Part shown: positions 1 to 64,000 of the stretch, in pieces
Numbering within the stretch: position 1 is the first letter of the stretch
How the letters are laid out: every line of letters begins with the position of its first letter
Assembly (NCBI GenBank): GCA_006386115.1
Contig: VFIW01000152.1
Span: forward strand, 1 to 64,000
Length of the DNA: 64,000 bases
Source of the DNA: Globisporangium splendens
Taxonomy: Eukaryota; Oomycota; Peronosporomycetes; Pythiales; Pythiaceae
Direction: 5' to 3'
Made by a program: the position numbers and the translations under genes
The notes under the pieces: generated by a model
Told to the model about the DNA's origin: nothing
What the model saw: the letters and a program-made list of their open reading frames with translations, nothing else
Databases searched by the model: none

Positions 1-200
1 CTTCTCACCCTCCTAACCGCCACAGATGTAACAGTGATAGTTCAAATAAAAAGGTAAATCATTTATGTTTGTGGTTGCTGCAAGCGCTTTCCACAGGATG
101 GATGCATTACAAGAAGGTAATAATAGTCGAGTCATTGATGCCATCAGTCCTAGCCGCAATCTTTCCCGTTGTGCATGCACACTCTTTGTCCTGCGCGGTC

Positions 201-216
201 GGTCATTCTCGAAAAT
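201..216 (+). promoter_or_regulatory. Oomycete-type initiator, weak match
   Basis: The 16 bases GGTCATTCTCGAAAAT match about 12 of 16 positions of the oomycete core-promoter consensus GCTCATTYYNCAWTTT. They lie 35 bases before the ATG at 251. This spacing supports that ATG over upstream in-frame codons, which would fall before the predicted transcription start. Confidence 0.45.
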
Positions 217-250
217 CCCCATTCTCCCCCATTACTACGATCCCATCACT

Positions 251-1468
251 ATGAGCGCTCTGCAGGGCCGCGTGTTCGACCGCTACCGCCAGTTCCAGAA
301 GCTGTCGCCGGAGGTGCAGACGCAGACGGCGGCGCTCTCGGAGGCGCTGGCGGCGGCCAACGACGTCTTCGGCAAGGAGTCGGTGGCGCTGCTCAAGTCG
401 GTCGTCGGCGTCAAGACGGACAAGCTGCTGGACGCCATCGCCAAGCACGCGAGCGTGGAGAAGGACGCGGCGCACGAGCTCGCGGACGCGCTCGTGCTCA
501 GCGGCTTTTTGGCCGTGGCTCACGAGAAGCACGACGAGTTCGCGACCAAGCTCGACAAGTTCGCCACGGACGCCAAGACCGTGTTCGTGCCTACGGATGC
601 GAAACTGGGCGGCCGCGGCGACAATGTGTCTGTGTGGAGCGTGCGCGACGGCGCCATCCAGGCCGGTCCGCTCAAGCGCCCTGGTAAGTCGTTCTTCGGT
701 CCCAAGGACGTGTACGCGGTCGCCAACGAGAAGAGCAAGACGCTCTTCCTGTTTGACAACGACTACGCTGAGCAAGTGAACGAGAAGGTGGACTTGAACG
801 ACGCGTCCGTGCAGTTCGACGACTCGATTGAGAACGGCGTCAAGGTGAACAACGCCGTCGCGTCGGTCATCGTCGGCGTCACGACCAAGGAGAAGCAGAA
901 CGAATGGCTCAATTCGATCATCAACGCTGGTGCCACGTACCGCGAGGCGTTCAACGTAGACACGGAAGCCGTCAAGTCGATCTACGAGCTCAAGGACTAC
1001 GACATGCAGGGCAACGAGGTGTCCATGGAGAAGTACAAGGGAAAGGTGCTGCTGGTCGTCAACGTCTCGAGTTTGTGTGGTTTGACGCCGACGAACTACC
1101 CGCAGTTGGCCGAATTGGACAAGAAGTACCGCGATCAGGGTCTCGAGATCTTGGCGTTCCCGTGCAACCAGTTTGCGAGCCAGGAGCCTGGCACCCACGA
1201 GGAGATCATGGAGTTCGTCAAGAAGTACAACTGCGAGTTCCCGTTTTTCGAGAAACACGACGTCAACGGTGCCGATGCGCGTCCCGTGTTCACGTACCTG
1301 AAGGCGAAATTGCCCGGTTCGTTCGGCAACTTCGTGAAGTGGAACTTCACCAAGTTCCTCGTGGACCGCAATGGGCAACCGTACAAGCGGTTTGCCCCCA
1401 AAGATCTGCCGTTTTCGTTTGAAGACGACATCAAGGCGCTCTTGGAGCAGAAGCCATCGTCCCTGTAA
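251..1468 (+). CDS. DEP/PH-like glutathione peroxidase fusion, three-Cys form (copy A)
   Basis: The 405-residue protein is the shortest full paralogue of the cluster. Residues about 1-115 form a DEP-like region without the long insert seen in its neighbours. Residues about 125-235 look PH-like. Residues about 245-400 are a complete GPx domain. The GPx signature residues are all present: peroxidatic Cys276 in NVSSLCGLT, Gln307 in FPCNQF, and Trp364-Asn365 in KWNFTKF. Cys305 and the loop Cys328 match the extra cysteines of plant-type, thioredoxin-dependent GPx, so this is the copy most likely to be an active peroxidase. Catalysis would reduce hydrogen peroxide or lipid peroxides. No signal peptide is seen from this start, so a cytosolic location is inferred. 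The open frame extends upstream to 65, but homology and the initiator at 201 favour 251. Confidence 0.88.
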   Translation: MSALQGRVFDRYRQFQKLSPEVQTQTAALSEALAAANDVFGKESVALLKSVVGVKTDKLLDAIAKHASVEKDAAHELADALVLSGFLAVAHEKHDEFATKLDKFATDAKTVFVPTDAKLGGRGDNVSVWSVRDGAIQAGPLKRPGKSFFGPKDVYAVANEKSKTLFLFDNDYAEQVNEKVDLNDASVQFDDSIENGVKVNNAVASVIVGVTTKEKQNEWLNSIINAGATYREAFNVDTEAVKSIYELKDYDMQGNEVSMEKYKGKVLLVVNVSSLCGLTPTNYPQLAELDKKYRDQGLEILAFPCNQFASQEPGTHEEIMEFVKKYNCEFPFFEKHDVNGADARPVFTYLKAKLPGSFGNFVKWNFTKFLVDRNGQPYKRFAPKDLPFSFEDDIKALLEQKPSSL

Positions 1469-2105
1469 GCGAGAAGGCGTCTACCTACACGGCGTTAGCT
1501 GTGGCGATTGCGTTTATCTAGTGCGATGCATAGCGTTGCATTGCGCATGCTCATGTTGTTTTCTTCCACTTTCCCTTTTTTTTTTTTTTATATATATAAG
1601 CAAAGCCACACACATTCGCATCAGTTGTCATTTCTGAGCATATTGCGCTAGCCTTATGAAACCGCACGCATACAAACTCGTTCGCATACTCACATAGCGA
1701 GCAACTGCGCCGCTGGATTGTACGCGCACATGCAGATGCGCATGCAGCATCTTTTCTCATATGGGTGTGTGATCCTCGCTGTTGCGCGCATCCGATTGGC
1801 TCGGCGCGAATCTTTCCTTTTGTGCCAAAATGTGATTCGAAGCGCATCTGCCACTGCTCAGTGATTACGCGGACCTCTATAAACAAGCATCCTCTACATT
1901 TACAAGGGAGGCTTGCAGCAAAATGGATTCTAACACTGCTTCTTCAACCATCTGAAACACAATAGCCTGCATAAAACGATTGATGCAGACAAAATTTCGG
2001 CACTGACTGGACACTTCAACCCATTTGCTCACGCACACACAAAGGCAACCCCACACTCTCCAATTTGCTGCCTTCCGCTCTTTAACACCAGCTCAAGCAC
2101 AGAAG
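1469..2105. other. Intergenic, AT-rich, with poly-T/TATA run
   Basis: No gene is supported. A 14-base T run at about 1576-1589 runs directly into an alternating AT stretch at 1590-1598. The rest is presumably the 3' end of copy A and the promoter of the next gene. Confidence 0.5.
2012..2027 (+). promoter_or_regulatory. Initiator-like CACTTCAAC element
   Basis: CACTTCAACCCATTTG lies 79 bases before the ATG at 2106. It resembles the oomycete initiator loosely. The CACTTCAAC core recurs before copy F and in several non-genic places in the window. Confidence 0.35.
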
Positions 2106-3389
2106 ATGGCGCTTCATGGCCGCGCGCACGCGCGTCTCCAGCGTTTCGCTGCTCTCTCCGCAGACCTGCAGACCGACACGCACGCGTTCCAGGTGACACT
2201 CGTGGCGGACAAGGACAGCGCGTTCGAGGTCCAGAGTGCATCGCTCTTGACGAGTGTGCGCGCCATCGACGGCAAAGACCTCACGACGCTCATCGTCAAG
2301 TGGCTGCTGGAGCGCGAGACGCCCGAGCACGCGACGCTTTCGTCGACCGACGTGCCCGTGCGTGCTCACCAGATCGCCGACGCGCTCGTGCTCTCGGGCT
2401 TTTTGACACCGTACAAGGACGATTTGGACCATTTTGACGCGGCTGATCCCGAGACCTTCGTTAAAGACGGCGAATTGCTGATCCCGATCGCGAAAGAGGT
2501 TGTTGGTGATGATGCCAAGACGACATCCGTGTGGGCTGCGCTTGACGGCGCCATCTACGCCAAGCACTTTAAGCACAAGGCGGGATTGCTGGCGCAATTC
2601 ACGGACGGTGAGGACGTGTACGTCGTGCTGAACAGCAAGACGAAGAAAGTGTACCTCTTCGAATCGGATCTTGCGCGCGAATCCATCAAAGAAGTGGACG
2701 GCGAAGCCCTGAAGGTGCAGTTTGACCATGCATTCTTTGAGTTTGGCGTACTCGTGTCGTCGCTCACGGGGGATGACAAGCACGTCGCTCCAGAGCTGTT
2801 TAATGCTAGCACGAAGCACTTGCAGGAGGAATTCGTGAATGTGCTTCTGAATGTTGGCGTGCAGTACCACGAGGCATTCAATGTCGACGTTGAACATGTC
2901 AAGTCGATTTACGAGTTGAAGGACACGGACATTTCTGGCAACGAGATCACGTTTGACAAGTACAAGGGCAAGGTGCTGTTGGTTGTGAACGTGTCGAGCA
3001 ACTGTGGCTTGACGCCAACGAACTACCCAGAGCTCACGGCTTTGGACGAAAAGTACCGTGAACAAGGTCTCGTGATCTTGGCGTTTCCGAGCAACCAGTT
3101 TGGAAGTCAGGAACCTGGCACGAACGAAGAGATTGTGGAGTTTGTCAAGCAGTACAATGCGCAGTACCAGTTCTTCGAGAAGGCTGACGTGAACGGTGCG
3201 CATGCGCGTCCAGTGTTTGCGTACCTCAAGGCGAAGTTGCCAGGCACGTTTGGTAGCTTCGTGAAATGGAACTTCACCAAGTTCTTGGTCGACCGCAACG
3301 GTGTTCCATACAAACGATTCGCACCACTGGAGAAGCCATTCTCGTTTGAAGACGAGATTCAGCGATTGTTGAGTGCTCCAGCACCATAG
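2106..3389 (+). CDS. DEP/PH-like glutathione peroxidase fusion, one-Cys form (copy B)
   Basis: The 427-residue protein begins MALHGRAHARLQRF, aligned with the starts of its paralogues. The DEP-like region is residues about 1-130, with only a short join between its two halves. The PH-like region is about 140-265 and the GPx domain about 275-425. Peroxidatic Cys300, Gln331 and Trp388 are kept. The FPCNQF cysteine has become Ser (FPSNQF), and the third, resolving-type cysteine is absent (YNAQYQFF). If it is active it must work as a one-Cys enzyme or use another reductant. Bases from about 2909 to 3250 are almost identical to copy F, far closer than the N-terminal halves are, which points to gene conversion. 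Upstream in-frame codons to 2025 are not conserved in the family. Confidence 0.87.
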   Translation: MALHGRAHARLQRFAALSADLQTDTHAFQVTLVADKDSAFEVQSASLLTSVRAIDGKDLTTLIVKWLLERETPEHATLSSTDVPVRAHQIADALVLSGFLTPYKDDLDHFDAADPETFVKDGELLIPIAKEVVGDDAKTTSVWAALDGAIYAKHFKHKAGLLAQFTDGEDVYVVLNSKTKKVYLFESDLARESIKEVDGEALKVQFDHAFFEFGVLVSSLTGDDKHVAPELFNASTKHLQEEFVNVLLNVGVQYHEAFNVDVEHVKSIYELKDTDISGNEITFDKYKGKVLLVVNVSSNCGLTPTNYPELTALDEKYREQGLVILAFPSNQFGSQEPGTNEEIVEFVKQYNAQYQFFEKADVNGAHARPVFAYLKAKLPGTFGSFVKWNFTKFLVDRNGVPYKRFAPLEKPFSFEDEIQRLLSAPAP

Positions 3390-3575
3390 GTATGCAAAAT
3401 GTAATGCGAGTATCTCTGCCGGGAAGTGACTTAATTCGAACTTTTCAATGCAAGTACGCATTTTTGATCATGATTGACAAGATAAACAATGCATATGCAA
3501 TCCATTATGTATGATCACACAGGAAGACAATCGCACTGCGAGATGCTTTGATTGGAGCACTAACAGCTCCCAATA

Positions 3576-4853
3576 TTACGGAGCTCCTGCGTTCACAGGT
3601 TTGTATGCCTCTCTCGTGTGCGTTGGGGAGACTTTTCCACGACGAGTGTTCGCCGCGCTGTGTGCTTCGAGCTCACTCGAGTCCACCGGCGGCGGAGGTC
3701 CTGTCTTCGTCGCGCTGTTCATCGCGGACGCCGCGTGTCTAGCGAGCGGCGCTTCGAAAGGATCTGCGTTCGGGTCCACGTCGTTTTGCGGTGTGTTCTT
3801 GTTCTGATCCATTTGAGACCCAAGCGTGTGCTGCGCGATCGGAGTCTCCGAAGCTCCAGACTCGTCGTCGGTATTTCTTGTTCCAGTCGATGAGTCCTCT
3901 GGTCGTTGTGCTGTCGCTGTATTTGGGTCGGCGTTCGCTCGTCTGAAGCTCTGCGGGTCGCGGTATCTGCCACCGATGCTGACCCACGCTTTCACAAACT
4001 CTTCTTGCGCGAACTTTGAGCCCATGTCAAGGAGCTCTAGCTTGACGGTGTCCTCGTCACCCGACATCATCGCGATACGCACGCCGAAGTCGAAGGTGTC
4101 GTGAGTAAACGTCACACCCAAGTTTGTCGCGTCCAATTCAGCGATCACCTCGTGTGCCAGATCCGATTCAAACAGGCACGCGCGTTGCGTCTTCTCATTG
4201 AGGACAACATACACGTCTTTACTCGAAGACGAGATCTTTGAGAGCAGCCCCGCTTTGCGCTTGAGGAACCTGGCGTAGATCGCGCCGTCGATCACACTCC
4301 ATACAGATGTTGTGTGAAGCTCCTCGATTTCCCTGGCGATGGGGACAAGCAAGTCGTTGTCTTGGACATACCGATCTGGCGGCGGTGCGTTCAAGTGCTT
4401 GACATCGTCTTCGTAAGGAGTCAAAAATCCGGAATGGACGAGTGCTTCGGCGATTTGATGTGCGCGTTCCCGGAGCTCGTGGGGTACTGGCACAAGATCC
4501 TCGCCGAGTGGAACCCCTGGTAGCGCTGCACGCGGTTCCGGCGGCATCCCGACTCCTTTGAGCGATCGCGTGTGTTTGTTGAACGCCTTCGAAGCGGGAA
4601 CCTTGGGTCGGAAGTCGGAAGCGACCTCTTCAAGTTGCCGCTCTTCGAGCCATTTGATGATGGCCGCCATCAAGGCACTGCCCTTGACGCTGTAGACCGA
4701 CTTGACGAGCTTGGTCTTGTGCGTCTCAAACACGTGCGCTTTGTTCTGCACGAGATACTCTTGGAACCCCTTGGTATCGTCTTGAAGATCCGACGGGAAC
4801 GACGCAAAATTCGTCAGCCGCGTGAACACACGACCTTCCAAAGTGAAGCCCAT
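3576..4853 (-). CDS. DEP/PH-like paralogue lacking the GPx domain (copy C)
   Basis: This 425-residue paralogue is inverted relative to the rest of the array. It starts MGFTLEGRVFTRLTNF at 4853, matching family starts. It has the first DEP half, then an insert of about 60 residues, the second DEP half (RAHQIAEALVHSGFLTPYEDD), and a full PH-like region ending in the conserved helix EEFVKAWVSIGGRYRD. Exactly where the others begin GPx it changes to a tail of roughly 130 residues rich in Asn, Asp, Thr, Pro and Ala. No GPx residues remain, so it cannot be a peroxidase. It may act as a scaffold or membrane-binding partner of the others; that is inference. The frame is open upstream to 5162, but that part has no family match. 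Confidence 0.82.
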   Translation of the reverse strand: MGFTLEGRVFTRLTNFASFPSDLQDDTKGFQEYLVQNKAHVFETHKTKLVKSVYSVKGSALMAAIIKWLEERQLEEVASDFRPKVPASKAFNKHTRSLKGVGMPPEPRAALPGVPLGEDLVPVPHELRERAHQIAEALVHSGFLTPYEDDVKHLNAPPPDRYVQDNDLLVPIAREIEELHTTSVWSVIDGAIYARFLKRKAGLLSKISSSSKDVYVVLNEKTQRACLFESDLAHEVIAELDATNLGVTFTHDTFDFGVRIAMMSGDEDTVKLELLDMGSKFAQEEFVKAWVSIGGRYRDPQSFRRANADPNTATAQRPEDSSTGTRNTDDESGASETPIAQHTLGSQMDQNKNTPQNDVDPNADPFEAPLARHAASAMNSATKTGPPPPVDSSELEAHSAANTRRGKVSPTHTREAYKPVNAGAP

Positions 4854-5871
4854 TGCTTTGTATCTAGCGGTGGTGATGGTGTGCAAGAGAGAAAAGCAAG
4901 TGCACTTGAAGCGTGCGGTGCAATTTGTCAAATGTTGTCCTGCACTTCTTTGGGGGCTGTGCGAGAAAGACGAAGAAGCTTCCAGAGAAAGCCACAATGC
5001 CACGTGCCAACTGGATGTCTCAATGTGAGCCGACATTTCCAGCCAAACACCCATCACATGGTGGCTTCCAACGCACTGACGGTCGCGACGAACATCAAAT
5101 TTCCACGAAGGGGAAGTCACGGTTAATGGAGAAGCAACGCTAGGTTGGAGCTCCTGTTCCATATTATTGAGGCGAACCCAACGTGGATGCCTGAATCCGA
5201 TACGAAGAATCGATCACAAGAGCGCAGCGTCACAGAGACAACACAAGGGGCGGAGTCACAGAGACAACACATTCACGCCACTGTGGTGGCTGATATGACG
5301 ACTTTCGACGGTTGAAGACATCGAAGAAACACGCGTTTTCTCACACTCTCGCGGTCAAACTTGAACTCGCTTGAACGGCATTGAGCAACATCACCCATGA
5401 ACGATTGGCATCCATCTGGTACAAAACATGTCATCTGAGAAGATACGCCCTTTTGGGTTACATTTGGGGCTGGGTCCTCGGATAACCCCTTGTTTTCGTG
5501 CCACTTCAACATGCATGATGGCTGCCAATGCTGCAGCATGACGCAGCCAGTGGCTTGCACCAAAGCATGTCTCTTTTCAGTTTAGTCGACTAAATGAAAT
5601 GTACCCAACGGTATTTGTCAGCACTGCATTGTCCCGTTGCGTTGCTCTTGTGTCTGTCTCACCTAAACAACTCGGCAACGTCATGTGGACTTTTCCAATG
5701 AGGGCGCCTGAAATACATCATGTTGTCGATAGTAAGCGCTGAAAGTGCATACATGGAAGCAACCTGCCTCTCTCCCCTCTTTTCCCCGTTAGCCTACCGC
5801 TCATTCTGCAATTTGCATTGCCATTGAAACACCATCCCAACAACAACATAATCAAGTGACAACCACCAAGA
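4854..5871. other. Divergent intergenic region between copies C and D
   Basis: About 1 kb separates the divergent starts at 4853 and 5872. No gene is supported. It contains a CACTTCAACATGCA element at 5502-5515 and the strong initiator at 5799-5814. Reading frames here have no family match. Confidence 0.5.
5799..5814 (+). promoter_or_regulatory. Oomycete core promoter, exact consensus match
   Basis: GCTCATTCTGCAATTT matches all 16 positions of GCTCATTYYNCAWTTT. A pyrimidine-rich stretch precedes it. It lies 58 bases before the ATG at 5872 and so fixes that start. Confidence 0.85.
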
Positions 5872-7575
5872 ATGACGACATTGCCAGTCGAAGGCCGCGT
5901 GTTCTCCCGCATGATGCGGTTTGCATCGCTCCCCCAGGATCTCCAGCAAGACACCAAGGCCGTGCAGGCGCTGCTCGTGCAGCACAAGGCCAATGTGTTT
6001 GGTACGCACCACACGATGCTTGTGCAGTCTGTGTACAGCGTCAAGGGCAAGGCGTTGATCGAGTCCATTGTGAAATGGCTCGAGGACCGTCACACTGAAG
6101 CTCAGGTAGCTCAATCGAGCCAAAACCCCAATGCCACGGAGGCGACGCCGACAACCAGCATGGGTCCTCAAGCGACCACACAGCACGGACCTGAGGCTAC
6201 GGGTCACCACCGCACTCCGATCGGCCATCAGGACACCATGTCGCCTGGCGGTCTAAGTCGTGGTGTCCCGGGACCCTACCAACCGAATTTCCTTGCTCGC
6301 GCACGCCAGATCGCCGACGCGTTGGTGCTCTCAGGTTTCTTGACGCCTCATGACGACGACATCAAGCATACGAACGCACCACCGCCAGACCACTACGTCG
6401 ACGACAATGACCTGCTTGTGCCAGTCGCCAAGGAGATCACTCGCCTCCGGACCACGTCGGTGTGGAGCGTGCTCGACGGCGTGATCTACGCCAAGTTCCT
6501 CAAGCTTAAGGCTGGACTTCTCGGGTCAATATCACCCGGTAGGGAAGTGTACGTTGTGCTCAATGAGAAGACGCAGCGTGCGTACTTGTTCGAGTCCGAC
6601 TTGGCGCGCGAGTCGATCGCCGAGATTGGCGCTAAGTCTGTCAGCGTCGAATTCGACGACAACTCGTTCGAATTTGGTGTGCGCGTGGCGTCAACCTCGG
6701 GAGATGACGTACGCTTGAAGCCTGAGGAGTTCAATTGTGGCACGAAGCACCTCCAAGAAGAGTTCATCAACGCGTGGCTCAACATCGGCGCCTTGTACCG
6801 CGAAGTGTACCATGGCGAAATGGAGCATGCGCACTCGATTTACCAATTCATGGACCTCGATATCCGCGGAAACCCGGTCTCATTTGACAAATACCGCGGC
6901 AAGGTGCTACTCGTCGTGAATGTTGCTAGCGGGTGCAAGTTGGCGTCCCACAACTTCCCAGCTCTGACCGTTTTGCACGAAAAGTATCGCGACCAAGGGT
7001 TCGAAGTCTTGGCGTTCCCGTGCAACCAGTTTGGAAGTGAAGAACCCCGCAACCATGAGGAGATCATCCAATACGTCTCGCAATTCAACGCGAACTACCA
7101 GCTCTTTGAGAAGGCGGACGTGAACGGGTCACACGCCAGACCCGTGTTCACGTTCCTCAAGGCGAAGCTGCCGGGGACGTTTGGCAGCTTTGTCAAGTGG
7201 AATTTCACCAAGTTCCTCATCGATCGCAATGGCGTGCCGTACAAGCGCTACTCGCCAAAGGACTCGCCACTTGATCTCGAACGCGACATCCAGGAGCTGT
7301 TGAATGCGCGTGGCAATTCGCAGGCTCAGCAACAAGGTTTCGCCCAGGTAGACCAGACGGGTGCACATACACCAACGAACCTGAACCGCGGCGAAGATCA
7401 ACAACGATTCACTCAACAGTCTGGCTTCGATAAGAGCCAACACACCGGCACGCATGCGCCAGTCTACTCGAACCAGTTCGAAGGACAGCAAGGTTTGCCA
7501 CAGCAAGCGGGCTATGGCATGGGGCAGCAGGCGGGGTACGCGAACCAGACTGGAGGTCAGCAAGAGCTGAACTAA
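5872..7575 (+). CDS. DEP/PH-like glutathione peroxidase fusion with repeat tail (copy D)
   Basis: The 567-residue protein has DEP half 1 (about 1-75), a Pro/Thr/Gln/His-rich insert (about 76-140), DEP half 2 (about 141-180), a PH-like region (about 195-310) and GPx (about 320-480). Peroxidatic Cys355 is kept, but its surroundings are changed: VASGCKLAS in place of the usual VSSNCGLTP. Gln386, Trp443 and the FPCNQF cysteine Cys384 are present; the third loop cysteine is not. From about residue 480 a Gln/Gly/Thr/His-rich tail begins, with motifs such as QFEGQQG and THAP. The frame ends at TAA 7573-7575, yet the same repeat pattern continues in frame beyond it to 7785, so the stop looks secondary. 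The start at 5872 is fixed by the exact initiator upstream. Confidence 0.88.
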   Translation: MTTLPVEGRVFSRMMRFASLPQDLQQDTKAVQALLVQHKANVFGTHHTMLVQSVYSVKGKALIESIVKWLEDRHTEAQVAQSSQNPNATEATPTTSMGPQATTQHGPEATGHHRTPIGHQDTMSPGGLSRGVPGPYQPNFLARARQIADALVLSGFLTPHDDDIKHTNAPPPDHYVDDNDLLVPVAKEITRLRTTSVWSVLDGVIYAKFLKLKAGLLGSISPGREVYVVLNEKTQRAYLFESDLARESIAEIGAKSVSVEFDDNSFEFGVRVASTSGDDVRLKPEEFNCGTKHLQEEFINAWLNIGALYREVYHGEMEHAHSIYQFMDLDIRGNPVSFDKYRGKVLLVVNVASGCKLASHNFPALTVLHEKYRDQGFEVLAFPCNQFGSEEPRNHEEIIQYVSQFNANYQLFEKADVNGSHARPVFTFLKAKLPGTFGSFVKWNFTKFLIDRNGVPYKRYSPKDSPLDLERDIQELLNARGNSQAQQQGFAQVDQTGAHTPTNLNRGEDQQRFTQQSGFDKSQHTGTHAPVYSNQFEGQQGLPQQAGYGMGQQAGYANQTGGQQELN

Positions 7576-7785
7576 CAGTCGGACTATGCTGGCACGCAAG
7601 TGCAGCCACAAGTGAACCGGCTCAAGCGAGGACAAGGCACGTTGCAGTCCAACATTCAAGCGCCGTACGGCAGCCAGTTTGAAGGTCAACAAGGTATGCC
7701 GCAGCAGACAGGCTTCTCCAAGGAGGGATACTCGGGCACCCATGCACCGCACCAGGCGTACGCTGATGAGCCGCACGCGCCTTAA
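7576..7785 (+). pseudogene. In-frame continuation of copy D repeat tail beyond a stop
   Basis: The 69 codons following the TAA at 7573-7575 stay open in the same frame to a TAA at 7783-7785. They carry the same repeat words as the tail before the stop and as copy E: SQFEGQQGMPQQTGF, then GTHAP. The simplest reading is that a Gln codon (CAA) became TAA in a Gln-rich repeat. Other options are stop readthrough, an allelic difference, or a base-calling error. Confidence 0.7.
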
Positions 7786-8111
7786 GATGTCAGCGACGCC
7801 ACGCGTCTATCCAGGTAAGTGTACGCTTCATTCTCCACCTCTTCGTACTCTTGATATGATTTGCATTCCCGGTTAGTCCGAAGTCCTAGTTTATGCATCA
7901 TCAGTTGCACGATCCCCAACTGCATCAAATTTGGTGAAAACAAGAATACAAATCTTGATCTTTGCAGACATGCGAGTGTTTGACTAGGCTGTCTGCGGTG
8001 CATAGGCATGTCTACGCACTGTAAATGCACTGTGCTGGTGCAGTTGGAAACACCTTTTTATCGTGACGTCTAAATTCCTGACGAGTTGTGTTTTCCGAAA
8101 TGGGCGATTGT

Positions 8112-8160
8112 GATTGGTCGAGAGCGTATCTTTCACTTCAACTTGCACAATCACTCTCGA
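8112..8160 (+). repeat. Promoter-like cassette, first copy
   Basis: GATTGGTCGAGAGCGTATC, then CACTTCAACTTGCAC, then TCACTCTCG. The same three blocks in the same order recur at 11807-11862. The two copies flank copy E. The cassette may be the remains of a duplicated family promoter. Confidence 0.55.
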
Positions 8161-8221
8161 AAACTCCTCCGAGCATTACACAACAAAACACTTCTACAAA
8201 ATACTGCAGGGTTTCTCAGGA

Positions 8222-8416
8222 ATGGCTGCATTCTCCACACAGAATGCGGAGAACGACGTACTCGAGGCTGCCGTAAACCAGAATGTCGAACCCTCGATAA
8301 CCATCAAGAGTTTATGCACGTGCGCCTTCACACAGGCTCAGAAAGCACCAAACCACTCATCGAGAAACGATGATCACTTCGTCGAGGCTATCAGTTTGCG
8401 ACAATTCTTCAAATGA
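8222..8416 (+). CDS. Possible small protein, 64 residues
   Basis: A short frame begins MAAFSTQNAENDVLEAAV about 60-75 bases after the CACTTCAAC cassette, roughly the initiator-to-ATG distance of the neighbouring genes. No domain, signal peptide or membrane segment is seen, and I do not recognise it. It could be chance. Confidence 0.22.
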   Translation: MAAFSTQNAENDVLEAAVNQNVEPSITIKSLCTCAFTQAQKAPNHSSRNDDHFVEAISLRQFFK

Positions 8417-8949
8417 AAGGAAGACACCGTGAACATTTTCTCGTTTCGCTGGTGATGGCTGCCACAACGGATCCTGGCAGTTAGAAGAAGTCAAAATGTC
8501 ACTTGCAAGGGGTGAAAGAAGCAAAAGAACACGCACTTTGCTGCAACGGCGTCTTCGCGTTTGAAGAGAGTACTTTTTTAACGGCCCTGGGTGGTAAGCG
8601 AGTGGCTGCAAAGTCAATACAAAACATGCAGCCTCAATGCGCTCAGTCAATATTGAAGTGGTGCATTCGCAGACGTATGTCGCTTCAAGCGGCACACTGA
8701 GCGTCTGTTGCCCGTTTTTCTTTGATGGCTGCCATCTTCGCGAACCCATTTTGATGTGTTGAAACACCGGCGCGTAAGGAGCACGACAGCTGCATGCAGC
8801 AGTGCTTTAAACTTGTCTCTCTCTCGTTTTATCAACGCAACCCAACGGTCAGGAAGCCAAAGTGCATGGCCGCGTTCCTTGACCGAGTCGTCTGCGCAAT
8901 AACGTCGCTTGCTTGCCTCCGTTCGCGCTTGTCCCCACTCTCACTGCCT

Positions 8950-8965
8950 GCTCAGTTTGAAATTT
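8950..8965 (+). promoter_or_regulatory. Oomycete core promoter, good match
   Basis: GCTCAGTTTGAAATTT matches 14 of 16 consensus positions and lies 66 bases before the ATG at 9031. It supports that ATG over the open frame upstream. Confidence 0.65.
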
Positions 8966-9030
8966 ACGTTGTCATCGACAACCCCAACCAAGTGTCCTCA
9001 ACGAGATCGTTCGACCAATCGAATCAAATC

Positions 9031-11442
9031 ATGGAACTACCGCTCCAAGGCCGAGTGTTCACTCGCCTGGCGAACTTCAAAACGTTCCCTGAAGAGGTTC
9101 AAGAAGACACCAAGGCCGTGCAAGCGCTCATCATCCGAAACAAAGACACCGTGTTCCAGAACAACAAAGCGAAGTTCGTCAAGTCCGTGTACAGCGTCAA
9201 GGGTAAGGCGCTGATCGAGTCTATCGTGAAATGGCTCGAAGTGCGTCAGGCAGAGAAAGCCGGTCGATCCGGCCAAACCCCGGGCGCCGCCACGACAATG
9301 CCCACGACTGACGCAACCTCCCAGCATTCACCAGTGGTAGCTCCACTTTCCGGGGAGCAAGGTGCTGGGCACTACCACACTCCAATGACCAGCATGGGTG
9401 CCCACGCGACTGAGAGTCGTTCGCCAGAGGTGACTCCTACCAAGGGATATGGAGCTGGGCAGCAAAACTCTCCGTCGACCAACATGGGCGGTCCAATGGC
9501 TCAGGATCCTTCCTCCCAGGCAGCTTCAACCAACAAGGAACACCATACTCCGTACGGTCTTTCGGCCACAGTGCCTGCTCGTGGCATCTGTGGATCCTTC
9601 CAGCTGGCATACCACTCCCGAGCTGGCCAAATCGCCGATGCCTTGGTCCTCTCAGGCTTCTTGACGCCGTTTGACGACGACATTAAGCACACGCACGTAA
9701 CCCCTCCCAAGCACTTTGTGCACGATAATGCGCTCTTGATCCCAGTCGCCAAGGAAATCTCTCGTCTCCCAATCACTTCCGTGTGGAGTGTGCTCGACGG
9801 CGTGATCTACGCCAGGTACGTCAAGCGCAAATCGGGACTCCTTGGAAAAGGCAAAGACGTGTACGTCGTGCTCAACGAGAAGACGCACCGCGGGTACCTG
9901 TTTGAAAACGACTTGGCGCGCGAATCGATCTCCGAGTTGGACGCAGCAGCTATCGACGTGCAGTTCGACCACAACCCATTCGACTTTGGCGTGCGTGTGG
10001 GGCCAACATCGGGTGACATGACGCACATGAAGCCTGAGCAATTCGACTGCGACACGAAGCACCTACAAGAAGAATTTGTGAACGCGTGGCTCAACATCGG
10101 CGCGCAGTACCGTGAAGCGTACAACGTTGAGATGGAACGCGCGCGCTCCATTTACCAATTCATGGACGTCAACATCTACGGAAACCCAATCTCATTCGAC
10201 AAGTATCGCGGCAAGGTGTTGCTGCTCGTGAACGTTGCTAGCAATAGCAAATTGGCACCTCAGAATTACTCGGAGCTGTCCATGTTGTATCAAAAGTACT
10301 GCGACCAAGGGTTCGAAGTCTTGGCGTTCCCGTGCAACCAGTTTGGAAGTGAAGAACCTGGAACAAACGAACAAATCCTCGAGTATGTCAAGCAGTTCGA
10401 CGCGAACTGCCAGTTCTTCGAGAAAGCGGACGTGAACGGCGCGCATGCCCGACCAGTGTTCACTTACCTCAAAGCAAAGCTGCCAGGCAAATTCGGCAAC
10501 TACATCAAGTGGAACTTCACCAAGTTCCTCGTTGATCGCAATGGCGTGCCATACAAGCGATATGCGCCAACCGACAACCCGCTCTCGTTTGAACACGACA
10601 TCCAGGAGCTGCTGAATGCGCCTGTGGCGGCAGATCAAGGATTGGGTGGACGGTCGGGGTTAGTCCAGGAGTCAGGTTTGACTGCAGGTGCAGCAGCGCA
10701 ACCAATTCCAGAGAAAATGGCCGATCCGTCGGGCTTCGCGGAGGGGGAACATGCTGGTACGCGTGCGCCGAACGTCAACCAAGACCAAGGGCAATCGGGA
10801 ATGACTCGATCACCAGGTTACGGCACAACGAGACAAACCGGCACACCACAAATGAACCAACCAATGAGTCACGGCATGGGACAGCAACCAGGCACTCATG
10901 CGGGACTGCAACCGAACCAGCTTGAAAGCCAGCAAGGTATGCAGCAGCCAATTGACCACAACATGGGCAGCCAAGGAATGACACAACCTTCCGGCTACAG
11001 CGCAAGTGAGCACGCTAGCACACACACGCCACTGCAATCAAATCAGTTCGAAGGGCAACAAGGCATGCCCCAACCAACTGGGTATGGCACGGGCGAGCAC
11101 ATGGACACACACGCTCCACAAGCTGGCAACTACCAAGGAAACCAAGGAATGGCGCAACCATCGGGGTACTCGAAGGGGGAACAGACAGACACAAATGCGC
11201 CATTGCAATCGAACCAGTTTGAAGGTCAACACGGGATGGCGCCACGATCCGGCAACTACCAGCAGGGAGAGCAAGGCATGGCGCATCCATCAGGATACTC
11301 CAAGAGTGAAAACATGGCTACAGGTGCGACGCCGCAGACGAACCAGTTTGAACCGCATCAGGACCCTAACATGGCGAACACGTACACGCACAAGCCAGCC
11401 GGGTATACCGGAACGAACGCGGGCGAGCCACAAGTGCCATAA
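9031..11442 (+). CDS. DEP/PH/GPx-like fusion lacking the peroxidatic Cys, long repeat tail (copy E)
   Basis: The 803-residue protein is the longest paralogue. It has DEP half 1 (about 1-72), a Thr/Ser/Gln/Gly-rich insert (about 73-190), DEP half 2, a PH-like region (about 240-360), a GPx fold (about 370-530) and a low-complexity tail of about 270 residues. At the peroxidatic position the motif reads VASNSKLAP, so Cys is replaced by Ser406. Gln437, Trp494, the FPCNQF cysteine (Cys435) and a third cysteine (Cys460) remain. It is therefore probably a pseudoperoxidase, or uses one of the remaining cysteines differently. The tail holds imperfect repeats of about 30-40 residues with words such as LQSNQFEGQQGM, QPSGYS and THAP. 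It starts MELPLQGRVFTRLANF, matching the family. Confidence 0.86.
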   Translation: MELPLQGRVFTRLANFKTFPEEVQEDTKAVQALIIRNKDTVFQNNKAKFVKSVYSVKGKALIESIVKWLEVRQAEKAGRSGQTPGAATTMPTTDATSQHSPVVAPLSGEQGAGHYHTPMTSMGAHATESRSPEVTPTKGYGAGQQNSPSTNMGGPMAQDPSSQAASTNKEHHTPYGLSATVPARGICGSFQLAYHSRAGQIADALVLSGFLTPFDDDIKHTHVTPPKHFVHDNALLIPVAKEISRLPITSVWSVLDGVIYARYVKRKSGLLGKGKDVYVVLNEKTHRGYLFENDLARESISELDAAAIDVQFDHNPFDFGVRVGPTSGDMTHMKPEQFDCDTKHLQEEFVNAWLNIGAQYREAYNVEMERARSIYQFMDVNIYGNPISFDKYRGKVLLLVNVASNSKLAPQNYSELSMLYQKYCDQGFEVLAFPCNQFGSEEPGTNEQILEYVKQFDANCQFFEKADVNGAHARPVFTYLKAKLPGKFGNYIKWNFTKFLVDRNGVPYKRYAPTDNPLSFEHDIQELLNAPVAADQGLGGRSGLVQESGLTAGAAAQPIPEKMADPSGFAEGEHAGTRAPNVNQDQGQSGMTRSPGYGTTRQTGTPQMNQPMSHGMGQQPGTHAGLQPNQLESQQGMQQPIDHNMGSQGMTQPSGYSASEHASTHTPLQSNQFEGQQGMPQPTGYGTGEHMDTHAPQAGNYQGNQGMAQPSGYSKGEQTDTNAPLQSNQFEGQHGMAPRSGNYQQGEQGMAHPSGYSKSENMATGATPQTNQFEPHQDPNMANTYTHKPAGYTGTNAGEPQVP
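10636..11430 (+). repeat. Tandem degenerate repeat coding for Gln/Gly/Met-rich tail
   Basis: The coding sequence contains imperfect units encoding NQFEGQQGM, QPSGYS, EH-DTHAP and related words. The same units occur in copy D before and after its stop. Unit number differs between paralogues, as expected for slippage or unequal exchange. Confidence 0.7.
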
Positions 11443-11806
11443 GCTGGGACACCAAGACTTCGAAGAAAAAAAACTCGGTATGTTTTCCTTTATATTGCAC
11501 ATTTCGAGTGCAGCCACACGTTTCACGCGATGCACTTCACAGAACTGGTTCTTCATTTCGTAAAAGAAAGAAAAATCGGTTTGTTGAGATTCGTTGGCAA
11601 AGTCTGCTTGTTGAGAGGTGCGGCTGATTTTGCCATATTCAAAGCACCAGAGAGATTCATCAACTAATCTGCCAGTTCTGTCGTAAATGCTGCAAGAAAC
11701 CTTGGAAAGAAGAAAAGAAAATCAAACTGCGACTCTCAACTTTTTTTTCTCGATTCCTTGACTTTATGTCTTCATTTTTAAGTGCGTGGAGCCAACAGGC
11801 GCTTCT

Positions 11807-11862
11807 GATTGGTCGCGAGCGGATCTTTTTGAATCCACTTCAACATGCACCGTCACTCTCGG
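11807..11862 (+). repeat. Promoter-like cassette, second copy
   Basis: GATTGGTCGCGAGCGGATC, then CACTTCAACATGCAC, then CGTCACTCTCGG. It is the partner of the cassette at 8112-8160. No family open frame follows it closely. Confidence 0.55.
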
Positions 11863-12774
11863 GAAGATGGGGGTAGGGCTGGCATTTGCTATTTTTCCCC
11901 CTCAATTGCGTCGCATCCCGATATTAAGTTGAGGAGTCAGCAATGTAAGTACAGTCGACCCTCTGCCAGCCGAACATCGAGGATCTGCATATTCTTTCTG
12001 AAGTGATAGTCATTTTCTATCGGCTTCAAAAGGAAATGGCTCATGGACGGCTGCTTCCAAAGCGTTTTAAAATCTAATGGCTGTGGTATACTCCATATCT
12101 CGTGAATTCATATATGCATTCAACATTCTTCTGTTGGAGGGATGTCTGCAGTTCTGCAGGTTTGTCTGGATCACCTCTTCAACCCACTACTGTAGGATAA
12201 TCAACAGCAGCGCAGACCCAAAGAGATGCTTGCTTTAGCCGTAAACCACATGGTGCCCATGCCTGCAGGTGACGGTGGCGTGGTGGATGCTGCCCGTCCT
12301 GGCGCAATTGGCTTCTTGTAGAAACGCAGAGCGTCCATGAGCTCAAGTGGATGTCCCTACTGTATGCACATAGAAACCCAAAGACACAAAAACATGAGAA
12401 GACAGATGAGCAGACGCGACTTTTGTGAAGGTTTTGTCTCATATCGATGCAAAGAGCGTCAGCCATCATTTCTCAGATCAAACACCTTCATAAAGGAATG
12501 CAGTCGCATAGTTTATACGAGAACTATCCAATGCGGACCACTTCGCGTGTCGTTTGCACTTTGACAAGAGATCTTGTTCTGTACGATACAATACCCTTTC
12601 CAAAGTTATCGTTATACAGCAGTCGCGGTGCGGCACGAGCGCATTTAAAAAAGGGATCTGCTTGATGGGTACGACGACAATGGCCCCATGAGATCGTCAC
12701 GCTCGCCTGCGTTGTATATACACTTTCCCCTTTCTCTCCTCCTTCTCGTTTCTCTTCTCCCCCCTTTCCCTCTC

Positions 12775-12790
12775 GCTCATTCTCGAATTT
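12775..12790 (+). promoter_or_regulatory. Oomycete core promoter, near-exact match
   Basis: GCTCATTCTCGAATTT matches 15 of 16 consensus positions, sits after a long C/T tract, and lies 63 bases before the ATG at 12838. Confidence 0.82.
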
Positions 12791-12837
12791 GCACCCAAGG
12801 CCGCACTTCAACCAAGCTATCTCAAGAAATCTCCACA

Positions 12838-14481
12838 ATGGCGCAAAAGAACCTCGAAGGTCGCGTGTACGCGCGACTGCAGCGCTTTGAAGGGCTCCCC
12901 GAGGACCTGAAGGAGGACACGAAGAAGTTCCAGACGTACCTGACGGAGAACAAGGCTTCAGTGTTCCAGATCCACCACGCCGCGATCGTCAAGCCTGTGT
13001 ACAGCGTCAAGGGCAAGGCGCTGATCGAGTCGGTTGCGCAATGGCTCCACGCGCGTGAAGCTCCAGCGGTTGAAGCTACTGAGGCTGCGCCTGCAGCTGA
13101 GTCGACTGAAGTGACTGAAGCGACTGAAGCTGCGGCTCCTGTCGCTGAAGCTGCCGTCGAAGAAGCACCGGCAGCAGCTACTCAAGAAGAAGGTGCTGCC
13201 ACCACTGAAGAAGCTGCTGCTGCGACCGAGACGCCAGCGCCAGCGTCAGCTGCTGCGACTCCTGTGGTAGCGCCGATTTCCGCGGAGACTCGCGAACGTG
13301 CTCGCCAGATCGCCGAATCACTTGTGCTCTCGGGTTTCTTGACTCCGCACAAGGACGATGAGAAGCACGTCAATGCGCCGCCTCCGGACCACTACGTGCG
13401 CGACAACGACTTGCTCGTGCCAATCGCAAAGGAGGTCACGGAAGTGAAGACGACGTCGGTGTGGAGCGTGCTCGATGGCGCGATCTACGCCAAGCTGTTC
13501 AAGCGCAAGGCGGGCATCCTGGCGCCGTTCACGAACGGCAAGGACGTGTACGTCGTGTTCAACGACAAGACCAAGAAGGCGTACCTCTTCGAGTCGGATC
13601 TGGCGAAGGCTGCGATCGCGGAGTTTGATGGTGAGGCTGTGAAGGTCGAGTTTGACCATGCGTTCTTTGAATTTGGCGTGCGCGTATCGTTGGCCTCGGG
13701 CGACGACAAGGAGAAACCAGAGCTGTTCAATGCCAGCACGAAGCACTTGCAGGAGGAATTCGTGAATGTGTGGCTCAACATTGGTGCGCAGTACCGCGAA
13801 ACGTTCCATGGCGAGATCGAGAACGTCAAGTCGATCTACGAGTTGAAGGACACGGACATTTCTGGCAACGAGATCACGTTTGACAAGTACAAGGGCAAGG
13901 TGCTGTTGGTTGTGAACGTGTCGAGCAACTGTGGCTTGACGCCAACGAGCTACCCAGAGCTCACGGCTTTGGACGAAAAGTACCGTGAACAAGGTCTCGT
14001 GATCTTGGCGTTTCCGAGCAACCAGTTTGGAAGTCAGGAACCTGGCACGAACGAAGAGATTGTGGAGTTTGTCAAGCAGTACAATGCGCAGTACCAGTTC
14101 TTCGAGAAGGCTGACGTGAACGGTGCGCATGCGCGTCCAGTGTTTGCGTACCTCAAGGCGAAGTTGCCAGGTACGTTTGGCAATTACATCAAGTGGAACT
14201 TCACCAAGTTCTTGGTCGACCGCAACGGCCAACCGTACAAGCGCTTTGCCCCGACGGACAAGCCGCTCTCTTTTGAGGACCAGATCCAAGAGCTCCTGAG
14301 CACGCAAGCGGACCCGGAGGTGCTGGAAGAGGAATCGAAGGAGGAGGAAACGCCAGCGGTGACGACCACGCCGGAAGATCCTGCTGCTGCACCAGAGACG
14401 AGCGAGCCAGAAGCCCCCGCTGCCACAAAAACAGAAGCAGAAACGGAAACTCCTGCTGCCGCCCCTGCTGCTGCGCCGTAA
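12838..14481 (+). CDS. DEP/PH-like glutathione peroxidase fusion, one-Cys form with acidic linkers (copy F)
   Basis: The 547-residue protein has DEP half 1 (about 1-76), an Ala/Glu/Thr-rich insert of about 65 residues, DEP half 2 (about 142-185), a PH-like region (about 200-315), GPx (about 330-485) and an acidic Ala/Pro/Glu/Thr tail of about 60 residues. Cys365, Gln396 and Trp453 are kept. FPCNQF has become FPSNQF and the loop cysteine is absent, as in copy B. The GPx-coding part is almost base-for-base the same as copy B, although the N-terminal halves differ. The acidic insert is unlike the Gln/Gly inserts of copies D and E, so linkers evolve independently of domains. The start is set by the initiator at 12775. 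Confidence 0.88.
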   Translation: MAQKNLEGRVYARLQRFEGLPEDLKEDTKKFQTYLTENKASVFQIHHAAIVKPVYSVKGKALIESVAQWLHAREAPAVEATEAAPAAESTEVTEATEAAAPVAEAAVEEAPAAATQEEGAATTEEAAAATETPAPASAAATPVVAPISAETRERARQIAESLVLSGFLTPHKDDEKHVNAPPPDHYVRDNDLLVPIAKEVTEVKTTSVWSVLDGAIYAKLFKRKAGILAPFTNGKDVYVVFNDKTKKAYLFESDLAKAAIAEFDGEAVKVEFDHAFFEFGVRVSLASGDDKEKPELFNASTKHLQEEFVNVWLNIGAQYRETFHGEIENVKSIYELKDTDISGNEITFDKYKGKVLLVVNVSSNCGLTPTSYPELTALDEKYREQGLVILAFPSNQFGSQEPGTNEEIVEFVKQYNAQYQFFEKADVNGAHARPVFAYLKAKLPGTFGNYIKWNFTKFLVDRNGQPYKRFAPTDKPLSFEDQIQELLSTQADPEVLEEESKEEETPAVTTTPEDPAAAPETSEPEAPAATKTEAETETPAAAPAAAP

Positions 14482-15021
14482 ATCTGCCGAATCGAGCGGA
14501 CAAGGCAACCCCGATGATAGCGTTTGAAGCCATTTTCGCAAGCGGTTGCGATTATCCTCTTTTTTTTTCACTACCGGTACTTTTCTGTTTTGCTTTTGAT
14601 TTTGCACAAATTGTTTATAACAAAATCAAGCCATTTTGTTTCGCTTTTCCTTGGCTTCAATCTCTTTAATCAAGGGAGGCGTGTGGGGTTCCCGTCAAAC
14701 GCGTGCCTCGCTCGACTCTCTCTCTCTCTCTCTCTCTCTCTTTTGTGCAAATCGTTAAGATTCGATGCGTGGACCTCAGTTCGCAGCCATATCCTTCCTT
14801 GAGTTCCAACGCAATACGCGGCCAAAACTTGGTTGTTTGCGTTCACTCACACTCTTTCTGCATGATGCTTGTTGCAAGTCAAGTGCACAACGTAAAGTAT
14901 ACTGAGTATAGTATGCTGTAACATGCAAACAGTGGAGTGCAACCTGGCAAAGAAGTAGGTGCAGTATGAAAATTTAATCTGAAAGATGGTAAAATATCTG
15001 CTTCGAATTCGCTGTCATTTT
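14482..15021. other. Intergenic with CT microsatellite
   Basis: No gene is supported. A (CT)n run of about 26 bases lies at 14716-14741. The region separates copy F from the convergent membrane-family copy. Confidence 0.55.
14716..14741. repeat. (CT)n microsatellite
   Basis: About 13 uninterrupted CT units followed by a short T run. Confidence 0.95.
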
Positions 15022-15846
15022 TCAATCGCGTCTTGCTCGCCATTGAAAAAGTCGGCGTTCTTTCAACTGGAATTGGCACATTAAAGCATGCAAGGATGTG
15101 TACTCTAAACGCGCCTGTTGCTCCGTGATATCCTTCAAATCTCCGTAGTACTGGATATTGGACAAACGAGTCATGACAGCAAGGTAGATCGCGCACATGA
15201 ATGGAATGATGGCCTCAATGAACTCAACCACGACCGCTTCTTCAATCTCGTGAAGTTGGTGCAGCACCCCCTTAATCGTCTGCATTTGCTGGAAATCGGC
15301 GAGTAGTTCCTGCTCTACTGCTGGATAGTCGATCTCAGAATGGTCACAGGGAAAGCATTGGCGATAGCTCCGAAGCCGAACCTTGTCTTTCGTTCCGAGT
15401 GAAATAACGACGACCGCGTTGAGAGCGAAGAAAAACGGTACACTTGCGGTTGTGATCACAAATGGAACTGGGAACCTCCAGTACTTTGCGAGCAGCAGAA
15501 TCGATCCCCCGAGCGCGAGAGTGGAGCCGATTACGAGCGCGCTTTTCACCGACTTTGTCAGGGTTACCTCTGGAATTAATAACCCGGCTTGCACAAGCAT
15601 TAGCATGAGGGTAGCAATCGCGTTCACGGAAGCGCGCATCCGGTATACTCCATTTGCACGCCACCCTTCACTCGGATCCTGTAGCGGAACCACTTCAATA
15701 ATGAAGAGGAACGCCAACGCTGGCAGCCCGTTGAAGACGAGTGCAGAGAATACACGCCATCCAGGAGCTGCCTGGCAGTACTCATGGAATGCGAACGGCC
15801 GGTCCACCGGGTACTCGCGCGCTCTGTTGCTGGTAGCTTCTGCCAT
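15022..15846 (-). CDS. Truncated multipass membrane protein of a repeated oomycete family
   Basis: The 274-residue frame has the family's N-terminal features: AFHEYCQ, a first hydrophobic segment, the motif VVPLQDPSEGWRANG, then three more hydrophobic segments and AKYWRFPVPF. It resumes late in the family pattern with EFIEAIIPFMCAIYLAVMTRLSNIQYYGDLKD, so about 150 middle residues seen in the 21-kb copy are missing. After that the ending (about 40 residues) does not match the family. The deletion is in frame. The product could be a short membrane protein, but decay is as likely. Function is unknown; the start is the ATG at 15844-15846. Confidence 0.55.
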   Translation of the reverse strand: MAEATSNRAREYPVDRPFAFHEYCQAAPGWRVFSALVFNGLPALAFLFIIEVVPLQDPSEGWRANGVYRMRASVNAIATLMLMLVQAGLLIPEVTLTKSVKSALVIGSTLALGGSILLLAKYWRFPVPFVITTASVPFFFALNAVVVISLGTKDKVRLRSYRQCFPCDHSEIDYPAVEQELLADFQQMQTIKGVLHQLHEIEEAVVVEFIEAIIPFMCAIYLAVMTRLSNIQYYGDLKDITEQQARLEYTSLHALMCQFQLKERRLFQWRARRD

Positions 15847-16964
15847 GAATTCTGTCCGTATGGTTCCTCCTCCATTTTGTCACGGTAAGCTGGAGACTGT
15901 CGCCCAAAGAGAAAAGTGCGGCGTTGCTTCATCGGATCGTTTACTCTTGACATATTTTCAATGCATTTGGGCCGTCAATAACAGTTTGGACTCCTAATCG
16001 CACTGAATCTTGGCGCTTCGTCGTCAATTATGTGGCTGGTGCTCACTTGCTGTTCATCGAAACCGCAGGCACTAGCGCGCTCCGACAGTGTTGAATTCGT
16101 CATTAGCGCCTGAGTTGTGTCGTCCTTTACAATCTACATGGTACTTCATGTTCAAAGAACACTGTAACACAAAAGCTGTGAGACTGTTGTTGCAAGCAAT
16201 AGCTTCCATCGGCCATGGAACGCATTGAAGCTGAAGACGTTGCTTGGCAGCATTAATGAGAGCGTAGATGCTGCGTCGCGTCGTTCCGCAAGCAATTTTA
16301 CTGCAATCCTATGCTTATGGAGATACAAGCGTCGGATTGCATGTATGGCCTGCCGCACAGTTGTGAACGCCATCCGACAACCGCCTTCAGTTTTTGTGTG
16401 GACGCCCAAGCACTGTCTTTGGAACCAAAGTTTCAAGGAAAGTTAACTGCACTCGCTCTGTCGCCGAATCGAATCTCACAACTCGCCTCACCTAACCCGC
16501 GATTTTTGTTTGAGCACATCGGTTTCTATTGGCTATTAATAAAAGTACTGCAATCCTCTGTTTGTGCAGATGCTGCCACAAGCACCCGATTGCATACACT
16601 GTTCGAGCCACTGCGCCGAATCGCTCCTGTTCGATCAACTTGTGCATCTGAATGTCTATTACCAAGCACGCTGCTTCGCGCTGTTTCGCCACCTGGTAGT
16701 TGTAATCCTGTGTTTATAATGATGCTGGCACAAGCATCGGATTACATGTACGACCTGCCGCATTGTGTAGCTATGAGTACTGTCCGGTATATGTATCGGC
16801 AGTTTCCGCGTGGACATTTGGAAGGTTGGTCCTCAAAGCCAGAGTTTCAAGGAACTCGTCCGCAATTGATGGAGTTGCTTTTGCTCATTTCTCAAAATCC
16901 TGCAAAGGTCCTCAAACAATCAACTACTTACTCTTCTGCGAAAACTCTCTCGCGCTCTAGTACT
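15847..16964. other. Intergenic with a threefold diverged repeat
   Basis: About 1.1 kb upstream of the NmrA-like gene. It has three related segments near 16300, 16548 and 16701 (listed separately). An open frame runs through part of it in phase with the downstream gene, but it has no initiator and no family match, and I do not call it coding. Confidence 0.5.
16300..16854. repeat. Three diverged direct repeats of about 58 bases
   Basis: The segments start at about 16300, 16548 and 16701. Each opens with TG(C/T)AATCCT and has CAAGC followed by (G/A)GATT(G/A)CAT about 35-45 bases on. Copies 1 and 3 stay similar for about 150 bases and both end in AGTTTCAAGGAA. They lie just before the NmrA-like gene. 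Confidence 0.6.
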
Positions 16965-18093
16965 ATGGCTGTCTACACGTCCTTCGCGATGATCGGCGCT
17001 GGCTCGCTTGGCTCCTTCATCACTGCAGAACTTCTCAAGAAGAATGTGTCGGTCAAGGTGCTCACCCGCGACGACTCAAAGGTAAGAGTCGTCCCCTGTC
17101 GAAGCATTTATGCATCTCCGTCGCACGCAACGAGCTGATTCCATCCGTCTTTGACCTGCGTGTTGCAGCCAGAGTGGGACACTGTCAAGAAAAGCGGCGC
17201 CACGATCGTGAAGGTTGATTACTCGGACAAGAAGTCGATGCAAGACGCTCTCACCGGCGTCCAAGTCGTGTACGTACTGTCGCGGTTTTACCGCAAACAG
17301 CACTCTTTCGTTGACTGACTGCTTCTCCGTCGACTGCGCCTCTGACATTAATAACACTCAGCGTCAGCACCGTCTCGTTCTATGGTCTCGGAGCCCAAGT
17401 CGACATGGCGAAGGCCGCGAAGGCTGCGGGTGTCCAGCTATTTGTGCCGGCCGAGTTTGGCGTTGAAGTTTCCGATGGCACGGGCGGCGTGAAGATGGTG
17501 GTAAAAGACGCGCTGAAGGAATTGCAGCTCCCGTTCGTGTTGTTCTACCCTGGGTTCTTCGCCGACCTCTTCCACGTGTAAGTTGATTCAAAGTGTATAT
17601 CACACAGCTACATCTGTAGTCCATCGCGATGTGTATCACGCGTGCTGACTTTGATCTTTGTGTGTTGCTGCATCTCAATTGTCGGCATAGGTTTTTCGGA
17701 TACAAGTATGCGGAAGGTCGCATGACCATCGTGGGCAAGGGTGAGACCGCGTTCAGTGCGACATCTCGCCACGACATCGGCCGCTTCGTCGCGCACGTGC
17801 TCACGACGGTCGCGCCCGCTGAGCTCGCGTGGAGCACCTTTCGCTTCGAAGCCGATCGCTTGACGCTTCACGAAGTCGCTGCTCGCGCTGAGCACAAACT
17901 CGGCACGACCATCGAGATCACGTACCTCGACTTTGACGAGATCAAGAAGAACTACGATACTGATTTCTTCGCGTTCCTGACCACGGTCATCGAAGACGGT
18001 CGCGCTGCGGCCGGGTCGCTCGAGGAAGCTCAGGCCACAGTGGACAAGTACTTTCCCGACTGGAACCCTGCCAAGTTTGACGAGTTCATCTAG
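16965..18093 (+). CDS. NmrA-like NAD(P)-binding oxidoreductase, four exons
   Basis: Exons are 16965-17081, 17169-17269, 17362-17577 and 17691-18093, giving 278 residues. Introns are 87, 92 and 113 nt with GTAAGA, GTACGT and GTAAGT donors and CAG/TAG acceptors; all junctions keep frame. The N-terminus has the dinucleotide-binding glycine motif GAGSLGS after a hydrophobic strand. Later parts (VVVSTVSFYGLGAQ, FVPAEFGVE, FYPGFFAD) fit the NmrA/isoflavone-reductase-like atypical short-chain dehydrogenase group. The family binds NAD(P) and either reduces small molecules or senses redox state; the substrate cannot be told. There is no signal peptide, so it is probably cytosolic. Confidence 0.83.
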
Positions 18094-18482
18094 ACCGTCC
18101 AGCTACCATTGCTGTCGCGGTGAAGATGACATGGCAATGCGTGTTAGTGGTGAGAATCCGTTGATAGTATGGGCTCAGAGAAAGGAAACTCGAGTGTGCT
18201 CGCAGAGATTGAACGCTCCTATTAGCTAGGACCACCGCCCTGCAACTAGAGCGCTTTACTTTTTCTTCTCAATCAAATCAGATCAAACCATTTTGCCTGG
18301 TTGCATTTTGTCCAGATGCTCTCTCTTTTCATCAAAGCACACATTCTGGTTACACAGAATGACGGTATACGTAGCTCCTGTAATCACAAGATTATGCTCG
18401 TCAGGGAGAGGTCACAGTAGGACAAGAAGAGCAGGTCAAGCCACAAAGAGCACCACTTGCTCACACGCACGCCGCCTTGGGG
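18094..18482. other. Intergenic, promoter of the M96-like gene
   Basis: 389 bases with no gene seen. It has initiator-like pyrimidine/AT stretches such as AAACCATTTTGCC near 18285. Confidence 0.45.
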
Positions 18483-20099
18483 ATGGCGTTTGCTTTGTCG
18501 ACGGAGGATCAGGCCGTGCTCGATGAAGTGCTGGCGTTCGTCGCCGCGTGGGAGGACCACAGTGACGAGACGTCGTCCGACAGCAGCGCACCGCAATGTG
18601 GCACGACGCCAGCGCGATCCACGAGCGCGCGACGCCAGCAGCGTGTTCCTGCTCGCAAAGCTGCACGCACCTGGCGTACTCCTCCGAAAACACTCGCCAC
18701 AGAACTCATTGAGCTTCGCCAACAGGTCGCGCTGCTGAAGACCAGACTTGCTCGCCTTGAGAAAAGCCGCGGTCGCACGAGAACCAGCGATTCAGGACGT
18801 CATGCGCTACTGCACAATGATGATGGATCAGTTAGTCGCACTCGGGTTCCTGATTCCGAAAAGCAAGTCCAGGAAATGCCGCCCGAGCACGTTCACGATG
18901 CGATCGAGGCACTGGAGCAGCTACAGAAGTCGGAGACCCTCAATGCCAAACTGAAATGCGCGATCGCGGTTTACGAAAAGATCAGCAAGCGCATCCAGTC
19001 GATTTTCCTCAAGCAGACTGCGAAGCGCGTACGTACCCCCTCATTGCTCAAGTTGTGATTTATCGCATTCATTGTTCGTATTTTTTCCCCTTTGTTCTGG
19101 CAAAGCTAATGGTGGCGTTCTTTATTCGCGCGTTCATAGCACCTAGCGTACCTGCTTGAGCTAGAGATGCGTTCACCGCACGACTACATACCAAACGATC
19201 AAGCCGTTCGAGAAAAGGCGCGTGTTATTCAGGCTTTGTACTGCGTCCTTGCCGCAAACTACCACGAGACGACGAGAGTCATGGCTGCGATCAACGCGCG
19301 GGACACGCGGTGTGTGTTCAGCACCAGCGGCGTCACCCAGACGCCGATGCACGGCACAGTGTTTGAAGTGTCGACGAACACGCCAGTGCCCTGCTCTCTG
19401 CAGCAGCTCGACCATTACATGTGGAGTCGCCTCGGTATCGTCATGGGAGGTATCGGAGCTGCTGGGTCCACCCAGGTAAGCGCAATCAACAGAAGAAGCC
19501 AATCTCGCCACGTTGTGTAGTTCAAGTTGTCTCTGCTGTGTTAATCATGCCTATCGTGCATGCATGGATGATCATAGAAGCGAGGTCGCTTGGCGCAAAA
19601 TTTCCACGAAAAGCAAATCCAGATGAGCTTTCCGAGCCAAAGCGGCGAAATTTACGTCGAAGGGGTGTCGATGCTTCGCAAATTCGTTGACGAAGGCCGA
19701 ACCGGGGTCCTGGTGGCGTCAAAGCTCACGGTAGCAGGCACGGACTTGCTTTTCCGTGAAAACCTGTGGGCCATCTTGTCCGATATTACTGCAGTTGACG
19801 CCGAAGACAGCAAATATCGTGTCCCGAGACCACAGACGCTGGCACAGACGCATTATCAAGTCAGCTATGAGCGAGCGGTCGTCGGTTCCGGTGCCACAGC
19901 AGCGAATGTGCGAGATGGTCGGGTAGACTACATTCAAGGGTATGTGCAGCATGCACTGAGCGAGAGAATGCGGGAGCTTCAGCTGCATATTCAGAGCGTG
20001 CTGACGCAGGATTTTGCGTCGATCCAAGCGGGTGGAGTCCTCGAGTTGCCGCGCTTCCTGGTTGCATCGGCGCCATGCGAGATACAAACGGCGAGTTGA
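18483..20099 (+). CDS. M96 mating-specific-like protein (oomycete family), three exons
   Basis: Exons are 18483-19028, 19140-19475 and 19578-20099, giving 467 residues. Introns are 111 and 102 nt, both phase 0, with GTACGT and GTAAGC donors and TAG acceptors. Residues about 75-98 form a leucine-rich heptad coiled coil (LATELIELRQQVALLKTRL), followed by a second helical region with IAVYEKISKRIQS and HLAYLLELE. The long C-terminal half is the large globular part I associate with the oomycete M96 mating-specific protein family, which is greatly expanded in Phytophthora and often has a bZIP-like or coiled-coil start. No clear basic region is visible before the coil, so DNA binding is not shown. 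The family label is from memory of its layout. Function is unknown beyond that association. Confidence 0.62.
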
Positions 20100-20374
20100 T
20101 GATTACAGTGTGGATGGGTGTTGCGTCCATGCCAGAACATAGATGGAAAGGTTTGGAACATGGGATTACCGGGGCACCAAGCAATTACTGGAGAATGTTT
20201 TAATTCAAGTCTTGGAAATGTGATTTCCAGCTAACCTGTATCTAAATTTCCATTCACACTGCAGTTTGTTGACAGCACCAACGTCGCAGACTTTGCTTGT
20301 AGGCGAAAGTGAACTCAATCGAGCAGCAAATGCAAGAGGTTGGCAAATTGCTCTGTGAGCGATAAAACGCAAGA

Positions 20375-22131
20375 TCACCCGTAAATCATGTCGGTCGTCC
20401 ACAACTGTTGGTACGTTTTGGAATGTGCTTGGGTCCTGAACGCAAAAGCAAGCATTTTGTTTCTCGTGCGATCATGCGGTGTTATCTGCTGTACATGGTC
20501 AATATTGGGCACAGGCACACTGGAGAGGGAAATATATCCACTACTTGCTGTATGCGCGAATTTGAACGAGTGGTCGGCTCCAGAAATGGTGAGAGGCAAG
20601 TTACTCGTTCCCAAAGTCAGAAAATTGCAGACTGCTAGTCCACTTTTTAGTGAATTTAACGTACCACTGTGAATGAGCAGGAACTGGACAATCCACCCGA
20701 TAAGGTAGCATTGGTAGACTTCCCACTCATTCTCCAGTGCAAATGCGCAGCTCATTGAACACCGACACACCATCATTTGATACCGTGCACCAAACTCGGC
20801 ACCTCGAGCGCAACGTAGATCACAGTGCTCACAAGGATGGTGTTGGTCTGTTGCTCTGATATTTTCCAGGACTTCATAGTAACTGGACGTTCGGCAAGTG
20901 CACCATGATAGCAAGATAGATTATGTACATGAATGAAATGATGACCTCAATGTGCTCGACCACGACCACTTCTTCGATTGCGTGAAGTTGGCGCATTGCC
21001 TCTTTGGTGATTCGGGACGGCTGTGAGTTTTCTGGTTGAACCGCGTTGGATGGGTGGATTTTATGCGTGGGTCCCCCGACTGTATTTGCAAAGATTGTAA
21101 ACGCCGCAGCTCACTCTGCGAACTAGCGGAAAGAGCAAAGCGGGGATGGATCACCCCAAAACGCAAGAAGCCGGAATCCAAACGCTGAGACTTCTTCAGC
21201 TGTGTAAACACATACGGGAGCAACTGGCGAGTTTGCAAGTCATGACGGAGATACTCGGTTTGCTTGGAGAGCTTGCGAATCGCCATCAAATTCTGTGCGA
21301 GGTCGACAGCAACAATGGCGACGCCGACGGTGAGGGTCCCAGCCGATTGCATGCACTTGCTCATGTACATGGCATCGAAGATGTCGACGCACGCAAAGAC
21401 CGACGGGAGTAAGTCATCGTCCCACATCTTGAGTTTCGCGAGCAGGTGCTTGAATGAGAGCTTCACAATCGGTAAGAGCACGACCAGCGCCAGCTGCGGA
21501 ATTCCATCGAGCGACAGGAAGATCGCGTTGTACGCTGGATACACAACTATCATTGACCCCTGGATTGAGTTCGTGAGCATAAAGTGTTGGAAGCGCCGAA
21601 GCTGCGCTTTGTTTTTTCTGCCCATGGTCAACACTGCAATCAAGCTAAAAGCGACGAAAAAGGGTCCACTTCCAAGGGTAAGCGCAAACGGAACCGGGAA
21701 CATCCAGTACTTGGCGAGCAATACAATCGTGCTTCCGAAGGCTGCGGCTGCGCTGATTATCAACGCGATCTTGCTCATCGGCGTCATCACCACTTCTGGA
21801 ATAAATGTTGGAGTCTGGTTGAGGAACAGCATGGACGCGCTGATAGCCGTCCCTGAGATTCGTGCCCAGTACGTTCCATTCGCACTCCACCCTTCCCTTG
21901 GGTCTTGTAGAGGAACTACTTCAATAATGACCAGCAACATCAACGCTGGCAGCGCGTAGAAACCAATGACGAAGAACACGCGCAGCGGAGATACACACTG
22001 ACAATACTCGTGGAATGCGAAGACCCGCTCGACTGAATACCGGTGCTCTCCGTATTCCTGTCGCTATGGTCGTGACCAGATCTTGAGAACGTGGCAATGT
22101 CGTCGTTGCTTGCTGTTTCGCGCAGTGACAA
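20375..22131 (-). pseudogene. Decayed full-length copy of the multipass membrane family
   Basis: Read on the minus strand, an N-terminus starting at 22131 (MSLRETASND) loses frame near 22030. The family frame then runs from about 22040 to 21000: AFHEYCQ, VVPLQDPREGWSANG, AKYWMFPVPF, YMSKCMQSAGTL and QLKKSQRLDS. It breaks again near 21000, and a further frame carries VVVVEHIEVIISFMY. After another one-base shift comes YYEVLEN, and finally LENEWEVYQCYLIGW. At least four frame breaks are seen. It is the best view of the complete family layout: about seven or more hydrophobic segments and a long middle domain missing from the 15-kb and 40-kb copies. Confidence 0.75.
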
Positions 22132-22634
22132 GATGTTTGATCGCTCGGTGCCTCCTCGGATTATCGCACGTGATCTTGTACCGGTTTGAAGTCAAAAGTC
22201 CCAGCGTTCAGTCGACGCGGGCGTGATCGTCCTAAATCACGGTCGGTGGGTAGGCTCTGTCAGCGATATTGTTAGCTCAATTTTTTGTTGCAGCTAACAA
22301 GCGCAACGACAGCCCCAAACTCTGGACACACTTTGCACCGTCGATCTTGAGAATCATCGTCTTGATGCATGGCTGGGACGACGCCTTGCGATCTTGACGG
22401 CATCCTTTTGACCATCTGTAGGCAGCAAAAAAGCTCTGACAAACTGGGTCCGAGTGTATTCTTGAGCCACGAGAACGTTGGTTTTGAGCGGCAGTTAGTT
22501 CGCAACTTTCGCGCCAAGTGCGTCGTTCCCTTTCCCATACCATTCCACCAGATCCGATCGTTGAAGCATCTTGGGAGCTTTGGAGAGAGATCAAGTCGCA
22601 GCAGTCTCCATTTTGCATTGTCGAAGTCGCAAGG
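22132..22634. other. Intergenic before the outlying GPx paralogue
   Basis: About 500 bases without a supported gene. CAGTCTCCATTTTGC at about 22602 is the likely initiator of the gene at 22635. An in-frame open stretch runs upstream of that gene from 22518 but has no ATG. Confidence 0.45.
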
Positions 22635-24176
22635 ATGCCGCCAGCCGGGACGAGTGCTGCAGACACGATGGCGGAATTGGCTTCACGCGCGCTCCACGTA
22701 GAGCACCAAGAGCGGGAGCACATGGACGAGCTGCAGATGCTGGGGCTTGATCGATCACTGGCAGCTGCACCGCCAGTCGTGGACGGTCGGGTCTTCCAGC
22801 GACTGTATCGCTACCACTTGCTGCCTCCACAGTTGCAATTGCTGTCAGACGCCGTTGCCGTGCTCTTGGTGACACCCGAAGTCCGCAAGCAAGTGTTTGC
22901 GACGGGAAAATGTCACCATCCGAGCGCGCTGGGACCGTGTGTTCGAGGAAACAAGCTGATTGCCGCCGTCAAAGACTACGTTCAAACCCACGAGGAAAAC
23001 GTGAGCGCCTTGCAGGATAGCGCCAAGCAGGTCGTCGAAGCGCTTGTGCTCTCTGGATTCATCTCTCCTGTGCACGAACCGGAGAACGAAGACAGCATCG
23101 TGACGTACGTGAACGACAAGGATTATTACGAACTCGTAGCTCCTGGTGCGCAGCAAATCGTAGCCGCTGGAGCTCGCGGAACTGGAGCTGGCGGAGAACG
23201 CCATGACGAAAGCTCTGCAAGGCGACAGAATGCGAAAATGTCGGTCTGGGACATCACAGATGGCGCCACGCGTGCAGGTGACGTGTTCCGCAGACCAAGT
23301 ACACTGTCCCCCACACTACGCTTTCTGCAATCGCTCTCGCTCTGTGGCGCGCGTCCAAGGGAGAAGCGCTTCTACGCCGTGATCAACAAGACCAAGTACC
23401 ATTCCTTGTATCTCTTCGCAACGGACACGGCGCGTGAAGAGCTCTCCCACTTGGAGCTGCAGGATGCAATGGCGCAATACGAAGCTGGGTCTGCGAATGC
23501 TCCTTTGTACCACGGACTGAAGATCTGGGACGACACACATAGCGAGGTCTTGGATTTCGTCTCGAAGACGCGACAGGAAGAATGGCTGCTGGCGTTCTTG
23601 GACGCTGGTGCCAAATACAAGGAGGCGAACCGCGACCACGACAAGTGGGCGTCACCAGATGCGTCGTTCTACTCGCTCACGGATGCCGACGCGAGTGGCA
23701 AACGATTCTTGATGGAAGACCTGGTCGGCAGCGTCGTGCTCGTCGTCAATGTCGCGAGCAAGGACCCGCAGGCATCGCTCCAGTACCCGGAGCTCGTGAC
23801 GATCGCAGACAAGTACCACGATGACGGACTCGCTGTGCTCGCGTTCCCCAGCGACCAATTCGGCGGCGACAGCCAGGAGTTCGACACGGACGGCGAGATC
23901 TTGAGCTACTTGGTGCAGGCGTACAATGTCAACTTCCCGATCATGACGAAGCGCGACGTTAACGGACTGGACGCACGCGACGTGTTCCTCTACTTGAATG
24001 CGCACTTGCCGGGGCGGTTTGGACCGTTCACGGAGTGGAACTTTACGAAGTTCCTCATCGACCGCCATGGCAAATCGTTCAAGCGCTACGAGGCCAGCGT
24101 GTTGCCGCAATCGCTGGAAGCCGACATTCGCCAGCTTCTCGAGTCGCCTGTGCCCGAATCCGCGGAGCAGCAGTAG
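22635..24176 (+). CDS. Divergent DEP/PH/GPx-like pseudoperoxidase (copy G)
   Basis: The 513-residue protein is separated from the main array by 8 kb. A family-type start (VVDGRVFQRLYRYHLLP) is preceded by about 50 extra residues. A DEP-like region, a PH-like region with a longer loop, and a GPx fold follow. The peroxidatic motif has become VASKDPQASL, so Cys is replaced by Asp377. FPCNQF is FPSDQF, and no third cysteine remains. Gln408 and Trp468 of the active site and EWNFTKFLIDRHG are kept. With no cysteine in any of the three functional positions it cannot catalyse GPx chemistry, yet a long clean frame and conserved fold motifs argue for a preserved non-catalytic role. The first ATG is at 22635; the longer frame upstream uses GTG. 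Confidence 0.82.
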   Translation: MPPAGTSAADTMAELASRALHVEHQEREHMDELQMLGLDRSLAAAPPVVDGRVFQRLYRYHLLPPQLQLLSDAVAVLLVTPEVRKQVFATGKCHHPSALGPCVRGNKLIAAVKDYVQTHEENVSALQDSAKQVVEALVLSGFISPVHEPENEDSIVTYVNDKDYYELVAPGAQQIVAAGARGTGAGGERHDESSARRQNAKMSVWDITDGATRAGDVFRRPSTLSPTLRFLQSLSLCGARPREKRFYAVINKTKYHSLYLFATDTAREELSHLELQDAMAQYEAGSANAPLYHGLKIWDDTHSEVLDFVSKTRQEEWLLAFLDAGAKYKEANRDHDKWASPDASFYSLTDADASGKRFLMEDLVGSVVLVVNVASKDPQASLQYPELVTIADKYHDDGLAVLAFPSDQFGGDSQEFDTDGEILSYLVQAYNVNFPIMTKRDVNGLDARDVFLYLNAHLPGRFGPFTEWNFTKFLIDRHGKSFKRYEASVLPQSLEADIRQLLESPVPESAEQQ

Positions 24177-24531
24177 CAGGAGGAGGCGCCATATGCCCAC
24201 GTTGAAGCAGCAGCGCCGGGGGAAGAACACGCGTAAGGTGGGCACAGTGAGTCAGTAGCAACTAGGTACCAATGCAAGAGCCGTCAGTATCAAGAACACA
24301 ATATATTTATATATGAAGGAACGAACCCAACCACGCGAGCCACCACAAAAGCGCTGTTGACGGACCTTCGTCGCGTGTTCCTTTTCGAATTCGCAATGGC
24401 TGTGTCTGAATGTGTGCGCCTGTGCGAATCTGCTGCCTAAACGCGCGCGTTTCCTTCTGTCCTGTGCGTCGCTGCTTGTCGCTTTATGTGCGCTGTCAAT
24501 CGTGTGCGCCTTTGCTTTCGCTTGCGCATGT
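24177..24531. other. Convergent intergenic region
   Basis: 355 bases between the 3' ends of copy G and the mitochondrial carrier. No gene is seen. A short ATATATTTATATAT stretch at about 24300 may lie in a 3' region. Confidence 0.5.
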
Positions 24532-25455
24532 CTACTTGTTGTCCAAGCCAAACGAAGAGCGGTAGATGCTGTTGATGTGCTCCACCACGAGCAGCACGAT
24601 CATGGCGTTGGGTGCGCAGCGCGTGTAGTACGTCCAGTAGCCGCGCCACAGCTTGCTCGGACCTTCCTTGGCCGCGATCTGTCGGAAGCAATCGACCACG
24701 CCCGTGTACGGGTACTTGCCCGTCAGTGGGTCCTTCTTCATGTTCATCAGGCGGGACTTGACGAGATCGAATGGAAGCGACGTGAACGCGCACGCAAAGC
24801 CCGAGACCGCACTCGCACCCGTGTTCGTGAGGAACCCTTCCCCATAAATAGACGAAAACATCTCCTTCGCCTGGTCGTACGACGCCATCATACCCATGTT
24901 CATGGCCGCACCACGCGCCACGAGCGGGATGCTGCCACGCCAGAGCGTCGCGATGCCCTCAGACTTGGTGATCTTGAAGATCGCGTCAAACACGTTCTTG
25001 TACCCGCGGCGCTCACCGTCCTTCGCGAGCGTGTCGGCCTGCATGCGCACAAGCGCGACATCCATAGGGCAACCGAGCGTGGCGGCAATGGCGCCCGTCA
25101 ACATCGCGGACGCCGACTTGACGACGAGCGGCAGCGACGCCGGCTCGCCATTGGCCACGCGGCGCGCGATGAGCTTGTCCGAGAGCGCGCGGTGCATGCC
25201 CAGGCGCGCCGTGCCGTACACCATCTGGCGCGCGACAGCGGCTGAGAGCCCTGAGTAGAGACCCGGGATGCCCTCCTTGGCCACGACGGAGCGCGCCACG
25301 CCGAAACTCGTGACGTTGGCTCCCGTCTGGCCCGCGAGTTGCAGGTGCACCTTGACGAGGTCGATGGGGTGGATCGCCACGGCGGCGAAGACCGCGGCCG
25401 TGCCGCCGCACACATAGGGCTGCGCAGCGGCCGCGAGGGACGCATTGGACGACAT
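24532..25455 (-). CDS. Mitochondrial carrier, oxoglutarate/malate-like (copy 1)
   Basis: The 307-residue protein has three mitochondrial-carrier repeats. Their signatures are IHPIDLVKVHLQ, GCPMDVALVRMQAD and SLPFDLVKSRLMNMK, each the P-x-(D/E)-x-x-(K/R) motif at the end of an odd-numbered helix, with YSGLSAAVARQ and LWRG following. The second motif closely matches oxoglutarate/malate carrier (SLC25A11) and dicarboxylate carriers. It would exchange dicarboxylates across the inner mitochondrial membrane. It is 72% or more alike by eye to the gene at 26336-27313, in the same orientation, so the pair arose by tandem duplication. The start MSSNASLAAAAQPY is the last in-frame ATG before the first helix. 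An initiator-like CACTCAGCCAAAATC lies about 60 bases upstream. Confidence 0.88.
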   Translation of the reverse strand: MSSNASLAAAAQPYVCGGTAAVFAAVAIHPIDLVKVHLQLAGQTGANVTSFGVARSVVAKEGIPGLYSGLSAAVARQMVYGTARLGMHRALSDKLIARRVANGEPASLPLVVKSASAMLTGAIAATLGCPMDVALVRMQADTLAKDGERRGYKNVFDAIFKITKSEGIATLWRGSIPLVARGAAMNMGMMASYDQAKEMFSSIYGEGFLTNTGASAVSGFACAFTSLPFDLVKSRLMNMKKDPLTGKYPYTGVVDCFRQIAAKEGPSKLWRGYWTYYTRCAPNAMIVLLVVEHINSIYRSSFGLDNK

Positions 25456-26335
25456 GATGAGACTGAAGAAGGCGGTGGTGGTGATTGGGCTGCTTTGGTG
25501 CTTGGGCGCGAGGGGGATTTTGGCTGAGTGGCGTGGTCGTAGCTGCTGAGATTGGGGGTGGCGTACTGCACCATTTCGAATACAAGACCTCTCGACACAG
25601 CGTGATAGTGTACTGTAGGAAGGGAGTGCGAAATCATCACGGATTAGGGGTAGTGGATTTATTGGTGGTTTGTATTCCCCAAGCAGCCATTGAAGCATGC
25701 CTCAGATTGAACGAATAGAATCGGATCTGACGAGGTATGCAATTGCAGAGAGTTTTTGTGTTGGCTGATGGTGTTATGGATACGTTGGTGCAAGATGAAG
25801 GAGTCAGGATTGGGAGCGTCGCATCGCGTTCGTCGACGACTTTGTGGCTGCATAGCAGCGAGGTCTCTTGTGGCACCAACGTTGAAGCAATGCGCGAGCT
25901 TGGCTTGACAACAGTTCCCTTGCAGCGATGTCTACACATGAACGCATTGTGGACCTGGTGCAGGCAGCCCCTGAAGAGATGCTGGTGGTGATAGAGTATT
26001 ACGTTTCGCAGGTTGTGATGGTGCTTGGGAGAACGAAGGAAGTGGTCAAGAAAAAGGACGCTGAACTGATTGTGCAACTCGTGCATGTGACTGCTGTACC
26101 AGAAAGGATGTACACTCCCATCTCCATCCAACCTCGCCAATTGCATGACGTTTTTACGACTTGGCGTAATTACGGACTTTGTTTGAACAAGTCAACTTCG
26201 TGCAAAGTCAGCATCACGAAGTAAAATACATCGAGAAGTTATCTATTCTTATTACTTTACAATCAAATGAACTCGTCCAACAGACAAAATCTCGATCTGC
26301 ACCAACATCTCAGCAATTGCGCTTCAGCAGTATCG
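25456..26335. other. Intergenic between the two carriers
   Basis: About 880 bases. The right part of the region has an open plus-strand frame (25928-26224) with fair codon use, listed separately. No other gene is seen. Confidence 0.45.
25928..26224 (+). CDS. Possible small protein, 98 residues
   Basis: A frame starting MSTHERIVDLVQAAPEEML has helical, charged sequence and reasonable codon choice, with hydrophobic-polar alternation (VVIEYYVSQVVMVLGRTKEVVKKKDAELIVQLV). I do not recognise it. It is antisense to the transcription of both carriers and could be an old remnant. Confidence 0.25.
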   Translation: MSTHERIVDLVQAAPEEMLVVIEYYVSQVVMVLGRTKEVVKKKDAELIVQLVHVTAVPERMYTPISIQPRQLHDVFTTWRNYGLCLNKSTSCKVSITK

Positions 26336-27313
26336 TTACGCTTGTCCAAGCACCCTGGAGCTGTACACACTGTTGATTTGCTCGAGAAGCAGCAGGATCA
26401 TCATGGTGTTCGGCGCGCACCGTACGCAGTACGTCCAGTACCCACGCCAGAGCTTCGTCGGTCCTTCGTGCACCACGATCTGTCGGAAGCAGTCGGCCAC
26501 GCCAGCGTATGGAAGCTTTCCAGTCAATGGATCTTGCTTCATGTTCATCAGACGGGATTTCACGAGGTCGAACGGCAACGACGTAAACGCACACGCGAAG
26601 CCAGAGATCCCGCTCGCCACTGCATTGCCTATGAACCCGGTTTGGCCGTACAGCTTGGAGAAGATCTCTTTCGTCTGGTCGTACGTGGCCATCATGCCAA
26701 CGTTGATCGCGGTCCCACGAGCGACGAGCGGAACACTCCCGCGCCAGAGCGTCGTCACGCCTTCCGATTTCGCCATCTTGGCGATCGCATCAAACACGTT
26801 CGCATACCCGCGGCGCTCTCCGATTTTCGCGAGTGAATCCGCCTGCATCCGCACGAGCGCAACGTCTAGTGGACACCCCATTGCCGCTGCGACGGCACCT
26901 GTCGCCATCGCCGAGATCGATTTCACAAACAACGGCAGCGTCGCACTTTCACCCCTTGCGACTCGTCTCGCTATCAAATGGTCCGAGAGCGCGCGATGCA
27001 TCCCCAGACGAGCTGTGCCGTACACCATTTGCCGTGCGATGGCAGCCGATAACCCCGAGTAGAATCCGCCGATCCCTTCTTTCGCCAACACCGACCGCGC
27101 TGCTTTCACGCCCGTGATGTTCGCATTCCCCGACTGACTCGCGATCTGCACATGCACTTTGACGAGATCGATCGGATGGATCACGACACACGAGAGCGAC
27201 GACGCGAGACCGCCACACAGGTACGGCTGAGCAGCGACTGCCACCGTACGCGTCGCGAATAGTGAGGAGGAGGACGAGACTGCTGCGGTGGACCTGCGCG
27301 TGGTGGCGGTCAT
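26336..27313 (-). CDS. Mitochondrial carrier, oxoglutarate/malate-like (copy 2)
   Basis: The 325-residue protein is a paralogue of the gene at 24532. Its N-terminus is longer and rich in Ser/Thr/Ala/Arg (MTATTRRSTAAVSSSSS). The three carrier signatures are IHPIDLVKVHVQ, GCPLDVALVRMQAD and SLPFDLVKSRLMNMK. Differences between the copies are mostly conservative, so substrate is probably the same or close. The start is the ATG at 27311-27313; an upstream in-frame codon is TTG. GCTCACTGACCGCAAT, about 60 bases upstream on the minus strand, may be its initiator. Confidence 0.88.
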   Translation of the reverse strand: MTATTRRSTAAVSSSSSLFATRTVAVAAQPYLCGGLASSLSCVVIHPIDLVKVHVQIASQSGNANITGVKAARSVLAKEGIGGFYSGLSAAIARQMVYGTARLGMHRALSDHLIARRVARGESATLPLFVKSISAMATGAVAAAMGCPLDVALVRMQADSLAKIGERRGYANVFDAIAKMAKSEGVTTLWRGSVPLVARGTAINVGMMATYDQTKEIFSKLYGQTGFIGNAVASGISGFACAFTSLPFDLVKSRLMNMKQDPLTGKLPYAGVADCFRQIVVHEGPTKLWRGYWTYCVRCAPNTMMILLLLEQINSVYSSRVLGQA

Positions 27314-29213
27314 CGTGTTCTGGCGATTGATTGATTGCAATTGCGAGTGGGTGGCGATTGCGGTCAGTGAGCAGCTCTCTCACTCTCTCTGGTCTGAGTG
27401 ACGTGCAGACAGTGTCGTCTGTCACTGGCCAGTGGACCACGTTGAACTTGTTGCAATCGCCACGGCACGCGCGTCATCGGCTGGACACGCAAGACTTGCT
27501 TATGTTGCGGAAGAAGTTTTCTATGTTTCGAATCAGCAACTGAAAGACTTTGATAGCAACATAAGGGTGACTGAATCTTTGGTGCAAATTGGCATCTTTG
27601 TTTCGCGAGAGTGAAACCCTGCAGCAGCCCCATCAGTTCTGTGGCAATGCACCCTCATTTCCAAGAACGGAGCGTGTGCATTGCAGAAGTACGTCACAGG
27701 ATGCACAACGGGTCATCACGAGCTGACAGGCTGGTTGTTGCGTGTTGGAATGACGTATGTATGCGCATGGAGAGTAACGAGCCTCTCTACTTGATTTATT
27801 TCATTCCGCTTGTGTGTGTGTTCGTTTCACTCTCTCCTGCTCCTCGCACCGGAAATCCACCTGTTGCATTCGCGAAGTGTAGGTACTGGAACCCACGAGG
27901 TGTCATCGTCACTTTGTCGATCCAATTACGGCTCACAAAACTAGCAACAACATGTTGGTGGGGCAAATCTCGCCTTCTGCCAGGGGATACTGCAGGCGTC
28001 AAGTTCAGCTCGTCCTTCACGATTGTCCTCGCCATTTATTCACCCATTTCTTTATAGTCGGAAGAATACTGAATCTGTTCCGGTGCGAATCGAAGAGGAG
28101 CCCTTGACGCTTATTGAATCACGCATTGATTTGATAGTTTAATGCAAGTCGGGAATATATGTGCAATGCGAATCCCAACTCGCATGTGCACACTCGCACC
28201 TCGTTTTTCTTTCCGACTTTGGTGATTAGTCGAAGCGCAATGTACTGGACAATGCAGCAAACATTCCGAACAATGCATTGCATTGCTGTTCAGAATTCAG
28301 AAATTGCGACAGCCCCTTTTATGAGTTCTTCCAGGTTGAAGTTCATCGCGAGCAACAGGTGTGCGCCGAACAGGGATGGCAGAACCTCTGTTAAGTCAGT
28401 ACACTTCACCTCTCGAGATCTGTTACAGCGGACATTGATACGGAGTCGCAATTTGCAGCGCACTGGGTGTAGTTATATCAAATTGAAAAAAGGACGCATC
28501 TACAAAGGGAAAGGGCAGATGCGTAAAAGGGCCATCTTCTGTCACCCTCCATTGCACAAAAACTCCCAACCCACGTGCGTCCATACAAAACGCAACTCGT
28601 TCTTCTTATTGTGTGCTCATTGCGTCTCAGAAACATTTGATGGCGGTTCCATATTTTCTGCGATTGATTTAGCACCGACAAGTCCCCTGTTCACTACTCC
28701 TCATGACCAAACAACCTCAATGCACAATGCACAGCAACAATGCCAATTGTTGTTGTCTTCCCACACGTCGTTTGCTCCCTCTTTTGTGTGTGCAGCTGTT
28801 GGTACACACAGTGTACCACAGTGTACTCGTCGTTGTGCGGTTGTGTGTCTGCGTGCTGTTTTTTCATGCTTTTGCGCACACGTTGGACTGTTCTGTGCGA
28901 TTCGGGTTCACTGGCTGGTCGCCCCACAACCTGTTTTTTGCCACACAAATACACAAATACACACACGCACTTTCATATTCCGCCGCCACGCCGCAAACGA
29001 ACGAACGCGAAAGCCCACGCGCGCGCGTAGCACGTCGGTCTTTGTGAATATACGATACACACACACACACACACACACACACAGACGCGCTCTCCCTATT
29101 TATTTATACGCACGCACGCAGCCACGCGCATATACACACCTGCCTCATTAGAACGTGCGCGTGTGTGTGTGGAAGCGGGCGTATCAGATTCTCTAGTCCC
29201 TGAACGACATGTC
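27314..29213. other. Gene-poor region upstream of the kinase, with (AC)n
   Basis: About 1.9 kb. Several frames are open by chance, among them a long one over 28159-29151, but they show no domain, initiator or consistent codon use. An (AC)n run lies at 29057-29083. GCCTCATTAGAACG near 29140 may be the kinase initiator. Confidence 0.5.
29057..29083. repeat. (AC)n microsatellite
   Basis: About 13 uninterrupted AC units, about 130-160 bases upstream of the kinase start. Confidence 0.95.
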
Positions 29214-31865
29214 ATGTGCGACTCCAGCGCGTCCTCCCGAGTGCGCCGCCGCGTCCAGCGTGATGGTTCCGATTATACAGCAGAAGGTCAGCGTCGACGG
29301 TCCCGCGTGCGACCGCGAGAGCCACTGGTTGTTATGACCCAGCAGCCCAAAATGAAGACGAATACGACAGCAGCGAGTACGACAGCAGCAGATACAGAGA
29401 AAGCAGGCCAGTCGGTCGATAACGACGCAAGAGCCAACAGACAGTCGTGCGAGACCAACGCGAGTATTTTACAGGTGGTGCCGAAGCGAAGGCGACGGCA
29501 ATATGCAGAAACAGATACAGGAGACGAAGGCGAGCGTGTATATACCAGAATAAGCCGATACGACGGCAAATTTGATCTAGTCCCGGTAAATACGAGAAGA
29601 CCAGGTGATCCGTGTATATCCAGCAGCAGTCGGCGATACTTACTGGGGAGAAGAACAGGAGGGGCAGCTTCTCGGCTAGTATCACTCTATCAGCTGTTGA
29701 CGGTGCTATGGACTCTGTGTCTGGCGAGCAGCGGCTTTTTTCCCGTGGTGGAGGCTGTGAGCGGGTACGTGCCTGTGGACTACGGCTTTGAGTTCAACGG
29801 CAAGCACTCGGACTTCGCGCAGCAGTACTACCTGCGGTACATGGCCAAGGACGAGGTGAGTCCGCTGACCGCTGTCAAGACGGGGAACCTGCCGGACGCG
29901 CTCCGAACCGAGCTCAAGACGTACGCGCTCTCGTGGGAGGAGCTCCCGGGGTTGCTGCAGCGTGCGCTGCTCTGGGACACTGGGTACGCGCTCACGGCCG
30001 ACAGCACCATCGTGCCGATCTACACGCGCAACAACCGGTCCATGGCTGAGATCTTCGTGCCTCGCAAGGCGTACGAGCGCACGGGGTGCACGCCGCGCGC
30101 GTGCTCGCTGCCGAACGGCGAGATCTTTTACCGGCACAAATGGTGCGACGGCGACCAGATGGCGCGCGTGAGTCTGTGTGCAGTGGACGGCGACAAGACG
30201 TCGCCGCATGCAGCCATGTGGGGCGACGGCGGTGAAGTGGACACGATCCCCGAGGTGCGCGTCATGCGCCACTATTGGAGAGATCACGGTGACGAGTACC
30301 TCATGTACGCGCTGCACACACTGGCGGACGAGGCTGTGTACGACAAGTGTCCCACGACACCCGCCATGGTCATCCCCTGCGTCTCGAACGCGTCGGTGCC
30401 AGATCCGGAGAACTGGGGTCCCCCCACACGCGGCAAAGTCGTCGAAGCCTGGCTCAAGAAGTACGCCGAGGACCACCAGGAGAACCGCACGTGGCTGCTC
30501 GTGCCGCTGACCATCGTCGTGTTCACGCTCTTTGGTGTGATCACCGTGTACCGGTTCAAGGCCGCGGTGCGCGAGCCGCTGGACGACGACGACTCGACCT
30601 TCACGAAGAACGATCTGGATTTCGACTCAGGATCAGTTGAGGCGTTCCTCATGTCGCCCCGCGATGGCGCGAACGATGATTCGGACTCGAACAACGACGT
30701 CGAGCAGCACCCTGAGGGCGACCTGAATGCAGCCGCGTTCGAGTACTTTGACGCGTCCATCGGGCTCTCGGCGTCGGCGTTTGACCCGATGATGATGGCG
30801 TCGCACCCGCGGATCCACCCGCTACAGCGGTCAGCGCGCTCGATGTGGGGCAAAGTGCACGCGTCGAAGCGGAACGAGGTCGCGATCCGCAGTTTCCGGT
30901 TGTTTGAGTCGCATCGCAAGATCCGGCAGCTGCGCGTGCCGTTTCGCGAGATCCAAGTCACGAAGCTGTTGTCGTCGGGAGCAACAGGCGAAGTGTGGCT
31001 CGCGACGCACCGCACGCGCCAAGTCGCGGTCAAGCAGCTGATCCCGGCCAAGCGCCGCAAACTCAAGGAGATGGAGATGTTCATGGCCGAGATTTATTTA
31101 TTGGCGCAGCTCAAGCACGACAACATCGTGTCGCTAGTTGGCATTGCGTGGAACACGCTTGAGCACATCGTGATGGTCCAGGAGCTCATGGAAATGGGTG
31201 ATCTGCAGCAGTTCCTGGCCACGCAACGCAAGCAGAACCAGCAGCAGAAGCAGTGCCATGTTGACGGTGACGAGAATGAGGGCAGCAGCACGACGATGCT
31301 GTTTACGTGGGAGCAGCAGCGCCTGCACGTGGCCCAGAGCGTGGCAGCGGCGCTCGCGTACATGCACCGGCTGACACCAAAGTTGCTGCACCTGGACGTG
31401 AAATCCAGAAACGTGTTGCTTTCCAACGAGCTGAAAGTCGTGAAGTTGTGCGATTTCGGGATCAGCAGACGCAAGTACAATGCTGACGAGGACGACAACA
31501 ACCTGACGGTCACGGCTGCGATCGGCACGATGTCGTGGACCGCGCCTGAGCTGCTCGTGGGTGACGACTACAGCGAGAAAGTGGACATTTACTCGTTCGG
31601 CGTGCTGCTCACGGAGCTCGACACTTGCCAGTTGCCGTACCACGACCCGCAGTCGCTCGAGTTGAAACTCGTGCAGTACCCGCTGCGGCTCATGAAGCGT
31701 ATTTTGAACGAAGGCTACCGCCCGAAGCTCTCGTCTTCGTGTCCGCCGCATATCGCGCAATTGGCGGCGTCGTGTCTTTCGCGAGACCCGGAGGCAAGGC
31801 CGAGTGCGCGCGACATCTGTGCAATGCTGAAGTCGGATACGGAACGAGTGAGCGACATGGTGTGA
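29214..31865 (+). CDS. Receptor-like TKL protein kinase
   Basis: The 883-residue protein starts at the first ATG; a second ATG at 29334 is possible. An Arg-rich, disordered N-terminus of about 155 residues is followed by a hydrophobic segment (LYQLLTVLWTLCLASS, about 160-185) that can act as a signal anchor. A predicted extracellular or lumenal domain of about 240 residues contains paired cysteines (GCTPRACSLPNG, HKWCDGDQ). A second membrane segment (WLLVPLTIVVFTLFGVITVY) leads to an acidic linker and a kinase domain (about 580-875). Kinase residues: ATP-binding Lys607, catalytic Asp728 in HLDVKSRN, Asp747 of DFG, and the APE motif. The glycine loop reads SSGATGEV, so its first glycine is replaced by Ser. 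The overall kinase pattern is tyrosine-kinase-like. Substrate and ligand are unknown; such kinases are expanded in oomycetes. Confidence 0.82.
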   Translation: MCDSSASSRVRRRVQRDGSDYTAEGQRRRSRVRPREPLVVMTQQPKMKTNTTAASTTAADTEKAGQSVDNDARANRQSCETNASILQVVPKRRRRQYAETDTGDEGERVYTRISRYDGKFDLVPVNTRRPGDPCISSSSRRYLLGRRTGGAASRLVSLYQLLTVLWTLCLASSGFFPVVEAVSGYVPVDYGFEFNGKHSDFAQQYYLRYMAKDEVSPLTAVKTGNLPDALRTELKTYALSWEELPGLLQRALLWDTGYALTADSTIVPIYTRNNRSMAEIFVPRKAYERTGCTPRACSLPNGEIFYRHKWCDGDQMARVSLCAVDGDKTSPHAAMWGDGGEVDTIPEVRVMRHYWRDHGDEYLMYALHTLADEAVYDKCPTTPAMVIPCVSNASVPDPENWGPPTRGKVVEAWLKKYAEDHQENRTWLLVPLTIVVFTLFGVITVYRFKAAVREPLDDDDSTFTKNDLDFDSGSVEAFLMSPRDGANDDSDSNNDVEQHPEGDLNAAAFEYFDASIGLSASAFDPMMMASHPRIHPLQRSARSMWGKVHASKRNEVAIRSFRLFESHRKIRQLRVPFREIQVTKLLSSGATGEVWLATHRTRQVAVKQLIPAKRRKLKEMEMFMAEIYLLAQLKHDNIVSLVGIAWNTLEHIVMVQELMEMGDLQQFLATQRKQNQQQKQCHVDGDENEGSSTTMLFTWEQQRLHVAQSVAAALAYMHRLTPKLLHLDVKSRNVLLSNELKVVKLCDFGISRRKYNADEDDNNLTVTAAIGTMSWTAPELLVGDDYSEKVDIYSFGVLLTELDTCQLPYHDPQSLELKLVQYPLRLMKRILNEGYRPKLSSSCPPHIAQLAASCLSRDPEARPSARDICAMLKSDTERVSDMV

Positions 31866-33467
31866 ATGGTGCAAGCGAGAGCAAACCAGGACGGCAGCGA
31901 TTATTCCCGAGTTCGGGCGAGTCGGAAGGTGTTGATACCTTAGTAGCAGCGTCAAGAATTATACTGAAGCAGCAATGCAAAGCCGAGATATACACACTCG
32001 CTGATTGCAACGTCTTGCCTTTTTGTGTTGGCCATTTTTTTCCATACAAGTGGACGAGACGGAAGAAGAGACAAGTGTGGCAGTGCAGAGTTATCCCTTG
32101 CTTCAAGGACATGCATTGATCCAACGCCAATGGTCGGTAAATTAAGGTGTCGTCCAAGTTTGCATATTTTCTGCCATACAAAGAACTGTAGATGGGTTGA
32201 CTCGATAAATTGCGAGTGTTGCGAACACACTGCAACGGCATAACAGTTCCTGAGAAGTGGTATGTCGAAGATGGCTTAATTCATGCTGCACGCGACGCTC
32301 ATTATTAATCTTGCTGCACTCAGGCTATGACGCTCCTAGGCTATTGGGTTGTGTACAAATAGTGTACTTGAGTTCCCTGCCTATCACCTGAGTTTGTACT
32401 TGGATAGGGTTGTGCATCAGGCGGTATTGTGTCACCGATTAATCTGGAAAACATGTTGCTGAAGGACGATAAGGTCGAACAACCACAAAAGATCATTTTT
32501 ACTCTTGCCCAAGCAGGATTTGCATCACCACGAAATGTCACTATTTGTGTGGGAAACGATTGATCCTAGAGAAAATGTTACTAAACGAAGGATGTCGCTA
32601 ATTTAAGGTGTCGTGAGAACAAGGGATAACTCTGCAGCGCACACGCATTTGACGTGGCATGATAACCAGCCAACTTCAAGGATGAGAAAAAGGCAGCAGA
32701 GCTGTCTTCCACACAGCAAGCAGATACAGTACCACCGACTCCCATTTTCTTTTCTCTCTTGCCTCTTTTGTATCCTGAGAATGGTCCTCCAGAGAACGAA
32801 GCACGAACCCGTTTCACACGCAAGTCACCATGCCAAAAGATCCCATGGCGCCAGTTGTATCTTGTACTGTAGCGCAGTAGTGGGTGGTGTTTTTGACTCG
32901 CATCCAAACGACAGTCCGCTGAAAGTGCATTTCGGAAAGGGAAAAGAGCTCCTGGGGTTTAACAACCTGGCGGACTCATTTCCAATTCGATTGCTGCGTG
33001 CGCCTGTACTATAATAGAAAGCATGAGGAAAAGTCACACTACAGTAGAGTTGGCATGAAGGATTGCATAATATGCGCATAGTGTATGAAGTCATCGGATG
33101 GCTCACACACTGCCAGCATTCCCGTACCTGCTTGAGGCTTTCCGCCACAAAGTGAGCTCATGTTCTTGCCTATTTGTCCTTTCGGATGGTTGAAGTTTGG
33201 CTCGTTTCTGCACAGAAACCCAAAAGATCGCTCGTCAACTGTGATCCTCTCGTCAATCGACACGAAACTGCAAAGGGCGTTTCGCAATTATTTATTTTTA
33301 TCACAAACTTCAAACACGCCCCTTCAACTGGCGACTCTTGGCCATCGGACTGTACCCAAAGAGTAGATGTGCCCATCACTCCCCAGCAAGTCCCCATTGC
33401 ACTTTTTGCCACGCGCGACAGGTTTCCATCCACAGCCACACAACACACTACAGAAAGGCGAGAATTC
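31866..33467. other. Gene-poor region
   Basis: About 1.6 kb. Only short scattered frames are seen and none has family features. The likely initiator of the small gene at 33468 lies at 33392-33407. Confidence 0.5.
33392..33407 (+). promoter_or_regulatory. Initiator-like element
   Basis: CCCCATTGCACTTTTT resembles the oomycete core promoter at about 11 of 16 positions and lies 61 bases before the ATG at 33468. Confidence 0.4.
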
Positions 33468-33827
33468 ATGCAAGCCGCCAAAGATCCCTCGCACGCCCAA
33501 CTGGACACAACCCAGCAGCTGCTGCACAAGTGGACCCAGCAGCTGCTGCACAAGTGGACCCAGCACCAGCCTCAGGTCAAGGTGTTGTTGACGCCAAAGT
33601 CGCCAGCAGCCGCGTGCGCTTCCGCGCTCTCTCGCATTGAGATCTGCTCTGTGTGCCAAGACCATCGCATCGAGAAGGTGTTTTATGAGAACATGGTGCT
33701 GGACCGCACATGCTCGAAATGTGATGATGAAGGGGTTGTCTACGTTCGCAGACAAGAGCAAGTGCCGATGACAGAGGCGCAAGAGAGTCAAGGAGATTCA
33801 CAGAAACAGCAAGTGCAGAGTGCTTAG
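33468..33827 (+). CDS. Small CxxC-CxxC protein with internal duplication
   Basis: The 119-residue frame starts MQAAKDPSHAQLDTTQQLLHKW. Two perfect 24-base units encode QQLLHKWT twice in a row. Further on, CSVC and CSKC are 20 residues apart, like a small zinc ribbon, followed by a charged tail. No signal peptide is seen. I do not recognise the family. The initiator-like element at 33392 and the paired cysteines make a real gene more likely than chance. Confidence 0.5.
   Translation: MQAAKDPSHAQLDTTQQLLHKWTQQLLHKWTQHQPQVKVLLTPKSPAAACASALSRIEICSVCQDHRIEKVFYENMVLDRTCSKCDDEGVVYVRRQEQVPMTEAQESQGDSQKQQVQSA
33510..33557 (+). repeat. Perfect 24-base tandem duplication
   Basis: The unit beginning CCCAGCAGCTGCTGCACAAG occurs twice in direct tandem inside the small gene. 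It adds eight residues in frame. Confidence 0.85.
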
Positions 33828-34179
33828 CCAACTTCACATAATGTTCAAAACTGCGCTTATATTTTGAGTTTTCTGGGTTTCGATCGCAAATTTGCTGCTC
33901 TGATTGTGTGTTTCTGAGCAAAATATACACCTACATACACATGTTCATCGACGGACGGAGCGAGTTGGGCTGGTACAGTAGCTGCTGTGCACCGCGTGCC
34001 TTGTTAGGACGGCCGGGTCTGGTTGGTTGGTTCTTGTTGCTTGTTTCGCGTGTCTTGCTCGCGTCCGGTTGCTTCATGCTGTCTTGGTTTCATACTTGAT
34101 ACTTCATAATCTCTTTTCCTATACAATCACTTGTCACTCGAGTCGCTTGGGTTGCTCTATTGCTGCTGTTCTTGAGAGT
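33828..34179. other. Convergent intergenic region
   Basis: 352 bases between two convergent 3' ends. Nothing else is seen. Confidence 0.5.
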
Positions 34180-35613
34180 TTACTCGGCAAACAGAAACGT
34201 CTCGAGTCCAAACTCCTCAGCCGACGGCATCGCGCGGTCCTGCGCATGGCAATATGCACTCGCGTCCTTGCCCGAAGAAGCAGGCGACGACGTCGCGACG
34301 CCGACACTCACGGCTACCGTGTGATGGCCATTGCTGTTGTTCTGGTTGCTGTTACTGCCAGACGCGTCTTGCCAGAAATCCAATGGGAAGTTGGTCAGCT
34401 CGAGGGCCGAGTTCATGTTGGGGTCCCAGGTCCACGGCTCAATGAACGTGCCGTTGAAGCCCGCATCGATGCTGCCATGGTGGTGGTGGTGGCTCACCTT
34501 GTCGTTGCTCGGGTAATCGTACGGCTTGACGTTGAACTCGACGTTGCGTCCATGTGGGAAGCCACCAAGATTCGGCGTCGTAGGCTCAGGTTCATGCGAG
34601 GACGACGACGAGTACAACCCGCGCGGCGTGCTTGAGAGCAAGTGGTGCGGCTGCAAAGGCGGCAGAATGAACTGCTTGTACGACTCGTCGCAGAACGCCT
34701 CCAGACCGCTCAATTCTTGCAACGGGCGCGCGAGCTTCTTCATGGCCGGCTGGTGGCTCGGCGCCGAGAGGTACTGCTGGTGCTGTCGGTGGCTCTCCAT
34801 GGCGAGCGCCGAGTTCAGCGGACTCTTGTACAGGTCCATGAACGACTCGGCGTGTGGGATCTGCACGTTGACTGGCGGTCGGCGGTTGTTGATGCTGCTG
34901 TTCTGGTTCTTGCGGTCGGCTTTCGTGATTCCATTGCCCACGCGACGGCGTGTTGGCTGAGGCGACGACGCGACGCTGGAGAGCGAGGAAGGAGACGTCG
35001 AGGTCGTGAGCGTGGACTTTTGGCGCCACTGCTCACGGATCGACGCGCGCATCACGCCCGTGTGGTTTGGATCTGGCGGGAAGCAGTTGTGGCTGAACGT
35101 GCACACACCGCTCGACTGCGTCTTGGTCCACTTGCGGAAACCAAAGTTGTTGAGTTGGCGCTGGAAGCTCGCAAACTTCTGGTGCTTGAAGTACTTGGGC
35201 AGGATCTCGCGCTCAAAGCGTTCCATGTCCAGGATGTGGAACGCCGTCACGCGGTTCGGCTTGAGCTCCTGGTTTTGCACCCACGAGATCACGGCCGGGT
35301 CTTCGGTTTGCAGGATCGCGTACAGCGAGCGCAGGAACTTGGGGACCTTGCAGACCACGGTCGCCGAGTTGCCGTTGCCGCCGCTCACGATCGTCGTGCC
35401 GGATGCAAATGCCGCTGCAAGACCTTGCGACGTGTCCACTGGTCCGCACGATTGGTGCACGCCGTTGTTGTTCAGCTTGGTGGTGGTGCTGGCGTGGCTC
35501 ATGCTGAAGCCTCGTGGTGTCAACATGGTCTTCATGGGGAAATGCGGGGCGACCGAGCTCGTGTATCCGGCTTTGGTCGGCGACGTTGGCGAAGAGGAAG
35601 CAGTGCGCCGCAT
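34180..35613 (-). CDS. Heat shock factor-type transcription factor
   Basis: The 477-residue protein has a classic HSF DNA-binding domain at residues about 90-180, with VPKFLRSLYAIL, SWVQNQ, RVTAFHILDMERFEREILPKYF and the recognition part FASFQRQLNNFGFRKW. The domain lies after a disordered 90-residue N-terminus rather than near the start. No clear long heptad repeat of the HR-A/B trimerisation type follows. The C-terminal half is rich in Ser, Asn, His and Pro, with a His run and aromatic/acidic patches (EPWTWDPN, FPLDFWQD) that could activate transcription. It should be nuclear. The start is the ATG at 35611-35613. The 5' leader from the predicted initiator is about 190 bases. Confidence 0.88.
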   Translation of the reverse strand: MRRTASSSPTSPTKAGYTSSVAPHFPMKTMLTPRGFSMSHASTTTKLNNNGVHQSCGPVDTSQGLAAAFASGTTIVSGGNGNSATVVCKVPKFLRSLYAILQTEDPAVISWVQNQELKPNRVTAFHILDMERFEREILPKYFKHQKFASFQRQLNNFGFRKWTKTQSSGVCTFSHNCFPPDPNHTGVMRASIREQWRQKSTLTTSTSPSSLSSVASSPQPTRRRVGNGITKADRKNQNSSINNRRPPVNVQIPHAESFMDLYKSPLNSALAMESHRQHQQYLSAPSHQPAMKKLARPLQELSGLEAFCDESYKQFILPPLQPHHLLSSTPRGLYSSSSSHEPEPTTPNLGGFPHGRNVEFNVKPYDYPSNDKVSHHHHHGSIDAGFNGTFIEPWTWDPNMNSALELTNFPLDFWQDASGSNSNQNNSNGHHTVAVSVGVATSSPASSGKDASAYCHAQDRAMPSAEEFGLETFLFAE

Positions 35614-35800
35614 CAATCAAGGAACAGTTGACGAATGAGTGCAATCGGAAGAAAAACTTTCCACCCCTTGTGGTTCTCAAAAAGGATGGAAGAAGATGAG
35701 GAGAGAGTTGACAACCCGGAAGCTGCAGGGCGGTTGCTGCGGTTGCCGAGATTCGGGACGGAGCGCTTGGGGGCTGCTGCTGGTGTGAGTTTCACGGTGG

Positions 35801-35816
35801 AAAACGGAGAATGAGA
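35801..35816 (-). promoter_or_regulatory. Oomycete core promoter for the HSF gene
   Basis: Read on the minus strand, TCTCATTCTCCGTTTT matches 14 of 16 consensus positions. Confidence 0.6.
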
Positions 35817-38218
35817 TCCGACTCCTCGGCTGACTGACCGGATCGATCCCAAAAAACGAAAGACAGAAGGAATCACTGCCCTGTGCGGAACTTCCGAATG
35901 GAAATGGAAGCAGTGGGTGGAAGGACTGGAGGGGGGACCAGTGCAACCGCGACAAGTCTCCAAAAGATCGCTGTTGTTCGCTTTTTTATTTTCCTTCTTT
36001 CCTTCCACTAATCTTCCGATGCAGAAGTACCTGAGATTATACTCATTAGAGACGAGTGAGAGAGAAAGGACAGGACCACTGAAATTCGCATACTCACTTC
36101 AAGATACCGACCCTTATTTGGCAACTTGTGGCGTCGTTCAACGCTACTTTCGCATAGAATGCGATAGAGAGAAACAAAAACGTGGGGTTGCGCAGTAAGA
36201 GTCGTTGAGATTGTGCCTTCGTGCCCTTTAAAGGTGCACTTGCTTTGCGTATGTATCTTTGCGCTAATTTGTATAGTTGCGTCGGATACATCGTTGTGGC
36301 CTTGCTATGCAGACAGACCCCAAAGAGCAAAGTGCGCGTATATCGCTTTTCCTGCAGCAGATGGATGATGTCTTTGCTTCTTGCCTTTGTCTCAACCACG
36401 CGACACGAAAGCCGCGACTGAGATTTTTTAACAGCAGTGCACCTCTTTGTTCATATGGAGGAGCCTTTATTCGCACATTCAAATGCGAGTCGCTCTTCTC
36501 TCTTTATGACATGCATGTGCACCGCGAAGTCAACTTGTTTTATCACTGGAATTTGAGCAATTAGCTAACTTTTGTATGTAGAAAACAAGCTTTGTGAATT
36601 CTTGTGATGCAGCAGCAGTGGACTGACTCGAAGGCGAGGGTGGAATAAACCTTGTTGTCGTAATCCGTTTCATGTGCGTGGTCAGTTTCACGAGCGCGGG
36701 AGAGGAAGAAGCAAGCGAGGGACGGACCAACACTGCAAGCGAGAAAGCTCCTCTCCCTTTCGCTCTTGTCTTGCATTGCATGGTGCTCAAGTGGGTTTGC
36801 TATCTATTGTGGACCCATTCGCTCCATAGACGCTGCAAACTACGTAGCCCTTCAACGGCTCACAGGGCGACTCATCTCCACTGACGCTCGTAGGGCTCGT
36901 GTTCCGCGGAACACGCGGAGAAGCCCGAGATGGATACTGTAGGAGCGAGTCTCGACGAGGGAAGGGCGTTGAATGAGGTCAGCAGTATCTTTTGGCAAAA
37001 CACACTCACACACACTTTGGTTTGGGTATGGAATGCGTTTGAAGAGCGAGCGATCGTGCGATAAACAACAGCCAAGCACACACACGCACCATCCATGCCG
37101 TGTGTCTGAATACTTGTATAGCGAGTTGCCGTTCAATGAAGCAGCCGAGGTGTCTCGAGGTTGGGGATCTTGAGCTTTTCGCCGGCGCGATGGATCTTAG
37201 TGGGTCGTTCTCTCTTCTGCTGCTCCTCCCTCTCCGCCCCATCATCCGATCGCATTCCGCTTGACGTGCGTAAGTCACCGCGCGGTCCCACCCCTCAGGC
37301 AACGATGCGCAAGGGACAGATGGCAGAGCGACTCACTGGGTGGAGGCTTTCGGCACTAGCCACAGACATGACGCGCTTTCTTTGCGTGTGGATCAATGGA
37401 TAGCGCCTGCATAAACTTTAAAAAGAGCCTAGCTTGGGGCTGCATAAGGGCATCTCGTACGCTGTTTGTGATTGACGCGAAAATGCAAGACGCGAACATG
37501 GTTCTCGCTAGTCCGTCTTGCCTACAACTCTGTGAAGATGTCTTTGGAAATGGCAGAAAGGCTGTTGGTGCAGCCCCAACTGTGACGCTCGAAGTTGCGT
37601 CCAGAGCGCTCTGCACTCTGTAAAAGGCGCGGACGGGGCCAGCACGACAGTGCGTGCGCAGAGGTTCCATTGTTCCCATACCTATGAGATACCCAGGTAC
37701 GTAGGCAGGGGCATTTAGGTACATGATGGATAGACGGAACGCCATGAACCCATGAGCTTCAAACGAGTCAGTTGAGCAGCGACCTTTGCCCATTCACGCG
37801 GAGACGGGCGGGCGACATACCCAAAGCGCAAACCAACGACCAACCAACTCGAGACGAGCCGAAAAGCACACATTGGCTTGCTTCAAGCTGATTCTGTTCA
37901 GCGAGAGTGGGGCGGACCACAAAGACCATCAAACCATCGAAAGATTAGCATAGACTGCAGTTCGTAACGCTGTGTCTGTTACGAACCATGCTCTCAAACT
38001 CAACTTGCCTCTTCTAATGCATAGAGCGATAATAAAGGGTCTGCAGTGTGTTAAATATAGTGTCAACACACACGAGTTTATTGGTGTATTTTGCGCAATA
38101 AAGAGGTAATGGAAACAACTCTCTTTTGAATTGCTGACGTTGTCGACACCACTCGACAATTCATTTTTGAATTGATGACGTCGTCGACACACCGTTACGA
38201 AACCCAAGAGCGACTGTT
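35817..38218. other. Gene-poor region between HSF and oxoamine synthase genes
   Basis: About 2.4 kb. Short frames on both strands have no recognisable features. The only structure noted is the paired TGACGT-containing repeat at 38124-38190 next to the downstream gene. Confidence 0.5.
38124..38190. promoter_or_regulatory. Direct repeat with CRE-like core
   Basis: TTTTGAATTGCTGACGTTGT followed by CGACAC (38124-38149) recurs as TTTTGAATTGATGACGTCGT followed by CGACAC (38165-38190). The 41-base period is about four helical turns, and the copies end 28 bases before the predicted initiator. TGACGT is the half-site of bZIP/CREB-type proteins. Confidence 0.55.
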
Positions 38219-38234
38219 GGTCATTCCTCCATCA
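38219..38234 (+). promoter_or_regulatory. Initiator-like element
   Basis: GGTCATTCCTCCATCA resembles the oomycete initiator and lies 33 bases before the ATG at 38252. Confidence 0.5.
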
Positions 38235-38251
38235 TCCAACCCTTCAAAACA

Positions 38252-39733
38252 ATGGCGCAGCAGCGGAATGCACCGCTGGACGCGAAGCTGCGGCGCGCGC
38301 TCGAGAGACGCCGCACTGTCGGGACGCTGCGTGCGCTGCAGGTGGGGAGTCCCGACTGCGTCGACTTCTTCTCGAACGACTACCTGGGCTTCGCCAAGTC
38401 CCGGCGGCTGCAGGCGCTCGTGGCGGCGCGCAAGCAGCAGCTCGACGACTCGGCCCTCTGGCTCGGCTCCACGGGCTCGCGGCTCATTTCCGGCAACTCG
38501 CGCTACTTCATGCAGGTCGAGAAGGAGCTCGCGGCGTTCTACAACAGGTATATTGTGTGTAGATGAGGTTTCTTCAAGTGTCCAGTGCATGTGGACCCAT
38601 TGATGTGAGGTTCCAAACCATGGGCGGACTGAACTTCTTCCACGCTTTCATTTCTTTCTTTCTCTGTTTTTCGAATGCGACCTATGGATCAATATGAGCG
38701 TCTTAGTCGTTCGATTATGGAATTTTTACACTGACTTTCGCATGTTGCTGTTGCTGTCCGTATTTGCAGTGAAGCCGCGCTGTTGTTCAACTCCGGGTAC
38801 ACGGCGAACCTGGGCGTTCTTTCGAGTCTTCCGCAAGCCGACGACGCCGTGCTCTACGACGAGCTCATCCACAACTCGTGCCACGAAGGACTGCGCCTGA
38901 GCCGTGCGCACGCCAAGGGCAACACACACGCATTCCGCCACAACGACGTCCAGGACCTCGCGACCAAACTTGAACGACTAGCAGCCACAAGCAGCACTGC
39001 CACGAAAGCGAATCGATGCATCTTTGTCGTCGTCGAGTCGCTGTACTCGATGGACGGCGACGTTGCGCCGCTTGTCGAGATGACGGCGGTGTGTGAGAAA
39101 GCTGGGGCTGTGATCATCGTGGACGAAGCCCACGGCACGGGCGTGTACGGCCCCCAGGGATCCGGCGTCGTGCGAGAGCTGGGACTCGACGCCAAGCCTA
39201 ATGTGCTCGCCTGCCGTGTGTATACGTTTGGGAAAGCCATGGGCTGCCACGGTGCTGTGGTGTGCGGCTCCCAAGTGCTCATCGACTATCTGGTCAACTA
39301 CGCGCGCTCGTTCATCTACACGACGGCATTCCCGTTCGAACAGCTCGTGACGGTGCAATGCGCACACGAATTCTGCGCCACAGCGGATGCTGAACGGCAG
39401 CGCGTCCTGGAGCTCGTCCAGTACTTCAAGCGCAGCGTACGAGACAACCCACGGATCCCAAGCACCGCTCTGCTCGAGAGCGACTCACCCATCCAAGGCG
39501 TCGTCTTTGAGGGCAACCACCAGGTGCTGCATGCGGCCAGAGAAATGCTCGCGATGGGTATCCGCGTCATCCCGATTCGCTCGCCCACGGTGCCGAAAGG
39601 CTCCGAGCGTTTCCGCATCGTCATCCACGCCGACAACACGGAAAGCGAGATCGACCTGCTCGTCGCGGCTCTCGAAGCGATGTTCCGCGCTCGAGAGAGG
39701 AGCTCCAACGGCCAGCTGGACTCCAAACTATAG
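38252..39733 (+). CDS. PLP-dependent alpha-oxoamine synthase (8-amino-7-oxononanoate synthase / KBL type)
   Basis: Exons are 38252-38547 and 38770-39733, with a 222-nt intron (donor GTATAT, acceptor CAG), giving 419 residues. The join restores FYNSEAALLFNSGYTAN across the splice. Family motifs are present: FFSNDYLGFAKS, GSTGSRLISGN, the pyridoxal-contacting VDEAHGTG, and TFGKAMGCHGA carrying the Schiff-base lysine. The fold condenses an amino acid with an acyl-CoA. Biotin-pathway 8-amino-7-oxononanoate synthase is the best guess; 2-amino-3-ketobutyrate CoA ligase is the main alternative. No obvious mitochondrial targeting peptide is seen. Confidence 0.87.
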
Positions 39734-40016
39734 ACACGAGACTAGAATTCTGTTAATGCCTTTGCTGTTGCGTAGCAGCAGCTCGCTCGTCACTAGCGGG
39801 TTTAATAAACAGGAGGATATCAGGCATCTGTGCATATTGGTGGTTGGTGTGATTACGTTTAGGTTTGTTTTTCGTGTCTGCACGTGCGTGCGAGATGCAG
39901 CTCCTGTGGTTTCATTTAGGATCGAGTGCAGCGTCGCTCTATTTGTTCGCATCGACGCGCTCTCGCCAAACGCATTTCGTTGCTGAATTGACACTGTATC
40001 AACAAGCGCTTCGTCC

Positions 40017-41300
40017 ATGGAACGCAATGCCTACGACTACTCGGTGCATCGGCTCTTCGCGCTCCACGAGTACTGCAATCCGACTTCCCCATGGCGCGTG
40101 CTCTTTGTGAAGTGCGCGTATGGCGTGCCGGCGTTGGTGCTGCTGCTCCTCATTGAAGTAGTTCCGTTACAGGATCCGAACGATGGCTGGCGCGGCAACG
40201 GAGTTTACTGGCTGTGTGCCATGGTTTCAGTGACCGTGATCGCAAACGCAGTGCTCTTACAGCTCCGGCTCATATCGCCAGATATTGCCTTGACAACCCG
40301 ACACATCGTCACGATCGCCTTTGGTGCGGCCCTCAGCTGTGTTGGTATGGCGATGCTGCTAGAAAAGTATCGGATGTTCCCAGTTCCGTTCACTCCTACT
40401 GCTGCGGCGCCTTCGCTCTCTCTATCGCTCAATGCACTCACGACCGTCGCACTGGATACGAAAGAGAAGCTGCAGCTGCGAAAGTACACGCCATTTGCTC
40501 CAGCACAAGCTTAGATAGATGGAGATGGCGCAGCGTTTGGATTCCCACTCTCTGTGTTTTGGGTGTCAGATCAGACTCGGCTCCAGTTGTCTGCCAGTTC
40601 GCAACGCAAGGTGGATTGTTTGAGATCCACGCACGTGGAGAACTCAACTTCTGGACCAAGCGGCATCATTGTGCCAGCAAGAACGAAAGCATCGGTAGTG
40701 CGAATATTTCTGGCTAGCGCCAGTAATTCAGCTTCAGCGAACAAAGATTCGCTTGAAGCGGAAATGCAGACCCAGATTGCCAAAAGAGCCTCACGGCTAC
40801 TGCACCAAACCGAAGGAGCGGTCGCAGTCGAGTACATCGAGACTATGATCCGATCGTGTACGCCATCTACGTTACGGTGATGACCCACCTGCCAAATGCG
40901 AAATACTACGACGACTTAAAGAACCCAACTGACGAAGAAATCAAAACCGTCATACTGAGCATCCTCGTGTACGCTGCCATGGAGCTACTCAGTCTGGTGC
41001 ATGTGTACTTTATGATCAAGCGTCATTTCGGTGTGTCGGTGTTTTATCGGCTCGCGTTTGCGCTGGAGAGCGAATGGCGAGTCTGCCAGGGCTCCCTCGT
41101 AGGATGGACCGTGGTCGTTTTTCAGTACTTGCTCATCCACAACGGGATGCTAAGCTCCAAACAGATTTCAATGGTGTTGAGATTGCGGGGCATTCGTCCT
41201 ACATGCTTTGGCATCGTGTAGTAACCAGGTGTGGTCTGCTCGTTTAAATTCGAACACGGTTCCGGGAGTCCGTAAGCGCCACGAACGTACTCGACTGCGT
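40017..41300 (+). pseudogene. Broken copy of the multipass membrane family
   Basis: An open frame from 40017 to 40514 carries the family start (LFALHEYCNP), VVPLQDPNDGWRGNGVYW and EKYRMFPVPF. It then ends. The middle domain is missing and homology resumes near 40526 (QRLDS in another frame), then VEYIETM near 40830, and after another shift IYVTVMTHLPNAKYYDD to 41221. A final match (QVWSARLNSNTVP) lies near 41230 in yet another frame. The large middle deletion resembles that of the 15-kb copy. Confidence 0.75.
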
Positions 41301-41458
41301 TGAATGCAATGGTAACGATGGAATCGGGTAGTTGTCCACAAACCACAAAATATGGCTCCCCATCTGCACTCCTTGGTCCACGACAAAGTCAGCATGCGCC
41401 TAAAAACATCATGGACTCGTCGATGTGAACTTGAGCGTGCAGTCGACACCTGGCAATT

Positions 41459-41690
41459 TCATTGTAGCAAGCTTTCAGCTCCAGCAGCCTCGGAGCAACG
41501 TTCGTTTTTGGGGGACTTGCCATTGTGGAGCAGCAAACACTGGAAAACGAGCAATGTCCATGCGACCAAGTTGCTCTGGAAGAGCCACCACTCGCTTTCC
41601 AACGCAAATGCGAGCTGACAGAACACCAGCACACTGAAGTGACGTCTGATCAACGTCTCAAAGTATCTTGGTTTGCCGTATGTCACTCTT
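41459..41690 (-). pseudogene. Inverted C-terminal fragment of the multipass membrane family
   Basis: On the minus strand the frame reads RRHFSVLVFCQLAFALESEW and FQSNLVAWTLLVFQCLLLHN, matching the C-terminal part of the adjacent plus-strand copy. The two form an imperfect inverted pair about 300 bases apart. Confidence 0.7.
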
Positions 41691-44059
41691 AGGTGTTCAG
41701 ACTTTGATTCGCGTCATACTGCATTCAAGTCAAGTTGTCCTCATTGCCCGAATGGATGGTTCTACATTCGATCGAATTCGACCAGCGCCCTGGGTCGATC
41801 ACGACATCGTAAGATCGAGATTGTAGAGAGTATTGGAGCGTAGCGAGTGAGCTTCTCGACGTCGACTGCAGCAAACGGTGCGTGCCAATTATAAATAAAT
41901 GCATTCAGAGCGTGCGAAGAATAGCCTATTGTTCGACTCGGCAACAATATGCTTCCGCATCTAAATCCACTGGTTCATTCTGTAAATAGTAAAGATTGTA
42001 GCCATCTCTCGTGAGACTGACCCTTGTTTGAATGAAAAAGCGATTCCACTTCAACTTGCGCTCCACACACGCTTCTAACCAAAGGCTAAAGTGTAATATC
42101 ACAGAGTGTTTAGCCTCACCTCGGTGCGTCGTTTTATATGGTAGAGAGCAGCAAACGCATGCAAACGCATTCGCAGCAGCACCGTCGTGGAAAAGAGGCA
42201 AACAATCTCGTACTCGCGATCATTGTCGGCATTTCATTGAAAGGTGGAATATGGAACCAAAGCACGTGTCGCAGTAATGCGATCTTGCTGCATGCATTTA
42301 AAACGCACATGCACGGTGTGTCAGCCAGCAAATACGAAGGATATCAAGTTGCTCTGCAGCACACTTGCGCGACTTTGTTCCACAAAACCTGCCAGTCCCA
42401 CCTCCTTCATTACTAAAGTGCGTGGAAACAATCGCGATACTGTACAAGTGTGCACGTAAGCAAACGGACAAACGCACAAAGCACTCGCATGCAGCACACG
42501 CACATCTTGAAGGTTGCACCCATTCTCCAGCACTTGTATCGGCCTTTTACGAAAGGTCGGAAGATCATATTCTCTATGCTCTTTATAACAAAGATATTGC
42601 ACTTTTCAACATCATGAAGATCGCACACATGCATTTTTTAAACAGTCGGCGTGCATGGCTGTCAACACAATGCTTCCTGCGCTTGTCGCATATCTGCCAA
42701 GCGCAGTCATCTCCATATGCGGCAGAGTGGCCAGCATCTTTGACTTTGCATTCTTCACGACACGTGCTTACGATGGATAGACACACCAATATGCTGTGCG
42801 GCTTCCCGACACTCGACATCGTTCTCATCACGTTTGCTGTTGTCCAGTGTTCGCATGAGATTAATGAAAATAATATAGGTGGCGATGTCAGTCTTTTCTG
42901 CTGGCGCCGACTGATTTGATCCGACCTGCACACGCCAGGCATGACTTGAGGCAGAGAGCAGCAGGAACCAAATATTTCGCATTAAAAACGAATCCATCCA
43001 TCAGATGCACATGTGCATCTACCTCACGACTTGCACAATTGTGTGCACACACACACACACACATGGGTTCATTTTGCTTGTGGCGAAAGGTCGCGTGCGG
43101 TCCCTCACACTCGGCTACGTACACGCGAAATCGGTTCGAAAGAAATTTGGTCAGCACTCTCTATGCATCACTCTTTCCATTTGTGTACAAATGTGACAGG
43201 AAGATAAGGTTTAGTGGTTAGCAAAGCCTTTTCGATGATTTAGACAATGAATGTGCTTATAAAGGTTATCTGCTATTGTGCACTCATTACATAGAGTGGT
43301 GCCCACCGTGCAGCAGTCCATCTTTCCTGTTTCTTTCCTGTGAAACTAGCCGGGGCTTTGCCTCAGATTATGACTGCTTATCGGACACGGTGGTTGGGGA
43401 CAACGGGAGCACAATCGTGCTGAGAAGCGCGGACAATCGACCCGTGAGATGCACACAAGATATTCAAAAAGTTGCTTTTTGACTCGCCGCACAGGGCCGC
43501 CAGAATGGACAGCCCACAAGCTCTATGCATTTCTCTTTGTCCGATGCTTTTTTGTTCACTTTTCGAGACGAATATGCGAGTGAAATGCGTGCCTCTCCCG
43601 TCTGTTTTCATAGAACCTTTTTCTCTCAAAGCACTATCCCCACAATATGCAAGTTTGTATATGCGCACAGTGCGTGTGCATACATAGACAACGATGCATA
43701 CTTCGGTGTTTTCGGTTTCGTAACCAGCTGCGCCTTGGCGAGATGGACTTTTTGTATGTGAGCGTTTGTATGGGCTCTCTGTATGGAGCGTAAAAACGGA
43801 GAACGCCATGCGGAGAAAAGCCGTGCGGCATCTGGTTCTCTCGCACTCTGTATGCGGATATGAATAGCAGCACACCAACAGCACAGTCGATCCCAACTCG
43901 CGTGCACGAATCTTGCTCATTCACGAAAAAGAGCGACCCAGCGCACATACAAACAATAAGGTAACGTCACAAACGGCAACTGCAACGTTTGCTTGACGAG
44001 TTGCAACTCGCGCATTGCAGCACGAATGGCAACTGCGCTGTTTGCACATTCTTGCACTC

Positions 44060-44079
44060 TTTTTTTTTTTTTTTTTTTT
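44060..44079. repeat. Poly-T run
   Basis: Twenty consecutive T residues upstream of the PX-domain gene. Confidence 0.95.
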
Positions 44080-44170
44080 CTCACACACACTGTTTTGTTT
44101 GCTCTCTACCGTAGCCACTGCAACAACTTCTTGTTTGCGGCGTCAGCATATAAGCAAACAAGCATTTTGT

Positions 44171-44190
44171 TATATATACATATATATAAG
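44171..44190 (+). promoter_or_regulatory. TATA-rich segment before the PX gene
   Basis: An alternating TA stretch ends only nine bases before the ATG at 44199. If it is a TATA element, transcription would begin after that ATG and the next in-frame ATG at 44268 would be the start. Confidence 0.35.
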
Positions 44191-44198
44191 AGCGCAAG

Positions 44199-45707
44199 AT
44201 GCTGCATTCGATAACTAGCGTGGCGGCGTGGACGCCCGAGGCCGACGCCACCTTCAAAGCGCCTGATATGGCGCCTCAGGACGACCCTAATGACGCGCTT
44301 CTGCCACTGAACGCCTCGCCCTCTTCTTCCTCCGATGCCATCCTCCCGACGCGCGTGGCGCGCTCCCAGTCGCTCACGGAGCCCAAGATGCCGCCGCTCT
44401 TTATCCCCACTCTTGCTTCTCATAATGACTCTTTATCTCCAGACGCAGTCTCCAATACCCAGGAACAAGCGCATGGTGAGATGCCATCGCTCTCGCCTTC
44501 GTCCATACCCGTGGGGCTCACGCTGCTCCAGCAGCAGCAGCAGCAGCTGAGTCAGAGAATGACGCGCGACCCGCGAGCTTCCAGACGCGACCGCCGCTCC
44601 ATGTCGGCCGAGTTTTCGCTCAGCATGCTGCAGCAGGAGCTCGGGTACCCGACGCGCAAGTCGTCCCGCGGATCACGTCGCGACTCGATCGACAAGGCGT
44701 CACGACGGACGAGCTCCATCCGCGAGGAAGAGGAAGGCTCCGATGGCGAGAAGAACGTCGCGGCCCGAGTCTTCAGCAGCAACAGTACGAGTAGCAGCGC
44801 CACAGGCAGCAATTATGGCAAACGGTATGATGAGAGCGACGGCATGAGTGAACCAGATCCAGAGCGCACAGCGTCAAATCGGAATTCGATCGAGTCGCTG
44901 TCCAAGCACGCGCTGCCCAACAGCAGCAGCAACCACAGCACGATCTTGCAGGACGAGGACGAAGAAGAGGAGGAGGAAGAAAACTTCATGGACTCGCGCG
45001 TGGCTTCCATCACGGGCTTCAGTCAGGACATGGACGGCGTCGTCTACTACGAGATCATTGTGCGGTCTATTGCCCACGGCCCGCTCTCAGCCTACAAGGT
45101 GCGACGGAGGTACTCGGAGTTCCGTGAGTTGCATCGCGCACTGTCCAAGATCATGCCTAGCGGCAGCTCAAGGAGACTACCTGCAGTTCAAGCTGCGATG
45201 CCGCCATTTGGCTTCGTACGCAACAATGAATCCACTTTGAATGACGATGAGCTGGTGGAAGACCTCGAGAACTCCGGGCTCCTGCTGACTCCATCGTCGA
45301 CGGCGTCGGGTGCTGGTCCAGGCGTCATCCTGCAAAACCCCGAGACTGAGCCGCGCTTGCCACCACTGCCCGACCGCGGCGGTCTCTGGTCGTACTTCCA
45401 GTTCGACACGACGCCGTTCCTCGAGCGCCGCGCGCAGTACTTCCACGCGATCCTCGTCGCGGCGCAGCACCACCGCCGCGCGCGAGAGAGTCGCCTGCTG
45501 AACGAGTTCTTGGGTCCGCCGCCAGATTCCGTCGCCGTGCACACGTCCGTCGAGAGCAGCTACGTGAGTCTGAACCGGTTCGCAGCCCCAAAGCTGCGGC
45601 TGTCGGTCGAAGCCCAGGAGCGCAAGCAGAAGGCGCGCAACATTAGCCGAAGACGCTCGTCGCTCACGCAGCTCAGCGTGCGGAAACCAGATCAGCAGCA
45701 GCCGTGA
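44199..45707 (+). CDS. PX-domain phosphoinositide-binding protein
   Basis: The frame encodes 502 residues from 44199, or 479 from the ATG at 44268. The first 260 residues are disordered and rich in Ser, Arg and Glu, with a Gln run and an acidic run (EDEEEEEEEN). A PX domain follows: YYEIIVRS, YKVRRRYSEFRELHRAL (the RRYSEF lipid-binding core), a Pro-rich loop, and ERRAQYFHAILVA with RLLNEFLG. Between RRYSEF and the last helices lies an insert longer than usual, roughly 60-80 residues. The protein should bind PtdIns3P-type lipids on endosomes. The basic Ser/Arg C-terminus may be phosphorylated. No BAR or other domain is seen. Confidence 0.82.
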   Translation: MLHSITSVAAWTPEADATFKAPDMAPQDDPNDALLPLNASPSSSSDAILPTRVARSQSLTEPKMPPLFIPTLASHNDSLSPDAVSNTQEQAHGEMPSLSPSSIPVGLTLLQQQQQQLSQRMTRDPRASRRDRRSMSAEFSLSMLQQELGYPTRKSSRGSRRDSIDKASRRTSSIREEEEGSDGEKNVAARVFSSNSTSSSATGSNYGKRYDESDGMSEPDPERTASNRNSIESLSKHALPNSSSNHSTILQDEDEEEEEEENFMDSRVASITGFSQDMDGVVYYEIIVRSIAHGPLSAYKVRRRYSEFRELHRALSKIMPSGSSRRLPAVQAAMPPFGFVRNNESTLNDDELVEDLENSGLLLTPSSTASGAGPGVILQNPETEPRLPPLPDRGGLWSYFQFDTTPFLERRAQYFHAILVAAQHHRRARESRLLNEFLGPPPDSVAVHTSVESSYVSLNRFAAPKLRLSVEAQERKQKARNISRRRSSLTQLSVRKPDQQQP

Positions 45708-45921
45708 AGAAAGTTAAAGTATGCCGAATATCCCCAGGGCAATTCCGACAGTATCTCTATGACCCTGAGCACCAAGCAAAACAAACAAAACCAAAACAAT
45801 AGATCTGAGTCCCCTGTAAACAAGTCCATCGTGTGATGTGTGTAAAAGAAGATGCCACCATTGTATGTTATATGAATACAACATCTTTGTCTAGAAAAAA
45901 GCTGAGTTTACGCGCCTCTTC

Positions 45922-46747
45922 TCACGTGTCAATGAGATTGTGGAGCAGCGCCAGCTCTTCCATGGCGCTCGAGATCATCTTGTCTTATCCAAAGTCGCTT
46001 GCACCAATTCTTCAGCTTCCATATTGCCATCATCGACTTGATACTTCACTGTTTCTTCTTCTTTGGTGACCTGTTTCCTCTTTGAAAGTTTTCGAGTTTG
46101 CGGTGCATCGTTGTCATCAGAAATTGGTATCGGCATTATTGCCACTTGCCTTCTTCTTTCTTGGCTTTTTCGTCGTTTTCTTTGACTTTGGCCGTGGCGT
46201 CTCCAGGATCATCGACACATTCTCAGAGCGCGGGTGGTTCATGATCCACCGAAACGCGCTCAATCCAATGGCACCGTGGCCGATATTCGCGAGACGATCG
46301 ACTCTGGAGCCACAGGAAGCCTTCGAGTCGTTCAGATGCAGCACTTTGAGGCATTCGGCCACTTCGGACGCATACTCGCGTCAAAGCCAGCGAGCATCGC
46401 GTTGCACTTGGCGCTTGTGTCCATCTCCCAGACGCTCGCAAAGACATCGTCTCGACGACCAGCACTACTTTTAAAGTCGCGCGGAGCACATTCACGATGC
46501 CGCCGGCTACGAATTCGATACTTTGGCGCCGTCGCTGCTGCTTCTGCTGTATGTCTGCGAGCCCTCCATTGTGTTCGTCGTCATCGTCATCTTGGTCCTC
46601 AGACGACTTGGCTTTCTTCTTCCTGGTCTTTGCCTTGGCTTTGGTGTCACTTGGTGTCGTAGGCGGTTCGTGCTGCACTATGGTATGCCGTTTGATATGA
46701 CGCGACGTTGCTGCCTTGAAGGTGGCTCTTGTTATTCTCTTGGTCAT
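45922..46747 (-). pseudogene. Broken endonuclease IV (nfo/APN1-type AP endonuclease)
   Basis: On the minus strand a Lys/Arg-rich start at 46747 (MTKRITRATFKAA) leads to IVNVLRATLKVVLVVET, which matches the middle of the enzyme. About 150 residues of the usual N-terminal barrel are missing. After one frame change there is DT...AGFD, resembling the DTCHAFAAGYD region. After another comes LKVLHLNDSKASCGSRVDR then IGHGAIGLSAFRWIMN, the C-terminal metal-site region. The frame shifts again, and an ending ISSAMEELALLHNL sits near 45930-45980. Several metal ligands of the nine-ligand tri-zinc site are lost with the missing part. This is a decayed DNA-repair gene copy. Confidence 0.78.
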
Positions 46748-46968
46748 CGCTTCTTTCTCTTCTGAGGTTGCTGTTCACTGCAAAAACAAGACGAATTAGA
46801 CAAAAGCCCGTTGGCTGTCGTGTCGCACAGCCCCCGACAACCAAACAGACACACACAAGAGGCCTTGAGACGCACTAGTTGCTGTTTCTGAATGAGTCAT
46901 TTGTTTTTCTATTACGAAGGCAACCGCTGAATACTCTCCCAATGGAGGGGTTTCTCCAAAAGCGTCGC

Positions 46969-48016
46969 TTAGTTTGGCACGATCTTCTTGACGTATTCGG
47001 CGACGTCGGCATCCAGGTACTCGGCTAACTCGTCCCGCGTGACCCAGAGGTAGTCCTCAGCCTTGGTCGCGTTCAGTGCCACGTCGCCCGTGAGGAACTG
47101 CGACTTGTAGAAAAACACCTTCGTGCCGTCGTACTCCGAGTTGTGGCTCTCCGGGTGCTCGTACTTGACGTACCCGATAGGCGCGAAGCCCACGGGCGTG
47201 ACCTCGAGGTCCTCGCCCACATGGTCGGCCACATGGCGCACGGCAGCGTCGCGCATCTTTTCATTACCCTGCGCCTCGCCGACTGGGAAGAACCACGGAA
47301 ACTTGGCGTCCTTGGCCGCGTTCTTTACGATCAAAAACACGCGGCCCTTGAGCGCGCGGTTCAGCGACTTGCGGTTGTTCGTGGCGTCTACAGGATACAA
47401 GTATGCAGGTGCAAGTGAGTACATGTGCATTATGCAAGCGCTGGTGCAAGTATGTCCATCATAGGAGGGCTTAAAAGCAGCACAGTGTGTCATCCTACAA
47501 CGTACCGTCTTCGGTCTCTCGTGGGGCGAACTGGAAGCCCGCACCGATGAGCTCTTCAGGGTCCTGCTCCTCATTCGGCCATGGCGCTTCCTCGGGCGTG
47601 ATGTGGCGCGAACCTGGCTCCATGAACCAAAAGTCCTCGTCCAGGCGCTGGTCCTCGCGGAGCGCCATCTCGTGCTCCATCATCTCCACGTCCATCTCGT
47701 AGTCCTTGAGGTCCGGTTGGATCACGGGAAGGCGCTCGAGGATACCGGCACTCAGGATACGCCACTTCTTGCCGTCGTCCACGGCGGGCGTGACCAGGTA
47801 GTTCTGGCGCGCGACCTTCTCGCGCGGCGGCTGGCGCGGCGTGTTGGCCTTCGGGTTGCGCTTCTTCTCCTCGAGCTTCTGCTTCTGGCGCCACGACATG
47901 CGTGGCTTGGCGGACGACGCGAACGCGCGTGTCTCGCTCACGCTGGCAAGCAGCGCATTGCTGGTAGTGCTGCTGCGGCTGAGCGCGCGCGTGAGACCGC
48001 CTCGGAACGCGTGCAT
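46969..48016 (-). CDS. MRPL46: Mitochondrial large-subunit ribosomal protein mL46
   Basis: Exons are 47506-48016 and 46969-47387 on the minus strand, with a 118-nt intron (GTACGT donor, TAG acceptor) and a split codon, giving 309 residues. The N-terminus MHAFRGGLTRALSRSSTTSN is basic and Ser-rich without acidic residues, as in mitochondrial targeting peptides. The C-terminal half is the Nudix-like fold typical of mL46: FPWFFPVGEAQGNEKMRDAAVRHVADHVG, then VGFAPIGYVKYEHP, GTKVFFYKSQFLTGD and the ending WVTRDELAEYL. It is part of the mitoribosomal large subunit. An upstream in-frame extension to 48106 is less likely. Confidence 0.85.
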
Positions 48017-48271
48017 GATGCTGTTGCTGCTGGTCGAGGGATCGACACAAAAGATGGCGCACAAAATCAATGGGCCAGGAATGGCGCCGTCGAAACTACC
48101 GATCAATACCGATTCCTATCGGTAACTGCATCCTAGCAAGTGCCGATATTAACAGTTTCTTGTCTTCATACACCATCTACTAAATATACATTCAAGATTC
48201 GATTACTTGCGAACAAGTCACGAAAACGGTACTGTCGGCATTGGGAGTCAACAATGACGAACGCAATTGTA

Positions 48272-49287
48272 TCAGAGCTCTTTATTGAACAGCGGATGGT
48301 TGACTCGTCCAACTCGGATGGTCGCTTCGGAGGTTCTGGCGTCCAGGATGTTGCGGCGCGCATCAGATCCTGCAGATCGAGCTGTAGCAGGCGCGCTGCG
48401 TCGGTCTTGGATGGCTTTCGTCCACGAGTCGATCTCCTTTCGGTGCGTTTCAGGGAAGAGCATGCGCTTCTGGGTCGCGACGGAAAGCACAGTCTCGACC
48501 ATGGTCTTGGCCCACGCGGTGGTGTGCTTGGCAAACAACGTGCGCAGCAGTGGCATTACGATCTCATAATTCTGTTGCTCGGCGTCTTCCTTGGATTCCT
48601 CTTCTGTAGCCGAAGATGCCTTGAGCACATCGAGTCGCGCTTTGACGACCTTTGCGGCTTTGACAAACTGGTACGTCTCGTCAGTGAAGAGCTGCGCGTG
48701 GGTGATCCCCATGAACTTCCAGTCGTCCAGCAACCTGGTGGTATCCTCGTCAGCTGGAAGCACATCTTGTTTTGCAACGAGTTCCGTAATAAGCGCTACG
48801 AACTCCTTCTTCCCACTCCAGACAGAGCCTTTGTGTTGGATCATGTCTTTAAGCGCATCCACAAAGAACTGCTGGTTCTCGGTTGTCATGTGCTCCCGCA
48901 GCAATTGGCCAAAGAGCTTGCTCGCCTTGGCAAACTTCTTGTCCACCAGCTACGCCATCAGCAACAAACACCACCATACTGGATTAGACACACATCGCAC
49001 GATCGTAGTATCTATCTCTTAACTTGCTTGCTCACCATGTAGCTCTTCAGTCTAGTGATTGTCTGCTGCACATCAAGCGGCGCGTCGGTGCGTTTTGGTC
49101 GCTTCGCGTCGTCTCCTGCATCCTGCGGCTCCTCCAGCTTCCGCTTTGCGTCCTTCTTTGCGCTCTCATGACCTCTACGATCTGCAGATGACGCATTGGC
49201 GCCGCTGGCTGCTGCTGCAGGCGTTTTCGCGCGGGTCGGCAGCTTCAAACCTGCGTACAGATCGTTCGCGTCTGGCGTCGTCACCAT
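48272..49287 (-). CDS. Unknown protein with nuclear signals, two exons
   Basis: Exons are 49036-49287 and 48272-48949 on the minus strand, with an 86-nt phase-0 intron (GTGAGC donor, TAG acceptor), giving 309 residues. The first exon is Ala-rich then Lys/Arg-rich, with likely nuclear localisation clusters (KRKLEEP, KRPKR). The second exon is helical, with a regular charged/hydrophobic pattern from LVDKKFAKASKLFGQLLREH to TMVETVLSVATQKRML. I do not recognise the family. The start MVTTPDANDLYAGL lies 211 bases from the divergent ankyrin gene, so the two probably share a promoter region. Confidence 0.72.
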
Positions 49288-49497
49288 TTTCACATTGCTT
49301 TCCCAGGACACCAAACACCATTGGGAGCACATTCGTGCGACTTTTACCATTTCAATTCTGCTCCTTGTTTTCATAATATTTCAGTTCTGGACACTCACAT
49401 CCGACTCGATACATTCACTCTCCATTCTTGAAAAGTATCATCTCTCTGAAGAGCTCCGCGTGGACAAAGGAAGGAAGGAAGAAGAGGACAAGGGGCG
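49288..49497. promoter_or_regulatory. Divergent promoter region
   Basis: 210 bases separate two start codons on opposite strands. It contains CATTCACTCTCCATTCTTG on the plus strand, a plausible initiator for the ankyrin gene. Two genes in this space must share or overlap control sequences. Confidence 0.5.
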
Positions 49498-50322
49498 ATG
49501 GAGGTGGACCGCCTGACGCCGCCAGATGACGGGCTGCACCCGCTCGCGGTCATCCTGGGTGTCGTGGGCATCCTCGTGATGATCGTCGTGGTCGCCGCGT
49601 CCTCGTACCAGCGCGAGAAGCTGCAGCACATGGCGCGCAAGATGCTGCGCAAGAAGCGCCTCTCGGTCAGCGACGACAAGCAACGTACGCGTTCTTATGC
49701 CGCTTTATCTTCTCCATATGGGTTAACAGCGCTGTTGTACTCACCTCTGTGCCTGCGTGTGAATGTAGATGATGGCGCACCGATCGGGACGCTCCCAGGT
49801 TTCGTGAAGACCGCGGCCGAGTCGGGCAATGCGCGCGTGGTCAAGCGATGGGTCAACTCGACGAACAGAGACATTGACAGCCGAAGCAACGAGAACCTCA
49901 CGGCACTGCACTACGCGGCACGTGGTGGACACAATGAATGTACAAGGTGAGGACCACTTACAGTCAGAATGGCGTGTGAGTGGACTGAGTAGTGACTAAT
50001 GGGTGCGCTTGGTAGATTACTGCTGGACGCGAACGCGGATCCGAATGTCCAAGACGAGCGCCGCATCACGCCTCTCCACTTAGCGGCGTTGGGCGGCCAT
50101 GCGTTGTGCGTGAAACTTCTCGTGGACCACCATGCGGACCCGTTCCGAGAGGATCTGGACCAGCAAACGCCGCTGTCGATTGCCGAGAAAAGCGGGAACG
50201 TTGGCTGCGCGCGATTGCTGCAGCGCGCGATGGCGAAGGCCGCAGTGAGTGAAGACTCGTTGCTCCAGGACAAATCGCTCACGCTTCGAGCGGGCACGAG
50301 TCGCCTCGACAACACAGTCTAG
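49498..50322 (+). CDS. Membrane-anchored ankyrin-repeat protein, three exons
   Basis: Exons are 49498-49684, 49769-49946 and 50016-50322, giving 223 residues. Introns are 84 and 69 nt (GTACGC/TAG and GTGAGG/TAG). The first exon has a single membrane segment (LAVILGVVGILVMIVVVAASSY) followed by basic residues (RKMLRKKRL), so the N-terminus is likely outside or lumenal and the repeats cytosolic. Ankyrin units follow: NENLTALHYAARGGHNE, RITPLHLAALGGHALCVKLL and QQTPLSIAEKSGNVGCARLL. The first intron is a multiple of three and has no stop in frame, so its retention would add 28 residues. It divergently faces the gene at 48272-49287. Confidence 0.78.
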
Positions 50323-51755
50323 AGCAAGCATACAGGTTCTCAGCAATAGATATCACGCTTTTCATCCGATTTTTGTGAAATTGGGTTGATTGTGACAATG
50401 GTTTTGCCCTGCGTGTTGTGTTCTGGTGGATATCTACCAGAACGCCACAAATCTATACAACAGAAATGAACAGGAAAAATGCTTTCACTTAGCGAGAAGG
50501 TTTACAATAGGGTGAGCTAGTGTTGGCAAAGTTCCGCCATACTGACTTTTTTTCGCAGAAAACGTCGATCACAGGTTTCTTTCAAATTCAGATTGTCGTC
50601 GGCAAATGGTCTGTAAAATCTCCGAGGGGCTAAGTGTTGTTGTGATTTCGTCGATAGGCCAGCCTACCATAAGGCAACACACACGATGCGGCACAGAGGA
50701 CGGTGTGCGAGTCCGAAGATCCGCGCCATCACCATCGAGTCAACTGCAGCAACACAACGTCCACTTGAGTGGAAATGACCCAATCGATCTCATGCTCGTC
50801 AATGCCAACGAGACCGGTACGTCAAGAATCCAGTCTCGTACACGAACAACGTCGTCTTCATGGATCCACTCAAAGCCGTAGCCTGGCACGAGTACACAAC
50901 GCCGCGTCTCCGTCAACAAATCGCACATTTCGAGTTCCGTCTCGATTTCCAGCTCCACCAGAGCCGATGAGTCAGTACATCCTCGCTCGGTACGAACACA
51001 GGTATGGGATTTGACGGTCGCGAGTTGCAGTCGATCGAGCTGCTGGACCTCGTGAAGGTGAACCACCTCACTCAAGACCGCCAGACGAGTCACCGAGAGT
51101 GCGATAAATTGGATCCGATTTTGAAACAGTCCCTAAAACGACCTCCAATCAGGTCTAGAACAGTTCTCGATAATTTTAAAATCCATATTTTCCCACTGAA
51201 AAATACCAGTAAATCCCACACCCCTCGCTTGTTTTTTGTTTTTTTGTTTTTTCGGGACAAATGGACCGAGTGTCAGCTTCAGCGTCTCACTTGTACTGGA
51301 GACCGTGACATGGATAGTGAGCGAATAAGAACGTCAGAGCCGCTTGCTCCCTCTGGAAGCTAAACCTCCCTTATGGTTTCGTTGAGGTTCAGTAACAAGT
51401 CATTAGCAGAGTGCTACAAAGTATCCCTCAGATGTCCCATCACACCCTGATGCGTTTGATGCAGGTTGATGACCGCGTTTTATGGGGTTTACTGCCTCCT
51501 GTACAAGTTTCGACCATCGTTCCCACATATTACAACAATATTCCTCATATAAAACAGAACATTCCAAGATGAACCTTAAAATGTAATATTTGATATCACT
51601 CTCTTCAAAAACCACCACCACACTTGCAGCTCTTCCCGTCCCCCAAACAGCAGTCGCTCCACCGTGTTCTCAATGCCATTCACACTCACTCGCAGCAAAA
51701 CCACCACACCACGATCTGCAAGCTGAACGAGTGAAGCCATCTCTTCTCTCCTCTC
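50323..51755. other. Gene-poor region with a GC-richer coding-like island
   Basis: About 1.4 kb. Most is AT-rich. A minus-strand open segment at 50740-51093 is listed separately. Confidence 0.45.
50740..51093 (-). pseudogene. Possible remnant of a coding exon
   Basis: A 117-residue minus-strand frame without an ATG at its start reads like protein in places (VPGYGFEWIHEDDVVRVRDW). It is GC-richer than its surroundings. I recognise no family. It may be part of a dead gene or an exon whose partners I cannot see. Confidence 0.3.
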
Positions 51756-54244
51756 ATGGACGCGCTGCTGTTTGACGTCCCCGACGGCGTGTCTGTGGCC
51801 GCAGCGGCGCCGACCGCAAAGCCCAAGGCGCCTCCCGTCAGTCGCGCCAATGGTTCGAGCCAGGGCCCTCTCCGCGCGCGCGGCCACCGCGCACAGTCGC
51901 AGGTCTGGAAGTTCTTGACGCACGCCGAGAACCCGCACAAGGAGACCGTGAGCGCGTGCATGCACTGCGGCCAGAACGTGCCGCACCACCGCAAGAGCGA
52001 GAAGGCGCGCGCGCATCTGAACCGGTGCGCAACGTTCCGCGCGCGCTGGCACGACATGCCGCTCGACGCGCGACCGCAGTGGGTCGACTTTGAAGGCAAG
52101 AAGCGGAAGGCGGGGGCTGCGTTGTTAGTAGCCGATGAGCACAATGTCAAGGGTATGACGATTGCAGAAACGAATGCGCATGTGAATGCCGCGCCGACGC
52201 ATACTGAAGCGCAGGTGGCGCCACGCGAGACTTTAGCAGCTTCGGTCGCTGGAAGCAATACAAGCATGCCCAATGGTGTAGAAATTCATACACACGAGAT
52301 GGCTGGCGCTCCGCGTATCCCGCTACCGACTGTGCCGATGAGCGACAACACGACAGCCAAAGTCAGTGCCAAGCGGAGACCGACGACGCGGAGCGTCAAC
52401 CAGAAGCCACGAGTAGCAGCATCAACAGGTGCAGATGCCGACGTGAGAAGCAGGAAGATCCACGTAGCACTCGCGATGCACTTTTATACGACTGCAACGC
52501 CGTTTGAACGCATTGGCGACCCACATTTGCAAGCGGCGTTCCGATACAGTAACTCAGACGTCGTGCTGCCGTCGGCGAGCGACTTGGCGGGACATCTGCT
52601 TGAGAGTGCATACGCAAAAGTCAGGACCAGAGTGCGGTCGTTGTTGAATTCGTCCGAGTTCAATTGCCTCACGATGATCGGATGGCGTCATTCTGCCAGG
52701 AGGGTAGAGGAGGGCAAGGAAGCAGAAACCGGACAAAGAGTTCAGTACTCGGTCGTGAACGAACAGCATACGTTCGTACTCGAGACAAGCGTCCTGGGAC
52801 TCGAGCAGCGCCACGATGCGGACTTCCTCGCACACAAGATCATGCGTCTGATGAGCGATTGCGGCCACAAGATCAGCGGTAAGTGGCGTTTTTCTTATCC
52901 ACACGAGCTTCCACGTTTTGCCTTATGACTTTTATCACTGACAATGTATTTCTCTATGATATAGGTGTGGTAACCGATAACACTTCGGCGCACCAGCGCA
53001 TGTGGAATCACCTCAAGAGCGCGTTCCCTGGTCGTTTCTTCTACGGGTGCGCATCCCACGGCCTGGATCTGTTCGTGCAAGACATCTTTTGTCCCGTGCG
53101 AAACGACGACAGCGGCAAAGAGAATCGAGGCAAGTACCTGGATGGATACCCATTTGAGCCTCTGGCGCAACTTACGGAGACGTGCGAGAAGATCGCGGCC
53201 GTGTTTCATCAGGACGAGTATCTGCGCCTTGAATTGTCGCGGCTGCTGCGCGAGACTGGTACGACGACAGAAATGGTCCACCAGTTTCCTTCATCTCGAC
53301 ACGCAGTCTGGCGGCATCTGAAAGCAGCGTTCCAGTCGGTCCATGCTGTGTGCAACGTGCTTCGAGGTATCGCGATGCGTCAAGAGTTCATATCGCGCTC
53401 ACCTCTCAGTCAGTACGATACAAGAGTGCATATCCAACAGCAGCTACTGCGTCCGGATTTTGTCCTTCTCCTGGAGAAAGCGATTGCGATTCTACACCCA
53501 CTCGATCGCTTCATGACTCTGTTTGAAACGGGTCACAAGTCATGCTCTGAGGTGTTTTACGTGTTTGCCAAGGCATTACCTGACGAGTTGCTCGCGATCC
53601 CGGGGCTGACGAAGATCGAGCAAACGTACTTGCTAATACGGAACCAGACGCGGTTCAACGGCATGTACGGCGACGTCCATGGCATCGCGTACGTTCTGGA
53701 TCCGCAGTACATTGGGGACGGTCTGAACAGCGACGTGCGCAAGAGCATTGAAGACATCATCTTCGATCTCCCCACCGACAGCGACCAGGGGATCGGAAAG
53801 GAATATGAAGACGCTGCAGCGCTGAGCAACCGCAACAATGCCATGAAGCTCGACCTTGCCCAGCAGTTCACCGAGTACGTGATTGATGCCACGCGCGAGA
53901 AGAACAACCACACGTTTCGGTACACGCTGCTCGTCAAGCAGAAGAAGACTGCGCTGCAGTTCTGGCTCGCGGATGGCCAGCGATGGCCACTACTGCAAAA
54001 GATCGCGTGCAAAGTGTTCAGTCTCCCGGCCTCGACCATTTCCTTGGAGCGCAAGGTACCTTTGGAAAATGCTACGCTGCCAGCGACGTTACGAGGAGCC
54101 TTGCCACCAGATGTGATAGCAAAGCTTGCGTACATCAGAGCCAATCATGCAGCCATTGGAGCGATCGATACTTCAGCGCATGAACAACAGCAGAGAGAAG
54201 ATGGAGTCGAGGAGTTCCATCAGCCGTACGCGATCGACCTGTGA
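51756..54244 (+). CDS. hAT transposase-derived protein with BED-type zinc finger
   Basis: Exons are 51756-52878 and 52965-54244, with an 86-nt intron (GTAAGT/TAG), giving 800 residues. The N-terminus has a BED-like finger: WKFL, CMHCGQ, then HLNRC. A Thr/Ala-rich linker follows. The DUF659-like part of hAT transposases contains VVTDNTSAHQRMWNHL (second catalytic Asp kept) and YGCASHGLDLFVQDI. The C-terminus has the hAT dimerisation pattern WPLLQKIACKVFSLPASTISLER. The first catalytic Asp, normally in a D-G-W motif, appears replaced by Ile (TMIGWRHSARR). I see no terminal inverted repeats or 8-bp target duplications close by. The intact spliced frame with this substitution suggests a domesticated DNA-binding protein or an inactive element. 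Confidence 0.78.
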
Positions 54245-54778
54245 CAGCAACACCCAAACGCTCCAGCTAAAATGGAGATGATGAATTACGGTACAAATCC
54301 AGATTATGCACGTGTTTGACTATACGGATTAGGCAGCCGAGATGTGGATTATCCGGATTGTCGTCCACCGAAACTCGAAATTATTGTCATGTTCTCCTAA
54401 ATTTGCAGTCTGTGCAGCCAATTGTTTATGGCTCAAGATTATCGAATGTATTACAAAGGGTATGCATATATAAATGCGTTTTTATCAAGGGATCAGTTGG
54501 AGACTCGATGCCAGTCACATCTCATATTAACTGTTACAGGTCATTGGGGACAACAGCATCCACCCAAGCAGAACTTTTCATTTGACTTCAGTATCCTTCC
54601 TTCTCTTCCAGCGGCAGTCAGCAAGCATCACGTTCTCACTCATTTGCTCTCTGGCTTCGACCACACGACGGTGGGTCGAGTAATCGTCGCTTGCCTTCAC
54701 TTTGGAACTTGACGCTGGCGCCACACTACGGAACTCGCTATTAGACGCAGTCGCCATCCATCCATCGTCAAGAGCACA
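54245..54778. other. Intergenic before the first GH6 gene
   Basis: 534 bases, no gene seen. Pyrimidine-rich, initiator-like stretches near 54631 (CACTCATTTGC) and 54691 (CTTCACTTTGG) are candidate starts. Confidence 0.45.
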
Positions 54779-55876
54779 ATGCTGCGGAACCTGCTGCCGC
54801 TACTGCTGCTCCTTGCCAGTCCACTGAGAGTCGACGCGGTCGATAAACTCTGCTCGTTGCCGCCAGCGACGTACAGTGGCGCCAAGAAGGAGTACTCGGA
54901 CATCGCGTTTGCACTCAACCAGCTCGAGGAGTTCGGCATCGCGACGTGGTACTCGGACCGCCTCGTGAATGGCGACGCGCACCAGACCATCACCGACTTG
55001 GTCAGCACGTGCGACGAGAGCACGCGGCTGAGCGTCGTCGTGTACGGACTCCCGAATAAAGACTGCGCAGCGGGATACTCGAATGGGAACGGCACCGTTG
55101 TGACTTCGGAGGACTACGTGGACTTCGTGACGCAGTTAGCGGACACCGTGGGCGAGCGCAAGGTGCTGTACGTGTTGGAACCTGACGCTGTGGGACTCAT
55201 TGCCGACGGTGGATGCGCAGTTGAGTCTGGGTACAAGGACAACCTGCTGCTCGCGATCCCGATCTTGGCCACGAACCCGAACGCCGAGATCTATTTGGAC
55301 GTGGGCTTTTGGACGCTGGCGAATGCAGACTCGAGGACCAAAGTGGTGCAAATCGTGACCGAGCTCGGTCGCGCCGGAAGACTGAAGGGCATTACGCTCA
55401 ACACGTCCAACTATCGCTCGACCCAGGAGATCGCGACGCTGTGTACGGATTTCCAACAGGCGATCGCGAACACGACGATGCACTGCATCATCGACACGTC
55501 GCGAAACTTTCCCGTCACGGCGGGCGTCAACTCGACTGAGTGGTGCAACAAGCGCAGTGCTGGTGTGGGCATCCCGCCGACGAACATCACGGGGTACGAC
55601 AACCTCGACTACTTTGTGTGGATCAAGCCGCCGGGCGACAGCGACGGCACATGCGACGAAGCCGATCGCACGAACGACTCGATGAAGGGTCCTGAGGCCG
55701 GTGTGTTCTTCAAGAACCATTTCGTCAAGTTGTGGAACCAGGGCCACTTTGTGCAGGAGCTCAAGATGGCGAAGCTCAAGGACCCGGACAACTCGAGCAG
55801 CGCGCCTGCGCCATTGCGAACAGCGCTGTACGCCACGGCGACAATCGTCGCCACGAGTGTGTGGCTGTGGCTCTGA
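54779..55876 (+). CDS. Secreted GH6 glycosidase, probably GPI-anchored
   Basis: The 365-residue protein has a clear signal peptide (MLRNLLPLLLLLASPLRVDA). It has the whole GH6 catalytic domain and no cellulose-binding module. Motifs: FGIATWYSDR, VVVYGLPNKDCAAGYS with Asp95, the catalytic-acid motif LYVLEPDAVG with Asp136, IYLDVGFWTL, and YFVWIKPPGDSDG. GH6 enzymes invert at beta-1,4-glucan bonds as cellobiohydrolases or endoglucanases. The C-terminus ends in a short hydrophobic stretch (YATATIVATSVWLWL) after small residues with no basic tail, typical of a GPI signal. The enzyme would sit at the cell surface or wall. It may remodel the oomycete's own cellulose wall or attack plant cellulose. 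Confidence 0.88.
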   Translation: MLRNLLPLLLLLASPLRVDAVDKLCSLPPATYSGAKKEYSDIAFALNQLEEFGIATWYSDRLVNGDAHQTITDLVSTCDESTRLSVVVYGLPNKDCAAGYSNGNGTVVTSEDYVDFVTQLADTVGERKVLYVLEPDAVGLIADGGCAVESGYKDNLLLAIPILATNPNAEIYLDVGFWTLANADSRTKVVQIVTELGRAGRLKGITLNTSNYRSTQEIATLCTDFQQAIANTTMHCIIDTSRNFPVTAGVNSTEWCNKRSAGVGIPPTNITGYDNLDYFVWIKPPGDSDGTCDEADRTNDSMKGPEAGVFFKNHFVKLWNQGHFVQELKMAKLKDPDNSSSAPAPLRTALYATATIVATSVWLWL

Positions 55877-57021
55877 ACTGGAGTGAAAGGGTACGTTCAA
55901 TAATGACTGTGAATGCAGTGACTATGTAACTCACATAATTGCAAGCCATGGAGCTGCCTGTAATAAAGAATACTATACTAGACCATGCGCTTGTGTAGGT
56001 TTTGCCAATTGTTGATGCGTTGCAATGCGACGAGGGACAAGAGACGAGCCGATCGCCTGACGTTTCTCTTCTTACAGTACGCTCGACAGAAGAGTCAGCT
56101 ACATGTGCATTTGTCCTCAACTGGCTTCCTGGTGGGCTGTCCAGTGTGCTGGCACAGTCTTCGGAGCTCTGCACTGTAGCAGTGTAGGCACTGATCGGCT
56201 TTTAGCGCGGGCGAACACAGTGAGGGTATACAGAGACTGTGAGCATAGGCGCGCATTCTTAGAACAGTCCAATTCGGATGTTTTTGTGCTCGTGGAAGAA
56301 TCCATTTTTGTCGTACGGTGCCATGGCTTTCCAATGTGACTGTATACATAACAGGAGCTTGTGGAAACTCGACGCAGTTTTGCATTACTTGCATGCGAAG
56401 CTTTGTTTTCTCTTCTCTTCTCTTCTCGATCGTCCTCCCTGCCGCGAATTGGCGCTTCTGCATTTCCATTCGTGTCCGTTCAGACCTTGAGGTCTCCAGT
56501 ACACTCCGCAATTGTGGACGGTGCATCTCTGCGGGTCAGGGCACTAACCGGTCAACGCTTGCAGTGAGCAGAGATCGGCCACACTCTTCAAAAGAACGCT
56601 ATTCAAACGTCAAAAAGCAAGGTTCTGCATACTCACTTCAAGTTGTTGAATCGAAACTTGAATGCGATTTGTACACCTCACACTCTTATCAGTGCGCAAT
56701 GCCACACAACACCCAGCAGTGGCAAACGTGGCATGGCGAATAAGCTGGGCGTCTACCTACCCCATCTCCACCCCGACCCCCTCGTTCCCCGCTGAGCATT
56801 TGGTGCGTTCCCTCCCTTCTGCTGCCCGCCTTCCGCTCTTCCGCCCTGCTCGCCACATTCCAAATCGCCGTCCAGACTCCAGAGCTCCGGAAGAAAGAGA
56901 AACCGTCGTTTCTTTCCCGCAAGCCTGTCGAGAGGTGATTACCCCAGACATCCCCATTCACTCCGCAGAGTCCATTCCCCCTCCCTCCCTTTCAGGTCTC
57001 CCTTAACTCCCATTGTTCAGC
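55877..57021. other. Intergenic before the mucin-like gene
   Basis: About 1.1 kb. No gene is seen. The last 250 bases are strongly pyrimidine-rich, as is common before oomycete starts. Confidence 0.5.
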
Positions 57022-58113
57022 ATGCTTCGTCGATTCGGAAATGCGATTCTGGCCGCCACGTTGCTCGCGGTGTGCGCCAGCGAAGGCGTGCGCGCCGGCG
57101 CGTACGACTCGGTCGCTGTGCAGGAGATTGGAGGCGACGCCGCGTACGGCGCCACCCCTGACGTCGTGCTCGCGTCGAGCTCTGGTTCGGGCTCGGACGT
57201 TGCTTCGATTCCGCCTGTGACTGCCGCTTCCACGCCTGCTCCAGTGATCATCAACGTGGAGGAAGAACCGGTGACGGCGCCGCCATCCACGACGCAACCT
57301 CCAGCTTCTGATGCGTCGGAGTCCTCGTCGGGCTCGGGTTCGGTGGGTCCTACGATCTCCATTAGCGAAGACGAGGTCGGCAACGAGGGCGATGTCACCC
57401 AGTCGGCGTACACGCCAGCTCCACCAGCGGCCACGCCTGCTGCTACTCCTACTTCGCCAGCGGCGATTCCTGCGGCCACTACTTCTGCTCCAGCGGCCAC
57501 CCCAGCTACTACTACTGCTGCTCCAGCTGCTACTACTTCCGCTCCAACACCAGCGGCCACTCCTGCTGCTACCACCCCAGCGGCTACTACTACCGCTCCT
57601 CCTCCGTTCACGGTTTCCACCAACACCAACAACCTCACCCCAACGGTGACTCCAGCGGCTACCAAGAACACCAGCACGAAGAAGCGCAAGGACTGCGACC
57701 CTCAATTTCCAGAGGAAGAACCTTCTCCTGTGACGCCTGCGCCGTCGGTCCCAGCAGCTACCCCAGCTGCGACGACGACCGTGACGTCCAACAACGGCGT
57801 GGTGAAGGCGCCAAGCGACGTGTTGGACGTGTCCACGTCGAACGTTGTGGCGTACGCGCAGAGTGCTCCTGCTCCATCCGCGGACGACGATGCTCCGGTT
57901 GTCAAGATCTCTGCCAAGTCGGATGAAGGCTCGGAAGACAACGGCTCTGGCGTTGGCGCCACTGTCGGTCTTGTTGGTGCAGTCGCCGCGGTCGCTGTCG
58001 TCGGTACGGCGTTGATGCACATCAAGAAGAAGCGTGAAGACGAGAAGCTGAGCACGCCACGCGAGCAATTCGGCGAGCTGCGTGCGACGCCAGCGGGCAA
58101 CGCCGTGCTGTAA
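57022..58113 (+). CDS. Mucin-like type I membrane protein
   Basis: The 363-residue protein has a signal peptide (MLRRFGNAILAATLLAVCASEGVRA). A long Ser/Thr/Pro/Ala domain follows, with repeated TPAATT and APAATT words between residues about 130 and 200. Such sequence is expected to be heavily O-glycosylated. A single membrane segment (TVGLVGAVAAVAVVGTALM) and a basic cytosolic tail (KKKRED) end in AGNAVL. There is no enzyme domain. It is probably a wall-spanning or cell-surface protein, and its position between two GH6 genes suggests a wall role. The start is the ATG at 57022. Confidence 0.78.
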   Translation: MLRRFGNAILAATLLAVCASEGVRAGAYDSVAVQEIGGDAAYGATPDVVLASSSGSGSDVASIPPVTAASTPAPVIINVEEEPVTAPPSTTQPPASDASESSSGSGSVGPTISISEDEVGNEGDVTQSAYTPAPPAATPAATPTSPAAIPAATTSAPAATPATTTAAPAATTSAPTPAATPAATTPAATTTAPPPFTVSTNTNNLTPTVTPAATKNTSTKKRKDCDPQFPEEEPSPVTPAPSVPAATPAATTTVTSNNGVVKAPSDVLDVSTSNVVAYAQSAPAPSADDDAPVVKISAKSDEGSEDNGSGVGATVGLVGAVAAVAVVGTALMHIKKKREDEKLSTPREQFGELRATPAGNAVL

Positions 58114-59560
58114 GCAAACCGAGTCGCGTGTGCAGTTTTGCCGGCCTTTTCCTCCATGTGGCCTGACAACTATGGGGACAGAGACAATGAACAGGAGGGT
58201 GTGCGTGCATTTCGAGCGCGAGAATGGAGAGTCGCGCTCCGTTAATTATTGTTTCCCCTTTATCTAGCAGCACACACTCTGTTCCTTTCCGCTGTCACTG
58301 GTTCGTAGGCTATATTTTGGAGAAGCAAAAGGGTGTTTGATGTAATGAGAGTCTATGTGAATGTGATGCAAACCTTCAGCGTTATGTGGTTGTTGCGTTT
58401 GCTTTGCTGTGCAAAGTGAGGAGGCACCATGTGTAATTTCACAGAGAGATTGCGCGAATGGCTGAAGTAAAAACAGTTTGTCTGTTTGAAGATTTGTTGG
58501 CCGCTTCAATCTAGGTCAACGCAAGCCTCAGCATTACGCTTCTGTCTAATAGAGGGACACAATATGTGATTTTAGTAACGTGTTTGCAACAAATAGCTCA
58601 CCTTCACAATGAAAATGCGCTTTCGTCTCCATCAACAATGTCAAAAGCCAGCCAGTCCTTTCGACTGGCTTCTCGCACAGTAGTATACGGTACCGTATCC
58701 GGCCGCAAACAGTATCCACTCATACTTCAGTGCCGTCCGCATCCCACCCATTCGTCTAGACTGGCTTTTACATGACCTGCCACTGATAGCGAGCGTGCTG
58801 TACCCATGCTTCAGCGATATGAGCAATTGACCCAGATGGAGAGTGTGTTGTGCCCCATCGTGCTCGGCCTTGCATGTCACTGCACACGCATATGCTCAAA
58901 TTTATGCATAGCCACTCAGCCATGTGCGTCCTATCGCAGACACGTAAATGTCAGCTCTTTCAGCTTTCGAACCTGCCTTTCCTTATCGCCATTATGAGTC
59001 CACGATAAATAACGAGTCGTTGGGAATCGTATCCTCACAGCAATGGCGGCCTTTCCTTCATGCCCATGGTACAAGGGATGAAGTTGGTCCGTCCTATCAG
59101 TGCATATCTCACATACTCTGTCGACTATTCCCCCCATGTCCCCATTCCTTTTCTTTTTCGAATGCCATTGACTTTCTCGTAGCTTCGTGGCGTCAGGCAA
59201 CAACGTGACGGTCGCACTGCCAGAGCCACTCCCAGTGTCCAACTGTAACGCATCCATTACTTACACGGGATATCCATTCCCGCAGGTACTGTAGAACAGA
59301 TACTGTAAGTATTTCAGTATATGGGTTCTTACGATAATCCCGTGATATCATATTATAAAGGCATGGTGAGTGTCGAGTGATCTGATGCCTTGAACCATAT
59401 GGCAGCAGACCTCACTTGCTTATGCTGCGCACTCCTTCCTGTCTTCCCTCTTTCAAGCGGACACATGGACAGGATGTGCCTGCCGCTCTCCCGTGCATGC
59501 GCGTTGTCAGTCAGTCGGCAATTCCTCCTTCACAGGCCAGGCACTAACTAACAGACCAGC
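58114..59560. other. Intergenic before the second GH6 gene
   Basis: About 1.4 kb with short frames only. Nothing is supported. Confidence 0.5.
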
Positions 59561-61180
59561 ATGCTGCGCAGTTTCCGCCACATGGTCGTGGCCACCATGG
59601 CGCTCGCGGTCGCCGCGTTCAACAGCAACATCCAGAGCGTAGCTGCCGGCGACTCGCTCTGTGCGCTCGCACCGGGCTCGTACACGGCCGCCAAGAGCGC
59701 GTATCCGGACGCGGGGTTCGCGATCGCCGCGCTCGAGCAACACACCATCGCCACGTGGTACACGGACCGCGGCGGCGACTACGCGTCGACGGCCAAGCAG
59801 CTCGTGGCGCAGTGTTCCGGCGATTCGCGCCTCAGCGTCGTCGTGTACGGCCTCCCGAACAAGGACTGCGACGCCGGGTACTCGTCTGGCGGTCTCAACA
59901 AGAACGCCGGCGACTACGTCAACTACCTTAACACGCTCACGGGCATCATCGGGAGCCGCAAGGTGCTGTACGTGCTCGAGCCTGACGCCGTGGGTCTCCT
60001 GGCCAAGACCGGAGGCTGCGCCGAGTCGAACGGATACAAGGCGAATCTGCAGACGGCCGTGAAGATGCTGTCGGCGAACCCGAACGCCGAGATCTACCTG
60101 GACGTCGGCTACTGGACACTGCAGTCGGGCGACTCGGCGTCTCAGGTGGCCAAGATCGTCAAGGACATCGCGTCTGCGGGCCGTGTCAAGGGCATCACGC
60201 TCAACACGTCCAACTTTCGCTCCAATTCGGAGCTCACGGCGCTCTGCGGCAACTTCCAGTCCGCGATCGGTGATTACAGCATGCACTGCGTGTTCGATAC
60301 CTCGCGCAACTACAACGGCTCACCGTCTTCGAACGAGTGGTGCAACACCAAGCAGGCCGGTATCGGCAAGCCCCCGACCTCGGACACCGGACTCAGCAAC
60401 GTCGACTACTTCATCTGGATCAAGCCGCCAGGTGAGTCTGACGGTACGTGCGACGGCAGCGACCGCACGTCGGACGCGTTGAAGGGTCCAGCGGCCGGCT
60501 CGTTCTTCAAGGAGTCGTTCAAGCTCCTGTGGAACCAGGGTGCGCTCGTCAAGGAGCTCGGCCAGCCAGTCATCGACGGCACCATCCGTCAATATTCCGA
60601 CTCTTCCAGCACTCCAGCGCCAGCAACGACGGCACCACCAGCTACATACGCACCAGCTACGGAAGCGCCAGCCACCGCGACGCCAACTCCAGTAGCTACT
60701 GACTCGCCAACTCAAGAGAACCGCGAAGCCGCCGACTCGAGCGCGTCGTCCAACTCCTCGGACCTCACTCAATCCGCCAACACCACGTCTCCATCCAGCG
60801 CCTCCGCGGCCGGAAGCGCTGCTGGGGACTCGACGACTGCGGGCTCTGCCAACGGGCTGGTCGCCAACGAGAGCGACAATGCGGGAGTGGCCACGGTTGC
60901 GCCAGCGGACTCGACCGACGCCACCACGACGACCAGTGCGCCAGTGACGGACGCCGGCTCGGCGCAGCAGGTGACGACCAAGACGAGCACCGAAAGCAGC
61001 ATGAGCTCCGGGGTCATTGTGCTGTTCGTGATGCTCGCCGCCGCTGTCGTGGCGCTTGTGGCCGTCGTGGGGCTGCGCCGGCGCCAGCAGAAGCTACTCT
61101 TCGAGGCCAAGACGCCGACGGAGCCGCACCCGACGTTCCAGATCACGACCGTCAAGGCCAGCGAGTCCTCTGTGCTGTAG
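59561..61180 (+). CDS. GH6 glycosidase with mucin-like stalk and membrane anchor
   Basis: The 539-residue protein has a signal peptide (cleavage probably near QSVAA/GDSLC). A GH6 domain (about 30-350) contains HTIATWYTDRG, VVVYGLPNKDCDAGYS with Asp102, LYVLEPDAVG with Asp142, IYLDVGYWTL and YFIWIKPPGESDG. A Ser/Thr/Ala/Pro-rich stalk of about 130 residues follows. Then comes a real transmembrane helix (GVIVLFVMLAAAVVALVAVVGL), a basic stop-transfer (RRRQQK) and a cytosolic tail ending SESSVL. The paralogue at 54779 ends in a GPI-like signal instead, so the two place the same enzyme at the surface by different anchors. The stalk and tail resemble the mucin-like neighbour at 57022. Confidence 0.88.
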   Translation: MLRSFRHMVVATMALAVAAFNSNIQSVAAGDSLCALAPGSYTAAKSAYPDAGFAIAALEQHTIATWYTDRGGDYASTAKQLVAQCSGDSRLSVVVYGLPNKDCDAGYSSGGLNKNAGDYVNYLNTLTGIIGSRKVLYVLEPDAVGLLAKTGGCAESNGYKANLQTAVKMLSANPNAEIYLDVGYWTLQSGDSASQVAKIVKDIASAGRVKGITLNTSNFRSNSELTALCGNFQSAIGDYSMHCVFDTSRNYNGSPSSNEWCNTKQAGIGKPPTSDTGLSNVDYFIWIKPPGESDGTCDGSDRTSDALKGPAAGSFFKESFKLLWNQGALVKELGQPVIDGTIRQYSDSSSTPAPATTAPPATYAPATEAPATATPTPVATDSPTQENREAADSSASSNSSDLTQSANTTSPSSASAAGSAAGDSTTAGSANGLVANESDNAGVATVAPADSTDATTTTSAPVTDAGSAQQVTTKTSTESSMSSGVIVLFVMLAAAVVALVAVVGLRRRQQKLLFEAKTPTEPHPTFQITTVKASESSVL

Positions 61181-61899
61181 GCAGCATGAGGAGAGAGAGA
61201 GAGAGAAGCCATGTGTCAATGTGTGTTTTCTACTATCTGTTGGCTGGCAGTGTGAGCGTATTATTAGGAGGAGTGTATGGAAAAAACAGAGGATGGAAAT
61301 GATGTAATATCGTTTGGTATAAAGAGGTTTTTGATGTCGATGGGTGACTGTTTATTAACTGTATTATGCGTTATAAACATTTTTGTATTTTGGATTATGA
61401 ATATGTGCATTCAATTCTTGCCTCTCTAAATCGCATTACTGTTTTGCATATTATCAGAGGATCGTTCCAGCTAATATAAGAGGTGGAGTGCAGTTTTGTG
61501 TTTTTTTCGAACGCTGAACCCGAAGGGACGTTTTTGAAACTGGCACCAGTCAGTTTACCTCAGAAAAGTAACTGTCACATATCTTATTTCAGTATGTTAC
61601 TTCAAACAGCGAAAGCAACAATTCGAATACTGGATTGATGTTCGCTGCTGTCAATTGCATCGCTGTTTTAAGTGAGTCTTATCACCGTCCTTTCTCGTTT
61701 CGTGTCGTCCCTTCTCGCTGTGAGGTGGACGCATCTGTCGACGACGTCCACCGTCGCGAGCTCCCATTGGTCAGCTGCTGACTCGCATGAAACGCATGAA
61801 ACGCACGAATCAATCGAATGGCTACGAGTGGGAGCAGAATCTATTGAAGAGATGAGGCGCATTTGGCACCTCGCACTCCGACGTGGAACTCATCCGCAG
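61181..61899. other. Intergenic with (GA)n
   Basis: No gene is seen. A short (GA)n run lies at about 61190-61205. The remainder is AT-rich, becoming GC-richer towards the pseudogene. Confidence 0.5.
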
Positions 61900-62799
61900 T
61901 GACTGTGCTGCACGTGATGTGCGTGCGTGCCAACGAACGAGTGGGAATCGATGGTCTTCCGTGGAAGGTTCCATGCGCAGTCCATCCTGCAGCACCACCT
62001 TCTTCTAGAGGTCTTGTCCATCGTGGGGGTCAACTTCGAAGAGCCACTTGTATGCGCGGAAGGTCGCTGGGATCGCTGCCATGGCGCTAAGAAGGTTGGG
62101 AGTTTGTGGTAGAGGGGAAGATTTCGAAATGCTGCTCACAGGCAGGCACGAAGTACACTGCGATTGATGAGAAATATGTCGTGTTGAAGCCCAAATCGTT
62201 GTCGGTTGATGCTGCGGCCGGCGTGCCGCTCGTTGCGCTGACGAACGACCAAGCGCTCGCGGAGCACGCGCAGGTGAAGCGCGATGAGAAGGTGTTGATT
62301 CTTGGTGGCAGTGCAGCGACGAACATGTATGGGATCCAAATCGCAAAAGCTATGGGGGCCGACGTGGTCACGATAACAAGTTCCTGGAGCGTACTTTTCG
62401 TGGAAGCGCTTGGGGCCGACCAAGTGATTGATTACACGAAGGAACTTGGTCGTCAGTGCTCGAACCGCATTCTATCGATGCCATGCACGATTGCGGCATC
62501 GAGCCTGACGCGTGGAACACCACGGCGCAGGGTATCTTGAAGAAGAACACTGGGCGATCCATGACGCTGCTGTCCATAGAAGATCATGCGGTTCGAAGTT
62601 CGGAGCGAAGAACCATGATAAAATCATTGTGTATCCATCGGCGACTCATCTTGAAGCGATCGTGAAGCTGATTGATGACAAGGAACTTGTCACCCCCGTG
62701 GACTCAGTGTATGAGTTTGACGAGTCGTTTGAAGCGATCAAGAAATGCAAATCCGGTCGTGCGCGCAGCAAACTCGTCTTGAAGGTCCGCGATGACTGA
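61900..62799 (+). pseudogene. Decayed medium-chain dehydrogenase / quinone oxidoreductase
   Basis: The middle and C-terminal parts of an MDR-type NADPH:quinone oxidoreductase are readable: AIDEKYVVLKPKSLSVDAAAGVPL, then the cofactor-binding EKVLILGGSAATNMYGIQIAKAMGADVVTI and LGADQVIDYTKE. The frame is lost near 62450. Later parts are in another frame (HLEAIVKLIDDKELVTPVDS, FEAIKKCKSGRARSKLVLKV) to a stop at 62797-62799. The N-terminal domain is only recognisable in pieces spread over several frames. At least two frame breaks are present. It was probably a cytosolic quinone reductase. Confidence 0.75.
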
Positions 62800-62961
62800 A
62801 GAAACAAATGGGTGGGGATTATCGTTTTGTCTGTGACGCTGAGCAAACTGTAGGAGTGAGTATCTGTGAAAGCCTCACGAATTCTGAAAGGTGGCTTGCC
62901 CTCTTTGTTCTTTTCACGTACTTTTGAGCGTCAAGGTCCAGTGCAACCGCTAAAAACAAAC

Positions 62962-63999
62962 TCAACTCGTGTTTGGAAACACCATCGAGTTGGAATCAGT
63001 GCAGATTGCTGGTCCACTTGAACTCGAACGAAAAATCCACACCTGGCACCAATTCCAGGATAACACACACAAAATAGGAGTTAGCAAATCGATGAAGGCG
63101 CAGATCGGTTTTAATGGACCAACGAATGCACCGGTATGAGCCAGCGAAAACTCGAAAACGACAAGAATCCAGATGAGGAACTGAGTCTGGTAGAATTTCC
63201 ATTCATTCTCCAACACGAACGCCAGCTGATAGCAAACCGAGACCCCAAACTGCTGCCGTATTTTGTGTTCCACGTATAGTAAGCTGATTAACTCCATGGA
63301 GCCGTACGCCAAGATGTTCGTTACGACGGCTTGAAGTTTCTCGTCTGTGAATCCGTCCATGTCCTGACAGTATCGAGCGTTGGGCAACTGGAAGAGAATG
63401 GCGATGTACACAGCGTAGATGATCGGCACGACTGCTTCGATGTACTCGACCATTGCAACCGACTCGCTTGCATACAGCAGCACTACTGCTTCTTTGATGA
63501 TTGTCTCTTCCTGTGTAGGTTCAACGGGCTGTGGAACAAGGCTTGGAGCAACGCTTGTCCGAAGCAATTGCTCTGAAGGGGAAACTTTTACAGTCGTCTC
63601 TTGCACTGCGATGGCGTCGAGACGACGCAGCTCTTGGCCAACTTTCTCGGAAACAGCAAAGTTCAGGGAACCACGACGAAGTGTGGATGGCCTGAGACGA
63701 TTTGATTTGCGAATGAGCTGGAAGACGAACGGGAGAAGCTTCTGGGAATCGCGGATCTGCATAGAAGTGTCATTGCCTCTGCACACTTCTCGGATAGCCT
63801 CAGCATGCTTCGCTAATCGACGGATAGCCCAGACGTTCTGTACGATGATCGCCAAACTGACCTTGAGAGTACCCGCAGATTGCATGCACTTTGACATGTA
63901 GATTGCGTGAAAGGTGTTGACGCTGGACGTACACGATGCGACAAGGTCGTCATCGGCAGCACTCAATTTCGCTGAGACGTACTTCAAAAACTTCTTCAA
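62962..63999 (-). CDS. C-terminal part of a multipass membrane-family gene, cut by the window end
   Basis: An open minus-strand frame of 345 residues enters from beyond 63999. It covers the family middle and end: YMSKCMQSAGTL, LLPFVFQLIRKSNRL, MVEYIEAVVPIIYAVYIAI, LPNARYCQDMDGF, and hydrophobic segments to the C-terminus. No frame break is seen, so this copy may be intact, unlike the others here. Its real start lies outside the window. Function is unknown. Confidence 0.65.
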   Translation of the reverse strand: MKKFLKYVSAKLSAADDDLVASCTSSVNTFHAIYMSKCMQSAGTLKVSLAIIVQNVWAIRRLAKHAEAIREVCRGNDTSMQIRDSQKLLPFVFQLIRKSNRLRPSTLRRGSLNFAVSEKVGQELRRLDAIAVQETTVKVSPSEQLLRTSVAPSLVPQPVEPTQEETIIKEAVVLLYASESVAMVEYIEAVVPIIYAVYIAILFQLPNARYCQDMDGFTDEKLQAVVTNILAYGSMELISLLYVEHKIRQQFGVSVCYQLAFVLENEWKFYQTQFLIWILVVFEFSLAHTGAFVGPLKPICAFIDLLTPILCVLSWNWCQVWIFRSSSSGPAICTDSNSMVFPNTS

Positions 64000-64000
64000 C

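What the first reader, a model, noticed from the sequence alone, without database searches (positions are those of the whole stretch)
251..24176. Array of seven DEP/PH/GPx fusion paralogues, an unusual redox-signalling architecture
The sequence shows seven paralogues. Six have a peroxidase fold fused behind what reads as a split DEP domain and a PH-like domain with the conserved helix EEF(V/I)N.WLNIGA.YRE. DEP and PH domains normally bring proteins to membranes or G-protein/phosphoinositide signalling. A peroxidase tethered this way could reduce lipid peroxides at membranes or sense them. The domain names are my reading of motifs. I know oomycetes have many novel domain fusions, but I cannot confirm that this one has been described functionally.
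Basis: partly seen in the sequence, partly recalled or inferred. Interest (0 to 1): 0.85.

Follow-up and report, generated by a model that had tools for sequence, protein, structure and literature searches.

The report
Peroxidases joined to docking domains
A plant-infecting water mould carries a row of related genes that join a lipid-peroxide-type peroxidase to a pleckstrin-like and a probable DEP domain; the fusion is widespread in oomycetes, we found no functional study of it, and some copies have lost the catalytic residue.

The parts
251..1468 (+). Copy A, 405 aa: N-terminal winged-helix-like domain (probable DEP) about residues 7-115, PH about 125-228, GPx about 240-401; catalytic C276 Q307 W364 N365 present
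2106..3389 (+). Copy B, 427 aa: probable DEP, PH, GPx; catalytic set present; on this contig the middle of its GPx is near-identical to F
3576..4853 (-). Copy C, 425 aa: probable DEP (split by a low-confidence insertion) and PH, no GPx domain; another tail instead
5872..7575 (+). Copy D, 567 aa: probable DEP (split), PH, GPx, Q/G-rich tail; peroxidatic Cys present; tail longer on the other contig (637 aa)
9031..11442 (+). Copy E, 803 aa: probable DEP (split), PH, GPx, long repetitive tail; Ser at the peroxidatic site on both contigs
12838..14481 (+). Copy F, 547 aa: probable DEP (split), PH, GPx; catalytic set present
22668..24176 (+). Copy G, about 502 aa (start uncertain; ATG at 22635 also possible): most divergent copy; Asp at the peroxidatic site; GSHPx 87 bits

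Best explanation
The array encodes an oomycete family of one-cysteine, GPX4-type thiol peroxidases with a built-in targeting module: a DEP-like winged helix and a PH domain, the PH joined to the GPx by a short conserved linker. The DEP-PH part places the peroxidase on a membrane or a membrane-bound partner. There the peroxidatic Cys reduces lipid or other hydroperoxides and is recycled by glutathione, or by passing the oxidation to a partner thiol, since the resolving Cys of thioredoxin-dependent GPxs is missing. Copies share a homogenised catalytic half and differ in the DEP-PH half, so they would bring the same chemistry to different sites. E and G (no peroxidatic Cys) and C (no GPx) would act as non-catalytic adaptors or competitors. 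Shown: genes, GPx and PH folds (by prediction), catalytic residues, missing resolving Cys, homogenised GPx halves. Inferred: DEP identity, cytosolic location, membrane placement, substrate, reductant, role of the dead copies.
Against: No Pfam DEP or PH hit in any of the 7 window copies at E<=10. The DEP half alone does not beat shuffles (17.0 against 18.6 as best of 50). The DEPTOR hit of profile A4 (1.6e-8) is gone in A5, which lacks the two second-lineage rows and one oomycete row. SCAN scores in more linker-shortened members (11 of 25, best 0.0016) than DEP (5 of 25). PH segments lack a PIP3-type motif (0 of 49) and are acidic in the window copies, against plain phosphoinositide docking. 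No localisation, activity or expression data were seen.
Confidence: 0.5

Rival explanations
1. Peroxide sensor and relay. DEP-PH binds a signalling partner rather than lipid, and the one-Cys GPx passes oxidation to that partner, as yeast Gpx3 does to Yap1 or GPX7/8 to PDI (recalled). The dead copies hold the partner without oxidising it.
For: No resolving Cys in 92 of 92 scored; acidic PH without PIP3-type motif; dead or GPx-less copies present, with GPx-less relatives P0121, P0123, P0124 and P0125 in other records.
Against: No partner known. GPX4 also lacks the resolving Cys and works with glutathione (recalled), so its absence does not prove relay.
Confidence: 0.3
2. The N-terminal domain is another winged helix, not a true DEP, and the N-terminal part mainly serves assembly of the protein.
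For: Oomycete-only profiles match a Coronin coiled coil (0.031) and a Timeless fragment (0.003) before any DEP chain (P-Rex1, 0.94); SCAN weakly in 11 of 25.
Against: The second lineage with the same order has Pfam DEP hits; the element order in the model is close to DEP.
Confidence: 0.15
3. Ordinary housekeeping peroxidases: the fused domains do little and the array is plain tandem duplication.
For: Duplication and apparent gene conversion; C shows the highest dN/dS between contigs, 0.49; short PH-GPx forms without DEP exist.
Against: DEP-PH is kept in records named Phytophthora, Peronospora, Pythium, Lagenidium and Albugo, and DEP-PH without GPx recurs.
Confidence: 0.05

Closest known systems
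GPX4-type (phospholipid hydroperoxide) glutathione peroxidases
   Different: Cys codon, no Sec needed; DEP-PH in front; E and G lack the catalytic Cys
Thioredoxin-dependent GPxs of plants and yeast (poplar GPX5, Hyr1/Gpx3)
   Same: GPx fold and peroxidatic Cys
   Different: Resolving Cys absent in 92 of 92 scored family members
Oomycete proteins named 'glutathione peroxidase', or 'putative glutathione peroxidase, PH-like domain superfamily' (P0058, Plasmopara halstedii)
   Same: Same family
   Different: Database names only; none of the names seen mentions DEP
Unnamed metagenomic DEP-PH-GPx proteins P0108, P0127, P0128
   Same: Same three-domain order; PH halves related by profile
DEPTOR and P-Rex1 DEP domains
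   Same: Profile resemblance only when second-lineage rows are included
   Different: No peroxidase; membership of the window domain not shown

Membership tests
Glutathione peroxidase (PF00255) | Curated Pfam score | tested here: met
   6 of 7 copies over 27 bits (87-129); C none
Glutathione peroxidase (PF00255) | Catalytic Cys (or Sec), Gln, Trp, Asn in copies A, B, D, F | tested here: met
   CQWN in A, B, D, F
Glutathione peroxidase (PF00255) | Catalytic Cys (or Sec) in copies C, E, G | tested here: not met
   E SQWN, G DQWN, C no domain
Thioredoxin-dependent GPx | Resolving Cys in the second helix | tested here: not met
   0 of 92 scored (94 taken by a filter, 2 not scorable). Of 40 other hits 34 were scored and 22 have it; that group includes some family members the filter missed
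PH domain | PH fold | tested here: met
PH domain (PF00169) | Curated Pfam score in the window copies | tested here: not met
   No PH hit in 7 of 7 at E<=10; over cut-off in relatives P0071 and P0108
Phosphoinositide-binding PH | Basic PIP3-type motif in the first strands (motif recalled) | tested here: not met
   0 of 49 filtered PH segments; other lipid-binding modes not tested
DEP domain (PF00610) | Curated Pfam score (32.7 bits) in the window copies | tested here: not met
   No hit in 7 of 7 at E<=10; weak hits in 5 of 25 linker-shortened members
DEP domain | DEP winged-helix fold | tested here: inconclusive
   Element order of the model is close to DEP; the domain could not be searched alone, as GPx and PH filled the lists
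Phospholipid hydroperoxide peroxidase | Activity on phospholipid hydroperoxides | not testable with these tools
   needs an enzyme assay

The most novel reading that the evidence does not exclude
Oomycetes have a dedicated peroxide-signalling family in which DEP-PH selects a membrane or signalling partner, a one-Cys GPX4-type domain oxidises that partner or protects its lipids, and paralogues without catalytic Cys or without GPx act as matched inhibitors. Gene conversion keeps the catalytic half uniform while the addressing half diversifies.
Probability: 0.25. Interest if true: 0.8.

Novelty: new variant of a known kind. Interest (0 to 1): 0.52.

Why it matters
The solved GPxs met here are single-domain enzymes. 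A conserved family with its own targeting module, not seen in the plant and insect hits listed (which match the GPx part only), would show how peroxide chemistry is placed in space in oomycetes. One locus offers active, inactive and enzyme-free versions of the same protein, so addressing and catalysis can be tested apart.

Tried and rejected
DEP by direct homology: oomycete-only profiles A5 and A6 found no significant DEP chain in the PDB. The DEPTOR hit came with profile A4, which holds two second-lineage rows; A5 lacks those two and one oomycete row, so I do not use the hit as proof for the window proteins. DEP half alone against the second lineage: 14.6 and 17.0 against a best shuffle of 18.6. 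PH-only profile A7 against the PDB: best 0.048, P-Rex1, suggestive only. DEP domains were not among the rows shown by the structure searches, which list 50 rows each and are filled by GPx or PH, so this says little.

Selenocysteine: the ORFs read Cys, Ser or Asp at the site, so no Sec is needed. Sequencing error for E's Ser: the same on the second contig. Pseudogene reading of E: open over 803 codons on both contigs, dN/dS 0.21. G lies beyond the end of C191, so it has no second copy to compare and selection on it was not tested. One shared origin of the oomycete and second-lineage fusions: the GPx tree separates the groups but is midpoint-rooted, so one or two origins stay open. C191 as the other haplotype: likely from the contig-end overlap, but D's GPx differs unusually (dS 0.35) while F and the GPx part of E do not differ at all, so the overlap is a mosaic and the haplotype reading is not proven.

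Literature: ten searches were made, nine on the topic and one on the species genome; seen as listings, no paper on this fusion was recognised. Passages found by term in PMC2705460, PMC5322657 and PMC12223298 do not describe it; I did not read those papers whole. PMC7163027: outline and announcement section. The library lacks most subscription journals.

Full report
What the window is. Proteins of the array match records named Globisporangium splendens, and the contig length 86132 given with two of them agrees with contig C62, which holds the window. The assembly has 53.3 Mb, like the published draft (PMC7163027, announcement section), an oomycete plant pathogen.

The array. Seven paralogues lie at the given coordinates. 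GSHPx is over its cut-off in six; C has no Pfam hit. In the whole assembly a search with C found matches only within this array and its counterpart on contig C191; it did not find G, so distant relatives could be missed. Other GPx matches lie on C120, C167, C8 and C184. C191 ends in a stretch that overlaps the window's first 15.1 kb at 95.5-96.5% identity, with A to F in the same order, and holds an eighth, inverted copy (Z) upstream of A. I read C191 and C62 as haplotypes meeting at contig ends; the assembly does not prove it.

A second lineage. The N-terminus of P0108, a protein without an organism name, finds P0126, P0127 and P0128. P0127 has DEP (9.5e-6, 25.9 bits, below the cut-off of 32.7), PH (2.7e-5) and GSHPx. 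The oomycete N-terminal profile aligns with this group co-linearly over 194 columns (E 9.9e-6, probability 82, score 43.8); reversed it scores 16.1, and 50 column shuffles reach at most 20.0. The PH half carries the signal (38.9); the DEP half alone does not (14.6; 17.0 against a best shuffle of 18.6). So the layout is shared and DEP is the likeliest name for the first domain, but this rests on order and fold, not on direct sequence proof.

Distribution. One search found 750 proteins at E<=0.001 and listed the best 120. Fusions occur in records named Phytophthora, Plasmopara, Peronospora, Bremia, Pythium, Lagenidium and Albugo. No Saprolegnia or Aphanomyces name was listed; many rows have no name and 630 were not shown, so absence is not shown. 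Close locus tags (for example V7S43_012602 and 012604, Poli38472_010330 and 010332) suggest neighbouring copies in other species. Proteins of 285-288 aa in Phytophthora and downy mildews start at the PH and lack DEP. GPx-less relatives P0121, P0123, P0124 and P0125 are not clear one-to-one orthologues of C.

Catalysis. A, B, D, F and Z have Cys, Gln, Trp and Asn; E has Ser and G has Asp at the peroxidatic site. Of 94 family members taken by a simple filter, 91 have Cys there, 1 Ser (E), 1 Asp (G) and 1 a gap (C); P0073, missed by that filter, has Ala. The resolving-Cys window is empty in 92 of 92 scored, against Cys in 22 of 34 scored other hits, a group that still holds some family members. 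The family is therefore one-Cys GPx, like GPX4 and GPX7/8 (recalled), and should be reduced by glutathione or a partner thiol.

Evolution. A and Z are identical in DNA over aa 273-362 on both contigs, but 0.34-0.59 identical over aa 1-212. B on the window contig is 0.99-1.00 identical to F over aa 274-363, B on C191 0.91-0.99. This is what gene conversion confined to the GPx half would leave. dN/dS between contigs: A 0.07, B 0.19, C 0.49, D 0.24, E 0.21; F has no differences, nor has the GPx part of E; the GPx part of D has dS 0.35. In the GPx tree the 42 oomycete rows form one side of a branch (100/98); G and P0073 have very long branches.

Mechanism. The best reading is a peroxidase with an address label. 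Shown, by sequence and prediction, are the catalytic half and the PH fold. Where it goes is inferred. PH segments lack a PIP3-type motif (0 of 49 that passed the filter) and have pI 4.9-6.5 in the window copies, so a protein partner or an atypical lipid is as likely as a phosphoinositide. No targeting prediction was run. Rivals and their tests are listed.

Novelty. The parts are known and the combination is in databases under GPx names; nine topic searches of the paper library found no functional account. I rate it a new variant of a known kind.

Noticed in passing
G000 contig C191, about 203.4-205.1 kb, - strand (outside the window): Eighth, inverted copy Z; its GPx half is identical to that of A over aa 273-362 while its DEP-PH half is divergent.
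   Followed up: yes
window 2925-3194 (in B) and about 13852-14121 (in F): GPx middle near-identical between B and F, apparently by gene conversion; B reads PSNQF on this contig and PCNQF on C191, near the active site.
   Followed up: yes
window 15022-15846 - and 20921-21979 -: Two ORFs sharing a stretch like EVVPLQDP.EGW.ANG lie between F and G; no Pfam match at E<=0.01 in either.
   Followed up: partly
window 12688-12837 +: In-frame extension upstream of F's likely start holds a hydrophobic, signal-peptide-like stretch; perhaps untranslated.
   Followed up: no
window 10832-11352 +: Repetitive Q/G-rich tail of E with units spaced 126-171 bases; D has a related tail that differs in length between contigs (567 or 637 aa).
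   Followed up: partly
proteins P0078, P0086, P0088, P0091, P0092, P0098: Short PH-GPx proteins without DEP in Phytophthora and downy mildews: a third version of the architecture.
   Followed up: partly
protein P0073: Another relative without the peroxidatic Cys (Ala) and without the catalytic Trp (Ser); closest to B and F among the window copies, not to E or G.
   Followed up: partly
proteins P0094 and P0107: GPx domain in proteins named aldehyde dehydrogenase or ammonium transporter; possibly merged or misnamed gene models.
   Followed up: no
window 16950-18093 +: Two ORFs with below-cut-off matches to ApbA and NmrA, perhaps one NAD-binding gene split by introns.
   Followed up: partly
window 24532-25698 -: Mitochondrial carrier protein gene (three Mito_carr stretches) next to G.
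   Followed up: partly
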